A stretch of DNA of 64,000 bases from Polytrichum commune (Eukaryota > Streptophyta > Polytrichopsida > Polytrichales > Polytrichaceae), in NCBI GenBank assembly GCA_950295325.1, contig OX485807.1, forward strand, positions 2,606,501-2,670,500, given 5' to 3'. A model generated the notes under the pieces. The model saw only the letters and a program-made list of their open reading frames with translations. It did not search any database and had not been told where the DNA came from. The position numbers and the translations under genes are program-made. Of the stretch, positions 1-64,000 are shown piece after piece. Positions within the stretch are counted from its first letter, which is position 1; each line of letters begins with the position of its first letter.

Positions 1-16
1 ACAATTCCGATTTTAT

Positions 17-913
17 ATGAGGGACGATGGTCTCCCGGCCATACAATTCAAGCTTTTGTGCACATCTCCTAATTGGGGCCCGGATGATGGTATACTCGTA
101 TGGCGTCAAGACAATGATGGGAAATGTTTGGTCCCGGATGGGGAACCAAAGCCTTGCAAACCCGAACCCATGAGGAATGGGCCGGAAATCATCAAGGGCA
201 TATCCGGATTCATTGAATATTGGAAAGAGTTGTGCGAGGAGGACATCACAAGACGTGTTAGAGATACCCATGAACCGTTGATCGCGTATTGGGATCGCAT
301 TCGCTCAGCCTTGATGACACTTGGTGGCGACACCCGTACGACTTTGACACAAGGATTTTGGCCACAAAGTCGTTTGACGGTTGTTGAGTCCGATACTATG
401 TTTTTCAGCAATGGAGACGTTCGTGAAGAGTTCGCAATGGACGAGCATTACGTTGGCCCTGCCCGCAATCGACCGGCACCGTCGTTTCGTGTAGGTGTTG
501 ATTGCCATGAAGGGTATTTGGTCCTCGTACGAGCTGGGGATGAGGAGCATCCCAAGCCAATTTGGTTGGTAAAAGCATTGTCTTCACCCAATTTTGTTCG
601 AACTAGCCCCAACTTTCGTCAAATTGAGGTGGAATATTGTCGTCCAAGCACTAAAGACCACAACGTGCTCCGCACTTATTTAGGTTGGGACACCAAAAAG
701 AATTTTAAGTGGACAGTGGACTCAGCGTACACACCGGTTTGGATAAACACGGATACTATACTTTGTGCTTGGAAACCGCGCAAAGGTTCCAACACAGAAG
801 CAATGACCATCCCCCAAAAACATATAGATTTTGCCAAAGACAACTTGGCACGTATTGCAGCTGCGGAAAATGACGCCGAGAATGGATATGAAGCGGAAGA
901 TGGAGATGGGTAA
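17..913 (+). CDS. Hypothetical protein, 3' part of a gene (unit 3), possibly partial
   Basis: An open frame of 298 codons ends in TAA at 911-913. The frame is still open upstream of the ATG to the first bases of the window, so this may be the last exon of a longer gene. I do not recognise the family. The C-terminal half (GYLVLVRAGDEE, then a stretch rich in W, Y and V) looks like a small beta-barrel domain, followed by an acidic tail (AAENDAENGYEAEDGDG). Two degenerate palindromes lie 100-165 bp downstream and the unit terminus lies about 400 bp downstream. In units 1 and 2 the last coding exon ends 540 and 350 bp from the same terminus, so I infer that this is the terminal gene of a third, related mobile unit with different content. 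Confidence 0.5.
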   Translation: MRDDGLPAIQFKLLCTSPNWGPDDGILVWRQDNDGKCLVPDGEPKPCKPEPMRNGPEIIKGISGFIEYWKELCEEDITRRVRDTHEPLIAYWDRIRSALMTLGGDTRTTLTQGFWPQSRLTVVESDTMFFSNGDVREEFAMDEHYVGPARNRPAPSFRVGVDCHEGYLVLVRAGDEEHPKPIWLVKALSSPNFVRTSPNFRQIEVEYCRPSTKDHNVLRTYLGWDTKKNFKWTVDSAYTPVWINTDTILCAWKPRKGSNTEAMTIPQKHIDFAKDNLARIAAAENDAENGYEAEDGDG

Positions 914-1015
914 ACATAACATAGGTGAAAGTTAACGGCGGGAAAAAACATTAGTACTTAGTAGTCTTGGTTTTTAATAGACTTAGTAGACTTGTCACAC
1001 TCCATTGTGGTATAC

Positions 1016-1074
1016 GTTTGGGATGTGCCATCCAAAACCATAAGAACCTTACTTATGGGATGCGCACCCCAAAC
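1016..1074. repeat. Two degenerate 10-2/3-10 palindromes (third palindrome family)
   Basis: 1016-1038 has arms GTTTGGGATG and CATCCAAAAC, complementary at 9 of 10 positions, around a 3-bp spacer. 1053-1074 has arms TTATGGGATG and CACCCCAAAC, 7 of 10, around a 2-bp spacer. The geometry matches the unit 1 and unit 2 palindromes, and the GTTTGGG start resembles unit 1, but the inner bases differ. They lie between the ORF ending at 913 and the terminus at 1306-1318. Confidence 0.5.
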
Positions 1075-1305
1075 TCTATAATGACATAAACCATTTGTTT
1101 TTTATATTCGCTTGTTATTTTCCACATGGAGTTCACGTTTTCATTATAATTGCAATTTTCTATTTTTAGTATTAGGAATATTCTTTACGTGCGAATTTTT
1201 AAATTGTCATGTTCTTGATGTTCCCAACATTCCATATGCCCACAATATTGGCATCCCAAACTATGGGCATATTTTATTTTGAGACTTTCAAAAGTCTCCG
1301 ATTAA

Positions 1306-1318
1306 CGAATATAGTGTT
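1306..1318 (-). mobile_element. Right terminus of unit 3
   Basis: Read on the minus strand this is AACACTATATTCG, followed inward by GGAGACTTTT and GTCTC. The same 13-mer followed by GAGACTTTTT begins unit 1 (23615) and unit 2 (52096) on the plus strand, so the orientation here is inverted. Similarity between copies A and B of the dispersed repeat (1321 onward and 19023 onward) starts immediately outside it, which supports this being an element end. Confidence 0.65.
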
Positions 1319-2942
1319 CTCTTACAAAGGAAGAAGAGTCGACTAAACATCTCTACCATTGGCAGGAATATTTGTTGCAAATTAATCGCAAGTAAGGTTT
1401 TTAGACCTTGGACAACTGCTAGAATAACTATAACTAACTAGATTGTTTTCAAGACATTTTAGGGAACAATTATAATTAACTAGAAATTTCTAAGGGCAGA
1501 TTCAAGAACAAGTACAGTTAACTAGAAAAATTTCAAGTATTGTTATGTATTCGAAGAAGTTTGCCTCTTGATTTGTTTCAATTGATGGTCTTTAATGTGC
1601 TCAGGTCACTGAGGATCGTCAAGAAATGTCTTTATACAATAACTCACAGTGTTGGACTCCGGAACAACCTCCACGTACACCACCATCACAAATAACACAC
1701 CAGTGACACTAAAACACTACAACAAAATTCCGTGAACATGATGCGCTCAACTTTAGCTAAGTAAATATTAAATTAACTAGATATATACCTATAATTAACT
1801 ACATTTATTGGCAAATAAAATCATGAATAACTATAGTTACAAGAAGCAACTAGTTAACTAATAGTTGAATTAGTTGATTAGTTGTCCAAGGTTTGAAGGT
1901 TATATGTCTGACATATTCATCAAAAGGTGAGGCCATCGGAACATCTCAAAATCAAAGGCGAGGATGTTTTCTATGCCATGATCTACACAGTAAGCAATCA
2001 TGGCAAGGATATATATGTACTGGCATGGCCACTGCAATATTAACGGGCAGGCCGATCCGATTGATCCCCTGCATTCAGTATTACTAATATACTGCAGATT
2101 CTAAACCACATATCAGACAATTGCATAGCTCACGTCAATGACCCGCGAGACATACATTTCGAAGCTCAATATGATGATCTGTTAATGTGCAAGATTCATC
2201 TGGGAACCTAATACCCTGACTAGGGCACAGATACTACAAACTATCAAAACCTATCAATGATTGGGGAGAACCGGCAGTTAGTTACAAATGAACCGGTTGA
2301 GTTTCGAGACTGCAGGAAAAATACCGATCATTTTAGAGGAATTTATAGAATATACCCCAATTTAATCAAGGAAAACCAGAGGATGTCAACATGTAACCGG
2401 TTGGACTTGCAAACACTCGGATCTCAACCGATTATGCCCAAAAATCTCCCCGATCACTGATACCTGTACCCGAACTTTCACCCAAGAATTCTACCACACT
2501 CTAATTATCAAGAGCATTGGTGATCAGACCGCGTGGGACAAATTCGCAGACATACTCAAGAATATACCTCTGAACCTTTAGGTCGATCTATCAATTCGAC
2601 GATGTCATGTACACAAATTCCTCGGTCATCTGATCCAATTACTTGGAAGCTAGCGTCGATTCTGCTGAAAGTATGGAAAGCTGGCATCTTTTCTACCGAG
2701 GAGAGTCAGCTGAACTTACGACTGTCATCACTATATGTATATATGCCGGGTTGTAGATTTCGCTGCGCAGTAGCTTGATGGAGTGATGGTTGATCGGGGA
2801 AGAGAGCACGAACGCACAGCACGACCAGTACCAAATTTCTCCCATCAACCTGCTGCTGCTTGCATACCGACCGCCCCATTTGTGTACCCACTGCGGCCTC
2901 AACTACCTCCCCTCAGGTCCTTCACCAACTGCTACAATATTG

Positions 2943-4690
2943 GACTCCACACAACTTCAAAGCCTTAAGCTTCAAGCGTCTTCGTCAAAGACGCAAACGA
3001 GGATCACAGAGATGTGCTCCACGCAGCTACAGAAACGAGTCAAACCGCAGTGTAACTTGAACGTCTAGTCTTGCTCAGTTCATCAGGCAAGTCTTAAATA
3101 TAGCATTAGTGGCTACTAAAATTCAGCAAACCCCGTTGGAGTGAGCGACCACAACCCAATCCAGCTATTGTTTGAAAGAAGCAACTAATAACACCGAGAC
3201 CTGCAAATTGAGCCTGTTTCGATGTCTGTGAAGGAATCTGAATGAGGGCAAGTCGACTGCCGAAGCACTGATCCTTCCATAGTCTTCAAGTGCCGGAAGA
3301 GTGTACCGACAGAGAATATCGTATTCCATCTTCTTCAAGTGCCGGAGGAGTGTACCGACAGAGAATATTGTATATTAAGTGGCGGTCTAGGTGTGACCCA
3401 CATCACATGCATTAATGCCAAGAAAAATCCTGACTCCTGCACGCAAGTTCACATCACATGCATTATGCCAAGCAAAGTCCTGATCAGTGTTCCACAGCTA
3501 TATATGTCAGTGACTGTACTACTGTTCTCCCTCTTTAGTATGACACGTTTGGGAAACACACAAAAAGTCGTATTATCGAGGTGTCAGTCTTCTCATTAAT
3601 AAGACAAATGCCGTAAAGTTGTCGTATTATTGAGGGAATATAAAAACATAAGTAATATGAGCTTAAAACTATATACAACGAGTTTAAGCAATATAGATGG
3701 CATGAAATAATAACTTATAATTCCAAACAAATACAAATATTCTCAAAAACTCTTGAAATAGAAGTTTAAAGATCTCTAGTGTTGCTTACCCAAGTTAGCA
3801 ACTGTCATCTTATCTAAGTTCCCTACTAACTTTTGAAAACTAATAATTTCATTAATACCAAAATATAAAGAGTTCTTTAATAAAAAACTAGACAACAATG
3901 ATGCATGATGTTTAGCATCAAGATGCTGGTGATACTATATCACCCGTGTACAAGGCAACATACTAGGCAAGAGGCCACTCTAACCCTAATCATGTCCATT
4001 TTACACTAGTAACCCTAATTATCATTAAGTTCCCAATGATAAGTGAAGTTCCCAAGTAGTTCCCAAGTGAAAATGGATTTACTTTAGATGACATAACATG
4101 GATGAAAGTAATTTAGCATTAACTACCTCTTTAATATGACAAAAGGGAGATTCTAAATGTCACATTATTGAGTGTTGTAGTTGTATAAAAGAGGGAGTTT
4201 TGAACTAAAAAGTTTAGTGTCACAAAAATGTGCCGTAATATTGAGGGTGTCATATAAACAAGTGTCGTATTAACGAGGTTAGACTGTATAAGCACTGGTA
4301 TTAAGCAGGGTATTGCAGACCATACTGATTGAACTGGTATCATAAGGGACAGTTTACAAGCTCACACCTGTGCATCATGGGCAGGAGATACTTATGAATA
4401 TACAAGTAACAAGGAGAGGATGTTTAGAAATGCAAAACTGGACCATTGTTGTGCACATGATCGCGTCATTTCTCCACAATGTTGTTCCTCATTTTGTTAG
4501 GATTACATTTGTATATTGTAGTTGGGTAGATAGGTTGGAAGATAACGGTGCCCCACTTGGTTTCAATGTGGAATGGGGAAAATATTTGTTGCATTAGTTG
4601 TTCAAGAGTCAAGTCGCCACTAGCTTCACGATGGTTGTTGAGGTTTGGCCTGGCCTCTATCACCTAGTTTTAGTTCAAGATTTCATATTA
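2943..4690. other. Non-coding segment specific to copy A, with short tandem duplications
   Basis: No credible coding region. A 48-bp unit containing CAAGTGCCGGA and GTGTACCGACAGAGAATAT is tandemly duplicated at about 3285-3373. A second short duplication around ATCACATGCATT lies at about 3402-3485. Motifs of the type GTATTATTGAGG recur at about 3570, 3620, 4240 and 4266. Confidence 0.5.
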
Positions 4691-4767
4691 TTTTACCTCA
4701 CTTGATGGGTGTGTTTTTTGTTTTTCATTTGTCGCCAGCGCATGTCAACAAGATCCTCGTGTTCATG

Positions 4768-5690
4768 GCTTGGAAGGTTGCAAAAATAACTTGTGATCTA
4801 ATTACAAATTTCATCTCTCAAAGCCTAGGGTTTAGGGTTTTGCAAAAGTGGAAGAGACTTTGTGCGACCTTTACATCTACCACAAGACAACCACAAGTTT
4901 TGGACACCTTATCATAGAACCGAGCTTTAGTGTGGGTCTTTTTCCTATTGCATCTAGAAGGAATGATGTTGATGTAAAGGTACCACAAACAATGAGGTGT
5001 GTTCAGTGTCATCCAACATTATCCACTCCAAGTGTGTCTAAAGGGCAAAGCTTTGTTGGCTCACAACCCTACTCACAAAGGTCCAGTGTAGGGTTTCTTG
5101 ACTACAACCCTACACATGAATCTACCTCTATGATGAAACATGTCATGAATGGCTACACTACCAATATGGAGAGGTATAAGGAAGTGATGCACAAGAAAAA
5201 GGACCAAAATGCAAGAAAATGATGTAGGTGATCCCTAGTGCCATAATTGAATACTATGGTAATACTAGCCCTTATGGGAAGAATGATGTTGCACAACAAA
5301 GATATTTGAAGGATCTTGTTCTTTATATTGCAAAAAGATACATTGCATTGTTTGCAATGGAGAATCCATGGTTTCATCATTTACACTTGCTCTGGCCTGA
5401 TTCGAAGGTTAAGTTCTTTACAAGGAAACAATTGACCAAGGAGGTTATCTCCTCTATATTGCAGAAGACCATAAAACATTTTGCGTTCCAACATTAGTAA
5501 CTTGTGCAACAGTCTCAATGACTTTTGATCTATGGGTGACATACAAGAGTGGACACTTCCTTTTGAGTTTTCAACTTCATAGATAGCAATTGGGAACTAA
5601 TTTCTAGGATATCGTTGAATCTAACGCAATATCATTACATGGTGCAACTCCCGGGGGGTGCACTACAATATCTCGTATGGAACCATGTGA
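4768..5690 (+). pseudogene. hAT-type transposase relic, N-terminal part (copy A)
   Basis: Three frames carry successive pieces of a BED-finger hAT transposase. A Cys-x2-Cys knuckle (MRCVQCHP) lies near 5000. It is followed by the region with QQRYLKDLVLYIAKRY and NPWFHHLHLLWPDSKVK at about 5300-5410, then the FDLW region near 5525. The frame breaks several times and no continuous product is possible. The same sequence recurs at 20760-21680, where one frame reads FDLWMSHTGVDTSFSVFNFI. The relic stops at the copia junction at 5763. Confidence 0.75.
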
Positions 5691-5762
5691 GTGAACAAAA
5701 GGGGTATCAATTATGAGGTAGGCTTAAAAAATATACATAAGCTTAGGGTATTAATTTGGTCA

Positions 5763-7980
5763 ATGAATGTCCAAATGGTGAATGCTCCATCCTCTGGTTG
5801 TTGCTTTGATAACCACAAATCGAATTGTTGGCCATTTGACCATAGAGGCAAAAGTATCATGGTAGTCAACTCCCTTCTGCTCATATCTTTGAGCAAATGA
5901 CCATGCTTTGATTTTTCTATCTTGTTGTCAACAATTAGCTTGATTTTAAAACCCCATATTGATGTGATTTCCGCTTGGTCTTTGAATTGGTTCCTAGGTT
6001 TGATTTTCCAAGATGGAATGGAGTTCCTCCTCTGTCACTCACATCTATCCCAGGTGTTGTTTTGCCTCTTCAAAGGTGTCAAGATCTTTAAGATCAATTA
6101 TGTAGATGTAATCCTCTGAATTAATAGGTGGTCCCCTCACACATGATGATCTTCCAACTTGGGGTGTTGGAGATGCATTCAATAATGTTACTGGCATGAC
6201 TAATGTTGATGCAACTCCTCAATGAGCCATTGGTGTACACTCCTCTTGTGACCATGAAGGAACATCCTCCCTAAATTTGTGACAGGCGTGAATGGAGGCG
6301 CGATTTCATTTTCTATGGTGAGATCTACTGTTGTATTGTGGTCTAGAGGTTGTGATAACATAACCTTTTTAATGCTTAAAACCTTATCATCAAATATAAC
6401 ATCTACACTAATGATCATTGTTTTGTTTCAAGGATCAAATAGTATGTACGACTTTGATACTGAATCATATCCCAAGAAGAAACATCTCACTAATCTAGGT
6501 AGCAATTTTATTTGTTGATTTTCTTTGACAATTTGAATCTTGCGTACCTCTCTTTTGGTGTTATGCCGTTGCTGCTCCTCGAAGGATACATGTTGAGGAT
6601 GTACGTTGCAGTGTTGATTGCTTTGACCACAAGTATGCAAGGGCATCACAAGCAAAGGTCATGCTTTGGGCTCGTTCAAGGAGTGACATATTCTTTTGCT
6701 TTGTTACTCCATTTTGGTGTGGTGCATATGCTAAATTCTTTTCTTGTGTGATGTCATCCGTGGCACAAAATGTCTTAACCTCTTTAGACACATACTCGCC
6801 TCCTTTGTCTATCCTTAGAATTTTGATATTGTCTCCCTTCTCCTTTCCACCATTGATTTGTAGTTCTTGAAAGTTTGGAAGGCTTGCAATTTTGATTTGA
6901 AGAAGTAGGTCTAGGTTTTCCTAGAATAATTGTCAGTAAATGTCAAAAAATACTTAAAGCCGGATAGGGACATTGTTGGCATTGGGTCATAAAGTTTTGA
7001 GTGCACAATCTCATTTTTGTGTCTGGCCTTATTCTCTTATTTATTTGGAACATTAGATCTTCTTTGTTTGCCTTCCATGCAATGTGGAGATGACCTACTC
7101 TTGGTCTATAGTAATGGTATTCCTTCCATTGTGTCCATCCATCTCATGTAGGGTCTAAATTTTAAAATGCCCTAACCTTGAATGCATTAGATCAATTGAG
7201 TCCTCTTCTACCACGTGGATGTGAGATTCCAGACTATTGGTTTCTAACCTAAATAATCCATTGGTGAGATCGTGTTTTCCTCTAGCAATAATTTGGATGG
7301 ATCAAATGCACTTACAATCTAGCAGTGCATTGGTGTGAATGTGACGATGTAGACTTGGGCTATTATTATCCTTACTAATAGCAATTTTTTGTGACACCGG
7401 GAACGTACAGAACGTTGTTGATTCTTTTTATTTCTCCATCACAATTAAAAAATACATTGATTTGTCCTACAACTAAGTGAGAGGTCCCACTAATCCAAAC
7501 AATGTTGAAATCTCCAACTGTCTTCAATTCAAATAGTATTGATGAATCTCTTGTTACATAGTTTGTAACTCTAGTATCTAAATACTAGTTTGTATTGTTG
7601 TCATTTTTGTCCATGGACATCATTGTTGCCAAAGATTCCATGTCCACATCCGTCACTTCATGTCATGTGACAGTGACGTGATGCCATACCAAAAAATGTC
7701 ACGTCTACCTGTGGGGGGGGGAGGGTAAATCCGACAACTTTCTATGGTTGTTAGTGGTCTATCTTTTCCCTCTTGCTCAATCTTAGGCATAATAGTTCTG
7801 AAATCTACAAGGATCCTAGATTCTTATGGGCAGACATATTTGCCATAGCTTCTTCTCTTTCAAAATCAAGCTTCCCACAACAACGCGAATCTTCAATTGT
7901 TCTCCAGCCCTGACTTCAATGGATAATCACAGAGTGCTTTTTAGCGCAAGAGGTTCCCTCTGAACTACCTCTATACTTCT
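5763..7980 (-). pseudogene. Ty1/copia retrotransposon pol relic
   Basis: Read on the minus strand from right to left. A protease-like region lies at about 7390-7600 and ends in NNVLYVPGV, typical of copia. The end of the integrase core lies at 6561-6791 (YAPHQNGVTKQKNMSLLERA), followed by RCFFLGYDSVSKSY. The start of reverse transcriptase at 5740-5890 (YEQKGVDYHDTFA, then GWSIHHLDI) is cut off at the junction with the dispersed repeat. Stops and frameshifts are frequent, so this is dead. No LTRs were found. The right limit is approximate because the gag-side similarity fades at about 7980. Confidence 0.8.
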
Positions 7981-8157
7981 ACATTCGACACAACTATGTC
8001 ACCATGTTGAAACCCAATGCAATATTGAAGAACATAGAACATAGTATATTCAAGTAGTGAATTGATCATAGTACAAGGCACAAGCACTGTCAAGCACGTA
8101 CACAACTCCACTACCGTGCATAGGTTTAAGTGAAATTGATTCAAAACTATATACTCT

Positions 8158-8174
8158 AAACCCTAAACCCTAAA
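8158..8174. repeat. Short interstitial telomere-type repeat
   Basis: A little over two units of CCCTAAA, the plant-type telomere repeat on this strand. It lies about 230 bp 3' of the receptor kinase stop codon. Confidence 0.6.
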
Positions 8175-8399
8175 TGTCCCACTACAGTATTTGTTTTGCA
8201 AAAGTTCAAGCCCTATGAAATGTACAGATTTCTTTCATGCAGTTTATTACCAACTTTGGTTCGAGGTCATCTTATCTATAATCCCTTCAAAGATTGCTAA
8301 AATAGATCGTTCGATCCAGTCCAAGCATGTCTTCTGGTAAACTCACATAAGGATTGTAATCCGATTTTGATTCTTTGTCAGTTGTCACCTCCCATGCAG

Positions 8400-11300
8400 T
8401 CATCTTGGAACATTCTTATGATCATCTAAAGTTTGAGCGATCGAGCTCAACTCTATACTAGAGCTCGATGGTCCTGTTCGCAGCCTTGCTTGGTCACTGA
8501 TCTCATTTTCTTCCATCATTTCCAAGTCTGATCCTTGAACCGCCAATGACATTTTCATGTACAGCGAGCTTTTTTGATGTTGAATTTCTACACCATCCAC
8601 CTCCAGGTCACCTTGGAGCATTGCAAGTACATGTTCCATGCTTGGTCTTCTTTCAGGTGCCTCCTGTACACACATGTGTGCTACTTTGATCACCCGTAAC
8701 ACCTCTTCTTCCTCATCGCTGCTCAACTCAAGTGTTGGATCAACAATACCCATGGGCATGTTTTCTTCAAGCATTTCCAAAGACTGCACGTGCCAAAATG
8801 CAACGTCCGTACCACAATGATCAGTGTCAATATTCATAAGGTTTGGCTCTTGTTGACCTTTCTATCATACCTATGATTATGGAAAGATCTGCATATTATG
8901 TTCAATAGACTATAATAACCAAGAGTTCAAATAAGTCCTTACACGGACCATGCTGATGTATGCACCCTATTAACTAGGAATTTTAGTCCAATCTTGCAAA
9001 GATCAATATATAAGTACTTTTTGGGCTTACCCATCGAGGAAGATAGATTTTCTTTGGAGACAAGTTGGGGTTGATGTTCTTTCTTCCACTTACAACCTCA
9101 AGAAGCACAACTCCAAAGCTATAGACATCCACTTTGTCACTAAGTCGGCCCTCAAGCACATACTCTGGTGGTAAATAACCTCTGCACAAACAATCCGATT
9201 TGATTTGTTGTCAACTTATGAGCATAAAATGTCTTTGCACAGAATTTTTGAACATAAATAACATCAAAGCTCATTATGAGGAGAGAACTTAGAGGAATGG
9301 TAAGATATGCATGAAGGATCCACTTACTTGGTTCCTGCAACCGAGGTTACCAGAATATGGCTTTGAAGACTGTCCTCTGGAAATAATAATGCCAAACCAA
9401 AGTCTGCAATTTTTGGTTCCAAATTTTTGTCCAAAAGAATGTTACTTGCTTTGATGTCTCGATGGATGATTCTTGGTGTCACAAGCGCATGCAAGTAGTG
9501 TAAACCTCTAGCCACTCCCAAACATATGTTCATCCGCTTCGGCCAGTTCAAAGTTTGATTACCACGTCGTTCTGCACAAACATGTCATAAGCAGGGCCAT
9601 AATTAGAAGTTTCCTAATCATGTTATCACAAGGAAAAAAAAAACTGAAGTCCTATTCTGAACAAAATTCTGGAGAGTGCCTAGAAATAAATACTAGCACC
9701 GGCTCACACATGTCGAAGTGTGATACAACAACATGATAATAACCTCGCAGCCTGGATGGAAAAATAAAACATGATATCTAGAAAGTCTGAGCGGCTTCTT
9801 AAGCTTGATTGATGAAACTTCCGCAACTCCTCGACAACATACAAGAGCACATTTTGAGTTATCACCTTGACACCCGCTTGGAATTTGGAAGTCTGATTTC
9901 TAGGAGGTGGACTGGAGCTACACTATTAGGCCCATATGGTGTAGAATAGACTAACCTAGAAGAAAATACGTAAGGTCATTGTTTTCAACAAACTCGTACA
10001 CTAGTAATCGCTGAGTTTCCCGTAAGCAACATCCTTTTAACTTCACAAGATTTTTGTGTTTGACAGCACTCAAGAGAAAAACTTCGTTGAGAAAGTCATC
10101 TAGAGCACTGTGCTGCACTCCCATGTTGAGTTGTTTAACAGCCACCTCAAAATGACCTTGAAGATATCCCTGTAATGATTGAAGCACATACATGTCCAAG
10201 TTGTAATCAATCATACACATTATTCAATAGCATGAAGCTATTTCATGTCAGTTTCTAAATACAACATATCATTTTTCAGTTGATGTGTTGTACGTGTTCA
10301 TGGGTCCAACAATAGATTTGAGAATAAAGACTCCGGATGTCGGAATCCCACTACTTTAGATTGAATTGAAATCAAGACAACTAAACACAATTCATCAACA
10401 TAGTAATGTTATGAACCTCTCCCTCAATATTATAGAGACAATAAAATTCAAGCCCAATCATCCACTAGCATACCTCCCCACAATAAATAGATGTGAACAT
10501 GTGTGTTGAATTTGGCCTACATAATCAAGGTCATCAACCTAACAAGTGACCAAGTGCAATTTTAATCCTTCTCCCTGCTTTTGCTAATAAGCACCTAGAA
10601 TTGACAGCTCATCTACTAGAAGTGGCTCACACTTCCACTAACGTTCACATTCCCAAAAGTGTAGACCCAATGGATCATTCCTACATCAACTTCTACAAGT
10701 ATTTCAAAATTGGTGACTTGTCAACATTCTTGAATTTCTTGAACCTCATGAAGAGATCACAATAGTTGCAAACATAATCTTGGAGGAAGATAAGAAGCAA
10801 TTGGATGAGATCAAACCTTGTAAACTGCACCGAATCCACCCTCCCCAAGTTTCATAGATGTATGGAAATTCCGAGTAGCCTTCACAAGATCGTTGTATAC
10901 AAAAAACGTGGGTTTCAACTCGTGCTCTGCAAATTCTGTAGAAATCGATTTGGCGTATGTTCAGCCAAAAGTCATACATAAGTGTGATAGCTTGGTATAT
11001 ACTTGTCTTTATTTGATTTGTTTGAACTGTCAAAATGCTTATAGTTGAGTTTGTGTGAAATCTGAACTTAGGGCCACTCTACACTAGAGCTCAAGGGCCC
11101 TTCACGGATGATATACAAATTATGGGATTGGTTTGAAGCCAATGATGGTCCAACTTAATTTTACACTAGACCTTGAAGACTTGATGGATCAAAGAAATTG
11201 GATTGGATGCACAATCTACATGACATCCTACATGGCATCGAGTGTCATTGATAATGTTTCATGGTCTATTGGATGTTACATTAGGCCCACGAAAAAAGGT

Positions 11301-14300
11301 GGGTCTAACACAAAACTTGAAGCTGTGGCAATCACTTGATTTGTCATTGGCTTCTAGAAATTTTAATATCATCATGGAGGGGACCCAAACCCAAATATAT
11401 GTTGCAATCCCTTAACATGGTCCACTTTTAGGGCCCATGAATTGCAAAATAGGATTTCTAGTTCAAATGGTACAACCTTTGGATGCTTTTCATGCTCACG
11501 GCTCTTAGTGATGCTCTTGTTAATAGTTTAGAAGATGCATAGCATTATTCATTGGCCATTGCAAGTTGGGTGGGGCTGGGAATATGTCTAATGGTTTTTT
11601 GGACTATACCTTGCTTATTTTCTCTTACTAGCAGATTCAACCTTTTAAACTCGAGTGAAGCACTCTCATTGATATATTAGAATGGAACGGTTTATAGTAG
11701 CTAAATAATGTTATGTGAGCAAACATCACAATGTCTAGAGTCTTACTTTGCTTCAGCTGAAGCATGAGGTAGTTTCTGTATCTTCTACTCCTCTGGAACA
11801 AGAACACTGCAATGACCACCACCACCACACAAAACAAGGCACTGGTGCTTGTTGCGATTGCAATGATTCTGTGGCTTGATGCATTTGAGTCTACTGAACC
11901 ACAATATTCAAAGTCATCAATTCCGGTGACCACTATAGTTGGTCGCATTTGATAACTCAGAAAATGTTTTAGTTTGGTAAACTTTAAAACAGGCGTTAGA
12001 AAATCTTGGGCAGTAGAGTCATTTGTGCTTGTTTATATTGTTAAACGGAAAAGAGTTTTAACACAACCAATCAAGACTTCAATGGTTTATGAGAACAACT
12101 CTTGAGCTCAGGTGCCTAGTGAACACTAACTTCAATTACCCAAAGGAAGTGAAATTTGATTTATTAACCCTTAAACATCAACAAAGCCCTGATGGGGGGT
12201 TGGAGAGAAGAAGAATGAAGTTTTGTTGTTGAGAACTTTATTTGTAGTCATTTCATAAGAAAATATACCTTCTTAGAATAGTTTTCTCCTTCCTCTAATG
12301 AGATACTCTAATTGAAGGATTAACGTGAAAGAGATGTAAATATAGGCCATATATTTTCAAAGAATTCAACATATAATTCTATGCGATATCTAGTATTTTG
12401 GCCATCATTTCGACAAATTATTGTACTTTTCCTTTCTTTGAAACTATGTTGTACATATTCGAGCCTTGCAATACAAAACTTTCATCCAATAATACTTGCT
12501 ATGATTTCTTATTGGTTGTATGCAATTGGATATCTTATGTGTATGCTTTTATGGCATGTCAAGATGTCAGATTTAGCTTTCAAACAGAAGGACATCAATT
12601 ATGCATTGAGTGATAAACAACATTTCTCTATCTTAATGCAAACAACATTTGAACAAATTTAGTAGTTTGTCATCTCAAGTCATGTCAATTTTCAAGACAT
12701 CCTTTGACCTTTAAGGGTTAACATGCACAATAGATAATTGATCCTTGGGGATTGTACCTGGGGATGTATCATAACAAACTCCTTGACATAAACATCTTTG
12801 CAAATCAATTTGTGATTTCACGGGGAAGTTGTTACAGTATGGATTGCCTCGGAGTCTACAATGTTTGTCACATCCACATTTTAGTACACATATGGGCAAC
12901 AATAGTATATTCAACTTCCAAGGGACCTATGTTGCAACTATGTTAGCATAGTTGATTTTCAATTCACCCTACCATCTATGTTCCACCCAATCATAGTGGC
13001 AATATCCGGGCGAACCAAATATCTTCAACCTTACATTCAACCTAGGGACTTACTGTTCAAGACAATAAGTGCGGTGGCTTGTCCGCGGCCATTCACTTAT
13101 AAAACGAGACAAGAGCCTTTGAATGTCCTCTAATTCTTGTGATGCCCGTTTCAAAATTAGATATAGATTTTAACCAACTCGAAGACAATTCAACAATACC
13201 TTAACTCAAGCCAGTGGCAACATGTTGGAGTCGTCTCTTTTGCAGCTTAAAAATCTACAAATCTACCAATTTGCAAATTTCTTCGATTGCACAGTTCGTG
13301 TGCCCTACGACTTGTACATTGGTAGGCACCACACCAGGTAAAATTTTCTAAGAAGTGCTTGCAATAATGATGAGGCAAAAATCCACAAAGAGTGTCTTAC
13401 TTGACGGTGGTATTAAAACTCTCGACAGATGAGCCTCCATACTTAACAGACGTTATTTGATTCTTCGTCAAGCTTAATTCAAGTAGGCTGGAGTTGGAAG
13501 ACACAATGTCGTCAAGGTATAAGGTACCAGTGATATCGTTGTCATCCAGATACCTGCAAACAATGTGTTCTCACACAAAGTATATGAGTTGCTTGACATG
13601 ATATAAGAATGTCTCCGACTCACGTACAACAACTTTTTTCCGCATTTTTCACATCCATTAGGTGCTCAATTACGTGAATTTTGCACGTGACCACCACCAA
13701 ATTTGATATGTGGGGTCTGGTACACATATTATTTGGCAAATCCCCTTTTATTTCCATGTTTTTAACTCAAGCGTGGTGTGAGCCAACTTGCCATCAGCTG
13801 TCATGCCCAAGGGATGGTAATGCACTAGAGCCACACACCAAACCTAGGTTCTAACAGTGCAAATCATTAGAGTTATGACGTGTCACATATGCATACAAGT
13901 CATTTAAAGAAGCTGAATAGTCAATAGGTATGCCACTTTGCATCATAAAACCATCGCTCTCAAAATGAAGTTTACGTATTTACAAGAGGATATGAAGGGA
14001 ATTCTTACAGATAATTCAACTTTGTAAATTTTGTAATAGAGGTGGATAAATTTAGGTTGGTATCCATCAAATTTATGTCTTGTAACCCCCTGCAAAGATC
14101 AAAGTTTAGTCAATGATTGGAAATCTAAAACTAGAAGAATATAGGCATGGGTACACTGATGTGAACAAAAGCCTCCCCATGTTAGCAACAATCTCATCAT
14201 TGTTTTCTTACTAATCTTCTATATAATATTAGGTTTATTGTTTTATCCTTTGAAAGAACATGGGTCTTCCACATTGATGACAACACCCAAATGGTTGTAG

Positions 14301-17300
14301 CTAGGACACCCACAATTTTAAGGATAATTAGGACTCCATTAACGTCTCTTGCATTCATTGGGTGGACTATAACCAATGTTACAAGGAATCTTGTTGACTT
14401 TAAGTGGTTGTTTAAAAGATGATTATAACCCATAGCCATATACCCTCATCATTGATGCACACACTACTAGCAATGTGGCTCTTAATAAACAAGCGCCATG
14501 TTGGAAGAGACATGTAGCGAAGACCATATACCTTCTATCATTTTGATCATTTTTTTTGGGGGGGGGAGGAACACAAGAAGCATATGGCCACCTACCTAGT
14601 TATTCCGTCAAAGTAGAGGGAGTATTTCACGGTCGGGAATCGAACCACCAACCATTGCATTTGGTTTTGGGTACCTCTCCACTATCATTTGGTACTTTAG
14701 GGTCATCTCAGACCGTTCGCCATTCTCTCTTGCCGTCTATACTAATACTATTGAAATATGACACCCATGATGCCACTTGCAAGGTAGAGAGAGATGAAGC
14801 ACTACTAAATCATTTGAACATAGAGGGGATTTTGTACATCCCAAATTTCTCTTTCCATGCATGATTGCATCAAATGATCATACACTGACCAACTTACTTA
14901 GTCATCGAGTGTAACTTTGGACAAAGATATACCACTCGCATGAATTGAAGTTGAGACCCATTCAACTTTGCAACCAATTCTGCAATTGAGTTTGGATCAA
15001 AATGTCCATTGTAGCTTAGGTTACTGCACACATTCCAATAAACAACTCTTCTCAAATTCATGTTTTTGTTTTCATTGCAGTATCCATCATAATAAACACC
15101 GACGAGCAATCCATACTATATTATTAAATGATCTATGAATAATGAAGAGAGGCAAACTATCCAAGATAGCATGGTTGCCGTTCAACAAAAACCAATTTGT
15201 GTGATCATGTCATGTGCTATTGTACGCAAAAAATTTCATAGTACTCTCGAACATAACTTTATAATATATGGCCGATTATGGTAAAAAGGCACAAGGCTAT
15301 GGTTTCTATATGTAACATGCAAGGACTGTCCACTTTCCTTCCAACACGTGAAGACATATGTCGACAATGCATGAGGGGGTAGAAGTTGTTGACACTCACA
15401 TGACTTGTAGAGCTGACCATGAGCTGAAGTCAGGGAGGAGCCCAGAGAAATTGTTTGTTGAGAGATCTAGTCTTGTAAATATAGATTCTGTCGACACAAT
15501 GGACAAGTCCACAACCCCGCTGAACTGGTTCCCACTCACATTCCTACAGTGAAATTTGAAGTGTTCGTAGGACATGTCAGAAGGAGGCTTTGATTTCACT
15601 TGCACATAAAAAACTTGACAATCAGAGTAGCTCTTGCAGATCAGAAACATTTTCCAGAAAGTGGCCATGTGGAGGTTATCAGCCTGTGACAAACAAGTTC
15701 TGTGCACTTTGAAGTCAAGCATCCAATGAAGTGAGAATTGGGGGGAAAAAAGGTCAAATAAATGAACTCACAGTCTATGAAGTTGTGGAGCTGATGTAAG
15801 ATTAGGGAGCGCACCAACAAACGCATTGCCAGACAAGTCCCTAAGTAGAGGTGAAAACAAATATAATCAGCAGATGTTAACACAGTTACTTTAGTGTTCT
15901 GTAAGTGTGAGGCAAACCAGAATGAACTAAGTCAGGAAATTCAGTGACACTGAACATAAAGTGCAAAAAGTATGATCTCTAATAGCATTTGAGGATTTGA
16001 TGGTTATTATGCACTGAATAGCATCTGGCAGCTTAAAAGCTCATGAATTTGTCACACATGTGCAACTTTTTATCACATGATTATCCTAGCTGTAACTTCT
16101 GGGAGCAGAATCAGGGCTGTTGTTTAGATCCATTATCAGAGCATGGGATGGATCACATGCATAGAGCCGAATACCAGTTATCATAATTCTACTGAAGTTG
16201 CTGGAGCCACTAAGTAGCGGTTGATTGGGTGACAACTGCTGTAACCTACACAAAGACACAAATTGTGGGCCTTACACTGACACCAAATATGGCAGAGGTT
16301 GGAGAAAGTTGCCAGTTACATTCCCAGTGAGATTGTTATTTGACAGCTTCAATGTTTGCAGCGACATGAGATTTTTCATCAACTCGATTGGCATTGGGCC
16401 AGTTAAGGAGTTTCCACTCAAGTCCCTGGAGAGCAAAGGCACAGCCAGATCAGCACCATGAGTTATAAAGATTTTTTCTCAATATAGTCAAATATGTCAT
16501 TTTATTTGGCAGACTAGATTGGGCACCCCTTTGCACTTCAGGAATTGCTGGGAGGTTCAGGATCCTGCAACAATGTATGATCTTAAATTCTGGAAGAATT
16601 CGAGAGTTACATTGCTTTTCAACCCACTAAACTTAGTGTAAAACATGTGGACGGTTTACATGACTGATTGACACAAGCTGGTGACTTCCAAGTCACCTTC
16701 TGTCAATCGGTCATGTCAAACCATCCACGTGTTTTCAACAGGTGAACATCACAACACCTACTGAGGGGGACGACTATCCGGGGGAGGCGGTGAAAACGTT
16801 GATTATTATAATAGCTATTTTGAGTTAAAATTACCCCTGAGTCAGGGTCAAAGACCCTGTATTAGTCTATTGAGCTTAAGAAGGAATGAATCAAGAACCA
16901 ACCTATAGGCAGTCAATTTCTACTATTAATTCCTTGGTAGGTGTTAGAAACCAAACCGGTTTTTGACTAATAACCTTTCACGACAAATTCACTTGACGAC
17001 GACATGTGAATACTTGCGCTACAAAGTCAGACTGTTTTTCAAGGTAGATTACAGATTTTGAAGGTATGTCAAATTCTGCAGCTCTTCCGGTATTGGTCCT
17101 GTGAATCCGTTGTAGTGCAGGTCCCTGTTTTTTAGCCATGGCCACACAAATCAAGACACTATCAGTAATGTCAATAACTTCTGATGCATGGTATGTATGT
17201 CAGATACGCATCATTCTTGTGCCATGGAAAATATTGAGACACACAAAAAGAAGAATCTACTTGGACATGAGAATGCGGTTACCAATCCATACAGGATGGT

Positions 17301-18614
17301 AGCTTTGGCTAGGTTTCCGAGCTCTGGAGGAAGCGGTCCATTTAGCCTTCGATTTCCTGTCAGCGATCTGGACATGGGCATAGAGGGACTCGTATCAACA
17401 GCCCATCATGAGATTCCATAGGGTTGGATGCATTCAAGATTCCAAGCAGTACTAATCATCATTATACTTTAAAGTGAGTGGGTTTAGAATTGATTGAACA
17501 AGTAAACCTTGAAAACAGGCATGGAGGTGATATCGTAACAAGGTATGTAATAAATCATTGAGAACTACATTTTTTAAAAGTTGATATAACAGTTGGAAGC
17601 AAGACAAAATGGATCAGTGATGCCTTGCCAACTCACAATGCGACAAGGTCGCTGAGGTTCCCAATTGCCGGTGGCAAAGTGCCAACAATGGATGCATCAC
17701 TCAGTGTCCTGTACAAGAGCATCACTCATCCCAAATGAGGATATTGTGTCAAACTTCAAATCGTCCTCAAGACGTATCCACAGTGAAACAGAATTACAGG
17801 TCCCAAAACTCATTACATCATCCAAACTCTTCAATGCCAGAACATCAACAGGAGACCCCATCCCTCTTTGCCCTCTGTTTTCTTGGGTTCCGTCTTCTAC
17901 AACTTTCTAACCTCACTACAATAAGTAGTCCTATTCAGTTGTGTGGATTACCACATGTAGTTATGCATTGCTATAACTTTTTAACAGGATCATCACTTAT
18001 TACCAAGTTATAGTTTGTTCCTTGATGTGCATACAAAATATTTATGTTGTGTGGTCAGAAAGTGATGATGTTAGTAAAACGTTACAACAATAAGCAACCA
18101 ACACTAAAAGGACATTTTAGTGTATCTTCTCCCTGCTCATTTTTTACAAAGTAGGTGCACCTATTTCGGTTTGTGATCCATTGTGCATACCGAAAAGCAA
18201 GGGTAAAATAGGTACAAAGCATATGATAAATGGTCAAATTCTCCATCTTGTGATATAAGTAGCATGTCATTAACTTATAAGAAACTCTAACAAGTTGGAC
18301 CAACCCTTCAGATGTACCTCTAAGAGCCTTACAATAGGATGTAACATGCATGGTTTGGCAGAGTCTTACAGGCCGATGATATAGACACTCCAGTTTGTAT
18401 TCGAGTTAGATTGTAGTTGATTCCAGCAAAGTACACCTATCCAAGGGCTATTGAAGCAAGGATAATTAATCCACCCACTTTCCCAGCCTGCTAAATTGAT
18501 TTCGAGGTCTGGTGTACTGCCATTCCATGCTTCCCAAATACTCTGCAGTGCGTTCACTGTCATGGCCCCAACAACCCACATTGAAACCATCAAAATGATC
18601 ATGGACCATTCCAT
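8400..18614 (-). CDS. Leucine-rich-repeat receptor-like protein kinase, about 17 exons
   Basis: Membrane receptor kinase. Predicted exons, 5' to 3': 18370-18614, 17637-17708, 17293-17367, 17053-17124, 16285-16425, 15772-15840, 15400-15543, 14898-15023, 14009-14089, 13401-13553, 12758-12855, 11747-11893, 10817-10926, 9956-10169, 9328-9571, 9031-9181, 8400-8783. All have GT-AG borders and the phases I checked agree. The start at 18614 ([15 protein letters not shown]) gives a signal peptide; an in-frame ATG lies upstream at 18686. It is followed by an N-terminal LRR cap ([21 protein letters not shown]), LRRs such as [18 protein letters not shown], a Cys-rich end (GNPYC), and one transmembrane segment in 11747-11893. 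The kinase keeps its Gly loop ([10 protein letters not shown]), [15 protein letters not shown] and PPE, so it is probably active. It resembles LRR subfamily VIII but I see no malectin domain. A decayed LRR exon lies near 15610-15685. Confidence 0.88.
14540..14710 (-). mobile_element. Possible tRNA-derived SINE in an intron of the receptor kinase
   Basis: On the minus strand, GGTTCGATTCCCGACC matches the internal RNA polymerase III B box of tRNAs. A TAGTGGAGAGGTACCC stretch about 35 bp upstream could be a weak A box. The segment ends in CCCCCCCAAAAAAAA, like a SINE tail. No tRNA cloverleaf is evident. Target duplications were not identified. Confidence 0.4.
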
Positions 18615-19022
18615 GTTAGTAATTGTGATGTTAGCCGCAGTGAAGTAAGCGCGTAGGCCCACAATAAACATGTGGTGCGCCCACATGATAAATCTAGTTG
18701 TTCCAACCCTTCATAGTTGTTGGAGATGACAAAGAACTAAACGACATCTTAAACCCTATAGCTTACAAGTAATACCAGCGAGATCCAACCGTACACTATG
18801 GTCCGAGTTGGTTTCCCCACATGTGGCTCGTCCATGGCAAATTTTTCCAGCTTTTGCGGCTTCTTGCCGTACAAGCGTGGTCGTGATAATCACCCCGTAG
18901 GAATACGCGTGTGCCCTTGACGGGCAATTGCAGCCATTTAAAGAGCCACGTTTTCAATGACTTAATTAGCTTAGGATTCTCCTCCCTTTTTTTGCTCACT
19001 TATGACTCAAAAGCGGCCAAAC

Positions 19023-21731
19023 CTCCTACAAAGGAAGAAGAATCGACTGAGCATCTCAGCCTTTGGTAGGAATAGTTGTTGTAGATTAATCGCTAGTAAA
19101 GTTTTCAGACCTTGGACAACTGCCAAAATAACTATAATTAACTAGATTTTTTCAAGACATTTAAGGGAACGCTTATAGTTAACTAGAAATTTCTAAGAGC
19201 ATATTCAAGAACAATTATAGTTAACTAGAAAAAATCCAAGTATTATTATGTATTTGAAGAAGTTTGCCTCTTGATTTGTTTCAGTTGATGGTTTTTAATA
19301 TGCTCGGGCCACTGAGGATCATCAAGAAACATCTTTATACGATAACTCACTATGTTGGGCTCCGGAACAACCTTCATGTACACCACCAACACAAATAACA
19401 CACTAATGACACTACAACACTACAACAAAATTCCGTGAACATGATGCGCTCAACTTTAACTAACTAAATATTAAGTTAACTAGATATACTTATAGTTAAC
19501 TACATTTTTTGGCAGGTCAAATCATGAATTACTATAGTTACAAAAGGAAACTAGTTAACTAATAGTTGGGTAGTTGTCCAAGGTTTGAAGGTTACATGTC
19601 TGACATATTCATCAAAAGGTGAGGCCACCAGAACATCTCAAAATGAAAGGCGAGGATGTTTTCTATGCCATGATCTACACAGTAAGCAATCATGGCAGGG
19701 ATATATATGTACTGGCCACTGCAATATTAAGGGTGAGGCCGATCCGATTGAGCCCCTGCATTCAGTATTACTCATATACTGCAGATTCTAAACCACACAT
19801 CAGACAATTGCATAGCTCACGTCAATGACCCGCAAGACATACGTACATTTCGAAGCTCGATATGATGATCTGTTAATGTGCAAGATTCATCTGGCAACCT
19901 ATAACCCTGACTAGGGCACAGATACTACAAACTATCAATACCTATCAATGATCGGGGAGAACTGGCAGTTAGTTACAAATGAACCAGTTGAGTTTGAGAA
20001 ATAACCGGTTGAAGTTTGAAACTGCAGGAAAATTACCCATCATTTTTATAGGAATTTATAGAATATACCCCAATTTAATCAAGGTAAACCGGAGGATGTC
20101 AACTTGTAACCGGTTGGACTTGCAAACACTCGGATCTCAACCGATTATGCCCCAAAATCTCCCCGATCACTGATACCTATACCCGAACTTTCACCCCAAG
20201 AATTCTACCATACTCTAATTATCAAGAGCATTGGTGATCAGACCGCGTGGGACAAACTTGCAGACATACTCAAGAATATACCACTGAACCTTCAGTTCAA
20301 TCTATCAATTCGACGATGCCATGTACACAAATTCCTCAGTCATCTGATCCGAGTACTTGGAAGCTAGCGTCGAGTCTGCTGAAAGTATGGAAACCTGGCA
20401 TCTTTTCTACCGAGGAGAGTCAGCTGAACTTACGATCTTTATCGCTGTAAAAATAAATGTCGGTGGTTGGACTTGAGAGCACAGTAGCTTGCTGGAATGA
20501 TAGTTGATCGGGGAAGAGAGCATGAACGCACAACACGACCAGTACCAAATTTCTCACATCAACCTGCTGCTGCTTGCATACCGACCGCCCCATTGTGTAC
20601 CCACTGCGGCCTTACCTACCCCCTCTCAGCCCCTTCACCAACTGCTACAATTTGTCATTGAGATTGTTGCACAACTTCACGTCAGTCCTTGATGGGTGTG
20701 TTTTTTGTTTTTCATTTGTCGCCAGCACATGTCAACAAGATCCTCGGTTGCATGAATAGCTCGTGATCTGATTGCAAATTTTATCTCTCAAAGCCTAGCG
20801 TTTACGGTTTTGCAAAAATGGTAGAGACTTTGTGGGTTCAATCTACCACACGACAACCACAAGTTTTGGACATCTTATCATAGAATCGAGTTTTAGCATG
20901 GGTCATTTTCTATTGCATTTAAAAGGAATGAAGGTGGATGTAAAGGTACCACAAACAATGAGGTGTGTTCAGTGTCATCCAATATCATCCACTCCAAGTG
21001 TGTCTAAAGGGCAAAGCTTCATTGGCTCACAACCTACTACATGTTCTAGTCAAGGGTTTCTTAACTACAACCCTACATTGAATCTACCTCTATGATGAAA
21101 CATGTCATGAATGGCCACACTGCCAATATGGAGACTGAGGTATAAGGAAGTGATGCACAAGAAACAAGACAAAATGCAAGAAAAGGATGTAGGTGATCCC
21201 TAGTGCCATAATTGAATACTATGATAATACTAGCCCCAATGGGAAGAATGATGTAGCACAACAAAGATATTTGGAGGATCTTGTTCTTTATATTGCAAAA
21301 AGATACATTGCATTGTTTGCAAAGGAGAATTCATGGTTTCATCATTTGGACTTGCTCCGGCCTGATTCAAAGGTTAAGTTCTTTACAAGGAAATAGTTGG
21401 CCAAGAAGATTATCCCCTCTATATTGCAAAAGACCACGGAACATTTTGTGTTGCCAACATTGGTAAGTTGTGCAACAATCTCAACGACTTTTGATCTCTG
21501 GATGTCGCATACGGGAGTGGACACTTCCTTTTCAGTTTTCAACTTCATAGATAGCAATTGGGAACTAGTTTCTAGCATATCATTTAATCTTATGCAATAT
21601 CATTACATGGTGCAGCCCCCAGGGGGTGCACTACAATATCTCGTATGGAATCATGTGAGTGAACAAAAGGGGTATTAATTGTGGGGTAGCCTTATAAAGT
21701 ATACATGAGCTTAGAGTATTACTTTAGTCAA
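19023..21731. repeat. Dispersed direct repeat, copy B
   Basis: Second copy of the sequence at 1321-5762, lacking the 2943-4690 segment. It begins at the shared CTCCTACAAAGGAAG-like sequence, about 400 bp upstream of the receptor kinase start. It contains the second hAT relic. Similarity stops at about 21731, close to the position where copia begins in copy A. Confidence 0.8.
20760..21680 (+). pseudogene. hAT-type transposase relic, N-terminal part (copy B)
   Basis: Same protein remnant as in copy A. The Cys-x2-Cys knuckle is at about 20965, the QQRYLEDLVLYIAKRY piece at about 21260-21310, and FDLWMSHTGVD with NFIDSNWE at about 21490-21560. In-frame stops (for example after FFTRK near 21395) and frame changes make it a pseudogene. 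Its probable continuation is at 23204-23503, separated by about 1.5 kb of unrelated sequence. Confidence 0.75.
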
Positions 21732-21858
21732 TTTCATAAAATTACATAGCCCATTTTTAATGTGTTATGAACTATAAATTTACACATAGGGCCATCCCTT
21801 ATAACATGTAGGTAAGAAGTAACTCTTAGGCCTCTTCATTGGGGAATTTTTAAAAAAA

Positions 21859-21860
<2 letters not shown>

Positions 21861-21893
<33 letters not shown>
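21861..21893. repeat. (GT)n microsatellite
   Basis: About 16 GT dinucleotides directly after an A-rich run, just beyond the end of copy B. Confidence 0.95.
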
Positions 21894-21894
<1 letters not shown>

Positions 21895-22061
21895 ATTTTC
21901 TATTCTTATTTTTGGTTTTTTGGTTTATTTATTTATTTATTAAAAAAACAAATTTTATATTTTAAAGATAAAAACCATAATTACCGACCCACGAATTCAG
22001 TCTAAAGACAACACACAACTTCCCACTATGCGCTTGCCCATTCCCAGTCCACCCGCCTTGC

Positions 22062-22496
22062 TTGCTACCACACTGCCACATGCCTCCCACCTGCCCATGT
22101 GAGATATGCGTAGTTGTTGGGGAGTCAGCTGGTGTAGGTGTGAGACGAACTAAAATTGAACCTAGATGTTGGTGGAAAGCTCCTTTGGTGCATGAGAGGC
22201 AAATGGAAGCTCAATTATTTAAGGTCATGGGAGAGGACACTTGTGACTTTCATCATACCACTGGTCATTTTGATTTAGCCCAAAATGATGCAACTGGTCC
22301 AAGTTCAAATTGGCCATCAAAGAATGTTGACATCCATGAAGAACCAGTTACTAATGCATCCAATTTGCAATCTAAATTAAGACATGTCTTGTATAGTATG
22401 CTTGATGAGCATGAAGAAATTCCTTTGGAACATTGTGTGGTGCCATTTGTTGTTGTTGATGGTTCCAAGATCTTTAAAAGTACCTTGATTAGTTAG
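22062..22496 (+). CDS. Hypothetical protein, uncertain
   Basis: An open frame of 144 codons starts inside a proline/cysteine-rich stretch and ends in a run of D, E, H and V (LDEHEEIPLEHCVVPFVVV). I recognise no domain. It sits in the insertion that separates the two halves of the hAT relic and is followed by a further open piece at 22739-23016, so both may be parts of one decayed gene. There is no clear promoter or splice evidence. Confidence 0.25.
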   Translation: MLPHCHMPPTCPCEICVVVGESAGVGVRRTKIEPRCWWKAPLVHERQMEAQLFKVMGEDTCDFHHTTGHFDLAQNDATGPSSNWPSKNVDIHEEPVTNASNLQSKLRHVLYSMLDEHEEIPLEHCVVPFVVVDGSKIFKSTLIS

Positions 22497-22738
22497 TTAA
22501 ATGGCAACCCCACATTGTCCAAGAATAGGCTAACTAGAATCAATTCTAGTATGTTATATACCAAGCCTAAGAAGAAAATATCAAGAGCTAATGACAATGA
22601 TTTCAATCTAAAATTGGGATGTGATTGTGCTATGGATTTTGTCACTTAAACAATGATTGAAAAATTAAACAAAAAGGAAGACCAAGCAAATCAAAAGGAT
22701 TGACCACTAAAACTTGGTATTTAGGAAGGGTTTATAAA

Positions 22739-23016
22739 ATGCGTAGAAAAATTGGTAATAGATGGGTTGATATAGAGAATCAATTGATTTGTTGGATGGA
22801 CCATCTCATATGGAGATTGGATTATGTTGGTACCAAAAAGATCAAGGATCACTACGGACTTATGACTTAACATATCATATCATAATAGACTTAGAAACTA
22901 TTATTGCGCTAGCTACAATAACTTTTGTAGTAGAAAAAAACTTGTATGAGTTACATCCTACGGATGAAAAAGTGTTTAATGATTTTATCAATGATAAACA
23001 AGTACTTTTAAAGTGA
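22739..23016 (+). pseudogene. Hypothetical gene fragment
   Basis: One frame reads MRRKIGNRWVDIENQL up to about 22790. A shifted frame continues with DGPSHMEIGLCWYQKDQ and ends in YELHPTDEKVFNDFI at 23016. The frame change inside a protein-like stretch suggests a broken gene. Family not recognised. Confidence 0.3.
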
Positions 23017-23203
23017 AAACGTTTAGGCCTATGTTTTAGACCATGTTTGTCATTGTATACATATGTTAGGCTTTAGCTTTTAAATTTACTTTGAACATGC
23101 ATATATACGTTAGGCTTCTTATATATATATATATATATAATTTTTTATGAAAAAATGTGTATATAGGGGTATTTAATTTGGAGGTGACACATGCACATTA
23201 TAT

Positions 23204-23503
23204 TTGACTTTCAACACTAAGTGCACTCCCCGAGGGTGCAACTTTAGCAATTATTGTGAAGAGGTTGCTTTTGGATTTCCACCTCATAAACAAAGTATTT
23301 TGTATGTGAGAGACGAAGGTAGTAATTTGAGAACGTTGGCATCAACTTTAACTTCAGTTGTGTCTTGTAAGCCTTTGGCTTTGTTGCAACCTTACCCTCG
23401 AGTGTGTTTTAGGCACATTATATTGAAGGTATGCCAAAACTCTACAGATGACACCAAAATGTGTGTTGGAATGAAGAAGGTATTTGTTTCACCAACATTA
23501 TAG
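23204..23503 (+). pseudogene. hAT-type transposase relic, middle part
   Basis: The frame carries the conserved middle of hAT transposases: a KQSILYVRDEGSNL stretch with the catalytic-region D, then LTSVVSCKPLAL, a CFRHI motif and TDDTKMCVGMKKV. It fits as the continuation of the relic ending at 21680, so the intervening 1.5 kb is probably an insertion. It is truncated before the C-terminal dimerisation region. Unit 1 starts 110 bp further on. Confidence 0.75.
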
Positions 23504-23614
23504 ACAAAGACCCCTTGCTAGCCCATAATTAGTCTTTTACACTTTACCATTTTGTATTCAAGGGCTTCGTCATGGGGGGTGGACTCTACATACCACGTAC
23601 AAACTAACGTGAAT

Positions 23615-23627
23615 AACACTATATTCG
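23615..23627 (+). mobile_element. Left terminus of unit 1
   Basis: AACACTATATTCG, followed by a GAGACTTTTTGGGCATTTTG stretch. The 13-mer is identical at 52096 (unit 2) and inverted at 1306-1318 (unit 3). The flanking bases outside it differ in all three. Confidence 0.7.
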
Positions 23628-23776
23628 TTAAATTGAGACTTTTTGGGCATTTTGAGACATTCACAGAAATAAGAACAAGGATAAATGGAACACGTATTGG
23701 AGAAAGTTGTAAGATGCAAACACTTTGAAGCGGGTGTTTAGAACAAGAACCCCATTAATAACTCATATTTGGGATT

Positions 23777-23987
23777 GTTTAGGGCGGGCAATCCAAACCT
23801 TAGGCCAAGTTGAAGGGGAAATCTTAAAACATTCATATTATCGCACAAAAACTTGTATGAATATGGTTTAGGTAGGGCAATCCAAACCATAGATCATATT
23901 GAAGGGGAAATATGTGAACCAATATAATATAACATACAAAATATTCCAAACTCATATTTGTGATGGTTTAGGTAGGGCAATCCAAAC
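23777..23987. repeat. Three decayed palindromes in about 100-bp repeats
   Basis: At 23777-23798, 23866-23887 and 23966-23987: a left arm like GTTTAGGTAG, a 2-bp spacer and a right arm CAATCCAAAC. They keep the 10-2-10 geometry of unit 1 but not the inner bases. Each is embedded in a longer diverged repeat (GAAGGGGAAAT about 30 bp downstream). They lie between the unit terminus and the last coding exon. Confidence 0.5.
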
Positions 23988-24153
23988 CTTAGACCATATG
24001 GAAGGGGAAATCATGTGACACTTATATTATTGCAAAAAAAAACATACAAAGTGTGGCATGTAAAATGCATAGCATGCTAACACCACACATCCATTGGATA
24101 GTGCGACCCAAAATGTTCTTGCCTATGGCCCACAACCCTACGCCTACTATGGC

Positions 24154-24987
24154 CTATCTAGCCTCGGAGACTACCTCTTTTTCTTTTGCTTCATTTTCTT
24201 TTGCTTTTTTTTCTTTTGCCTCTTTTTCTTTTGCCTCTTTTTCTTTTGCCTCTTTTTCTTTTGCTGCGGCTTCTTTTGCTCGCATTGCTTCAACATTCCT
24301 GAAAATCTCCGCCCCGCGACTATAGCCATTCTTGGGGTGACCGCCATCAAAAACACATTTTGGATTCCGTCGGCCGCCCGAATTATACGACGAAGAATTC
24401 GAATACGATGAAGTGGACTGTCTTGCATTTCTGGTCATGGAGTAGAAACGCTCCAACTCGACGGACGCACTAGCCCGCATAGGTTTACGGGTGGGAGCAA
24501 CCTGCAACGCGTCAATGCAAGAACACATGTGTTAGTTTAGGGAGGAAGACCCAAACGTGTCACACGTTCATTTTTTAAGTGCCGGATGATTGTAATGCGC
24601 GGTTAACCATGTTTGGGGGGGGGGGGGGTTCACCTTGTCACCGGGGGCGTTCCCGTCGGAGTCGGCGAGGAGGGGCAATGCGTCCCGCAAAGGAATAGGA
24701 AGGGTGCCACTCTTCGTAGGCCGAGCGTCCATCCGCAGCCGCCGTTGAGGTGTACTACTGCCGCCGGGCCGAGACGGGGACGTCCGGACGCATTTGCGAT
24801 TTATGCCCTTGAGCGGCGACGGGGACAGAGATGGCCGGAAGATTTGCTTGGGTGGGGGGCTATCGACGACGCCAGAGTCGATAGGCTCCTTGGAGTAGTC
24901 GATGGTGGACGCGGCATCGTAGACGGTCTCGTAGAAGAAGCTCCCCAAGTTTGATTCGCTGACGATCTCAATCGAGGGCTCCAAACG
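24154..24987 (-). CDS. Unit 1 exons A1 and A2: alternative C-terminal exons, low-complexity basic tail
   Basis: A1 is 24634-24987 (118 codons, acceptor GCGCCAG, donor GTGAAC). A2 is 24154-24501 (116 codons, stop TAG). A1 is Pro/Ser-rich with VVDSPPP and SLSPSPL. A2 has TSSYSNSSSYNSGGRR, then YSRGAEIFRNVEAM and a Lys/Glu/Ala repeat (AKEKE units). Unit 2 has the same two exons with the conserved anchors NSPPP, RRLRM, SYNSG and GFSRGPEIFRAMEA. A1 starts with an acceptor only 112 bp after the FCP1-like exon's stop, too little room for a separate promoter. I infer it is spliced in phase 0 from exon B as an alternative 3' end. The function is unknown. Confidence 0.55.
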
Positions 24988-25098
24988 CTGGCGCAAAAAA
25001 GGAAACAAAACAAAACCCAAGGGGAGGGGGGAGCATGTGAAAATCGATATACAATTGAGGCATAATATATCACACACAATGGCACACCATGTAGTATC

Positions 25099-25911
25099 TC
25101 AAATGAGTTTATTATATTTCGCGTGAGCGTACAACTCTCTGTACATATAGTCCTTTGGATCCATGTATCTTTCGCCTATCGGATTACAACTAAGGAACCG
25201 GGGCACGGGTAGTCCGCTCCCCACGAGCGTTTGAATGTACTTAAGTAGGTCTAACAAAAATCGGTCTCGGACCTTCTCGACCGTCCACGTGGGGCAAACT
25301 ATGAAGTTCGAGGTCGGGTTCAAAATGTTTTTGGAAGCGCTGTCGTCCACCATCAACGTGTTGTCACGGGTGGGGCGAACGTCGTAGGGACAGCCGACCA
25401 TGGTCGGACGCTGGTACCATACGACTGGCTTCAAGACCTTAAGAAATTGGTTTACGGCGGGGTTGTTGGGCTTCTTCACAACCCTGCCCTCGGGGGTGTA
25501 TAATGTTTTACAAGAATCATGTCCTAGGACCAAGCACGGGGGTTGGAGTCCCTTGAAGATGAACTCCACGACGGCCTGGGTATTCTCGGACTTCATGGAG
25601 CTCCAAATGATCACCCACCATTTGGATAGGGCGACCTGTAGGAAGCGCCGAAGCCACGGGCGGAGGTACACTAGCTTGCTTTTGATGTACGCGGGGGGTC
25701 CATCGTAGTTGGCGTCCTCGGGCTTGCAGAAAGGCACCGTTGGGACCCTTGGACAATGCACGCACTGGACAAGGACCCCGTTGAGGTCTAGCACCAGGAA
25801 CCGGGTCTTGGGAGGCGAAGGTGGCGAGGGCAAAATCGGGGGGACCACCGCGCTGTCCTCCACACTCCTCGGAGAGGATCGGTGGGGAGCTGCGACGCTA
25901 TGCTCCGAACC
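25099..25911 (-). CDS. Unit 1 terminal exon: FCP1/NLI-interacting-factor-like HAD-fold domain
   Basis: 271 codons including the TGA stop; acceptor at 25912-25913 after a good pyrimidine tract, phase 0. HAD landmarks in order: motif I FLVLDLNGVLVQ, motif II VIIWSSMKSEN, a hydrophobic LVLGHD segment, motif III NTLMVDDSASK, then a tail ending YNKLI. In active FCP/SCP phosphatases motif I is DxDx(T/V). Here and in unit 2 it is D-L-N-G-V, so the second aspartate is absent and the usual acid/base is missing. Plant HAD proteins with DLNG exist, so this may be an inactive or altered binding domain. It is the normal C-terminus of the unit 1 protein if exon A1 is not used. Confidence 0.75.
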   Translation of the reverse strand, partial: GSEHSVAAPHRSSPRSVEDSAVVPPILPSPPSPPKTRFLVLDLNGVLVQCVHCPRVPTVPFCKPEDANYDGPPAYIKSKLVYLRPWLRRFLQVALSKWWVIIWSSMKSENTQAVVEFIFKGLQPPCLVLGHDSCKTLYTPEGRVVKKPNNPAVNQFLKVLKPVVWYQRPTMVGCPYDVRPTRDNTLMVDDSASKNILNPTSNFIVCPTWTVEKVRDRFLLDLLKYIQTLVGSGLPVPRFLSCNPIGERYMDPKDYMYRELYAHAKYNKLI

Positions 25912-26357
25912 CTGCGGCGACGAGCGAGAGAAGGCGGACGAGGACTATGTTATGCTATGTCCATCTCAAGCAGAACGGAAATTTTGTGCAAACACAAGAA
26001 GAATTGGACCATTGGTGGCAACAAAAACATACAAGGGGAACAACATACATTGGGACACGGATGCAAACATATGGGCGCCAAAAATAATAATTTTATTTTT
26101 ACAAATCTCTATGTACAATTTGATTGGGGGGGGACCGCGGTGAACGAGGGCATTCACACTACCCTAATTCTACATCTACAAAATTGGTTGCGCGCCGCCA
26201 AGGTCGAGCGTAGTCGAGTGCAGGTGAGACGAAGGGGATCGCGGGGGGGCACGTTGGGGGGAGGGGGAGCAAGTGTAGAGCATGGGGGGGGCAGGGGGTG
26301 TGCATTTCCTCCTAGCAAGGGGGACACGACCACGCCAACAAGACAATGACCCAGGAA

Positions 26358-26379
26358 GTTTGGGTCGGTCGACCCAAAC
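26358..26379. repeat. Unit 1 palindrome in the B-FCP1 intron
   Basis: Perfect arms GTTTGGGTCG and its reverse complement around the spacer GT. It lies 22 nt downstream of the exon B donor at 26401. The rest of the 490-bp intron (25912-26401) is G-rich on the plus strand with no other site. Confidence 0.9.
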
Positions 26380-26401
26380 TGGGGAGGGCTCAGTGTATTA
26401 C

Positions 26402-27889
26402 CTCGCCCTGGTCATGTCTCGACGATGTGGAAGCCTCCACCGTCCCCGCTGCCCCGCCTCTCTCGCCACCGCCTTCTCCGACGACGTCAGGAACCTTCTC
26501 CTGCAAACGATCGGCATCAGGCCCTTGTCCTAAACCAATCTCCGCATGTGCATCATGCATGCGTTCATCGATTTGGTTAGGAGTAGAGGTATCACCAGGC
26601 CCTTGCAGGCCTTCAACATCTAGCATGGCCGTGTCTAGTTGACACCCATGTTGGTCAAGGGAGGACTGCGCTGCAACGGGGTTTGGGTCGTCCGACCCAA
26701 ACTGTCCTGCATCTGGAGAAGGCCCTTCGGACACTACAGTGGATGGTGGGTTTGGGTCGGTCGACCCAAACATCCTGGGGTCGTCCGCTTGGTGAGGGGG
26801 CGCCATGACTATGGGGGGCCGAAGTGGTGGAGGGCCCAAAGGGGAGGAGGCTCCAGAGACGCGCCAGATGTTGGGGTCATCCACTTGCTGGACCGGCGCG
26901 TACGGAACTTGGTGGGGCCGAATCAAGTGCTGGAAGCTGAAAGACGATTGCGGCACAGGCTGCTGAGGGATGCTCTGCGGAGGGAAGCCGGGGGGCAAGT
27001 GCGGGAAGGAGCTGGAAGGAGCCACCACCAAACCTTGCGCCCACATTCCTTGTATCACTTGTGATATCAATTCGGCGTGGGACGGAGGTTGGGCCATCGC
27101 CCTCTGTCGCTCCTGCTCCAACAGGAGAGCCCTCAGCTCTGCTACCTCGTTCCGCATTGAGGGCTCTTCAGCGGCAGCCTTCTGCAGACGGACGCGTTGC
27201 TCCTCGTCCCTCCTCATCTTCTCGTTCGCCTCCTCCACAGTCAGGACCTCGGGCTTCACCCTAACCATGCCAGCGAACGCTGTCGGGGAGGGGGGATCTG
27301 ATCTGAGCCGTTTGGCGAGCTCAATATCATCGTCGTCCTCGCTGCTTATGGCAATGGTCTCCTCCACGGAGTAGTCGCCATACAGCTTCTTCCCCTTCAA
27401 CTTCCTGCTCTCCCTGAACGTGGCGGTCGCGTCCCTGGAGTACATGTCCCGTGCATCGTCCACAGTCAGGACGGGCACGAGCTTACTCTGCGGGGTTGCC
27501 GCCCGCATCGCCTTCTTCCGTTGAGGGGCTTCGGATTGTTGCGTGAAGCCCGTTGCCCCTTCCTCGACGTCGCCTTCCTTCTCCGCCTCCTCGTGTTCTT
27601 CTACTTCCTCCTCCTCCTCCTCAACCTCGCCACCTTCTGTGCGGGACGGATTGCCCGGATGCAACCCGACCAGAGGTTCGGGAACTTGGGTCGTGGCCCT
27701 CATGGCCATTTCCTCCGGGTTGATGCGACTCACCCTATCAAGAGGGTTTTCGCCACCCTGAACAACCTCGTCGACGTAGCTACCCGGGATCCAATCGAGG
27801 ATGTCCATCTTCTTCGCCAGCGATTTCTGCACCCTATAAAATGGCAAATCGCCATCCTCTATGTAGGAGTATATATTCAGCCCCGACAT
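26402..27889 (-). CDS. Unit 1 exon B: disordered acidic/Pro-rich linker with coiled coil
   Basis: 496 codons, phase 0 at both ends, acceptor TTGTGTAG at 27890-27891, donor GTAATA at 26401. It opens with a short ordered piece (SGLNIYSYIEDGDLPFYRVQ), then acidic runs (EEEEEVEEHEEAEKEGD). A conserved TIAISSEDDDD motif looks like a SUMO-interacting motif. A heptad-like segment follows (EQRVRLQKAAAEE, RALLLEQERQRA) and then a long Pro/Gln-rich tail. Unit 2 has the same order (IIEVSDEDEGD, then LTVSELNAKLEAKM). Two palindromes fall inside the coding sequence and are translated as VWVDRPKL-frame or FGSTDPN-type peptides. It probably acts as a flexible scaffold between the enzyme-like domains. Confidence 0.7.
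26681..26771. repeat. Two unit 1 palindromes inside coding exon B
   Basis: 26681-26702 (spacer TC) and 26750-26771 (spacer GT), both with perfect 10-bp arms. They are translated in frame as FGSDDPN and FGSTDPN, so the palindrome has been tolerated as protein sequence in the disordered tail. Confidence 0.9.
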
Positions 27890-27963
27890 CTACACAATCC
27901 AAGTTATAGGGAAATTAGAATTTGTCGAGGCAGTCACATATACAAGACTAAGTGAAATGTGTA

Positions 27964-28021
27964 GTTTGGGCCGGTCGACCCAAACCTGCAAAGAGCCTAG
28001 TTTGGGTCGATTGACCCAAAC
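27964..28021. repeat. Two unit 1 palindromes in the C-B intron
   Basis: 27964-27985 (one arm mismatch, spacer GT) and 28000-28021 (one arm mismatch, spacer AT). They lie in a 160-bp intron (27890-28049). The second is 28 nt from the exon C donor. Confidence 0.88.
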
Positions 28022-28049
28022 TGCTTACGAGCTATAGAAAGTCACTTAC

Positions 28050-29381
28050 CATAGCAGCATAGACAGGTTTTGAGCCTCCGAAGACGTTGAAGATGCAGTC
28101 CCCTCTCCTCGTCAGCGTCCTCATCATTCTCATGTAAAATTCCATCCGTAGCTCATCTAAAGGATAGTTCGCGTATTTAGCCTCGTCGTAGAGGCACTTG
28201 TTGGCACCCAACCCTTCTGGAACTTGGAAGAGTTTGTCCATCCGGGATATAGGGTGGTTCGGCACCTTCAGCAACTCCGCTTTGTACACGAAGTACAAAC
28301 ACAAGACGTTGACGAACTTGGTCTTCTTGTCCCTCAACGTCGTGTAAGCCCCCTCCGCCGGTGCGGCGATGTAGTGAGACTTGGAGACTGCATACTCCGG
28401 CTGCAGTTTCCGGACAAGCTCGTACACCTGCTCCGCCCTCCTATCCTCGACTATCCAAAGCCAGATATCTACCTCCCTGAACTTAGGGCTTGCATAATCG
28501 ACGAACTTAGATAGGAAGGGGTCATAGAAGAGGGTGCTCATTGTGCCCTCAAATGAGCTTCCAGGAATATTCCTGAAATCAATCATCCCAAAAGGAAAGC
28601 GGTCCCTTGCTTTCGTCCTTATCGCCATTCTGGCGTCCTGACCTGGCCAGCCCTGAATTTTCAAAGGCTCGAAGGTGACAAGGTTGAAGTACGCTTCCCC
28701 TTCAAACTTGACAATCTTCTTCTCCTTGATGAAGTTCGAGAACGCACGCGCTGTGTGATCCGGAAGCGCCCGGTTCTTCCCACCCTTCACCATCTTGGCC
28801 CGCAAGAAGTCGTCCCCCGCTTCCCTTATTAGAGCCGCCATGGAGGCACTGGTGAACTTATATTCATCTTTGAATGCTCTCCAGTTAGCCTCATGGACCT
28901 CGCCGTCCACGACAATATTCCTCTCTGGCACTAGTTTATGCAGCTCCTGCACGATAGTCGTCTTCTTTTTCCTGTTCTCCGTCCATTCCTTCATGGTGTA
29001 GCATGAAGGAATGAAGGATTTGGGCTTTTGGAAGACAATCTTCGGGTGCACCCAACACCTCTTCGCCGTGGGTGCCACGTGCAGGATGTGCGATGCCGCC
29101 TTCTCCACCTCCGTCTCTGACAGCCCTTGAAGAGTTCTAAAGAACTCTCTCACGAGAGGCTTCATCTGCTTGAAGCGCGAGGCCAGGCAAAAGAAAGCGC
29201 TAGTGTCGGGGTCAATCAAATCCCCCGTCTCGTGCTTTTCAAACACGGTTTTCCACTTCCTCCAAACTGAGTCCGATGCTGTAATCAAGTAAATCTCCCC
29301 CTTGAGGTCGCTGTATTTCTTTTGCTTGTGGCTCGAATTATCAATGGAGGAAAATTTGTTGATCATTTGGTATTTGAAATC
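28050..29381 (-). CDS. Unit 1 exon C: resembles a degenerate beta-class DNA methyltransferase
   Basis: 444 codons, phase 0, acceptor CACGTGCAG at 29382-29383, donor GTAAGT at 28049. The C-terminal stretch RRGDCIFNVFGGSKPVYAAM is built like the GD-VLD-F-GSGTT-AA (motif X/I) end of N4/N6 beta-class methyltransferases. Upstream, FPFGMIDFRNIPG occupies the place where DPPY/W (motif IV) would be. It is followed by FYDPF and by DIWLWIVEDRRAEQ, similar to the strand after motif IV. Unit 2 keeps IDFRGIPG and YNVCGGSKFMYAAM. The catalytic DPPY is thus replaced in both copies, so activity is doubtful. The N-terminal 200 residues are not recognised. The family assignment is inference from motif order and could be wrong. 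Confidence 0.6.
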
Positions 29382-29471
29382 CTGCACGTGAACAAAACAG
29401 AACATTTGAATGCGTGTTAGATATGTACATGTGATTTCCAAACCATATCATGACCAACATCTACAACAAGA

Positions 29472-29589
29472 GTTTGGGTCGATCGACCCAAACTAAAAAA
29501 ACACACAAGACTGCAACAGTTGTTTGGGTCGATCGACCCAAACTAAATAAACAAGGCTGCACCAGGAGTTTGGGTCGGTCGACCCAAAC
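29472..29589. repeat. Three unit 1 palindromes in the D-C intron
   Basis: 29472-29493 (spacer AT), 29522-29543 (spacer AT) and 29568-29589 (spacer GT), all with perfect arms GTTTGGGTCG. The intron is 29382-29598. The last site is 9 nt from the exon D donor. Confidence 0.93.
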
Positions 29590-29598
29590 AATACTCAC

Positions 29599-30924
29599 CA
29601 CCCACTTGGGATTCTTGTCCTTTGCATTCTCCCTCTCCTTGGGAGGCCTACCATAGAACTCCCACACCTCCCGCGAGGCCATGATATTCCTTATCCAGGA
29701 AGCTTGGTAAGCCCTCTTCTTGTTTCCCATATTGAAGTACCGGGAGATGTCGCTGAGCTTGGTCTCGTCGTCAGACCACACCACCAGTGCCTTCCAAACC
29801 TTCAGCTTTTCCTTCTGATTGTTGGGATCATCCCACTCATTCATGAGTTGGATTTTCTTGGATGCCTCCACGCTGTGTTGGCCGTCTATCAGCCAAAAAT
29901 CGCCCTTCTGAATTGTTGGCCACATTTCAGGTGTAGGCATTTTCTTGAGACCCTGTGGCATCACTACAATTGTTTGCCTGTCGTCTTTAAACTGCTCGCA
30001 AACGATCTGCGCGATTATCCAGTCAACGTAGGCGTCCTCCTTTGCCCGGACACACTTCTCCGGTGGCGCTAGATGGCACTGGCTGATGTTCACGTCGAAC
30101 TTGAAATCCCTGCCCATGAAAAAACAGTGGGAGCATTTCGTCGTGAAATTGTTCACAATTTTCTGCAGCTCCCCTGCATCCACCTCTTCGCCTGGCTTCG
30201 GCATGCGCATCTCCGGTGAGACTGGCTCGTCAGTCATCACAGATGACTCTCTCGCCCTCTTGGATGGAGTTGTTTGACGGCTCCCAGAAGGTGTAGGTGT
30301 CTCACTATTCGTAGGTGTTTGGGAGGGAGTGGTCCTACGCGAGTCAGCCGGTACTGGTAGCGGCATCCTCACCGATTGAGGTCTTGACGACCCTGCTCCT
30401 TCCTCTGTGGGAGCTTTCCGCCTCACAGGTTGCTGTGATTTGGTTTTGCTTTGCAGGCCCCTGTTCAACACGGTTATTGCATGTTTTAGTTTTGTGAACC
30501 GGCTTGAGACCTTGGTATTCGATGTACTCCCATCGATAAATATTGTCTCCGGCTTGATAACTTCCGGTTCGACACAGGACTCTCTTGCATAGAGTGCGTC
30601 GAAAGGCTCGGAGAACTGGTGCATGAACATATGCGCGTTCTACACAGCCGAGTTCTCGAGGATGACGTCGGTATAGTCTCCAAGAGACTGTACCGATGCG
30701 ACCTCCCATCCCGCAAGAGTCGCCCAGGTGTGTTTCTCCACGGTTCCCACCTTGACAACAAAAATCATTTTGTATGTTGAGGCTTTGACTACTTGAATAG
30801 ACCAAGCGAGGACAAGCCCGTCCTTAGGGGAATAGGAGTCATCCTGCGGGGTTTCGTGCTCCTGCCACAACATGTCCGGCGCAGGCATGAACCACCTTTC
30901 GCCGGGTCTTTTCTTTGGAGCCAT
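29599..30924 (-). CDS. Unit 1 exon D: ParB/DGQHR-like domain, carries an in-frame stop
   Basis: 442 codons from the ATG at 30924, which directly follows an acceptor (TTTTCTTACAG), to donor GTGAGT at 29598. Near residue 347 it reads GDFWLIDGQHSVEAS, matching the DGQHR/ParB signature (I-DG-HR). It is preceded by VVMPQGL and followed by LSDISRYFNMGNKKRAY, which resembles the Asn-containing stretch after that motif. In ParB-type proteins this fold binds CTP or acts as a nuclease and works with palindromic sites. The middle is Ser/Pro/Thr-rich (TPSQTPTNSETPTPSGS). A TAG stop at 30640-30642 interrupts the frame after about 94 codons; unit 2 has no stop there. Unit 1 may therefore be inactivated, or depend on readthrough or a downstream start. 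Confidence 0.65.
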
Positions 30925-30950
30925 CTGTAAGAAAATAATGTGCAAGGTTA

Positions 30951-31399
30951 GTTTCGGTCGTTCGACCCAAACATCTATGACATGAATAGGTTTAGGTGGA
31001 TTGTGTATTTTTATATTTCAGCATCATTTGTAATGATAATAAGAATGTTGTGATTATTGGGTGGATTTGCATTTTATATTGTTTGTGACATGCAGGATTC
31101 CTTGATACTTTTCCTTGATACATTCCTTGATTATTATTTTGGGTTGATGTGAATTTTATATTGATGCAAAATATCATGGATTTCTTTATGAGTTTATAAT
31201 TAGAAGACTTTGTTTGGGTCGCTCGGCCCAAACATGATGCTTTGTTTTGTGTTTGGGTCGAGCGACCCAAACAAGGGGCTGTGTTTGGGTCGGTCGACCC
31301 AAACAAGAGGCTGTGTTTGGGTCGGTCGACCCAAACAAGAGGCTGTGTTTGGATCGGTCGACCCAAACAATAGGCTGTGTTTGGGTCGTCTCCCCAAAC
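30951..31399. repeat. Palindrome array in the 5' leader intron of unit 1 (7 sites)
   Basis: Sites at 30951-30972, 31212-31233, 31251-31272, 31283-31304, 31315-31336, 31347-31368 and 31379-31399. The last five start exactly 32 bp apart, with a 10-bp linker close to AAGAGGCTGT, so this part is a tandem array. Spacers vary (TT, CT, AG, GT, GT, GT, TC) while the arms stay GTTTGGGTCG with 0-2 changes; the final copy lacks a base. They lie in the predicted intron 30925-31517, upstream of the start codon. Confidence 0.92.
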
Positions 31400-31517
31400 A
31401 GTATTATTTTAATATATTTTTTAAACTTGGCATGTAGCATATACAATGCTTATGCATTGTGTATGCTACAACACCGTGAATCTACAAACACATATTGGTT
31501 AAAATAAAATACAATAC

Positions 31518-31920
31518 CTTTCAAAGATGTTGTGCAGACAATTTGGAGTAGAGCAGGTTGTTCTTCCAATAATTCTCAATATCAAACAAACTGTGAGAAA
31601 GTTCAATGAGAAACTTTCAAACAACTATCAACTCTCTCAAACAGCTCTTGGATCTCTCAACCAACTCCTGAATCTCACACAGAACTACTGAATCTCTCAA
31701 AAGACTTCGAAATGTCTAAACCAACTCCTGAATCTCACACACAACTACTGAATCTCTCAAAAGACTTCGAAATGTCTAAACCAATTCCTGAATCTCACAC
31801 ACAACTACTAAACCTCTCAAAAGACTTCGAAATGTCTAAACCCACTCCTGAATCCCTCACAAAACTACTGAATCTCTCAAACGACTTCGAAAACTCTCAA
31901 ACAACTCTTGATACTCTTAA
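31518..31920 (-). promoter_or_regulatory. Unit 1 leader exon start and repetitive promoter region
   Basis: A donor (GAAAG then GTATTG) at 31517 suggests a 5' non-coding exon rightwards from 31518; unit 2 has a similarly placed donor at 60290. At 31641-31920 a 60-bp unit is tandemly repeated about four times (AATGTCTAAACC, CTCCTGAATCTCA, CTCTCAAAAGACTTCG). The short ORF through it (31712-32161) is a by-product of the 60-bp period. No clear TATA box was found. The transcription start is not defined. Confidence 0.4.
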
Positions 31921-32322
31921 AGAACTCTTGAATTTCACAAGCACTCCTAAAACTTCCAGTACAAACACCTGGACCTCCCAAACAGAAGCTTTATCTCCTA
32001 CACAATGTTCTACTAACTTCCCTCAGCACTTTCCAACACTCTTCAACAGTCTTGGACTAATTTCCTTCACACTCACGCTCGAAAACCCTCCTCCGTATGT
32101 TTCTGTTTCTTTCAAAATAAACCCTAACTTCCAAGATTGCACTGCGGCTATTCTATTGTAGAGCAAGAGGAAGGAGGGAAATAGAAGAATTAGAAGAAAG
32201 CAAAACGCGGGTGAATGTGAAGAAAACCCACACCAAGCCTGAATTGCCGTGGCGCTTTGCGAAAGCAGCGCTTCAGGAGAGGCGGCGCTTCCAAGCAAAG
32301 CGCGGAGCGTAAGCTTGGCGCG

Positions 32323-32343
32323 GAGAGAGAGAGAGAGAGAGAA
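32323..32343. repeat. (GA)n microsatellite
   Basis: About ten GA dinucleotides in a GC-rich block (32240-32400) that resembles in composition the block at 60700-60900 of unit 2. Confidence 0.9.
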
Positions 32344-32399
32344 AGAATGAAAAAATGTGACGGTTGGGGTTTTGTTTGCCTCGGGAATTGGCCCCCAAC

Positions 32400-33090
32400 C
32401 GCATGAATAGGGTGCCCACAGGTTTAGGGCACCCACGGAAACAGGGTTACAGGGAACCCTAAAACCTAAAGCTTGACTCTAAACCCTTAGCGGGCCTACC
32501 TCTTTAAGAGTACATAGGCTATTTGCCTCATAGCATAGGTTGCATTCTACAATATCAACTTTTTGTAAGTTGAAAACCTTTTGAGTTTGTAAGTTCCTCG
32601 CCAATTGCCTTCAAAACTAATTTTTAGTAGGTTAAAATCCTTCATATCTTTTAATGTTGTAGGTTTTAAAATCAAAATTTGAGTACTAAGTGGGATCCTT
32701 GGCAGGAATTGAACATGGCTAAGCCTTTCACCACGTTTGAAGGCCAAGGATTAACCAAGTCTTTTTTAAAGAGTTGATTATAAGTTATGAAAGGTTGCTA
32801 AAATTCAAATGAGTTCAAGGGTGAAAGTTCTCACCATGTTCTCATTCAACCTCTACTCTTCCTGCAAGATATAGCCTAAAGATATGTACTTAGGCCAACT
32901 AATTTCCCAATTTGAAGAAGGATGAATGGCTAAAATCCTCTCTTTTAAAAAAAATTTAGGCAAAATTTCCTAAATGTTTTTTATCACATAGGTTGATATC
33001 CTATGTTTTTAAATTGTCCATAGGCTCTTTGTCCTACACTTTCAAAATTTTATAGGCTAAGTCACTAATTTTGTAGGCTGCATTTGTTTT
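32400..33090. other. No gene recognised
   Basis: AT-rich sequence with scattered stops in all frames and many short degenerate motifs around TAGGTT and AAATCC. Nothing coding or structured is visible. Confidence 0.5.
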
Positions 33091-33275
33091 AATCGGTATA
33101 TTCATTAATTTGGGATTTTTTCGGCATTTTGAGAAAGTTACAAATATAAGAACATGGATAAAATCGCACGTACATTGGAGAATGTTGTAAGATGCAAATA
33201 CTTTGAAGCGGGTGTTCATATCAAGAACGCAATTAAGATCTCATATGAAGATGGTTTAGGTAGGACGACCCAAAC
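33091..33275 (+). mobile_element. Relict left terminus of another unit, with one palindrome
   Basis: 33091-33240 matches 23611-23760 at roughly three positions in four, in the same orientation (shared GGCATTTTGAGA, ATAAGAACA, TTGTAAGATGCAAA, ACTTTGAAGCGGGTGTT). It is followed at 33254-33275 by a palindrome with arms GTTTAGGTAG and CGACCCAAAC. No coding exons follow, so this is a decayed fragment. Confidence 0.6.
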
Positions 33276-33845
33276 ATTACACTATGTTGTTGTGGTTCAT
33301 ATATTAATTTGAGAGAAGAGAAAATCTCAAATTAGCAAATTTTAGGGTTTAGGTTCTTTTGGACCCTGCTCTAAACCCTTATTAGTTTTTTCAAAAGAAC
33401 TATGGAGTACCCTAAGGTGCTACATAAAATGTGTTATTCTACAAAACTAACCATTTATATAGCCAGCGCATTCTTACAACAAAACTTTATGCTAAACTAA
33501 TACTTATCCCCTACTTACATGACACCATACCCTAAATTTTCCAAAATCATTGAAGGCATTGGTTTCTCTTTTGTTTGAGCATGTTAGAAAAACCATATAA
33601 TTGCGTTATATTTAACGATGTAACCATTCACATTTAGTCTTTACCAATGATGCCAACAATTCACACGATATTGAATGAAAAAAAAAAGATTACACACACC
33701 CCCCAACATGTGGAACAATTTAGAATAATTGAGTGTGGAGCCTAATAAATGAATACCTTCCCCAACTGCATTTTGCAAGGGTTTTGAAATGCACGATCCT
33801 TATTTGAAAATGCGAACATGCTCAAGTTTTAAGTACATCCCTTAG

Positions 33846-34671
33846 ATCGTGACTTTCACGAATCACATAGTCGCCAATAAATCATGGTTCATGATATATT
33901 TAATATATAGATTGTGATATAAGAGTAAATGGGATAAGCACAACATCAAATGAAGCCATTCAAGCAATCATGTTGTTATTCCCTGTTCCTTCCATGTATA
34001 TTAGATGATGGCGCAAGATAAAATAGATGTTGTTTGTATATGGGGGCATCAGTGAACCACAACTACATTTGGTGTTTAGGGTTTAGGGTTTAGGAGATAG
34101 GAGATAGGGTTATAACATATTAATCTATCCAATGTCAATGTATAACATTGTCTTACTCGTGAGAAGAGTCTTATAGGAAGGTTATAGTGAAGACGATGTT
34201 GATTATGTTAATTTGTTATTTGAGACGTTTAAACGCGATATATTGATTGGTCGTGTGTTTATTCAAATAACATGAAATATTGTGGATGTTAATAGGGGCT
34301 ATGGGTCCAACTTTGGATGTTTCGCTCACTTTAGGGAATCACATATTAGTCGCTAATAAACCATCGTTCATGATGTATTTAATATATGGAATGTCATGTA
34401 AAAGTAAATCGGAGAAGCACAACATCATGTTGTTATTCATTGTTCTCTCCACGTGTATTAGATAATGGAGGAAGATATAACAGATATTGTTTGCATAATA
34501 TTATGAAGAAGAGTCTAATCGGAAGGTCATAGTAAATACAATCTTGATCATGTTAATATGTTATATGGGACGTTTAAACATGATATCCTAATTGGTTTTG
34601 TATTTAGTCAATGCGTATTTCATGTTGTGGATGTTATAAGGGTTTAGGGTCCAATCTTGGATGTTTTGCTC
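33846..34671. repeat. Diverged tandem duplication, two copies
   Basis: The block 33846-34325 is partly repeated at 34317-34671. Landmarks occur in the same order in both: TTCATGATATATTTAATATAT, AAGCACAACATCA, CATGTTGTTATTC, AGAAGAGTCT, GACGTTTAAAC, TGTGGATGTTA, TCTTGGATGTTTTGCTC-like. There is no coding potential. Confidence 0.65.
34075..34095. repeat. Short telomere-type repeat (TTTAGGG)
   Basis: Nearly three units of TTTAGGG. A second short tract of the same kind is at 34827-34848. Both lie in AT-rich non-coding DNA. Confidence 0.6.
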
Positions 34672-35361
34672 TCACACATTAGTAAACTTGAAGTGAACTT
34701 GAGGATGGATTCAAGTAACATTAAAAGATTGAACTAGAAAGGGACATTGGTAGTTAGTATCCCCTTAACAACGTCCACATACGTTCGTCATTGCCACACT
34801 TGCATGCGAGATAATAGAGCAAGGTTCTAGGGTTTAGGGTTTAGGGGGGACAAATAAATAATTCTATTCATCATGACAATGGCCTCAAGCCTTGGAAACT
34901 CTCTCATAATTGCAGCCTCCAAATGGCCCAAACCCCACCTAAATAGGTTTACACTTGAAAGCATTGAATGGAGTTGTGTTTGGGTCTACATATTGGTTAA
35001 AATATACCTTGATGATACTTGAAAAAATTAATGTGGCCGCCACCCTTCCTCCCAATGGCGTATGTCATATCCACACAAAACAAAACAAATAGATTAAATA
35101 ACATAGACTAAGTCATATGACGGCTGGGGTATCATAGGGGCATTGATAGATGCGCATTTTTCTCTTATAAACAGAAAACGGGGAATTATGTCAGGAGGTT
35201 TGAAATAACCTCTGCAAGAGAAGAAGGCGGGGAAGGCATCCAATGACTAAGTCTGGGAAGCGGAGGTGGATAGTATAAAGGGGCGCACCCCCCAAAAGTC
35301 GGTCCTTTTTTTCTCTTCTCCCGCTGTCGAATTCGTAGAGAGAACTCTTAGTAGGAGCTGT
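34672..35361. other. Non-coding; possible TATA box near 35274
   Basis: No gene seen. Just left of the LTR, AGTATAAAGG at about 35273-35282 is followed by a C-run and a CT-rich leader. This may be a promoter remnant of an older retroelement into which or beside which the LTR copy lies. Confidence 0.35.
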
Positions 35362-38215
35362 TGTGGTACTTTTGGGCCACCCCCTTTCGAGGGAGCCTAA
35401 AAGTATCACACAAGCCCTTCGGTGAAGGTGGCCTGCATTTGCAGGCGCCCAAGCCGAACCCGGATGATAGGTGTATAACGTGAGTAGTTAGATTTTTAAG
35501 GGAGATTAAATATGCGTCGTAGTACCTCCGGAGGTTAGGCCTTAGTTTTTTACTAGTGTGGCTTTAAACTCCACTAACCAATTTCATATCTAGTTCTAAC
35601 CTTAACCTACAACCTATTTTACGCGCAGACGCACCAGCCTTGAAACCAAGGCAATCCTAATTTGTGAATTGGGATGGTTCTGATACACCCAACCGGGTGT
35701 GACTCATACCACCCTAACTCAACGAACGGAATAACGACAATTTGATGGACCATTCAATTCTTCCTATTTCTTTATTTAGTTCTATTTAGTTTTCTAAGCG
35801 GGGGAACTTGGCCTAAGTCCCACCCTTCACACAAATTCCTTCTTAATTACTTACTTTTGTTTGCACGTCCTAACTTACTACATTAACATATTAGGCATCA
35901 CCCCTTACCTCGGGTCTCTTGCCAACAAGGGTTTACGATTTATTTGGTATGTTTTGATTGTTAAATGTGTTTACACTGGATAGACCACGAAATGCAACTC
36001 AATGGGACCAGGGTGACGGGCGACCTGTAGGTTCAACCTGTTGCGCAATCTTCATAAATTGGGGCCATTACTCCCAATCTATGGGGCCAACAACATAATA
36101 GTGGATTCGCGGGTCATTAACCCCACCTTTCCACCAACAACATTCAGAGTGGTCGTGTCGGTGATTAATCCGACTTACCACACACGAAACTTGCTAATAA
36201 ATGAAGCTACTACCACAAAACATACCAAGGGCCCCGAAAACAATGGAATTGGGTACTCCCTTGGCGGTCAAGTGGTCAAGCCACTTGACCTTACGAGATA
36301 GGTGAGTGGGTTTAGAGATGCGTACCTTAGCCGTGCTCCCTCCAATCCTAAATGGAAGGCTTAAGGTTAGTTAATTTACCTCAATTTTCCTCGGTTGATT
36401 TGGGCTTGATGTAGGCCGAGCCGCTACCTCCTTCCTTGCTCCACTTTCCGAGCGTCGACCTTGCCTCCTTCTTTGTAACTAGTTTGGTAGTAAGCGTACC
36501 TTAGTTAACAATTAAAATATAAAGTGTTATTCTGCCCTGTAATTTAATCCTAAGCATAATATTTATACTTAGTGCACCAAATTATCTTTCCAATGATCTA
36601 AAAATCACTCTAATCGGATAAGAAATGCAAAAGTTATGAGGGTTGGAAGTGTGAGGTCGATTCAACCGACCCTTCCAACCCACCTATCTACCTTCTAACT
36701 TCAAGAATTCATAGCACATTCCTTACTACTTGGATCTAGGCTTTCCTTATACCATTGGAAAGCTATGAACAAGCTCTAACTAGAAAAAATTATGACATCA
36801 GCAGGTTAAGCTAATAGAAATTCAGCGGACTCCTTGTAACACAGCAGTCAATCAAGAAGGCTTAAACTATGTATCTCGCCTTCAACCATTCATATCTAAT
36901 TCAAATCTTAGTCAAATCAAACGTTCTATATGACCCTGGAGAGATATTAAAAAGATGTATTTGATAAAAATATGTGATTAGAAAGGTAAGCCGAAGTGAA
37001 CCCAGCAGGTCCTCTGTAATGCAGCAGTCAACCAAAAGTTCTCAAACTATGTGTCCCATCTTGCACAATTCATATCTAATTCAAATCATGCTCAAATCAA
37101 ATGTTCTAAGCCATTTTGGAAAGCTACACAAAAGTTCTACTTGGGAAAAATATAATTTCTTGGAATTAAAATTCCTATTGGGCTCGCAGGTCTGATCCAG
37201 CAGCCGCTACCCACAAGACCACCCAGTTTTTTTTACTCCATCTTTGAAAATCCATAACTAATTGTCATCTCAACCAAATCACAAATGGGAAACGGCTATG
37301 GATAGCTATATGAAATCTCTCTAAGAGAAAAATGATAAGTATCTTGTTCTAGCTTTTGAACTAAGCCTTTAGGGCATTGGCAGATGAGGTCTATAATGCC
37401 TCTACTCAAAACTCTACCATCCAACCTACCTCTACAAAAGAAGGAATAATTTTGTTGGTGTGTTAATAAACACACAACCTAACTAGGAGAGAGAGAGTAG
37501 AGGAGGTTCTCAAGCCTTTCTTTTAGACCATTGAGAATACATGCTAAAGGATTTTTTCCTAACTACATTGAAGCAGGGCTTCGCCCAAAAACTAGAGAAA
37601 GAAAGAGAGCTACAAGGTGGAAGGAGGGGTTTTTAAACCCTCTCACAAAAGGGTTGGACCCCTCCTCCACCGGATCCATTTTTCAAACCCTTTCCCGAAA
37701 TTTTGGCTCGGGGGTTTTCCCGGTTGAGGTTGCCACCCTCTCGCCGAGGTGGCTCCGACAAAAAACCTTTAGAAATCTTTCTAATTTTTCCGCCATCGAG
37801 TTGGCAAGGGGGCAAGTGGGCAAGTATCCCCCTTGCTCTCTTTCTTTTTTGTCTTCAAAAGTCTTCAAGCCGATTTTATCTTCTTACCTAAACCACCTCT
37901 AATAGTCTTGTGTGCCTCACACTAACTAATAAACTAACACTTGCTTAGCTAGCATTTACTAACATTTGCTTAATAGCTAGCATCTACTAATATTTGCTTA
38001 GCTAGTTGTTTTTACTAGCTAGCACATTTTTTCTACTTTGCTATCTTCTAGCACTACTTAGTTTCATTTTGACCTTCCTTCTTCTAGGCTAAATGCTAAA
38101 TGAACTAATTTTCCCTAAATTCCCTATCAATTCTAACTTTTAATGCTAACATTCTAACTAAAAGTGATCCCGCAGAGTGGTGGACCACTCAAAGGGTTCA
38201 CTCAAAGGGTTCACA
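35362..38215 (+). repeat. 5' LTR of a gypsy-type retrotransposon
   Basis: 2854 bp beginning TGTGGTACTTTTGGGCC and ending GGGTTCACA, so it has TGTG/CACA borders. It is nearly identical to 41015-45303 once the nested insertion is removed, with only a handful of differences, so the element is young. It contains internal repeats of about 160 bp (around 36840-37150, with CAGCAGTCAA and CATATCTAATTCAAAT). The short ORFs in it are duplicated passively in the other LTR. No gene is claimed here. Confidence 0.8.
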
Positions 38216-41014
38216 AAGGGTTCGAGACGGTGGTAACTCGTTATGTAGGAACCCTTCTCACAAATGACACGATTAAATTCTACTTCATACAAGGGTTCAA
38301 CAAACAAGGTACAATCCGAGAAATTCTTAACTCCAACCCTCAGGATTTGGAAGAAGCTAAAGACGAGGCTAGGAGGATCGAAGGTGTAGACAAACAAAAT
38401 GAGCGGATGTGGAATTGCACTATTGCACCTGTGCCAGCCTTCCTACCCACAACCTACATTCCTCCCGAGCAGAGTAAGCCTTCTCAGCTGGAGCCATCCC
38501 GACCGGATGCATACGCAGTCCACCGAGCGGCCCCGGTTCCTTTGGCTACGAGGCCACCCCCTGAGCTCTTAGCACTCCCTAGCCCTCCGAGCCACACCAC
38601 GATCGAGGAGCTAGAACTTAGAGTTAAGAAGGCCAACGACGAGTTGAGGAGCGATGTCATGCAGTCGCTCAAGACCCTCACAGAGCAGCTAACAATGGCA
38701 ATCACGTCTAGGCCCTTAGCACAACCAGTTCCGCCGGCCTCGGAGGCAGGTAATTATGGCACCAACATTTGGTGTCGTAATTGCAACAAACCTGGCCACA
38801 GTAATCAATTTTGCACGGAGCCTAGGTTCACAGGTAACCTAGTAGCCCCACCCCCCCGTCCACAACAAGGCCACTCCCAGACTCAAGCCCGGAACAACGG
38901 TAAAGGAGTTTGTCCCACTTGCGGCAAGGTTCACATTTTGGGGCCAGGTAAGTGTTGGATCGAGACGGGGGTGGTCTGCAACCATTGTGGGGGTAATCAC
39001 CCGGTCGATAATTGTCGTAGGATTCTCGCGGAGCGACCCTCCCATTACTCTCAGCTGAATCAACAACTTCCGGCATTCTTCTATGATAGGAATCAACAGA
39101 ACCAAGGAGGAATGTCGGTTAATTATCACCAAGGTAACCCACAAAGCAATGGCCAACAAAACTACGGTCCACCCAACCACCAAAACCAAGGTAATAGGGG
39201 GAACAACTATCAAGGTCCACAAAATTTGTACCCTCAAAACTCCCCAGCCGGTGGTAGGCAAGCCGACTCGAACTTGGTAGGAATGGTAAGCCAACAGTAT
39301 GTCCCTCAGATGGGCCGGAACCAACCAAATAGGTTCAACAATGGACCCCAAGTTGCACAACAAGGTAATACCTTCAATAACTCCCCTAATGAAGGCAACC
39401 CATTCTATGGGTACCAAATGAACCAAGGTCAGGCTTATGGTCTTAACGGTCAGTATACCGACAACCCTCCTCAACATCTTATGGGGACTGGACAGGATAC
39501 TAACCAACAATGGGCGCAAAACATGAATGGGCCTCCAACATCCCAAGGTCCCCTTAACCTTGGTCATGCACAAACCCAAGACGCGAGGTTCATTGATAAC
39601 AATAGGGCGAGCACAAGTTGTTCAGCTCCATTCCTTCCTATCCCAAATGATAGTCATAGCAACTTCATCTCTCACGAGCTAGCCGATTCTTCTTTACGGG
39701 CTATCCTGGTTCCCCCTAAAAAACTAAAGCAGAAAATAGACGTGGCAGTGGTCACTAGGGCTCAGAAGAGGGCACAAACCGTGATGGGTGAAGGTTCCGA
39801 GAAGTCGAATGAGTCTGAAAAGTCACCAAAATTCGCAGAACTTCCAGAGTTCTTGCAGAACGCAGCCCTTAAGGCTAAGGTTCCCACAACTTCCCTAGAG
39901 CCTAACCCTGATGACGAACCGGTAGAGGAACCATTACTGGAGGAAGAGGAAGACCTCTTCCGATTTGTGGATAGACGAGACACATGGGGCAATGGCCTGC
40001 CCGCTAACTTCCCACCGAAACCCCGGCCTAGTCGCGCCTTTAACCCGGCCGAGGACTACGACCTTTGGTCAGACCTTTGTAGCCTACGAGCCAACATTTC
40101 TTTGGCACAACTAATTCAAGTAGCTCCCGCCTTAAGAAAGGAATTCAAGGAAGGAGCCACCCAGGTTAGGAAGGCTAAAATCCCAACGATGGCAGTTGAG
40201 GTCCGAAGAACCCCCCCTAGGGGACGAAGGACCAATCGAGGTGGAGGTTGAGATTATGGACAAAATAATCCCGCACACCCTGGTTGATGGGGGTAGTGGG
40301 ATCAATATTATGCCACTCTCAACGTTGGAAAAACTTGGCCTCGAGCTCACTGGCCCTTCACCCTTTGTTATCAATGTCGCGGACCAAAGACAAGTCACCC
40401 CCCTTGGACAGGTAAAGGATTGCTTGATGAAAGTCGGGGGAGAAGTCTATACGATCACGTTTCAAGTTTTGAGGCTCCCTGTAACATCCAAAAGTTATCC
40501 GATACTTTTAGGTAGAGACTGGCTTCGGAGAGCAAATGCCACAACCGAGTGGTCTACGGGTACCTCCCAAATAACATTTGGGCCCCCTCACAACAGAACA
40601 ACGACAAGAATTGCACTCCGTAAGCCTTCGACAGAATTCACGGAATCCGACCTACCCAAGTCGAAGCCAGAACCCAACATAGTTTCGGTAGACTTAGCCA
40701 ACCAAACATTGGGCACTAAGACCCATCTAGGCCCAGTAAAGGACATGGGTCCTGGCCTCTATGGCTGGGAGGACATAGGTGAGTTCACAGCATGGATGGA
40801 ACTCAACCCGGAAGAAATTCCCACCCATACCGAGGTATATGCGATCACCGCCACCAAGGACACGTCACGTGGACACACCGGAGTCGCGCTCATAGCCAAT
40901 AACCTACCGTTTGAGTCAATGTATTCCTTTGAGATTGATGGCACGCAACCTATAGTCCTAGAGGACCTCGTGCTCGAAGAAGATATTGTTCCATCCTTGC
41001 ATTTCAAGAACACC
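38216..41014 (+). pseudogene. Gypsy-type gag-protease internal region, truncated at both ends
   Basis: One frame (to 40251) carries the C-terminal half of Gag: an EEAKDEARRIE-type helix, three Cys/His knuckles (CRNCNKPGHSNQFC near 38775, then CPTCGK and CNHCGG) and an Asn/Gln-rich stretch. A second frame from about 40196, overlapping Gag by about 56 nt, carries the aspartic protease: LVDGGSGINIM at the active site (DGGS in place of D-T/S-G) and YPILLGRDWLRRANA. It continues into an unrecognised linker and is cut by the 3' LTR before any reverse transcriptase. The Gag N-terminus is missing because the frame enters from the 5' LTR. It is non-autonomous and probably not functional as a full polyprotein. 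Confidence 0.82.
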
Positions 41015-44000
41015 TGTGGTACTTTTGGGCCACCCCCTTTCGAGGGAGCCTAAAAGTATCACACAAGCCCTTCGGTGAAGGTGGCCTGCATTTGCAGGCG
41101 CCCAAGCCGAACCCGGATGATAGGTGTATAACGTGAGTAGTTAGATTTTTAAGGGAGATTAAATATGCGTCGTAGTACCTCCGGAGGTTAGGCCTTAGTT
41201 TTTTACTAGTGTGGCTTTAAACTCCACTAACCAATTTCATATCTAGTTCTAACCTTAACCTACAACCTATTTTACGCGCAGACGCACCAGCCTTGAAACC
41301 AAGGCAATCCTAATTTGTGAATTGGGATGGTTCTGATACACCCAACCGGGTGTGACTCATACCACCCTAACTCAACGAACGGAATAACGACAATTTGATG
41401 GACCATTCAATTCTTCCTATTTCTTTATTTAGTTCTATTTAGTTTTCTAAGCGGGGGAACTTGGCCTAAGTCCCACCCTTCACACAAATTCCTTCTTAAT
41501 TACTTACTTTTGTTTGCACGTCCTAACTTACTACATTAACATATTAGGCATCACCCCTTACCTCGGGTCTCTTGCCAACAAGGGTTTACGATTTATTTGG
41601 TATGTTTTGATTGTTAAATGTGTTTACACTGGATAGACCACGAAATGCAACTCAATGGGACCAGGGTGACGGGCGACCTGTTGTGAGGTAAAGTAGGCAA
41701 CCCCCTTGGTTTCCAAGCCAAAGGGTTGAGTCGTGCTTACTTTTCGTTCACAAATACATTTTATAAGATTCGAAAGTCTTTTTGAGAGAAAAAAGATAAT
41801 AGTTAGCCTCTTAAGTATCCGATTAGTCCAACTTAAGCTTAGTTACCTTGGAATAGGCAACCTAGACCCTTTTAATGTAGCTAAACTACTAAAAATCAAT
41901 GCAAAGAATACCAAATGCTAATAAAACTTCTAACTAATCAAAAAGGAATATGAAGAAAGAAGAAATACATGAGCTGCCTCACGGAAACCCTCATAACTTT
42001 TGGACAGAGTTTTAGTTTTACGCAAGATTAGGATGCAAGGATAGATAACTTCAAGTCCTACCTAGAAATATAAAACTTGTAGAAAATGGCCCAACCAGCT
42101 AACCGGGGTGAAGCTTCAAAGTCAGCAGTGCTACATCAGGAGCTGTCTCACGGAAACACTTATAACTTCTAGACAGAATTTTAGATGTGCATGAAACTAA
42201 TTTTGTTGGAAAGACAATTTTATTATCTATCTATGCATATAAAATAAATTGAAATCAGATTTATTGGTAAGACGTGGCAATCCTCTAAAGTACGCTGTCC
42301 TATATGATTCAAGTTGCTAACTAATTTTCATTCTATATAAACTAAGGTTGCTTCACTAACAAGTAAAGAAGAGGTGAGGAATGTGAATGTCATACAAAGA
42401 GGAAAATACTAATAAAACTATAAGAGAATATTTTATTTGAAAGATAGAAACACTTACTCCTTCTCAAGGAGTACAACCACTCCCCCTACTAACTACTAAC
42501 TACTAACTACTAATAGAAGTCGGGGACACCTAAGTTGGCGAGATAGATACTAAGCGTCGAGAAGGTTGAGGCTCGAAGGGCCCGAGACCGATGAAGTGGA
42601 ATAGTGGTAATGCTTGATGGAGTTTCGATGCCTCTTAAATAGGTGGTCGAGGTAGACACTCCGTGGTATTCCGTCTTGCCACGTCTACCCTCGCATTGGA
42701 TCCGTTTAGGCTTTGTTGATCTTTCGCATTGGATCCGCTTAGATCCATTTTGACTTAGTAGTGCCCAAAGACACTTGTCAACTTGGATCTTCTCTCGTCG
42801 AAGCGAATCGGCTTGGTCAAACGTGCATCCATCTAGTCCACGTTGTTTTGCTCCACTCCTTTAACCCGTTGTCGCGTAGTCACTTTGGATTTAGCCCTTA
42901 GCTAAGTCAATCTTAGCCTTACCAACCACTTAAATCTTGCCCTAGCTAAGTCAATCCTCACATAGTCTTATAATATTCCGTTAATGCTTGTCCTATTAGG
43001 ATTTACTTACTAGGCTAGTTTCTAACTCCCAACTTACCTAACCGACCTCATATTTACTATCTAAAGTCTATTTACCACTTATATTAGGTTAATTCGATAA
43101 AAGAATCAAAATAAACCTTCACACCTGTAGGTTCAACCTGTTGCGCAATCTTCATAAATTGGGGCCATTACTCCCAATCTATGGGGCCAACAACATAATA
43201 GTGGATTCGCGGGTCATTAACCCCACCTTTCCACCAACAACATTCAGAGTGGTCGTGTCGGTGATTAATCCGACTTACCACACACGAAACTTGCTAATAA
43301 ATGAAGCTACTACCACAAAACATACCAAGGGCCCCGAAAACAATGGAATTGGGTACTCCCTTGGCGGTCAAGTGGTCAAGCCACTTGACCTTACGAGATA
43401 GGTGAGTGGGTTTAGAGATGCGTACCTTAGCCGTGCTCCCTCCAATCCTAAATGGAAGGCTTAAGGTTAGTTAATTTACCTCAATTTTCCTCGGTTGATT
43501 TGGGCTTGATGTAGGCCGAGCCGCTACCTCCTTCCTTGCTCCACTTTCCGAGCGTCGACCTTGCCTCCTTCTTTGTAACTAGTTTGGTAGTAAGCGTACC
43601 TTAGTTAACAATTAAAATATAAAGTGTTATTCTGCCCTGTAATTTAATCCTAAGCATAATATTTATACTTAGTGCACCAAATTATCTTTCCAATGATCTA
43701 AAAATCACTCTAATCGGATAAGAAATGCAAAAGTTATGAGGGTTGGAAGTGTGAGGTCGATTCAACCGACCCTTCCAACCCACCTATCTACCTTCTAACT
43801 TCAAGAATTCATAGCACATTCCTTACTACTTGGATCTAGGCTTTCCTTATACCATTGGAAAGCTATGAACAAGCTCTAACTAGAAAAAATTATGACATCA
43901 GCAGGTTAAGCTAATAGAAATTCAGCGGACTCCTTGTAACACAGCAGTCAATCAAGAAGGCTTAAACTATGTATCTCGCCTTCAACCATTCATATCTAAT

Positions 44001-45303
44001 TCAAATCTTAGTCAAATCAAACGTTCTATATGACCCTGGAGAGATATTAAAAAGATGTATTTGATAAAAATATGTGATTAGAAAGGTAAGCCGAAGTGAA
44101 CCCAGCAGGTCCTCTGTAATGCAGCAGTCAACCAAAAGTTCTCAAACTATGTGTCCCATCTTGCACAATTCATATCTAATTCAAATCATGCTCAAATCAA
44201 ATGTTCTAAGCCATTTTGGAAAGCTACACAAAAGTTCTACTTGGGAAAAATATAATTTCTTGGAATTAAAATTCCTATTGGGCTCGCAGGTCTGATCCAG
44301 CAGCCGCTACCCACAAGACCACCCAGTTTTTTTTACTCCATCTTTGAAAATCCATAACTAATTGTCATCTCAACCAAATCACAAATGGGAAACGGCTATG
44401 GATAGCTATATGAAATCTCTCTAAGAGAAAAATGATAAGTATCTTGTTCTAGCTTTTGAACTAAGCCTTTAGGGCATTGGCAGATGAGGTCTATAATGCC
44501 TCTACTCAAAACTCTACCATCCAACCTACCTCTACAAAAGAAGGAATAATTTTGTTGGTGTGTTAATAAACACACAACCTAACTAGGAGAGAGAGAGTAG
44601 AGGAGGTTCTCAAGCCTTTCTTTTAGACCATTGAGAATACATGCTAAAGGATTTTTTCCTAACTACATTGAAGCAGGGCTTCGCCCAAAAACTAGAGAAA
44701 GAAAGAGAGCTACAAGGTGGAAGGAGGGGTTTTTAAACCCTCTCACAAAAGGGTTGGACCCCTCCTCCACCGGATCCATTTTTCAAACCCTTTCCCGAAA
44801 TTTTGGCTCGGGGGTTTTCCCGGTTGAGGTTGCCACCCTCTCGCCGAGGTGGCTCCGACAAAAAACCTTTAGAAATCTTTCTAATTTTTCCGCCATCGAG
44901 TTGGCAAGGGGGCAAGTGGGCAAGTATCCCCCTTGCTCTCTTTCTTTTTTGTCTTCAAAATTCTTCACGCCGATTTTATCTTCTTACCTAAACCACCTCT
45001 AATAGTCTTGTGTGCCTCACACTAACTAATAAACTAACACTTGCTTAGCTAGCATTTACTAACATTTGCTTAATAGCTAGCATCTACTAATATTTGCTTA
45101 GCTAGTTGTTTTTACTAGCTAGCATATTTTTTTCTACTTTGCTATCTTCTAGCACTACTTAGTTTCATTTTGACCTTCCTTCTTCTAGGCTAAATGCTAA
45201 ATGAACTAATTTTCCCTAAATTCCCTATCAATTCTAACTTTTAATGCTAACATTCTAACTAAAGGTGATCCCGCAGAGTGGTGGACCACTCAAAGGGTTC
45301 ACA
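41015..45303 (+). repeat. 3' LTR of the gypsy-type element, interrupted by a solo LTR
   Basis: 41015-41681 and 43124-45303 together match the 5' LTR. It begins TGTGGTACTT and ends GGGTTCACA. The 5-bp flanks of the whole element (GCTGT before 35362, GGTTT after 45303) do not match, so the original target duplication is lost or the borders arose by recombination. Confidence 0.8.
41682..43123. mobile_element. Nested solo LTR of a different retrotransposon
   Basis: 1442 bp with TGTGAGG at the left and CCTTCACA at the right (TG...CA borders), flanked by the exact 5-bp duplication CCTGT at 41677-41681 and 43124-43128. The uninterrupted 5' LTR has a single CCTGT at this site. No coding region inside. 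Two diverged copies of a GCTG(C/T)CTCACGGAAAC motif occur within it. Confidence 0.92.
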
Positions 45304-47100
45304 GGTTTGCATTTGGGTTCTAGGTTTTTACCCATGAGGCTCTTGAAGCGCTCATGAACTCCCTTGAGTTTTTCTTTACATATTAGAGCTAAGCTATTGT
45401 GCTCTTGTCTTCATTTGTTTGATATAATTGTTGAGTTACATGCTATGGATAAGAAAATGTTCAATAACATTCTCATTGGAAAATGAAAGTAGACTTTATA
45501 TGTAATATATTGATTCATGATTCAATATTTTGTATACTTAGTGGAGGCAGTTATCACATTAAGTTTTTTTAACTTAGTATAAATAGACGAGTCGATTTTC
45601 TAGCATGCTGTTAGTACGTATACATTTGTTTTTCTCTATAAATTTCTTGTATATAGGGGGTTTAATTTCATTGTGACCCACGCATGTCATTTAGGTTTCC
45701 GATGGAGAGTCTACCCACAACGGGGCTTTGTAGTACTTAATACAATATTAGTCGCACAACCCCTTAGTAGCAATGTTGTGTCTTTTCCAATTTTTACATA
45801 CAATTGCTAGTTTATCACAATCATTTGAAGATGCATCGTCAACTTAATGGGACTAAACACAAATTCAATGACTTAATGTGGAGTGCACATGAGGCATTAA
45901 ACTACACAAGTGTGTAAGGTAGATGGGTCTTGAATGGTTAATTTTTTCCAACTCGCCTGCTTCTCCAAGCATATGAAACATGTGATTAGCACAAGACAGT
46001 TAGCAAATCCAAATTGAGGTTGTAGCCACTTTCCTTGTACTTTTTAGAATCTCTACGAATATCTTATTCACTACCAAAGTGAAGATTCTTGTGCTCATCA
46101 AATGCCTCAATCATGTTGACTATTGAGCTTAAAATGATTATCATATTTTAAATGCGTGGTCCAACCTCTTGTAAGACTTTTGTGTTTGTTCTTGGAGCCA
46201 TGCCTAATCAAGTACCACTAAAAATAGATGTCCGATTAAAATCGATATAGTTGGATAGCCAATTTGGCACAAACGTAATCCTAAAACTAGATGCAATACA
46301 ATCTAGAAAATTTAAGCACATTTTTCTATAAATACTTTTCAAATTCCTTACAAATTTGTCGAAATATGGAAATATGTCTCTCCACACAAGCTTATGCAAT
46401 GTTAACAATTCATTATAGGATATTAAGTTAAGAATGGATTCATATTATATTCCAAGTTATCCTTAGTTAGTGCAAAGAGTATGAATCAACATGGAATTTA
46501 TGTAGACAAGTGTTCAGGATGGGGTTTAATTTAACAAAACAAGATATGGAAGGATAAATAAGTGTCACTATTAAGTGAATTGATAGGTCTTGGTTAACTT
46601 TGCATATAAAATGTAGAAAATTCTTAAGTGATACACTATTTCATATGACTTTTTATAGGTTAAGGTAGAATGATCATATTAGAGGTCACTTAATGCAGTA
46701 TATGCAAATGCACAGTTTCTCCCTCACAACCAGCCATTGTCAATGCTACAGTTAGAATCAAATGCAATATCTCGCAACTCCTTCCCACTCAAGCTCATTC
46801 TCCAAGGTGGTACTTGCACCTGGCTCACCATCTCACTTCTTGCATTCACCAGTGTTTTAGTCTACAACCATCAGTCATGCTCATAAATCGCATTTTTTTT
46901 CCACACATGGTTTTATCTTGGAGACTAATGTCACTCCATGACAAGGTCTCATCCCCAAAGGCTCCTTCCTTTGGCAATCCTCTATCACCACCATTGAAGT
47001 TGAGAAGGTCCCTCCAACCATATTTGCCAAATGCTCCTACATGATAGTAGACCTTCCCAAATGATTTTAGGGTTTATTTGCATTACTGGGCCTCCCCTGA
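45304..47100. other. No gene recognised
   Basis: AT-rich. On the minus strand next to the LTR (45304-45360) a short open stretch reads GVHERFKSLMGKNLEPKCK, possibly the end of a broken coding region into which the element inserted, but too short to assign. The rest has no coding signal. Confidence 0.4.
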
Positions 47101-47109
47101 GACAGCATC

Positions 47110-48270
47110 CGCCATGTTGTCTTCATTCCAATCATCATCAAGGGGTTGCCCTTGACAGAGAACATGTAGTTGATGTTAACAGTTCAAACTGACCCATGTG
47201 GGTATATTGTTTGATGTACAACAAATGATCCGCTTGGAACTTGCAAAAGCCCTCGTTAATGAAGAATGAGTCGATACGGTGGTACCTTGGCAATTGCTTA
47301 AGCCCGTACAAAGCTTTCTTGAGTTTTACAGAAGATCTACTTTCTCCTCTTGTACAAAACCCTCTGATTGATTCATATAAATCTCCACCTCCAATGTTCC
47401 ATTCAAATACGCCGTTTTTACATCCATTTGGTGGATCTCCTAATTTATGGCCGCTCCTAATACGAATATGCATCTAATGGTGATAAACTTGGCCACGGGA
47501 GCAAAGGTATCATTAAAATCCACTCCGGCTATTTAAGAATATCCCTTCGATACTAACCATGTTTTATACATAATAATTTCTCCCAATGCATCCTTCTTGC
47601 TCCGGAACATTCATTTGCATCCTACGTCTTGCGATCCTTTGAAAGCTTGATCAATTCTCACGTACCGTTGCCCATGAGCGAGTCGTACTCCTCTTGCATT
47701 GCGGCCTCCCACTTGCTCGCATCTTTGGATCTCAACACTTCGCATAAATTCAAAGGATCATCCAATAATGTTACCTTGCTTTATTCTTCACCATGTTGAG
47801 ATAGAATATGATTCTTTCACCACTCTCCGGGCGGACGTCGCTCCCTTTTAGGATATTTTTCATCATTGACGAATCTCTCAATGCGGCCGTCATTGTCCGC
47901 GGGAATTTCAATAGGCTCCTCATTTGCAATCAAGTGATCTCCCACTTGCTCTTCGCGCTCTTAACATCCTCACAAGAAGATTATTTGGAAGGTTCGTCTA
48001 CAACAACCACCGTAGGGCCTTCATTTCTCCCACTTGGACAAATCTCCAAAGCGTTTCCAACGCTCGTGCTATCTTCCATAAATACCACGTCCCTATTTTT
48101 TATGATCGTTTTAGTTTGTTAACACATTAGCCTATAGGCCTTAGTGCCCTCACAATAATAATAAAAACAAACATTTTATGCCCTATGCATTGAGTATACC
48201 CCTTTGTTCATCCGGTATCATTGCGTAGGTAACGCACCCAAACACACGGATGTGTACAATGCAAGGCCTT
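47110..48270 (-). pseudogene. Ty1/copia reverse-transcriptase relic
   Basis: On the minus strand, right to left: a remnant of the integrase-RT linker (VFGCVTYAMIPDEQRG at about 48200-48250), then GVDFNDTFAPVAKFITIR near 47500, EIHQMDVKTAYLNGTLE near 47410, and KLKKALYGLKQLPR near 47310. Stops and shifts separate these pieces. It is a different copy from the one at 5763-7980. No LTRs were recognised. Confidence 0.8.
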
Positions 48271-49440
48271 AAAACATTCAAATAATATTTTTCTCACTCT
48301 ACATGCCTTACACTCTTAAGTATCTCAAGTTAGATCTTCTACACCTCGTAAAAGTTTTTAAGGCACTTAAAACACTCAAATTAGATCTTCTTCACCTTAA
48401 ATACCTTACACTCTCAAATCATTCAAATATGATTTTCCACACCTCAAGAGAATTCCAAAAACACTCAAATCATTCAAATAAGATTTCTTTCACCTCAAAT
48501 GCCTTATATTCTCATATTATTCAAATAAGATTTCCTATACCTCAAGAGAGTTCTAAGGACATTCAAATTCTTCAAATGAGATATTCTCAACTCAAATACG
48601 TCTTACACTCTTAAAGAATCTTCTCAAAATTCAAGCCTTTCAAGTCATGTGATATTAGAGTCTAAACATCTTCAAAGCTCTCAAAGAAACTCATAAATTT
48701 TCAAAATATTCAAGTCAAATGTTTTAAAGTCTAAATACCTCCAAATATCTCCAATAAGTTTCTCAACACTCAAATTTATCAAGTTATGTACTATTAGAGT
48801 TTAAACACCTTCAATATTCTCAAAGAAACTTTTGAATGCTCAAAACATTCAAGTCAAATACTTTAAAATCTAAACACCTTCAAACCTTTCAAATAAGTCT
48901 TTCAACATTCAAATCACCAAGTAATGTACTATTGGAGTCTAAATACTCGGGGGGGGGGGGCATTGTGTTAAAAAGTTAAGGATATAGGTGCGAACAACCA
49001 CTATTTTATAGGGGGGTATTACTTTCAATTTTTTTTTTTTCACATGCTATCATTATGTAAATTTCTACTTTGGGTTAATAGAAAAATGGCTTGGATTACT
49101 TATAATTCCAAAATACCTATTATTCCATACCCTCTAGTACTTTAAAGATGTCCAGTGCCATTTTTGATACCCTATATTAGTCTTAAGTCCATTTATAATT
49201 TTTAGCCCCCATGTTTTTAAAATACCCTATCATTTGTTCGCACGTATATTGCTACTCCAACCAATGACTACCCCCCCCCCCCCCCGAGTCTAAATACCTT
49301 CAAAGCTCTCAAGGAAACCCTTGAACACTCAAAACACTCAAGTCAAATGCTTGAAGTCTACACACCTCCAAACCTCTCAAATAAACCTTTCAACACTCAA
49401 GAAACTCAAAACACTTACACTTGCATCAAACTTACATTCA
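48271..49440. repeat. CTCAAA-rich low-complexity tract
   Basis: Degenerate repeats of CTCAAAxxxxTTCAAAT with a loose period of about 60 bp. In composition it resembles the tracts upstream of the units at 31641-31920 and 60393-60670. It is interrupted by the insertion 48946-49288. Not coding. Confidence 0.6.
48946..49288. mobile_element. MITE-like insertion with poly-G/poly-C terminal inverted repeats
   Basis: 343 bp starting CTC followed by a run of about 13 G and ending with about 15 C followed by GAG. The flanks carry TCTAAATA at 48938-48945 and 49289-49296, an 8-bp duplication (9 bp if the border is moved by one base). The interior is AT-rich without a coding region. An 8-bp duplication fits hAT, 9 bp fits Mutator-type mobilisation. 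Confidence 0.7.
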
Positions 49441-49912
49441 AACCAAAAAAAAACAAATAATACTTACAACAATAAAATGCACCCTCGGACACCTTCAACG
49501 CTCTGAAGTGCCAACTCCTCAAGATCCACTTCACATACTCAAATGCAATCAAATTTCTAGGCATTTTACTTGCATGATGAGCCCATAACTTATAGGATTC
49601 AATAGGAGATAAGATTGCACAAGCATAGACACCTATACAAAGGCATATGAACAATGCTTGGAGTGAGATGGTCTCATGCTCTCCTAGCTTTGCCTTTTAT
49701 TGATTTTCTTCTCTTCATTAGTTCACACAAACAATATGGGATAACTCGTATCCCTTTTTTGATTAGCATGGTAGCCTTATTCTAACCTTATTCTTTCTCA
49801 TACTTCTTCCTTTATATTTCTATTGACTACGAGCAATCTAATGCTCTACCTTCTACAAGGTCCTCTTGGTTGCATTCCCATTGAGGCCTAGCTATCTTCA
49901 CGCACTTGAAAC

Positions 49913-50428
49913 ATGAATGAAACACGCCAACATTTGGTCATTGAAATTGTCTTGGGATTGTGCCGCATGTACATCAATCAAGCCAACATGCATTTGTTAT
50001 TTATAGATTGGGACCAAACAATCTATCATTGGATCTATGTTGATATGGATATTTACACATACATATGGATTCCTCTCAACGTCACCAACCCCAAGTATTT
50101 GGGACTCAATCCGACCAAGAAATTAGCTTGGCAACCTCTCCATGACCTTCCTATGCAACTTATTTGCAATTCGACCACATGTAGTATGATTGAAATTGTT
50201 GATGATGTTGACACCTGGGAGCAAAATTGGACTTCGATCTATGTAACTGTCAAACAACAAGTTCATCACAACCCACTAAACACCACTGAAGATGATGATA
50301 CACGGGTCCCTTTCAACGGGGGCATCCGTTGTCCCATCACCATGGCCTCCTACATTTGCATATCCTCTCTTGGAATCTCAAGAGCACCAGCCAGGGAGAG
50401 GATGGTATTCAAAATTGGTGTGCTTTAG
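49913..50428 (+). CDS. Hypothetical ORF, doubtful
   Basis: 171 codons with an ATG and no recognised domain. It has many W, Y and I residues (WDQTIYHWIYVDMDIYTYIW) and no repeats. The region 49680-50860 shows no other features. It may be a fragment of a repeat protein or chance. Confidence 0.2.
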   Translation: MNETRQHLVIEIVLGLCRMYINQANMHLLFIDWDQTIYHWIYVDMDIYTYIWIPLNVTNPKYLGLNPTKKLAWQPLHDLPMQLICNSTTCSMIEIVDDVDTWEQNWTSIYVTVKQQVHHNPLNTTEDDDTRVPFNGGIRCPITMASYICISSLGISRAPARERMVFKIGVL

Positions 50429-50874
50429 TAGACTTCTTAAAGAGTGCTTGGCTCCAACCGAAAGTTATGCTTTTCCAAAATTGCATATGTCAAATAAAGA
50501 TCTTTTATATCCAAGTTTGGCCCTCTTGAATTCCAAGTGGAGCTACCTATTGGAATAGTGCCACATACCGCCTCCAAACTGGTGGCTTTTGGGGCAGTAC
50601 GACCATTGTCCAAGGCAGTCGCCTAGCCCCATTGGTGGTTGCACATGGCATCATTGGCACTTCATGAACACAATATGTGGTTTTACAATTCTCTTCTCAT
50701 TTTTGCCTAAACATCCTCAATATTACTTTTAATGACTTTGCAGTGTGTGTCCCGCAAAGGGATCCATTCAATTGACCTTCCCACCCAATCCATGGTGTCA
50801 AAACAACTTGTTTTCTTGAGCCCCCACCCGCTCAGTTTTCAAGGGGTATCTTGGGATCCAGTGACGCTATCTTG

Positions 50875-50908
50875 TGAGCGGTGAGCAGTGAGCGGCGAGC
50901 GGTGAGCA
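50875..50908. repeat. GTGAGCG/A heptamer repeat
   Basis: About five tandem 7-bp units (GTGAGCG, GTGAGCA, GTGAGCG, GCGAGCG, GTGAGCA) immediately before an A-rich, gene-free region (50910-51480). Confidence 0.7.
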
Positions 50909-51508
50909 GAAAATTTGAAATTTTTGAAAAAAAATCAGAATATTTGACTTAATTCTTACACCGAGTAGGACTCTTCATATAGTTTCTTTACAAATATGAC
51001 TAAAAGTAGATGGTATGTTTAACTGTAGATGGTGCCTATAACCGTGGAGTGGAAGAAATTATAAACTTTTGAAAAAACCATCCATAAAAAGAAACGGAAG
51101 AAAACAAAAAAAAAATTAGAAAAAAAACTTCCAAAATAATAGGGAACATAAAATAAGGGAATAAGAATGTAAATTAAAATTTTAAGTATTATCCACGAAA
51201 ACTCAAAAAAAAGAAAACAGATAATAAAAAAAAATGAATTTTTTTTGTCCATGTCCTTTCGGATCCGAGACAAGAATATTCTATAGTCACAATTGAGAAT
51301 AAAAATAGAGAAAAATAGTCATTTTCATGGCAATCCTTTTGTATCCAAGATTGGAAAATTCATGGTTTCATAAATATGATCTTTTAATAATGTGCAGATT
51401 CAAATACAAATCAAAGGCAATTCAAATCAATTCCGCTATTTGAAGATGGGATTCACGAACTAAAAAGATCACTACCAAGCACCTTGAAGCATGAAGGAAG
51501 TCAAGGAA

Positions 51509-51740
51509 CTACACAAGTGGTTCAGCAACTTTAGCAAGTTCTAAAATATGCATAACCTCATTGTAGCTAAAGCTAGGTGCGTGCATGAAAGTGTCCACTT
51601 TGTAATCCATCTTGCAGAAATAGCGAAAGATGTAGTACACATGCTTGCAATACCTCCATTGATCCTTCTTTCCTAAGGTCTCTGATGTCATCTTCATGAA
51701 ATCGGGGCAGGTACATCCCGGTAAATCGGTGATGGTAATA
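51509..51740 (-). pseudogene. SWIM-type zinc-finger fragment, truncated by an LTR
   Basis: The minus-strand frame contains CTCPDF and, about 22 residues later, CKHVYYIF, giving the C-x-C-xn-C-x-H pattern of SWIM fingers found in Mutator-like transposases, FAR1-type proteins and ubiquitin ligases. It ends with LAKVAEPLV and TAG at 51509-51511. The N-terminal side is replaced by LTR sequence at 51741, so the 5' part of the gene is missing. Confidence 0.65.
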
Positions 51741-52093
51741 TGTGAACCCTTTGAGTGGTCCACCACTCTGCGGGATCACTTTTAGTTAGAATGTTAGCAT
51801 TAAAAGTTAGAATTGATAGGGAATTTAGGGAAAATTAGTTCATTTAGCATTTAGCCTAGAAGAAGGAAGGTCAAAATGAAACTAAGTAGTGCTAGAAGAT
51901 AGCAAAGTAGAAAAAATATGCTAGCTAGTAAAAACAACTAGCTAAGCAAATATTAGTAGATGCTAGCTATTAAGCAAATATTAGTAGATGCTAACTATTA
52001 AGCAAATGTTAGTAGATGCTAGCTAAGCAAATATTAGTAGATGCTAGCTATTAAGCAAATGTTAGTAGATGCTAGCTAGGCAAATATTAGTAG
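51741..52093 (-). repeat. LTR fragment with an expanded 28-bp minisatellite
   Basis: Reverse complement of the last part of the 35362/41015 LTR, starting TGTGAACCC. From about 51945 a short motif (AGCAAATATTAGTAGATGCTA type) found about twice in the full LTRs is expanded to about six copies. The fragment ends exactly where unit 2 begins. Confidence 0.8.
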
Positions 52094-52095
52094 AT

Positions 52096-52108
52096 AACAC
52101 TATATTCG
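52096..52108 (+). mobile_element. Left terminus of unit 2
   Basis: AACACTATATTCG followed by GGTATTTGGAGACTTTTTG. Identical 13-mer to unit 1 and inverse of unit 3. It interrupts the minisatellite part of an LTR fragment, so unit 2 probably inserted after that LTR. Confidence 0.7.
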
Positions 52109-52447
52109 GTATTTGGAGACTTTTTGTTGATTATGAGACTATATAAGGATGCACATTTCAAAAATGGACCAGTAATGACGACTAAAAATCCCATATGTAT
52201 AATGGTATGCTACTATTATTATACATAAAGGCATGGAAGTGAACAAAAATGTGAGGCATACATGAAAATAGTTGCGTATGAAATGACAACTCGTTATGAA
52301 TGGAAGGGAAGATGCGAAGAATGAATGGAAGTTGAATGAATTAATTGGGATAGAAATACAATTATAATGGAAATACCATCAATGTCTTGAGTAACTTGGA
52401 ATAGCATAGAAAGTAAGCACTTAAATATGTTCTACACCTAAGCCCAT

Positions 52448-53484
52448 TTAGGGAGTCCGTCCCACTAGTACGCTTCTAGTCACACTAGTCCGACCCACTA
52501 TTTTTTTTTTTGCGGCTAAGTCCTTTTTTTTGGCGGCCTCCATGGCTCTAAAAATCTCAGGCCCACGACTGAATCCTTGTGTGTTGCCTGGATAGGAATA
52601 TGTGTCGTTCTTGCATGTTTCAGGACGCGCTCCCGAATTGTACGAGGTGGTATTATAAGTAGAATACGAGGGCGTTTGCGAAAGGGAACGTCTTGCGCTT
52701 CTCCGGAGGGCCAGACATCGATCGGACTCGGAAGATGCGGCCTTGAGGGCGTGCCTATCCAAGGAGGACGTGGAGGAGGGCCGGGCACCAAGCGAGCGGG
52801 TAGCCACCTGCGAAACAACGTCATAGGAAGATAAGAATAGGAATGGAGTGGGGAAAATAATGAGGGCGGTTTGGGATGGGCGCTCGTAAAGAGAACGGCA
52901 CGCAAACGGAAGACAAGGAAAGCAAAAGCGGGAAAGGGGTTTAGGGTTGAGGAGGGCACCTTGGATTTGGGGACGTCCATGCGGGGAACGGTGGGAACGA
53001 AGGGGGCGTCGACGGGAGCATCCGGAGCCGATGGAACTATTGCAATGTTGGATGGCGGGGGGGAGTCGAGGCGTGGAGGGCCCACGATCGCGGAGGACGT
53101 TGCGGGGGGAGGAACGGAGTCGGCGGGGGAGGTGTGGCAACGGGGGCCTTCCATGCGGAGACGGCGGCTCGGCCCGTGACGAGCGACGGCGTCGTCCCTC
53201 GAGGGCGAGAGGTGTCCCAAACGAACGAGCGTCCGTTTCTCCTTGGAGAGGGGGGAGGGCGACGGGGCGTACGCGCGGGGGACAAGTGCTGGGGGCGGGC
53301 TGTTGACGACGCCATCGTCGATGCCGACGTCGCAGGAGTAATCCACGGCCGAGGCCGCGTCGACCGCCGAGAAGTGGTAGAGGGATGGCATTTGGAAGTC
53401 CGTGACGTCGCGGGAAGGGGATGCGGGGAGCGAGAGGGGACGGGAAGAGCCGTCGACCACAGGGGCGTCGCATATGGGGGCAGA
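52448..53484 (-). CDS. Unit 2 exons A1 and A2: alternative C-terminal exons
   Basis: A1 is 52960-53484 (175 codons; acceptor CCCATAG, donor GTGCCC). A2 is 52448-52807 (120 codons including TAA; acceptor TTTCGCAG). Conserved with unit 1: VNSPPP, SPSPL, RRLRM in A1; TTSYNSG, GFSRGPEIFRAMEA and a Lys-rich tail in A2. A1 is GC-rich and Pro/Ser-rich. Its acceptor is 111 bp after the FCP1-like stop, as in unit 1. I infer alternative splicing from exon B in phase 0. The function is unknown. Confidence 0.55.
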
Positions 53485-53595
53485 CTATGGGCAAGAACAA
53501 CAACAACAACAATCACAACAACAAAAGACATCCAAAAACGGGGCAAGCATTAGATATGTGAACCACATGATAACAAGCAAAGACATGGAGGCATT

Positions 53596-54363
53596 TCAAA
53601 TCAATTTATTGAGTTTGGCGAGCCTCATGATGCTCTTATATACATTATCGCGGGGGCTTAGCGCCGCATTGCCGAAGGGGTTGGACCTAACAAAAAATGA
53701 GATGCTACCGGCGTGGAGCACGAGCCTTCTAAGGTAGGGGGCCAGCCTATCGACCAAAAAGGTGTCTTGCCTATCGCCGGTCCAAGTGTCCGGGAAGATG
53801 ACGTTGCCCGGGGGGTTCAACACGCTCTTGGTGGGACTGTCGTCGATGAGGAGGGTGTTCTCAGGAGTCGGCCACCACCCGTGGGGCGTCCCCTGCAGAC
53901 GGGGGACGCCTTGCCAGAGTCTTGAGCGGAGGACCTTGAGGAACTGTTGTCCTCCGCCTCGACCGCCAAACTTGGGCACCGGTTGGCCCTTCTCGTCGAG
54001 CAGCTCGTCGCATTCCTCTTGGCCGAGGACGAGGCAAGGGCGCGGGAGATCACGGAACAAGAAGTCGACGATGGGCTCCGTGTTGTCCATGACCATGGAG
54101 CTCCACACAACGACGTGGGCGAACTCGACCACCTCGCAAAGGAAGTCGTGCAGGCCAGGACGGGCGCGGACAGCCTTGCGGTTTATGAGGGTGTCGAGCT
54201 CGCCGTCATAGTCCCTTTCGTCGGGGTGACGGAAGGGACGCGTGGGAACCCTGGGGATGTGTTGGGTGTGACACAAGACCCCGTTGAGGTCAAAAACTAT
54301 GAAAGGTTTGTTCCGGGTTCGAGGTCCACTGGTCGAGGGGTTGCGACCTATCTCCGGGGGGTC
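53596..54363 (-). CDS. Unit 2 terminal exon: FCP1/NLI-interacting-factor-like HAD-fold domain
   Basis: 256 codons including the TGA stop, acceptor CATCACAG at 54364-54365, phase 0. There is no start codon before the domain, so it must be spliced from exon B. HAD landmarks: FIVFDLNGVLCH, VVVWSSMVMDN, LVLGQEE, NTLLIDDSPTK, then the tail LAKLNKLI shared with unit 1. As in unit 1, motif I lacks the second Asp of DxDx(T/V). The IDDSP stretch matches the motif III region of FCP/SCP proteins. It is probably a catalytically altered HAD domain. Confidence 0.78.
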   Translation of the reverse strand, partial: DPPEIGRNPSTSGPRTRNKPFIVFDLNGVLCHTQHIPRVPTRPFRHPDERDYDGELDTLINRKAVRARPGLHDFLCEVVEFAHVVVWSSMVMDNTEPIVDFLFRDLPRPCLVLGQEECDELLDEKGQPVPKFGGRGGGQQFLKVLRSRLWQGVPRLQGTPHGWWPTPENTLLIDDSPTKSVLNPPGNVIFPDTWTGDRQDTFLVDRLAPYLRRLVLHAGSISFFVRSNPFGNAALSPRDNVYKSIMRLAKLNKLI

Positions 54364-54495
54364 CTGTGATGAACAACGCGACTAGTTTAATTCTATGATC
54401 CAATAATGAAATTTTTGCGTTCAAAATAAAGACGATGCATTATGGGAAAAGAGGAGGAAGTAAGGAGGGTTCAAGGAAATATGCACAAGGGCACA

Positions 54496-54958
54496 ATTGC
54501 GAACGAGCGTTCGTGAATGAAGGCTGCGGGGGCGGTGCGCATCATTTACGAACGCTCGTTCGTGAGCGCGGATGCATACATATACGAACGCTCGTTCGCG
54601 AAGGAAGTCGAGAGGGGGTCGCACAGTTTTACGAATGAGCGTTCGTGAGTGAGGTGTGTATGCAAAGAATGCAAAGACGCGCAAGAGCACAGACAACACA
54701 AGACGCGAGAATATGCAATAAGTTGTGGTGATGCGAGCAGAGATCGTCTGCTCATATATTAATTCGGTGAATATGTACAATTGTCTCGCGTGATAATCTA
54801 TCAAAATTTCCTAAGGAAAAAATTCAGTGTCCTACAAAATTGATCGGCCCAAGGGATCACGTAGAAAAAGGCTCGCGCGGGCAACGTGGTGTCGATGGAG
54901 TTGAAGCGCCAAGAACACAACGCGGGGGTTAGTGATGTTACGAACGCGCGTTCGTAAA
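54496..54958. repeat. Five unit 2 palindromes in the B-FCP1 intron
   Basis: 54496-54517 (AG), 54545-54566 (CT), 54581-54602 (CT), 54628-54649 (AG), 54937-54958 (CG); spacers in brackets. Arms are TTTACGAACG and its complement with 0-3 changes at the outer ends. The intron is 54364-54986; the last site is 28 nt from the exon B donor. Confidence 0.9.
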
Positions 54959-54986
54959 ACATTTGGCATTCTCAGAGATGAGTTAC

Positions 54987-56390
54987 CTCTTTGGTTAACG
55001 AACGCGCGTTCGTAATATCCATTGGGGCAGCAGCCTCTGGATCCATGACCTCCGCCGGACGCTCCGCCTGAGACGACTGGGTCTGTTGGATGAGCTCCAC
55101 GTCGTCGTCCCCGCCCAGGTCGAGTCTCTCCATGCGGACATCCTCCATGTGCGCGGATGGATGTCGTTCCTGTTCAGGGCTCTCCACGACCATCCCACGC
55201 GGACCTGCCGAGTCATTGGGGCTCCCCTGCGTTTCCTCCACAATGACCATGTCAGTGTGTTGCGCAGTGTCATCGCCCCTCCTATCTACAACCCTTGGGA
55301 CGACGGTGAAAGAGGTCGTGTCCGTGTCTGTGGGCAGTCCTACCCTTGAAGGGGGAGGGGTGAGGACTGCCGGACCTGAAGATTCACGAACGCGCGTTCG
55401 TAAATCTTCATCCTCCCTTAGCGCCGCCGTGATTGCATCGTGGGAGGTTGAGGCGGTCGCCGTCACCTCCGGGGGCAATGGACTTCCCGCCAGCGTTGGG
55501 TGTGGCGCTGTTTGGTGGGAAGGCCCTCCTTGGTACATGACTGGAGGTGGGGGCTGTGAGGGGTATCCTCCAGGGGGGAAGGGGTAAGGTTGCTGGACCG
55601 GCGCAGAGAAGCTCTGCATGTTTCTGAGCATCTCGAAGATGGCGTCAGTTTTGGCCGCTGATTCCCTCAGCTGCTCTTGCAGCCTGGCCAGATGTTTGGC
55701 GCTCTCCTCCTGGGCTGCAGCCATCTCCTCCTTCATCTTCGCCTCCAGCTTGGCGTTGAGCTCAGAGACGGTAAGCGCCTCCTCCTTCACCCGCTTGTTC
55801 TTGTCGTAGTCCACCCCAAGCTCGGCCATGATGTCCATGTCCCCCTCGTCCTCGTCGGAGACCTCGATGATTGCTCCCGGCGGCAACTCCACGTAGGGAG
55901 TCTTCTTCATCCTCCTCCTCGTGTTGCGGAAGAGGTCCAAAGATGGACGCGAGCGTTGGTCGAGGATGTCCAGGGTTTCCATCTTCGGAACCACGGCGGG
56001 CCTTGGAGACTGTGACGTCGAGCATCCGCCTGGCGTTCCGAAAGGCTCCGCAAGAGACGTTCGCGCGGGGAGGAGGTCCAGGGTTGTCCCCGCGGACGAC
56101 CCTGTATAACCACCCGGAGTCCCTTGAGGGTCGGGAAGATCTGTCGTTGGCGGCAAGATCCGAAGCGGGGGTACATCGAAGGACTGCAGAATGGCGTCCA
56201 CGTTGGCGGAGGGGGCGGGCTCGTCGTCCTCTGAATCGTGGAGTGGTATGCCCTCGTCGGCGGGCATACTGAAGTCCATCCTTGGGACAGAGATGTCCTT
56301 GAGGTCCATCGTCGACGCCTTCGCACGGTGGAACTTGAAGTCTTCTTCGTCGATAGCGTCAACGAAGGTGTTGACTACGAGACCCATCAT
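54987..56390 (-). CDS. Unit 2 exon B: disordered acidic/Pro-rich linker with coiled coil
   Basis: 468 codons, phase 0, acceptor TCTTCTCACAG at 56391, donor GTAACT at 54986. It starts MMGLVVNTFVDAIDEED. It then has Pro/Asp-rich segments, GAIIEVSDEDEGDMD (a textbook SUMO-interaction-like hydrophobic-acidic motif, also present in unit 1), a clear heptad-type segment (SELNAKLEAKMKEEMAAAQ, then HLARLQEQLRESAAK), and a long Pro/Gly tail. Two palindromes are translated within it (LRTRVRES and ITNARSL). It is the least conserved exon between units apart from the motif order. Confidence 0.7.
54995..55404. repeat. Two unit 2 palindromes inside coding exon B
   Basis: 54995-55016 lies 8 codons from the exon end and 55383-55404 in the middle of the exon; both have the spacer CG. 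Both are read in frame without stops. Confidence 0.88.
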
Positions 56391-56418
56391 CTGTGAGAAG
56401 AGAGCAATAAGGTCAGAA

Positions 56419-56594
56419 AATACGAACGCACGTTCGTAAACATCAAAGCGTGGCGTGCAACGAGTTTCAAGCATTACATTACGAAGGGGGTTATGTTTAC
56501 GAACGAGCGTTCGTAAACATCAATGCGTCACGTGCAGCGACTTTGAAACAATGCGTTGAGAAGTTGGTTAACTTTACGAACGAGCGTTCGTAAA
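56419..56594. repeat. Three unit 2 palindromes in the C-B intron
   Basis: 56419-56440 (spacer CA), 56496-56517 (AG), 56573-56594 (AG), spaced 77 bp apart, so two of the intervals are identical. Short similar text (AACATCAA-GCGT-ACGTGCA type) accompanies them. The last lies 19 nt from the exon C donor. Confidence 0.92.
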
Positions 56595-56613
56595 TGGAGT
56601 CTGGACAACTTAC

Positions 56614-57939
56614 CATGGCCGCATACATGAATTTGGAGCCTCCACATACGTTGTATACCGTCTCTCCACTTATAACCAGACTCTGCAATATAGAGACGTA
56701 GAACTCCATCCTGAGTTCCATGGCGGGGAAGATGGTGTAGAGGGTCTCTTGCAGCAGATCCTTGGGAGGGGGATGCGGGATGCTGTAGATTTTCTTGAAC
56801 GTGTTGTTCGCCTTGATAGGCGGTCGCCCATCCCTAAGCTCATTGTACGTCAAGAAAATCAGGCTGACCGCTCCCACTTGCTTGTTGCCCCTGGCCTCGT
56901 TGATGGCCACGATCCCCTCCGTCTTCGCTGGCACGTACGTGCTGTGGAAGATGCTGTACTCGAATTTGATCTTCTGCTCGTACAGCTCTGTGACGACCGA
57001 CAGCTTCTCCTGTTCGACTATCCACAGCCAAACGTGTGGCTCCCTCATGGCCGGCGATTTGAACTCCATGAACTTGGCCATGAAGGGGTTGTAGAAGGGA
57101 ATGTCCTTCCCCCCCTGCCTTGACGCACCCGGGATCCCCCTGAAATCGATCAGGGCAAAAGGGCAACCCCGTCGATCGTCCCTCACCTCGGCCCTGCTTA
57201 TGGTGCCGTCCCACTTGGAAAATGTGACCCTCTCCACGCCGGAGGTCATCACGCAAAACCTTGCCACCCCTTCGAATGTGGCGTTCCTCTTCCTCTCCAA
57301 AAATTGTATGTACAACATTACCTCGTGGGGATCCGTGTCGGTTTTCTTAGTCCTTTTGTTCCCCTTCAACTTCAAAACCGAGGCGTGCTCCTTGACCAGA
57401 CTGCGCATGGAGGCTCCGTTGATGTTGTAGTCGACCTTTAACAATTGCCATTGCGGCCAGTTGATGTCGCCGTCGACTTCAAAGATTTTGTACTCTGGTG
57501 CGAGTACGCTCAATTCTCTCATGGCAGCAGTCTTCAGCTTCCGGTGGTCACACCACTCCTTGATAGAGTACGTGTCGGGCTTGTGCTTTGGCCTCTTCAA
57601 AAAGATCTTGGGATAGGGAAGGTTTCTTCCCACGGTGTTCCCAAGAACATGAATCGCACACCTCTTCAGCTCTGACTCCGTCAATCCCTGGAGGTGTCTA
57701 AAGAACTCCCTCAGTAGTGGGGACGCCTCACCGGTTTTTTCCGTGCTGTACTTCTCCTCGGTGTCGGGATTGACCAAATCGCCCGAGCTGTGTGCATCAA
57801 AAAACTGTGTCCACAAGTCCCAGGTGTCCCTGTTGCAGTAGATCAGTCTGAGCTCACCCTTCAGCTCAAGCACTGACTTGGTGGTGGTGGACTTCATATC
57901 GATGGAAGAGAACTTGTCTACCATCGCGTCGCAAAATGC
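56614..57939 (-). CDS. Unit 2 exon C: resembles a degenerate beta-class DNA methyltransferase
   Basis: 442 codons, phase 0, acceptor at 57940-57941 (TTTGTGCAG), donor GTAAGT at 56613. It aligns along its length with unit 1 exon C: DKFSSID, LKGEL, FFRHLQGLTESE, KIFLKRPK, KEWCDHRK, PFALIDFRGIPGAS, FYNPFMAKF, VWLWIVEQEK, ELRMEFYVSIL, YNVCGGSKFMYAAM. The last motif sits where beta-class methyltransferases have F-x-G-x-G. IDFRG sits where DPPY would be, so the catalytic tetrapeptide is replaced. The role may be DNA or nucleotide binding without methylation. Other fold assignments remain possible. Confidence 0.62.
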
Positions 57940-57970
57940 CTGCACAAAACAAGATGTCAGTGTTGCACAT

Positions 57971-58050
57971 AATACGAACGCACGTTCGTAAATTGAGTAT
58001 GTAACTGAAGTTTTCATGAATCTAACACTTTACGAACGTTCGTTCGTAAA
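57971..58050. repeat. Two unit 2 palindromes in the D-C intron
   Basis: 57971-57992 (spacer CA) and 58029-58050 (spacer TT). The intron is only 116 bp (57940-58055), so the two sites fill over a third of it. The second overlaps the last base of the GTGAGT donor. Confidence 0.93.
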
Positions 58051-58055
58051 CTCAC

Positions 58056-59348
58056 CTTCCATTGGGGAGACTGGTTCTTGGCGTTCTCCCTTTCCTTTGG
58101 TGGGCATCCGTGTGCCACCCAGACGTCTCTGGCAGCCACTATGTTAGCCGCCCACGAAGCCTCGAACGCCTTGATTTTGTTCCCCGAGTTCAGGAAGGTT
58201 GAAATCTTGCGCAGCTTGTCCCAATCGTCCGACCAGACCAAGAACGCCTTCCAGTATCGCAGGTCAGCCTTCAGCTCGTGCTGGAAGTTGTCGTCCTTGA
58301 GGATCTGTTGCGACGCCTCCAAGCTGTGTTGACCATCTATAATCCAGAATTCTCCATTCTGGATTCGCGGCCAATCCACCTCTGTCGGTCGGGATGTCAG
58401 CCCCTTGGGCATGACGCAGACTGTCTGTCTATCCCACTTGACGTTATTCATGAGGTTGTTTATCTGCCACTTCACCCCACCGCTCTCGCGAGACCTTACC
58501 ACCCACTTGTTGGGTGACTTTTCGCACTTGAAGCAGTCCACGTTGAACGTGAAGTGGCGCCCCATGGGCCAGCAATCCTTCGAGTAATTATTGAAATCTC
58601 GTAGGATCTTCGTTGCCTTCACCGCATCTGGATTCTCACCCTTCTTTAAAGGGGTTGGCATCACGGGAGGAGAGCTCACCTCAGCGCCCTCTGTTACCCC
58701 AGACCTCTCCATTTCGTCCCGGGACCTCTTCGATGGCGTGGAATGTCGGTTGGGACCCTCCGTCACCCTGCTCGCGGAAGGCACCGGCTTGGGTGCACTT
58801 CTCGATCCTCCTGCCCCGGATGCGGATGGTTTCCGTGGGCTCTTCTTCTTCTTGTTGGCTTCCGCGACCGCGCTATTGTACTTGGAGATATTCAAGGAGA
58901 GCGCGGCCAACTTCCTTGCTGTCCAGTACGAGCTCAGGGCGTACTTCGTGAAGAGGTCCTTGAGGAAGTGTTTGGCATCAGCCACTACGTTATTTTCCGC
59001 GTATGTGTAGGAGAAACTATGTCTCCTGTACTCTAACAATAGGTTAATGTGATCCTTCTTGTTTTTCATGTCTAGAATCACATAATCTCCTTGTGCCTCA
59101 ATTGATTCTACTTCCCAAGTCTTCATCTGCACCCATTGCTCTGGCTGGTCCGGCGTCGTTTCCAGCTCGTATGTGAAGCGAAGACAGAAAAGACCGTCTG
59201 ATGTCTTCTCTGGCAGTGCCGTCCATTCCCCTATGAAGTCCTCTTTGGGGACATAATTATCGTTTCCGTTGGGGTCGGACACTGACTCTGGTAGTTGATC
59301 TATCTGCACTGCGAACATCTCAATGGCGCTTCTGCTCGGTCTGGCCAT
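58056..59348 (-). CDS. Unit 2 exon D: ParB/DGQHR-like domain, intact
   Basis: 431 codons from the ATG at 59348, which directly follows an acceptor (TGCTCTGCAG), to donor GTGAGT at 58055. The N-terminus (MARPSRSAIEMFAVQID) leads into a beta-rich region with WEVESIEAQGDYVIL, equivalent to WEVASVQSLGDY in unit 1. A Lys/Ser/Pro-rich linker with a possible nuclear signal (NKKKKSPRKPS) follows. At residues 335-345 it reads WIIDGQHSLEA, the DGQHR/ParB-like signature, preceded by VCMPKGL and followed by RKISTFLNSGNKIKAF. In ParB-type proteins this motif region binds nucleotide. No in-frame stop, unlike unit 1. Candidate reader of the unit 2 palindromes, by inference. Confidence 0.7.
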
Positions 59349-59378
59349 CTGCAGAGCACATAAACATTTAGTATTGTG

Positions 59379-59946
59379 TTTACGAACGAGCGTTCGTAAT
59401 TGACAAAGCAAATCATATACACTAATCATTGAACTCTGGCTATGGATACCCGTGAGAAGTTGTAATGATGTCTTCGCTGATTTCATTTACGAACGATCGT
59501 TCGTAAAGAATGTGGTTGCTAAGGTGTATTTGACACAAGTTTACGAACGTGCGTTCGTATTGTTTCTAAACAAGTCCACGAGTTGTCCAGGGTTATCTAA
59601 TTTCCACGAGGGTTGTTCGAATTTCCATGAGCATCTTCTAAATAGGTGAATTAATACTTTAGTTCTTATTTACGAACGTGCGTTCGTAAATAATGCTACT
59701 TGGAAATGCAGACAATTACCATGAAGGGTTTGGTATATTGTTATAGTTTGTGATTACGAACGTTCGTTCGTATTTTTGTATGTGTAATTGGATTTGAGGA
59801 TTTTCTGATGTACAGGGTATAGACGAATATACGAACGTGCGTTCGTAAAAATGGAGGGTGAGGTGCGTATTTACGAACGCACATTCGTATATGTTTGTGG
59901 GGTAAGGCATGTATTCACGCCACATTTACGAACGAACGTTCGTAAA
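59379..59946. repeat. Palindrome cluster in the 5' leader intron of unit 2 (8 sites)
   Basis: 59379-59400 (AG), 59486-59507 (AT), 59539-59560 (TG), 59669-59690 (TG), 59753-59774 (TT), 59828-59849 (TG), 59870-59891 (CA), 59925-59946 (AA). In the last one the arms extend to 15 bp (59920-59951). They lie in the predicted leader intron 59349-60290, matching the position of the unit 1 array. Confidence 0.92.
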
Positions 59947-60290
59947 TGTGGTCATCTGGGATTAGGAAATGGTATATTTATTTATGTACATATATATCCG
60001 TACATATACGTATACATATACGTATACATACGTATGAATGTTGGTATGAATGTTGCAATCTGCCATTGTTCATGATCCTGCAACTCGTGATCAGATTGAT
60101 GAAACACAAGTGAAAAATGGAATCAGAACAAAATTGCGAGTCAGTGATTGATAGTTCAGAATGAAGAGGAAAGTGTTATTTCATACAAAACATGACATAC
60201 CTCATAATGCAGAAAACAAATCACAAGGAATTCATCAAACAACAATTTCAGATTGTGAAGGAGTGATTTGTAAAGGAAACCTGTACTCAC

Positions 60291-60360
60291 ATTGAATTGT
60301 TGCACACAAATCCTCCTGCCTTCACTTTGTCACACTCTCAATCCTTCACAACTTATATGC
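60291..60360 (-). promoter_or_regulatory. Unit 2 leader exon and possible TATA box
   Basis: On the minus strand a consensus donor (AATTCAAT then GTGAGTACAG) at 60290 ends a predicted 5' non-coding exon. CATATAAG at about 60351-60360 lies at a suitable distance upstream to act as a TATA box. The transcription start would be near 60325. This is inference from motifs only. Confidence 0.4.
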
Positions 60361-60392
60361 AAATCCTACACAAACCCTGATGTACACAACTC

Positions 60393-60670
60393 ACAAGCTT
60401 CACAAAACTCAAGCTTTCTGAAGCTCTCAAGCTCTCAAGCTCTCAAGCTTTCTGAAACTCTCAAGCTCTCAACCTCAAACTCAAGCTCTCAAGCTTTCTA
60501 AAACTCAAGCTCTCAAGCTTTCTAAAACTCTAAACCTCTCAAGCTTTCTAAAACTCTCTACCTCTCAATCTTTCTAAAACTCAAGCTCTCAAGCTTTCTA
60601 AAACTCTAAACCTCTCAAGCTTTCTATAACTCTCAACCTCTCAACCTTTCCTACTCTCAAGCTTTCCTAT
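60393..60670. repeat. CTCTCAAGCTTTCTAAAA repeat upstream of unit 2 gene
   Basis: Tandem degenerate units of ACTCAAGCTCTCAAGCTTTCT with periods of about 18-30 bp. It occupies the position of the 60-bp CTCTCAAA repeats upstream of unit 1, and the core CTCTCAA is common to both. Confidence 0.75.
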
Positions 60671-60899
60671 TCTCAAGGTTCTGACAACACAACAAAACAA
60701 CATTCACAATGAGGCTCTAAAATTGGCAAGGGCTTCGCCGCACCTAAGAGCTCCTCTCCTCCTCTGCTCCAAATGACAAATGAGGAGGAGAGAGAGGGGC
60801 GCGGGGAGGTAGCCGGCGCCGCTAGGGTTTCCAAGCGGCGGCCACGTGGCTAGTGGCCACTGGCGAGGGCTGGGATGGGGGAGGGGGATGGTGTCGCGC

Positions 60900-61690
60900 A
60901 CCTCTCCATGAGGAGTGCCCGAAACACCATGGGCACAAGGGGGACCCCGGAGTGACACCCGGGACTTGTGGCGCCGTTGGTGAGAGGGCCCAAGTTATCC
61001 TAGTGTGGGTGAGGGCCCCAGGCGTTGGGAACGCCTCCCACCCACGGAGACTAGGAGGCACAAGGGTAAGGCCATGAGCTATGCGTAGCTCATGGCGTGG
61101 TGATTCTAGGAAGCTCAAGATCACCTCAAGCGGAGGTGTGAGCTAGGAGTTATGGCCACTTGAGTGGGGCGCTGTCCCGGGACAGCGCCCTGGTACAGCA
61201 GTGCCTGGGAGTGATTCCCGGGACTGCCAAGGTTCAAACAGGCATAATGTCGTCAATACTTGCCTGAATGGGGCAAGTGAGGCGTCCATCGGCATCTATG
61301 TGAAGCGTAGATGAAGATGGAGTGGTCGCTTGTTAGTATGAGACATCATACAAGGATGTTATGATGGTCTGAAGCTGCTGGGGGCTTCTAGGCCCAGCGG
61401 CTAAGGGAAAGTGTCCACTCGGCCCCAACTCTTGGTGGAGAGACAAGAGGTTTGTTGACGGTGGGGTAGGGGCCCCGCGTGAAGTCCTAGAGGCTTATAT
61501 GGGTGAGGTGGTGTGGCCTCACCCACCCGGAAGTCCACATTGGGGAAATGGGTTACCGATTAAGGGGTGAGTCCCGAAAGCAAAGTAGGAGGGTTGGTTC
61601 CCTCCTATGAACTATTGGTCCGGGGTAAGAGGAGCTATCCATTAGCATGGCGGAATGCGAAGGGTTAGCGCTCGTAACCTTTGCTAGAAA
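60900..61690. other. GC-rich non-coding block with inverted repeats
   Basis: No gene recognised. It contains a perfect 24-bp palindrome at 61167-61190 (arm GGGCGCTGTCCC), an inverted repeat at 61072-61095 (arm CCATGAGCTA, 4-bp loop), and several CCCGGGAC-type motifs. Confidence 0.5.
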
Positions 61691-61737
61691 CGAAAATTGG
61701 CAAGATTATTAAGGGACCTAGCAAGGGTTGCGACAGA

Positions 61738-61995
61738 TGGGGATGTGGGATGGGGATGTGGGATGGGGATGTGGGATGGGGAGGGGGAGGGGGATGGGGA
61801 TGTGGGATGGGGATGGGGATGGGGATGGGGATGTGGGATGGGGATGGGGATGGGGAATGGGAATGGGGAGGGGATGAGGATGGGAGGGGATGGGGAGGGG
61901 ATGGGAGGGGATGGGGAGGGGATGGGAAGGGGAGGGGATGGGGAGGGGATGGGATGAGGATGGGATGGGAGAAGGGGAGGGGGAGGGGATGGGGA
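61738..61995. repeat. GGGATG minisatellite
   Basis: About 260 bp of GGGATG, GGGATGT and GGGAGG units on the plus strand, strongly purine-rich. The ORFs on both strands here are products of the repeat. Confidence 0.95.
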
Positions 61996-62039
61996 TGAGG
62001 GGATACCATGGGGACATGGAGGGATGAGGGTTCAGGAAA

Positions 62040-64000
62040 AATGAAATAGGAGATGGGAGGAGCTTAGTTTAGGGACATAAATTTGACTTTCCGTATCCCC
62101 TTAGTACCTCGACATATGGATTCCTTGTAAACATATTTTAGAAAAGTATGTTCAGATAATTTGTATTTAACAATTCATGTCATTTAGTAGGTTTTCGATG
62201 AAGAATCCACCCCCAAGATGCAAATGTCGTTTTCATGAACGAGACATCTTTAAAGTTCTTCAATGGTTCCTCAAATAAATATTACATATATAAATGACTC
62301 AATTTAAATTGTGGAGAGGGGCTATCTGATTCTCCACAAGAGGTGGATGAAAATTCAATTTTCAATACGATGTCATTAATTTCATGAGGTGTTAGCTTGA
62401 ACCACCCTTAATATGATATTTAGTGTTAGATACTCTAAATACAAACGTATAGTACACTAAATATCACTAACCCTATGAAGGTAACTACTATTCATTGCGA
62501 ACTCAAACACTTAATGTCAACTATAATGGTAATATGTGGATGTCGCATGCACAAATTTTGTGTAAGGAAATTAATATGGAAAAAACAATTAACAATGATA
62601 AAAGCATAAAGGACATGGTAGTAGGAAATGTGGTGGCCCATTTAATATGTCCAACACTAATTATCAAAGAATTGAAATTTAGTGTTGACCATGATAGCGT
62701 AACAACACTATATTATACAATCAAACACTAAATATCATATTTAGTGTAGTGTATTTTAGCCATGTGGTCGCATGTTTTGCTAGTAGTATCAATTGATAGT
62801 ATGAGCTTCCCATAAATTAAGTTAGTGCGATATGGATTATTTAGGAGTCGATATTGTTTGTGTATATAATGCATTGAAGTAACGATCTAAACCCTAAGCC
62901 CGCAAACTACATAGACAACTCTTTCACAAACTCTATACCCAAACCCCAAACCCCAAACCCCAAACCCTAAACCCTACATCTTTTTATCTTACCAACCTTT
63001 CTTATATATGGCCATGTTGTGGTCGCATCATGTCAAAATGGTCTACCAATGTTGGTTCGATTGGAAATTGCTTTATTTGGGTCATAGCAACTATAATAAT
63101 CTAGACTCATGCCAATAATTGTCATTTTGATATAAAACATTGGTTTAGGGGGTGAAGAGTGAATTTTGAAATGCTAGCCCTTTCACCTTAATAGTTTTGA
63201 GTGCAATTTGATCACACAATACACACTTAGTCTTATTATAACATAAATGGTATAAGACTTCAAATTAAATCAACAGTTAAGCTATGGTCATGCACATACT
63301 TCTTGTTGCAAATAATACAAATATATAATTGTAAGTGCATACTATTGTATGCACCATTCCAAATTCGTTATCCATTTCCACACCATGGTGGACCTAAAGT
63401 GAATTTCCAATAGGACGTCAAGTCATTTAATTAGGTGTCAACTTGAACTAACGATCGAATACTAGTGCATTAAACTTTAATTTTCACCAATGATGAATTG
63501 TAACAATGATTCATATTAATATGGGCCGATGTTTGGTGAGCCTCCAGTTCCAAATGTCCTCAATCTACCTAGCACAAGCCATTATGGATTAAGCGACTTT
63601 TTATTGGTATTCATGCACTTGGTGACCATATTACAAGCATTTTTTTTATGTGAATCATATGATACCTACAATTTTAGGGGATTCCACAATATGTTCTTAG
63701 CCACTCTTACCTCATTGTGTGTGTGAATATATATATCACTTAGACCTTCATCAATTCACTTGGACTTCACACCTTAGTCGCAAATAATTTAATACTCAAT
63801 GTTAACCCATCAACCTATATATATATAATATAATAACCCATATATAAAATAGTAAAATAGTAAAATAGTAAAATATACATATAAATATAGACATATAGAC
63901 ATATTTTCGTGCGACCTTGGTAACAACTAAGGTGTGCGACGGATTTATAGATTTACAATATGTTGCGTGCACGCAAGACATGTTCCATACATAATGCTAT
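62040..64000. other. AT-rich DNA without recognised genes
   Basis: No convincing coding region. Contains a telomere-like tract of CCCCAAA and CCCTAAA units at 62941-62977 and an AAAATAGT tandem repeat at 63846-63875. Confidence 0.5.

Follow-up and report, generated by a model that had tools for sequence, protein, structure and literature searches.

Two gene-bearing units in a 64-kb stretch of the Polytrichum commune genome (64,000 nucleotides, here called the window) are copies of one terminal inverted repeat (TIR) DNA transposon family, and each carries its own family of palindromes, with conserved arms on either side of a 2-bp spacer in a common 10-2-10 geometry. The type of palindrome follows the clade of the accompanying gene, suggesting a separate protein in each lineage that recognises mainly the DNA of that lineage.

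A mismatch-tolerant pattern scan of the window found 15 unit-1 sites with arm GTTTGGGTCG and a 2-bp spacer at up to 2 mismatches, 9 of them exact, and 20 unit-2 sites with arm TTTACGAACG and the same spacer length at up to 3 mismatches, 6 of them exact. These are the counts given by an earlier, sequence-only reading, and its observation that the two types exclude each other was also reproduced, with no unit-1 type in unit 2 and no unit-2 type in unit 1 at up to 5 mismatches in the window. Six more unit-1-like sites with 4–5 mismatches lie at 1016, 23777, 23866, 23966, 24092 and 24535, among them degenerate ones with 4 mismatches at 0.2–0.4 kb from the terminus of unit 1. The window contains 35 inverted repeats with the 10-2-10 geometry and at least 9 of 10 positions paired, compared to 2–6 in five second-order Markov shuffles; 10 of the 35 are unrelated to either family. 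The sites are found mainly outside open reading frames (13/15 in unit 1 and 18/20 in unit 2), even though ORFs occupy 5,895 of 9,686 bp and 5,889 of 8,795 bp of the respective units. The arrays preceding the gene probably sit in a 5'-UTR intron, judging from splice sites read by eye. As had been proposed, the genes are paralogous exon for exon, with their order kept and identities of 39% for exon 1, 37% for exon 2, 41% for the NIF ORF and 26% for exon 3. Exon 1 is free of stops in two of the seven unit-1 copies read. Unit 1 begins with its TIR at 23615, and no opposite TIR was found for it in the window. The end previously set for unit 2, at 60900, had to be revised, since similarity to other copies runs from a start at 52096 to the end of the window.

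Table 1 Features of units 1 and 2 in the window.
Feature	Position	Strand	Basis or remark
Unit 1, gene half of TIR transposon	23615..33300	-	Similarity to two other copies continues to 35361 and ends there
TIR of unit 1, gene-3' end	23615..23642	+	Boundary common to 3 other unit-1 copies, flanks unrelated
Two more unit-1 ORFs	24157..25098	-	Homologous to ORFs in 52448-53512
Unit-1 NIF (FCP1/SCP-like) phosphatase-fold ORF, DLNGVL not DxDx	25099..25944	-	PF03031 E 1.5e-13
Unit-1 palindrome just behind exon-3 ORF	26358..26379	.	Probably intronic, donor read by eye
Unit-1 exon 3, low-complexity ORF	26390..27889	-	Paralogy with unit 2
Two unit-1 palindromes within exon-3 ORF	26681..26771	.	Pattern scan and copy comparison
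Two unit-1 palindromes, exon 2/exon 3 intron	27964..28021	.	Pattern scan, copy alignment
Unit-1 exon 2, 444 aa, orphan domain	28050..29381	-	Paralogy with unit 2
Three unit-1 palindromes, exon 1/exon 2 intron	29472..29589	.	Pattern scan, copy alignment
Unit-1 exon 1, motif IDGQHS	29614..30924	-	One in-frame stop in window copy
Six unit-1 palindromes before start codon, probable 5'-UTR intron	30951..31368	.	Last four spaced 32 bp
Degenerate unit-1 palindrome (2 mismatches), inside terminal-region repeat	33254..33275	.	Pattern scan
Unit 2, gene half of TIR transposon	52096..64000	-	Interrupted from ~60891 by sequence recurring elsewhere
TIR of unit 2	52096..52123	+	28-bp terminus shared with unit 1
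Unit-2 NIF phosphatase-fold ORF, motif DLNGVL	53596..54381	-	PF03031 E 3.3e-16
Four unit-2 palindromes, exon 3/NIF ORF interval	54496..54649	.	Pattern scan
Three unit-2 palindromes; 54995 and 55383 within exon-3 ORF	54937..55404	.	Pattern scan
Unit-2 exon 3, low-complexity ORF	54972..56390	-	Paralogy with unit 1
Three unit-2 palindromes, exon 2/exon 3 intron	56419..56594	.	Pattern scan, copy alignment
Unit-2 exon 2, 442 aa, orphan domain	56614..57939	-	95 copies scored out of 1170 candidates
Two unit-2 palindromes, exon 1/exon 2 intron	57971..58050	.	Pattern scan, copy alignment
Unit-2 exon 1, 431 aa, motif IDGQHS	58056..59348	-	Paralogy with unit 1
Eight unit-2 palindromes before start codon, probable 5'-UTR intron	59379..59946	.	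Pattern scan

We compared the unit-1 copy of the window with four unit-1 copies that are 77% identical to it elsewhere (L065, L079, L080 and L083). The arms were identical at 177/180, 175/180, 156/160 and 176/180 positions (97–98%), compared to 54–59% for the 20-bp flanks and 38–56% for the spacers. All nine window sites in the aligned stretch have partners in L065, L079 and L083, and eight of the nine have one in L080; for unit 2, the copy L076 has partners for 10 of the 13 window sites. Within the exon-3 ORF of unit 1, the arms of the two sites are identical at 39–40 of 40 positions in all six other copies, and the 60 nt on each side of these palindromes is 58–62% identical (84–91/146) in the four diverged unit-1 copies.

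Across the 407.8 Mb of genome searched, exact 22-mers number 9,231 for unit 1 and 2,909 for unit 2, with 0 for a reversed control pattern. The geometry is near-strict, as the unit-1 arms occur in these 9,231 exact sites at spacer 2 and in only 2 at spacers 3–8. The spacer sequence had been described as free and is nearly so: exact sites in the retrieved loci show 12 and 13 of the 16 possible dinucleotides, with GT taking 7 of the 15 unit-1 sites of the window. Tandem arrays of palindromes have periods of 32, 35, 64 and 78 bp and differ in length between copies. Strict privacy of the sites was not supported by the genome-wide search, however: among the matches listed, 23 of 100 exact unit-1 sites lie in retrieved stretches that contain no unit gene (L062, L063/L064 and L073). 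Some of these stand between the ORFs of an unrelated element, X, where unit-1 sites occur with unrelated linkers (L062, L073 and L166). One of six further copies of X carries unit-1 sites in the 600 bp examined of each, thus X has recently gained or lost the sites and does not depend on them. Two inverted-repeat families, GGTGTCTCGG-TA and CCCTGTGCGT-TA, were first taken as further lineages and were then not counted, because their TA centre is nearly constant and the stretch examined contains no unit gene.

A third lineage, found by way of a variant TIR, has its own 10-2-10 palindrome, TTTACGGACG, with 1,147 exact copies in the genome and sites in all five unit-3 copies examined. In exon 2, unit 3 is 54% identical to unit 2 and 38% to unit 1. 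The closer protein kinship to unit 2 predicts a closer palindrome, and indeed the unit-3 palindrome differs from that of unit 2 by one base per arm. We classified 24 gene-bearing copies, some of them partial. In 23 the type of site is that of the copy's own gene clade, apart from a stray site and four ties within a single unit-3 copy; in the remaining copy (L084, unit-1-type), where the NIF ORF alone was seen, there is no site. On an exon-2 tree of 13 rows the site labels need 2 changes, which is the minimum. Near-copies would cluster any label, so some of the clade specificity could reflect descent of the sites along with the copies. The earlier proposal that gene and site co-diverge is supported by the matched copies, the third lineage and the tree, tests that could have failed, but without the strict privacy that went with it.

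The termini place all of this in a transposon. Units 1 and 2 share a 28-bp terminus, and the TIR pattern at up to 1 mismatch marks 1015 forward and 1048 reverse ends genome-wide (control, 0). Both complete copies have a 4-bp target duplication, ATAA in one and TATG in the other. A complete copy outside the window has a divergent DUF7869 gene (E 2e-41), the one match among three partner-gene ORFs scanned, and this gene is likely the transposase of the element; our literature search turned up no paper on DUF7869. Among loci with a TTT-type TIR, L164 is a unit-1 copy, and L162 and L163 showed neither a unit gene nor a family palindrome in the retrieved stretch.

The NIF domain scores 51.2 and 59.8 bits against a Pfam cut-off of 21.8, and its catalytic DxDx is missing, reading DLNG in all five copies examined. 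The scanned ORFs showed no recognisable DNA-binding domain. Exon 1 aligned with ParB at P 0.09, with 1 of 20 shuffles better, and matched the PHROG ParB family at E 0.16; its best PHROG match was a family of unknown function (E 0.0041). Exon 2 has, by eye, a motif-I-like end (GGSK..YAAM), and hhalign against relatives of E. coli YhdJ gave P 0.07–0.08, with 2 of 20 column shuffles higher; DPPY is absent at its expected place, where most alignment rows read DFR. A class-beta DNA methyltransferase identity for exon 2 is thus a lead. Single exons found no relatives in IMG/VR, GTDB genomes, plasmids or phages, PDB sequence searches yielded no convincing match (best E 0.034), and literature searches on TnpA/Spm, on ParB with transposons and on fern, moss and bryophyte topics found nothing relevant.

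We favour, at about an even chance, an element-encoded dimeric DNA-binding factor with an anti-silencing role that co-diverges with its sites, following the logic of VANC with unrelated genes. Each unit would make up one half of a long transposon of the TIR type. Of the two divergent genes in such an element, one encodes DUF7869 and the other, a multi-exon gene, an orphan two-part protein (exons 1–2) and a disordered region, with the NIF/FCP1-like domain carried either by that transcript or by another. We infer that the palindromes are the sites of an element-made homodimeric, sequence-specific protein, most likely the exon 1–2 product, and that they are retained where sequence is free: in introns, in the intergenic region of the two genes and in the low-complexity exon. 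The protein would load along the element and maintain active chromatin and transcription there, the role that VANC has for VANDAL21. Joint selection on factor and sites would make the two co-diverge, and each lineage would activate mainly its own copies. With sites masked, noncoding CpG observed/expected is similar inside (0.51–0.59) and around (0.48–0.62) the units, which thus bear no trace of long-term hypomethylation and lend the anti-silencing role no support. A more elaborate version is a long shot: a plant ParB-like clamp whose dimers load at the palindromes and perhaps spread, joined to a methyltransferase-derived domain and to a phosphatase-dead CTD-phosphatase fold that would engage RNA polymerase II and keep the element open, its specificity being replaced in each lineage, with an unrelated element having recently acquired sites to ride along.

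It is possible, if doubtful, that the palindromes instead serve transposition, as sites of the DUF7869 transposase or of an accessory factor. In maize Spm, TNPA binds subterminal repeats, and here the complete copy does have both TIRs and the DUF7869 gene, and degenerate sites lie near the unit-1 terminus. Since the sites and both genes travel together, binding by the transposase would give the same co-divergence. However, the first and last sites at up to 3 mismatches are 2.7 and 3.8 kb from the ends of the complete unit-1 element, where they are not subterminal (0.9 and 0.8 kb in a 9.5-kb unit-2-type element), and sites occur in the introns and exon-3 ORF of the other gene. An unlikely alternative has host transcription factors binding the sites, with lineages collecting sites for different factors and gaining expression. 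The unit-1 sites in element X would fit one factor serving two element types, but so few of the further X copies carry them, and in 23 copies it is the clade of a single gene that goes with which of the three site types is present, the distances between sites being in step with those between proteins.

We consider it highly improbable that the palindromes bind no protein and are a repeat that spreads through gene conversion and tandem duplication. Arrays vary in length and some sites adjoin another element, as such a repeat would; yet orthologous single sites survive 23% divergence with arms near-unchanged amid scrambled spacers and flanks, whereas a conversion tract should bring spacer and flank too, and other spacings of the unit-1 arms are almost missing. 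Most sites lie in probable introns, and RNA hairpins with a part in splicing, in processing or in the production of small RNAs might be imagined there, but we give this very little credence: a 2-nt spacer is too short for a proper loop, in the complete element one array is intergenic, with a divergent gene on each side, and arm changes in the window sites comprise 33 one-sided cells against 1 two-sided, so that the arms vary independently, as fits two half-sites and not a hairpin. Least credible are sites of a serine-recombinase-like enzyme. Serine-recombinase crossover uses a 2-bp core, and the geometry alone agrees with this, but freely varying cores would not recombine together and no recombinase domain was found in the ORFs scanned.

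To our knowledge, sequence-specific anti-silencing has been found in few transposons. If the units were a second, unrelated case, the strategy would have arisen more than once. One genome would then offer at least three lineages in which protein can be paired with site, and natural sites that number in the thousands and share a rigid geometry. How a DNA-binding protein co-evolves with its site would be open to direct test, and, if the favoured reading is true, new orthogonal 22-bp DNA-binding specificities would be at hand.

The units can be set beside three known systems. With ParB/parS they share palindromic sites and, at best, an exon-1 DGQHS that aligns with the DGFHR motif of ParB-like YbdM; in contrast, the match is not significant, no ParA-like ORF was recognised and the unit is not a plasmid. 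TNPA of the CACTA element Spm/En binds repeated short sites of its own element and has been reported to counter its methylation, a pattern that the proposed element protein would share; however, TNPA sites are subterminal, the target duplication of the unit family is 4 bp and the scanned ORFs included no detectable relative of TNPA. VANDALs are Mutator-like, and no Mutator-like (MULE) transposase matched in the three partner-gene ORFs scanned; the target duplication is 4 bp in both complete copies. The remark of the sequence-only reading that it knew of no described plant system of this kind is too strong, a point half conceded by its own analogy with VANDAL, as VANDAL/VANC of Arabidopsis follows the same logic in the available text of PMC5735166. 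There, VANC targets are tandem repeats in introns and upstream regions that diverge between related elements, and the unit family is alike in its clade-specific, element-borne motifs in introns and upstream, in their tandem amplification, in the divergence of motif and gene between related elements and in a separate transposase gene within the element (PMC5735166). The units indeed have repeated motifs that are specific to the clade and stand mostly in noncoding sequence, as a VANC-like mechanism requires. The differences are that the VANC21 motif in that text is the 9-base YAGTATTAY and the units have a 10-2-10 palindrome (PMC5735166), and that VANC proteins, as described there, carry DUF1985/DUF287, neither of which appeared in a Pfam scan of nine window ORFs. 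Binding and methylation loss have been demonstrated for VANC in Arabidopsis, in the text available from both sources (PMC5735166, PMC10398659), whereas for the units both are predictions. The unit family is therefore best read as a candidate for VANC-like logic carried by unrelated genes, rather than as a member of VANDAL.

Unit 1 and unit 2, the two paralogous gene-bearing element halves in the window, each carry their own family of 10-2-10 palindromes (two 10-bp arms around a 2-bp spacer), referred to as type A and type B sites, respectively. A window scan reproduced the 15 unit-1 sites counted in the sequence-only reading at ≤2 mismatches and its 20 unit-2 sites at ≤3 and, as had also been claimed, neither unit contains the other's site type, even at ≤5 mismatches. 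The paralogy of the two units likewise held: their ORFs follow the same order, with identities of 39% in exon 1, 37% in exon 2, 26% in the low-complexity exon 3 and 41% in the FCP1/SCP-like NIF ORF. Counting all inverted repeats with this geometry gives 35 in the window (10 of which belong to neither family), compared to 2–6 in five Markov shuffles. Within unit 1, the terminal region is present as a direct repeat (23620-23802 and 33097-33279; 186 columns, 80% identical) containing degenerate unit-1-like sites.

The window maps to C5:2606501-2670500 of the 407.8-Mb assembly. The left boundary is sharp, with unrelated flanks, in 7/7 copies aligned, and the inverted end is present in two complete copies elsewhere in the genome. 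Genome-wide, a 28-bp terminal inverted repeat (TIR) pattern that leaves four positions free and allows one mismatch has 1,015 forward and 1,048 reverse occurrences (control, 0), and three genome searches with exon 2 scored as copies the best 95 of 1,170, 96 of 1,182 and 95 of 1,231 candidates. Divergent to the unit gene, the complete unit-1-type element carries a further gene with two ORFs. One of these ORFs contains DUF7869 (E 2e-41), a domain that occurs in transposon proteins, and we take this gene to be the likely transposase. This half was not seen in window unit 1, where similarity to two other copies stops at 35361. The family has a further TIR end at 1318 (minus strand), by the left edge of the window; it faces lower coordinates and belongs to a third element. 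The window also contains an LTR-retrotransposon-like stretch (37933-45303) with repeats at 37933-38201 and 45033-45303 and, by eye, a gag-like ORF at 38158-40251; LTR-like repeat fragments recur at 51741-52095, adjoining the unit-2 terminus.

Element boundaries, complete copies and unit-1-type site arrays at element X (L-numbers are other loci of the same genome)
Feature	Location	Length or period	Remark
Left-boundary sequence AACACTATATTCG	23615 (unit 1), 52096 (unit 2)		from comparison with other copies
Complete unit-1-type copy	C1:2112817-2129768	~17 kb	target duplication ATAA
Complete unit-2-type copy		9.5 kb	target duplication TATG
Unit-1-type arrays	L062 3248-3459; L073 2256-2437, 7611-7988	mostly 32 bp	beside or between X ORFs
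Unit-1-type arrays	L063 876-993; L064 3307-3424, 5746-6029; L166 428-513	mostly 32 bp	beside or between X ORFs

TIR variants pointed to additional lineages. In a lineage with a TTG-type TIR (unit 3, represented by L157), exon 2 shares 54% identity with that of unit 2 and 38% with that of unit 1; the site, TTTACGGACG-NN-CGTCCGTAAA (type B3), differs from the unit-2 site by one base per arm. The same type, with TTTACGGCCG variants, is found in four further unit-3 copies, two from a cluster at 81-85% and two from one at 74-75%. The site matches listed for contig C1 extend to 37.1 Mb; among them, six of seven unit-3 site clusters have a unit-3 exon-2 match no more than 10 kb away, and all six exon-2 matches there are accompanied by a site cluster. 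A degenerate fourth type occurs at L165, whose exon 2 (63% identical to unit 2) is partly out of frame by eye and whose sites are of TTTATGAACG type twice and TTTACGAACG once.

The proposed co-divergence of gene and site was supported and extended to this third lineage with its own palindrome: when sites at ≤4 mismatches were classified across 23 copies carrying the gene, not all of them complete, site type followed gene clade in every one. Type A was exclusive in 10/10 unit-1 copies (204 sites) and type B in 8/8 unit-2 copies including L165 (174 sites), and type B3 was found in 5/5 unit-3 copies (27 sites, to which L157 adds four ties and one B). A 24th locus, where the NIF ORF alone was recognised, had no site at 3 mismatches. 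In a 13-row exon-2 tree every site type forms one side of a branch, a clustering made easy by near-copies among the rows; the weight for co-divergence comes from the agreement of protein distance with site distance and from the independent finding of the third type.

Exact sites number 9,231 (unit 1), 2,909 (unit 2) and 1,147 (unit 3) genome-wide, compared to none for each reversed-pattern control and, by our own arithmetic, far fewer than one expected by chance for 20 fixed bases in 408 Mb. Unit-1 arms at 3–8 bp spacers occur only twice. Between window unit 1 and four other copies (77% identical elsewhere), identity is 97-98% in the arms (177/180, 175/180, 156/160 and 176/180) but 54-59% in the 20-bp flanks and 38-56% in the spacers. 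The aligned stretch covers 9 of the 15 window sites, and because 9, 9, 9 and 8 of these have partners in the four copies, this arm identity is not an effect of choosing retained sites. Two sites within the exon-3 ORF have arms identical at 40/40, 40/40, 40/40 and 39/40 positions in four diverged copies, with 58-62% identity in the 60 nt on each side and 77-79% in the remaining exon. In unit 2, partners for 10/13 window sites are present in L076, the sole unit-2 copy compared across the whole stretch, and copy pairs show 95-100% identity in arms and 55-97% in flanks, varying with distance. Within copies, arms change one at a time, with 7 and 26 one-sided cells compared to 0 and 1 two-sided ones.

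The claim that the sites are private holds as clade-specificity in gene-bearing copies but not beyond them, as 23 of 100 listed exact unit-1 sites lie in stretches without a unit gene (L062, L063/L064 and L073). The arrays at L062 and L073 are flanked by ORFs of element X, which is unrelated to the units; X gave a weak SWIM match (E 0.076) and, with 93 of 3,367 candidates scored, numbers 93 close copies or more. The linkers of these arrays are unlike those of unit 1. An array is present in the 600 bp upstream of the X exon in one of six further X copies (98% identical) and in none of the five at 91-93%, so X recently gained or lost sites. These arrangements fit a scenario in which X rides on the unit-1 factor, and they would also fit binding of the X sites by a host factor. 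Two further palindrome families with a nearly constant TA centre lie close to unit-1-type sites: GGTGTCTCGG-TA-CCGAGACACC (L063 5479-9948, mostly ~138-bp period) and CCCTGTGCGT-TA-ACGCACAGGG (L063 467-639; L073 5776-7374, ~64-bp period in L073).

Exon 1 of window unit 1 has one in-frame stop; the exon is stop-free in two of seven unit-1 copies read (L065 and L083). Exons 1 and 2 gave no convincing family in Pfam, PHROGs or NCBIfam (best, a PHROG of unknown function, E 0.0041) and no convincing match in a PDB sequence search. When their profiles were compared with those of ParB-like and methyltransferase families, the alignments fell on the motif also picked by eye but did not clearly outscore the shuffled controls, of which 1/20 and 2/20, respectively, scored higher. 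The NIF ORF scores above its Pfam cut-off, with DLNG at the expected DxDx position in 5/5 copies read, and could possibly be a transposon-borne CTD-phosphatase fold with impaired catalysis. In both window NIF ORFs (25774-25800 and 54277-54303), DLNGVL replaces the DxDx catalytic motif and the DDS motif is kept.

The analysis shows the sites, their constraint and clade-specificity, and the anatomy of the element; from these we infer that the sites are bound, which protein binds them and that binding is anti-silencing. Most likely, a homodimer reads each 10-bp arm at the fixed 2-bp spacing, which would account for the geometry, for a spacer that varies freely, for arms that change independently and for the replacement of sites between lineages. 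Sites at ≤3 mismatches occupy internal positions: probable introns, the inter-gene region and a tolerant exon. Those of the complete unit-1 element begin 2.7 kb from one end and stop 3.8 kb from the other, an arrangement more in favour of a function in expression than of one in cutting the ends, but in the window degenerate unit-1-like sites (4 mismatches) come to 0.2-0.4 kb of the unit-1 terminus. CpG content gave no support for long-term hypomethylation.

Our search of open-licence papers found no description of the moss element. The described precedent is VANC21, the Arabidopsis anti-silencing protein of VANDAL21, which recognises a short motif in the introns and in the intergenic and terminal noncoding parts of its element and brings methylation loss (PMC5735166; PMC10398659); its targets evolve through tandem repeats and are not the same from one related element to the next (PMC5735166). 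The VANDAL analogy drawn in the sequence-only reading stands for the logic alone, as the protein domains and putative transposase of the moss units are not those of VANDAL/VANC. By this likeness of logic, the moss element would add to an already described strategy, with genes that differ from VANC.
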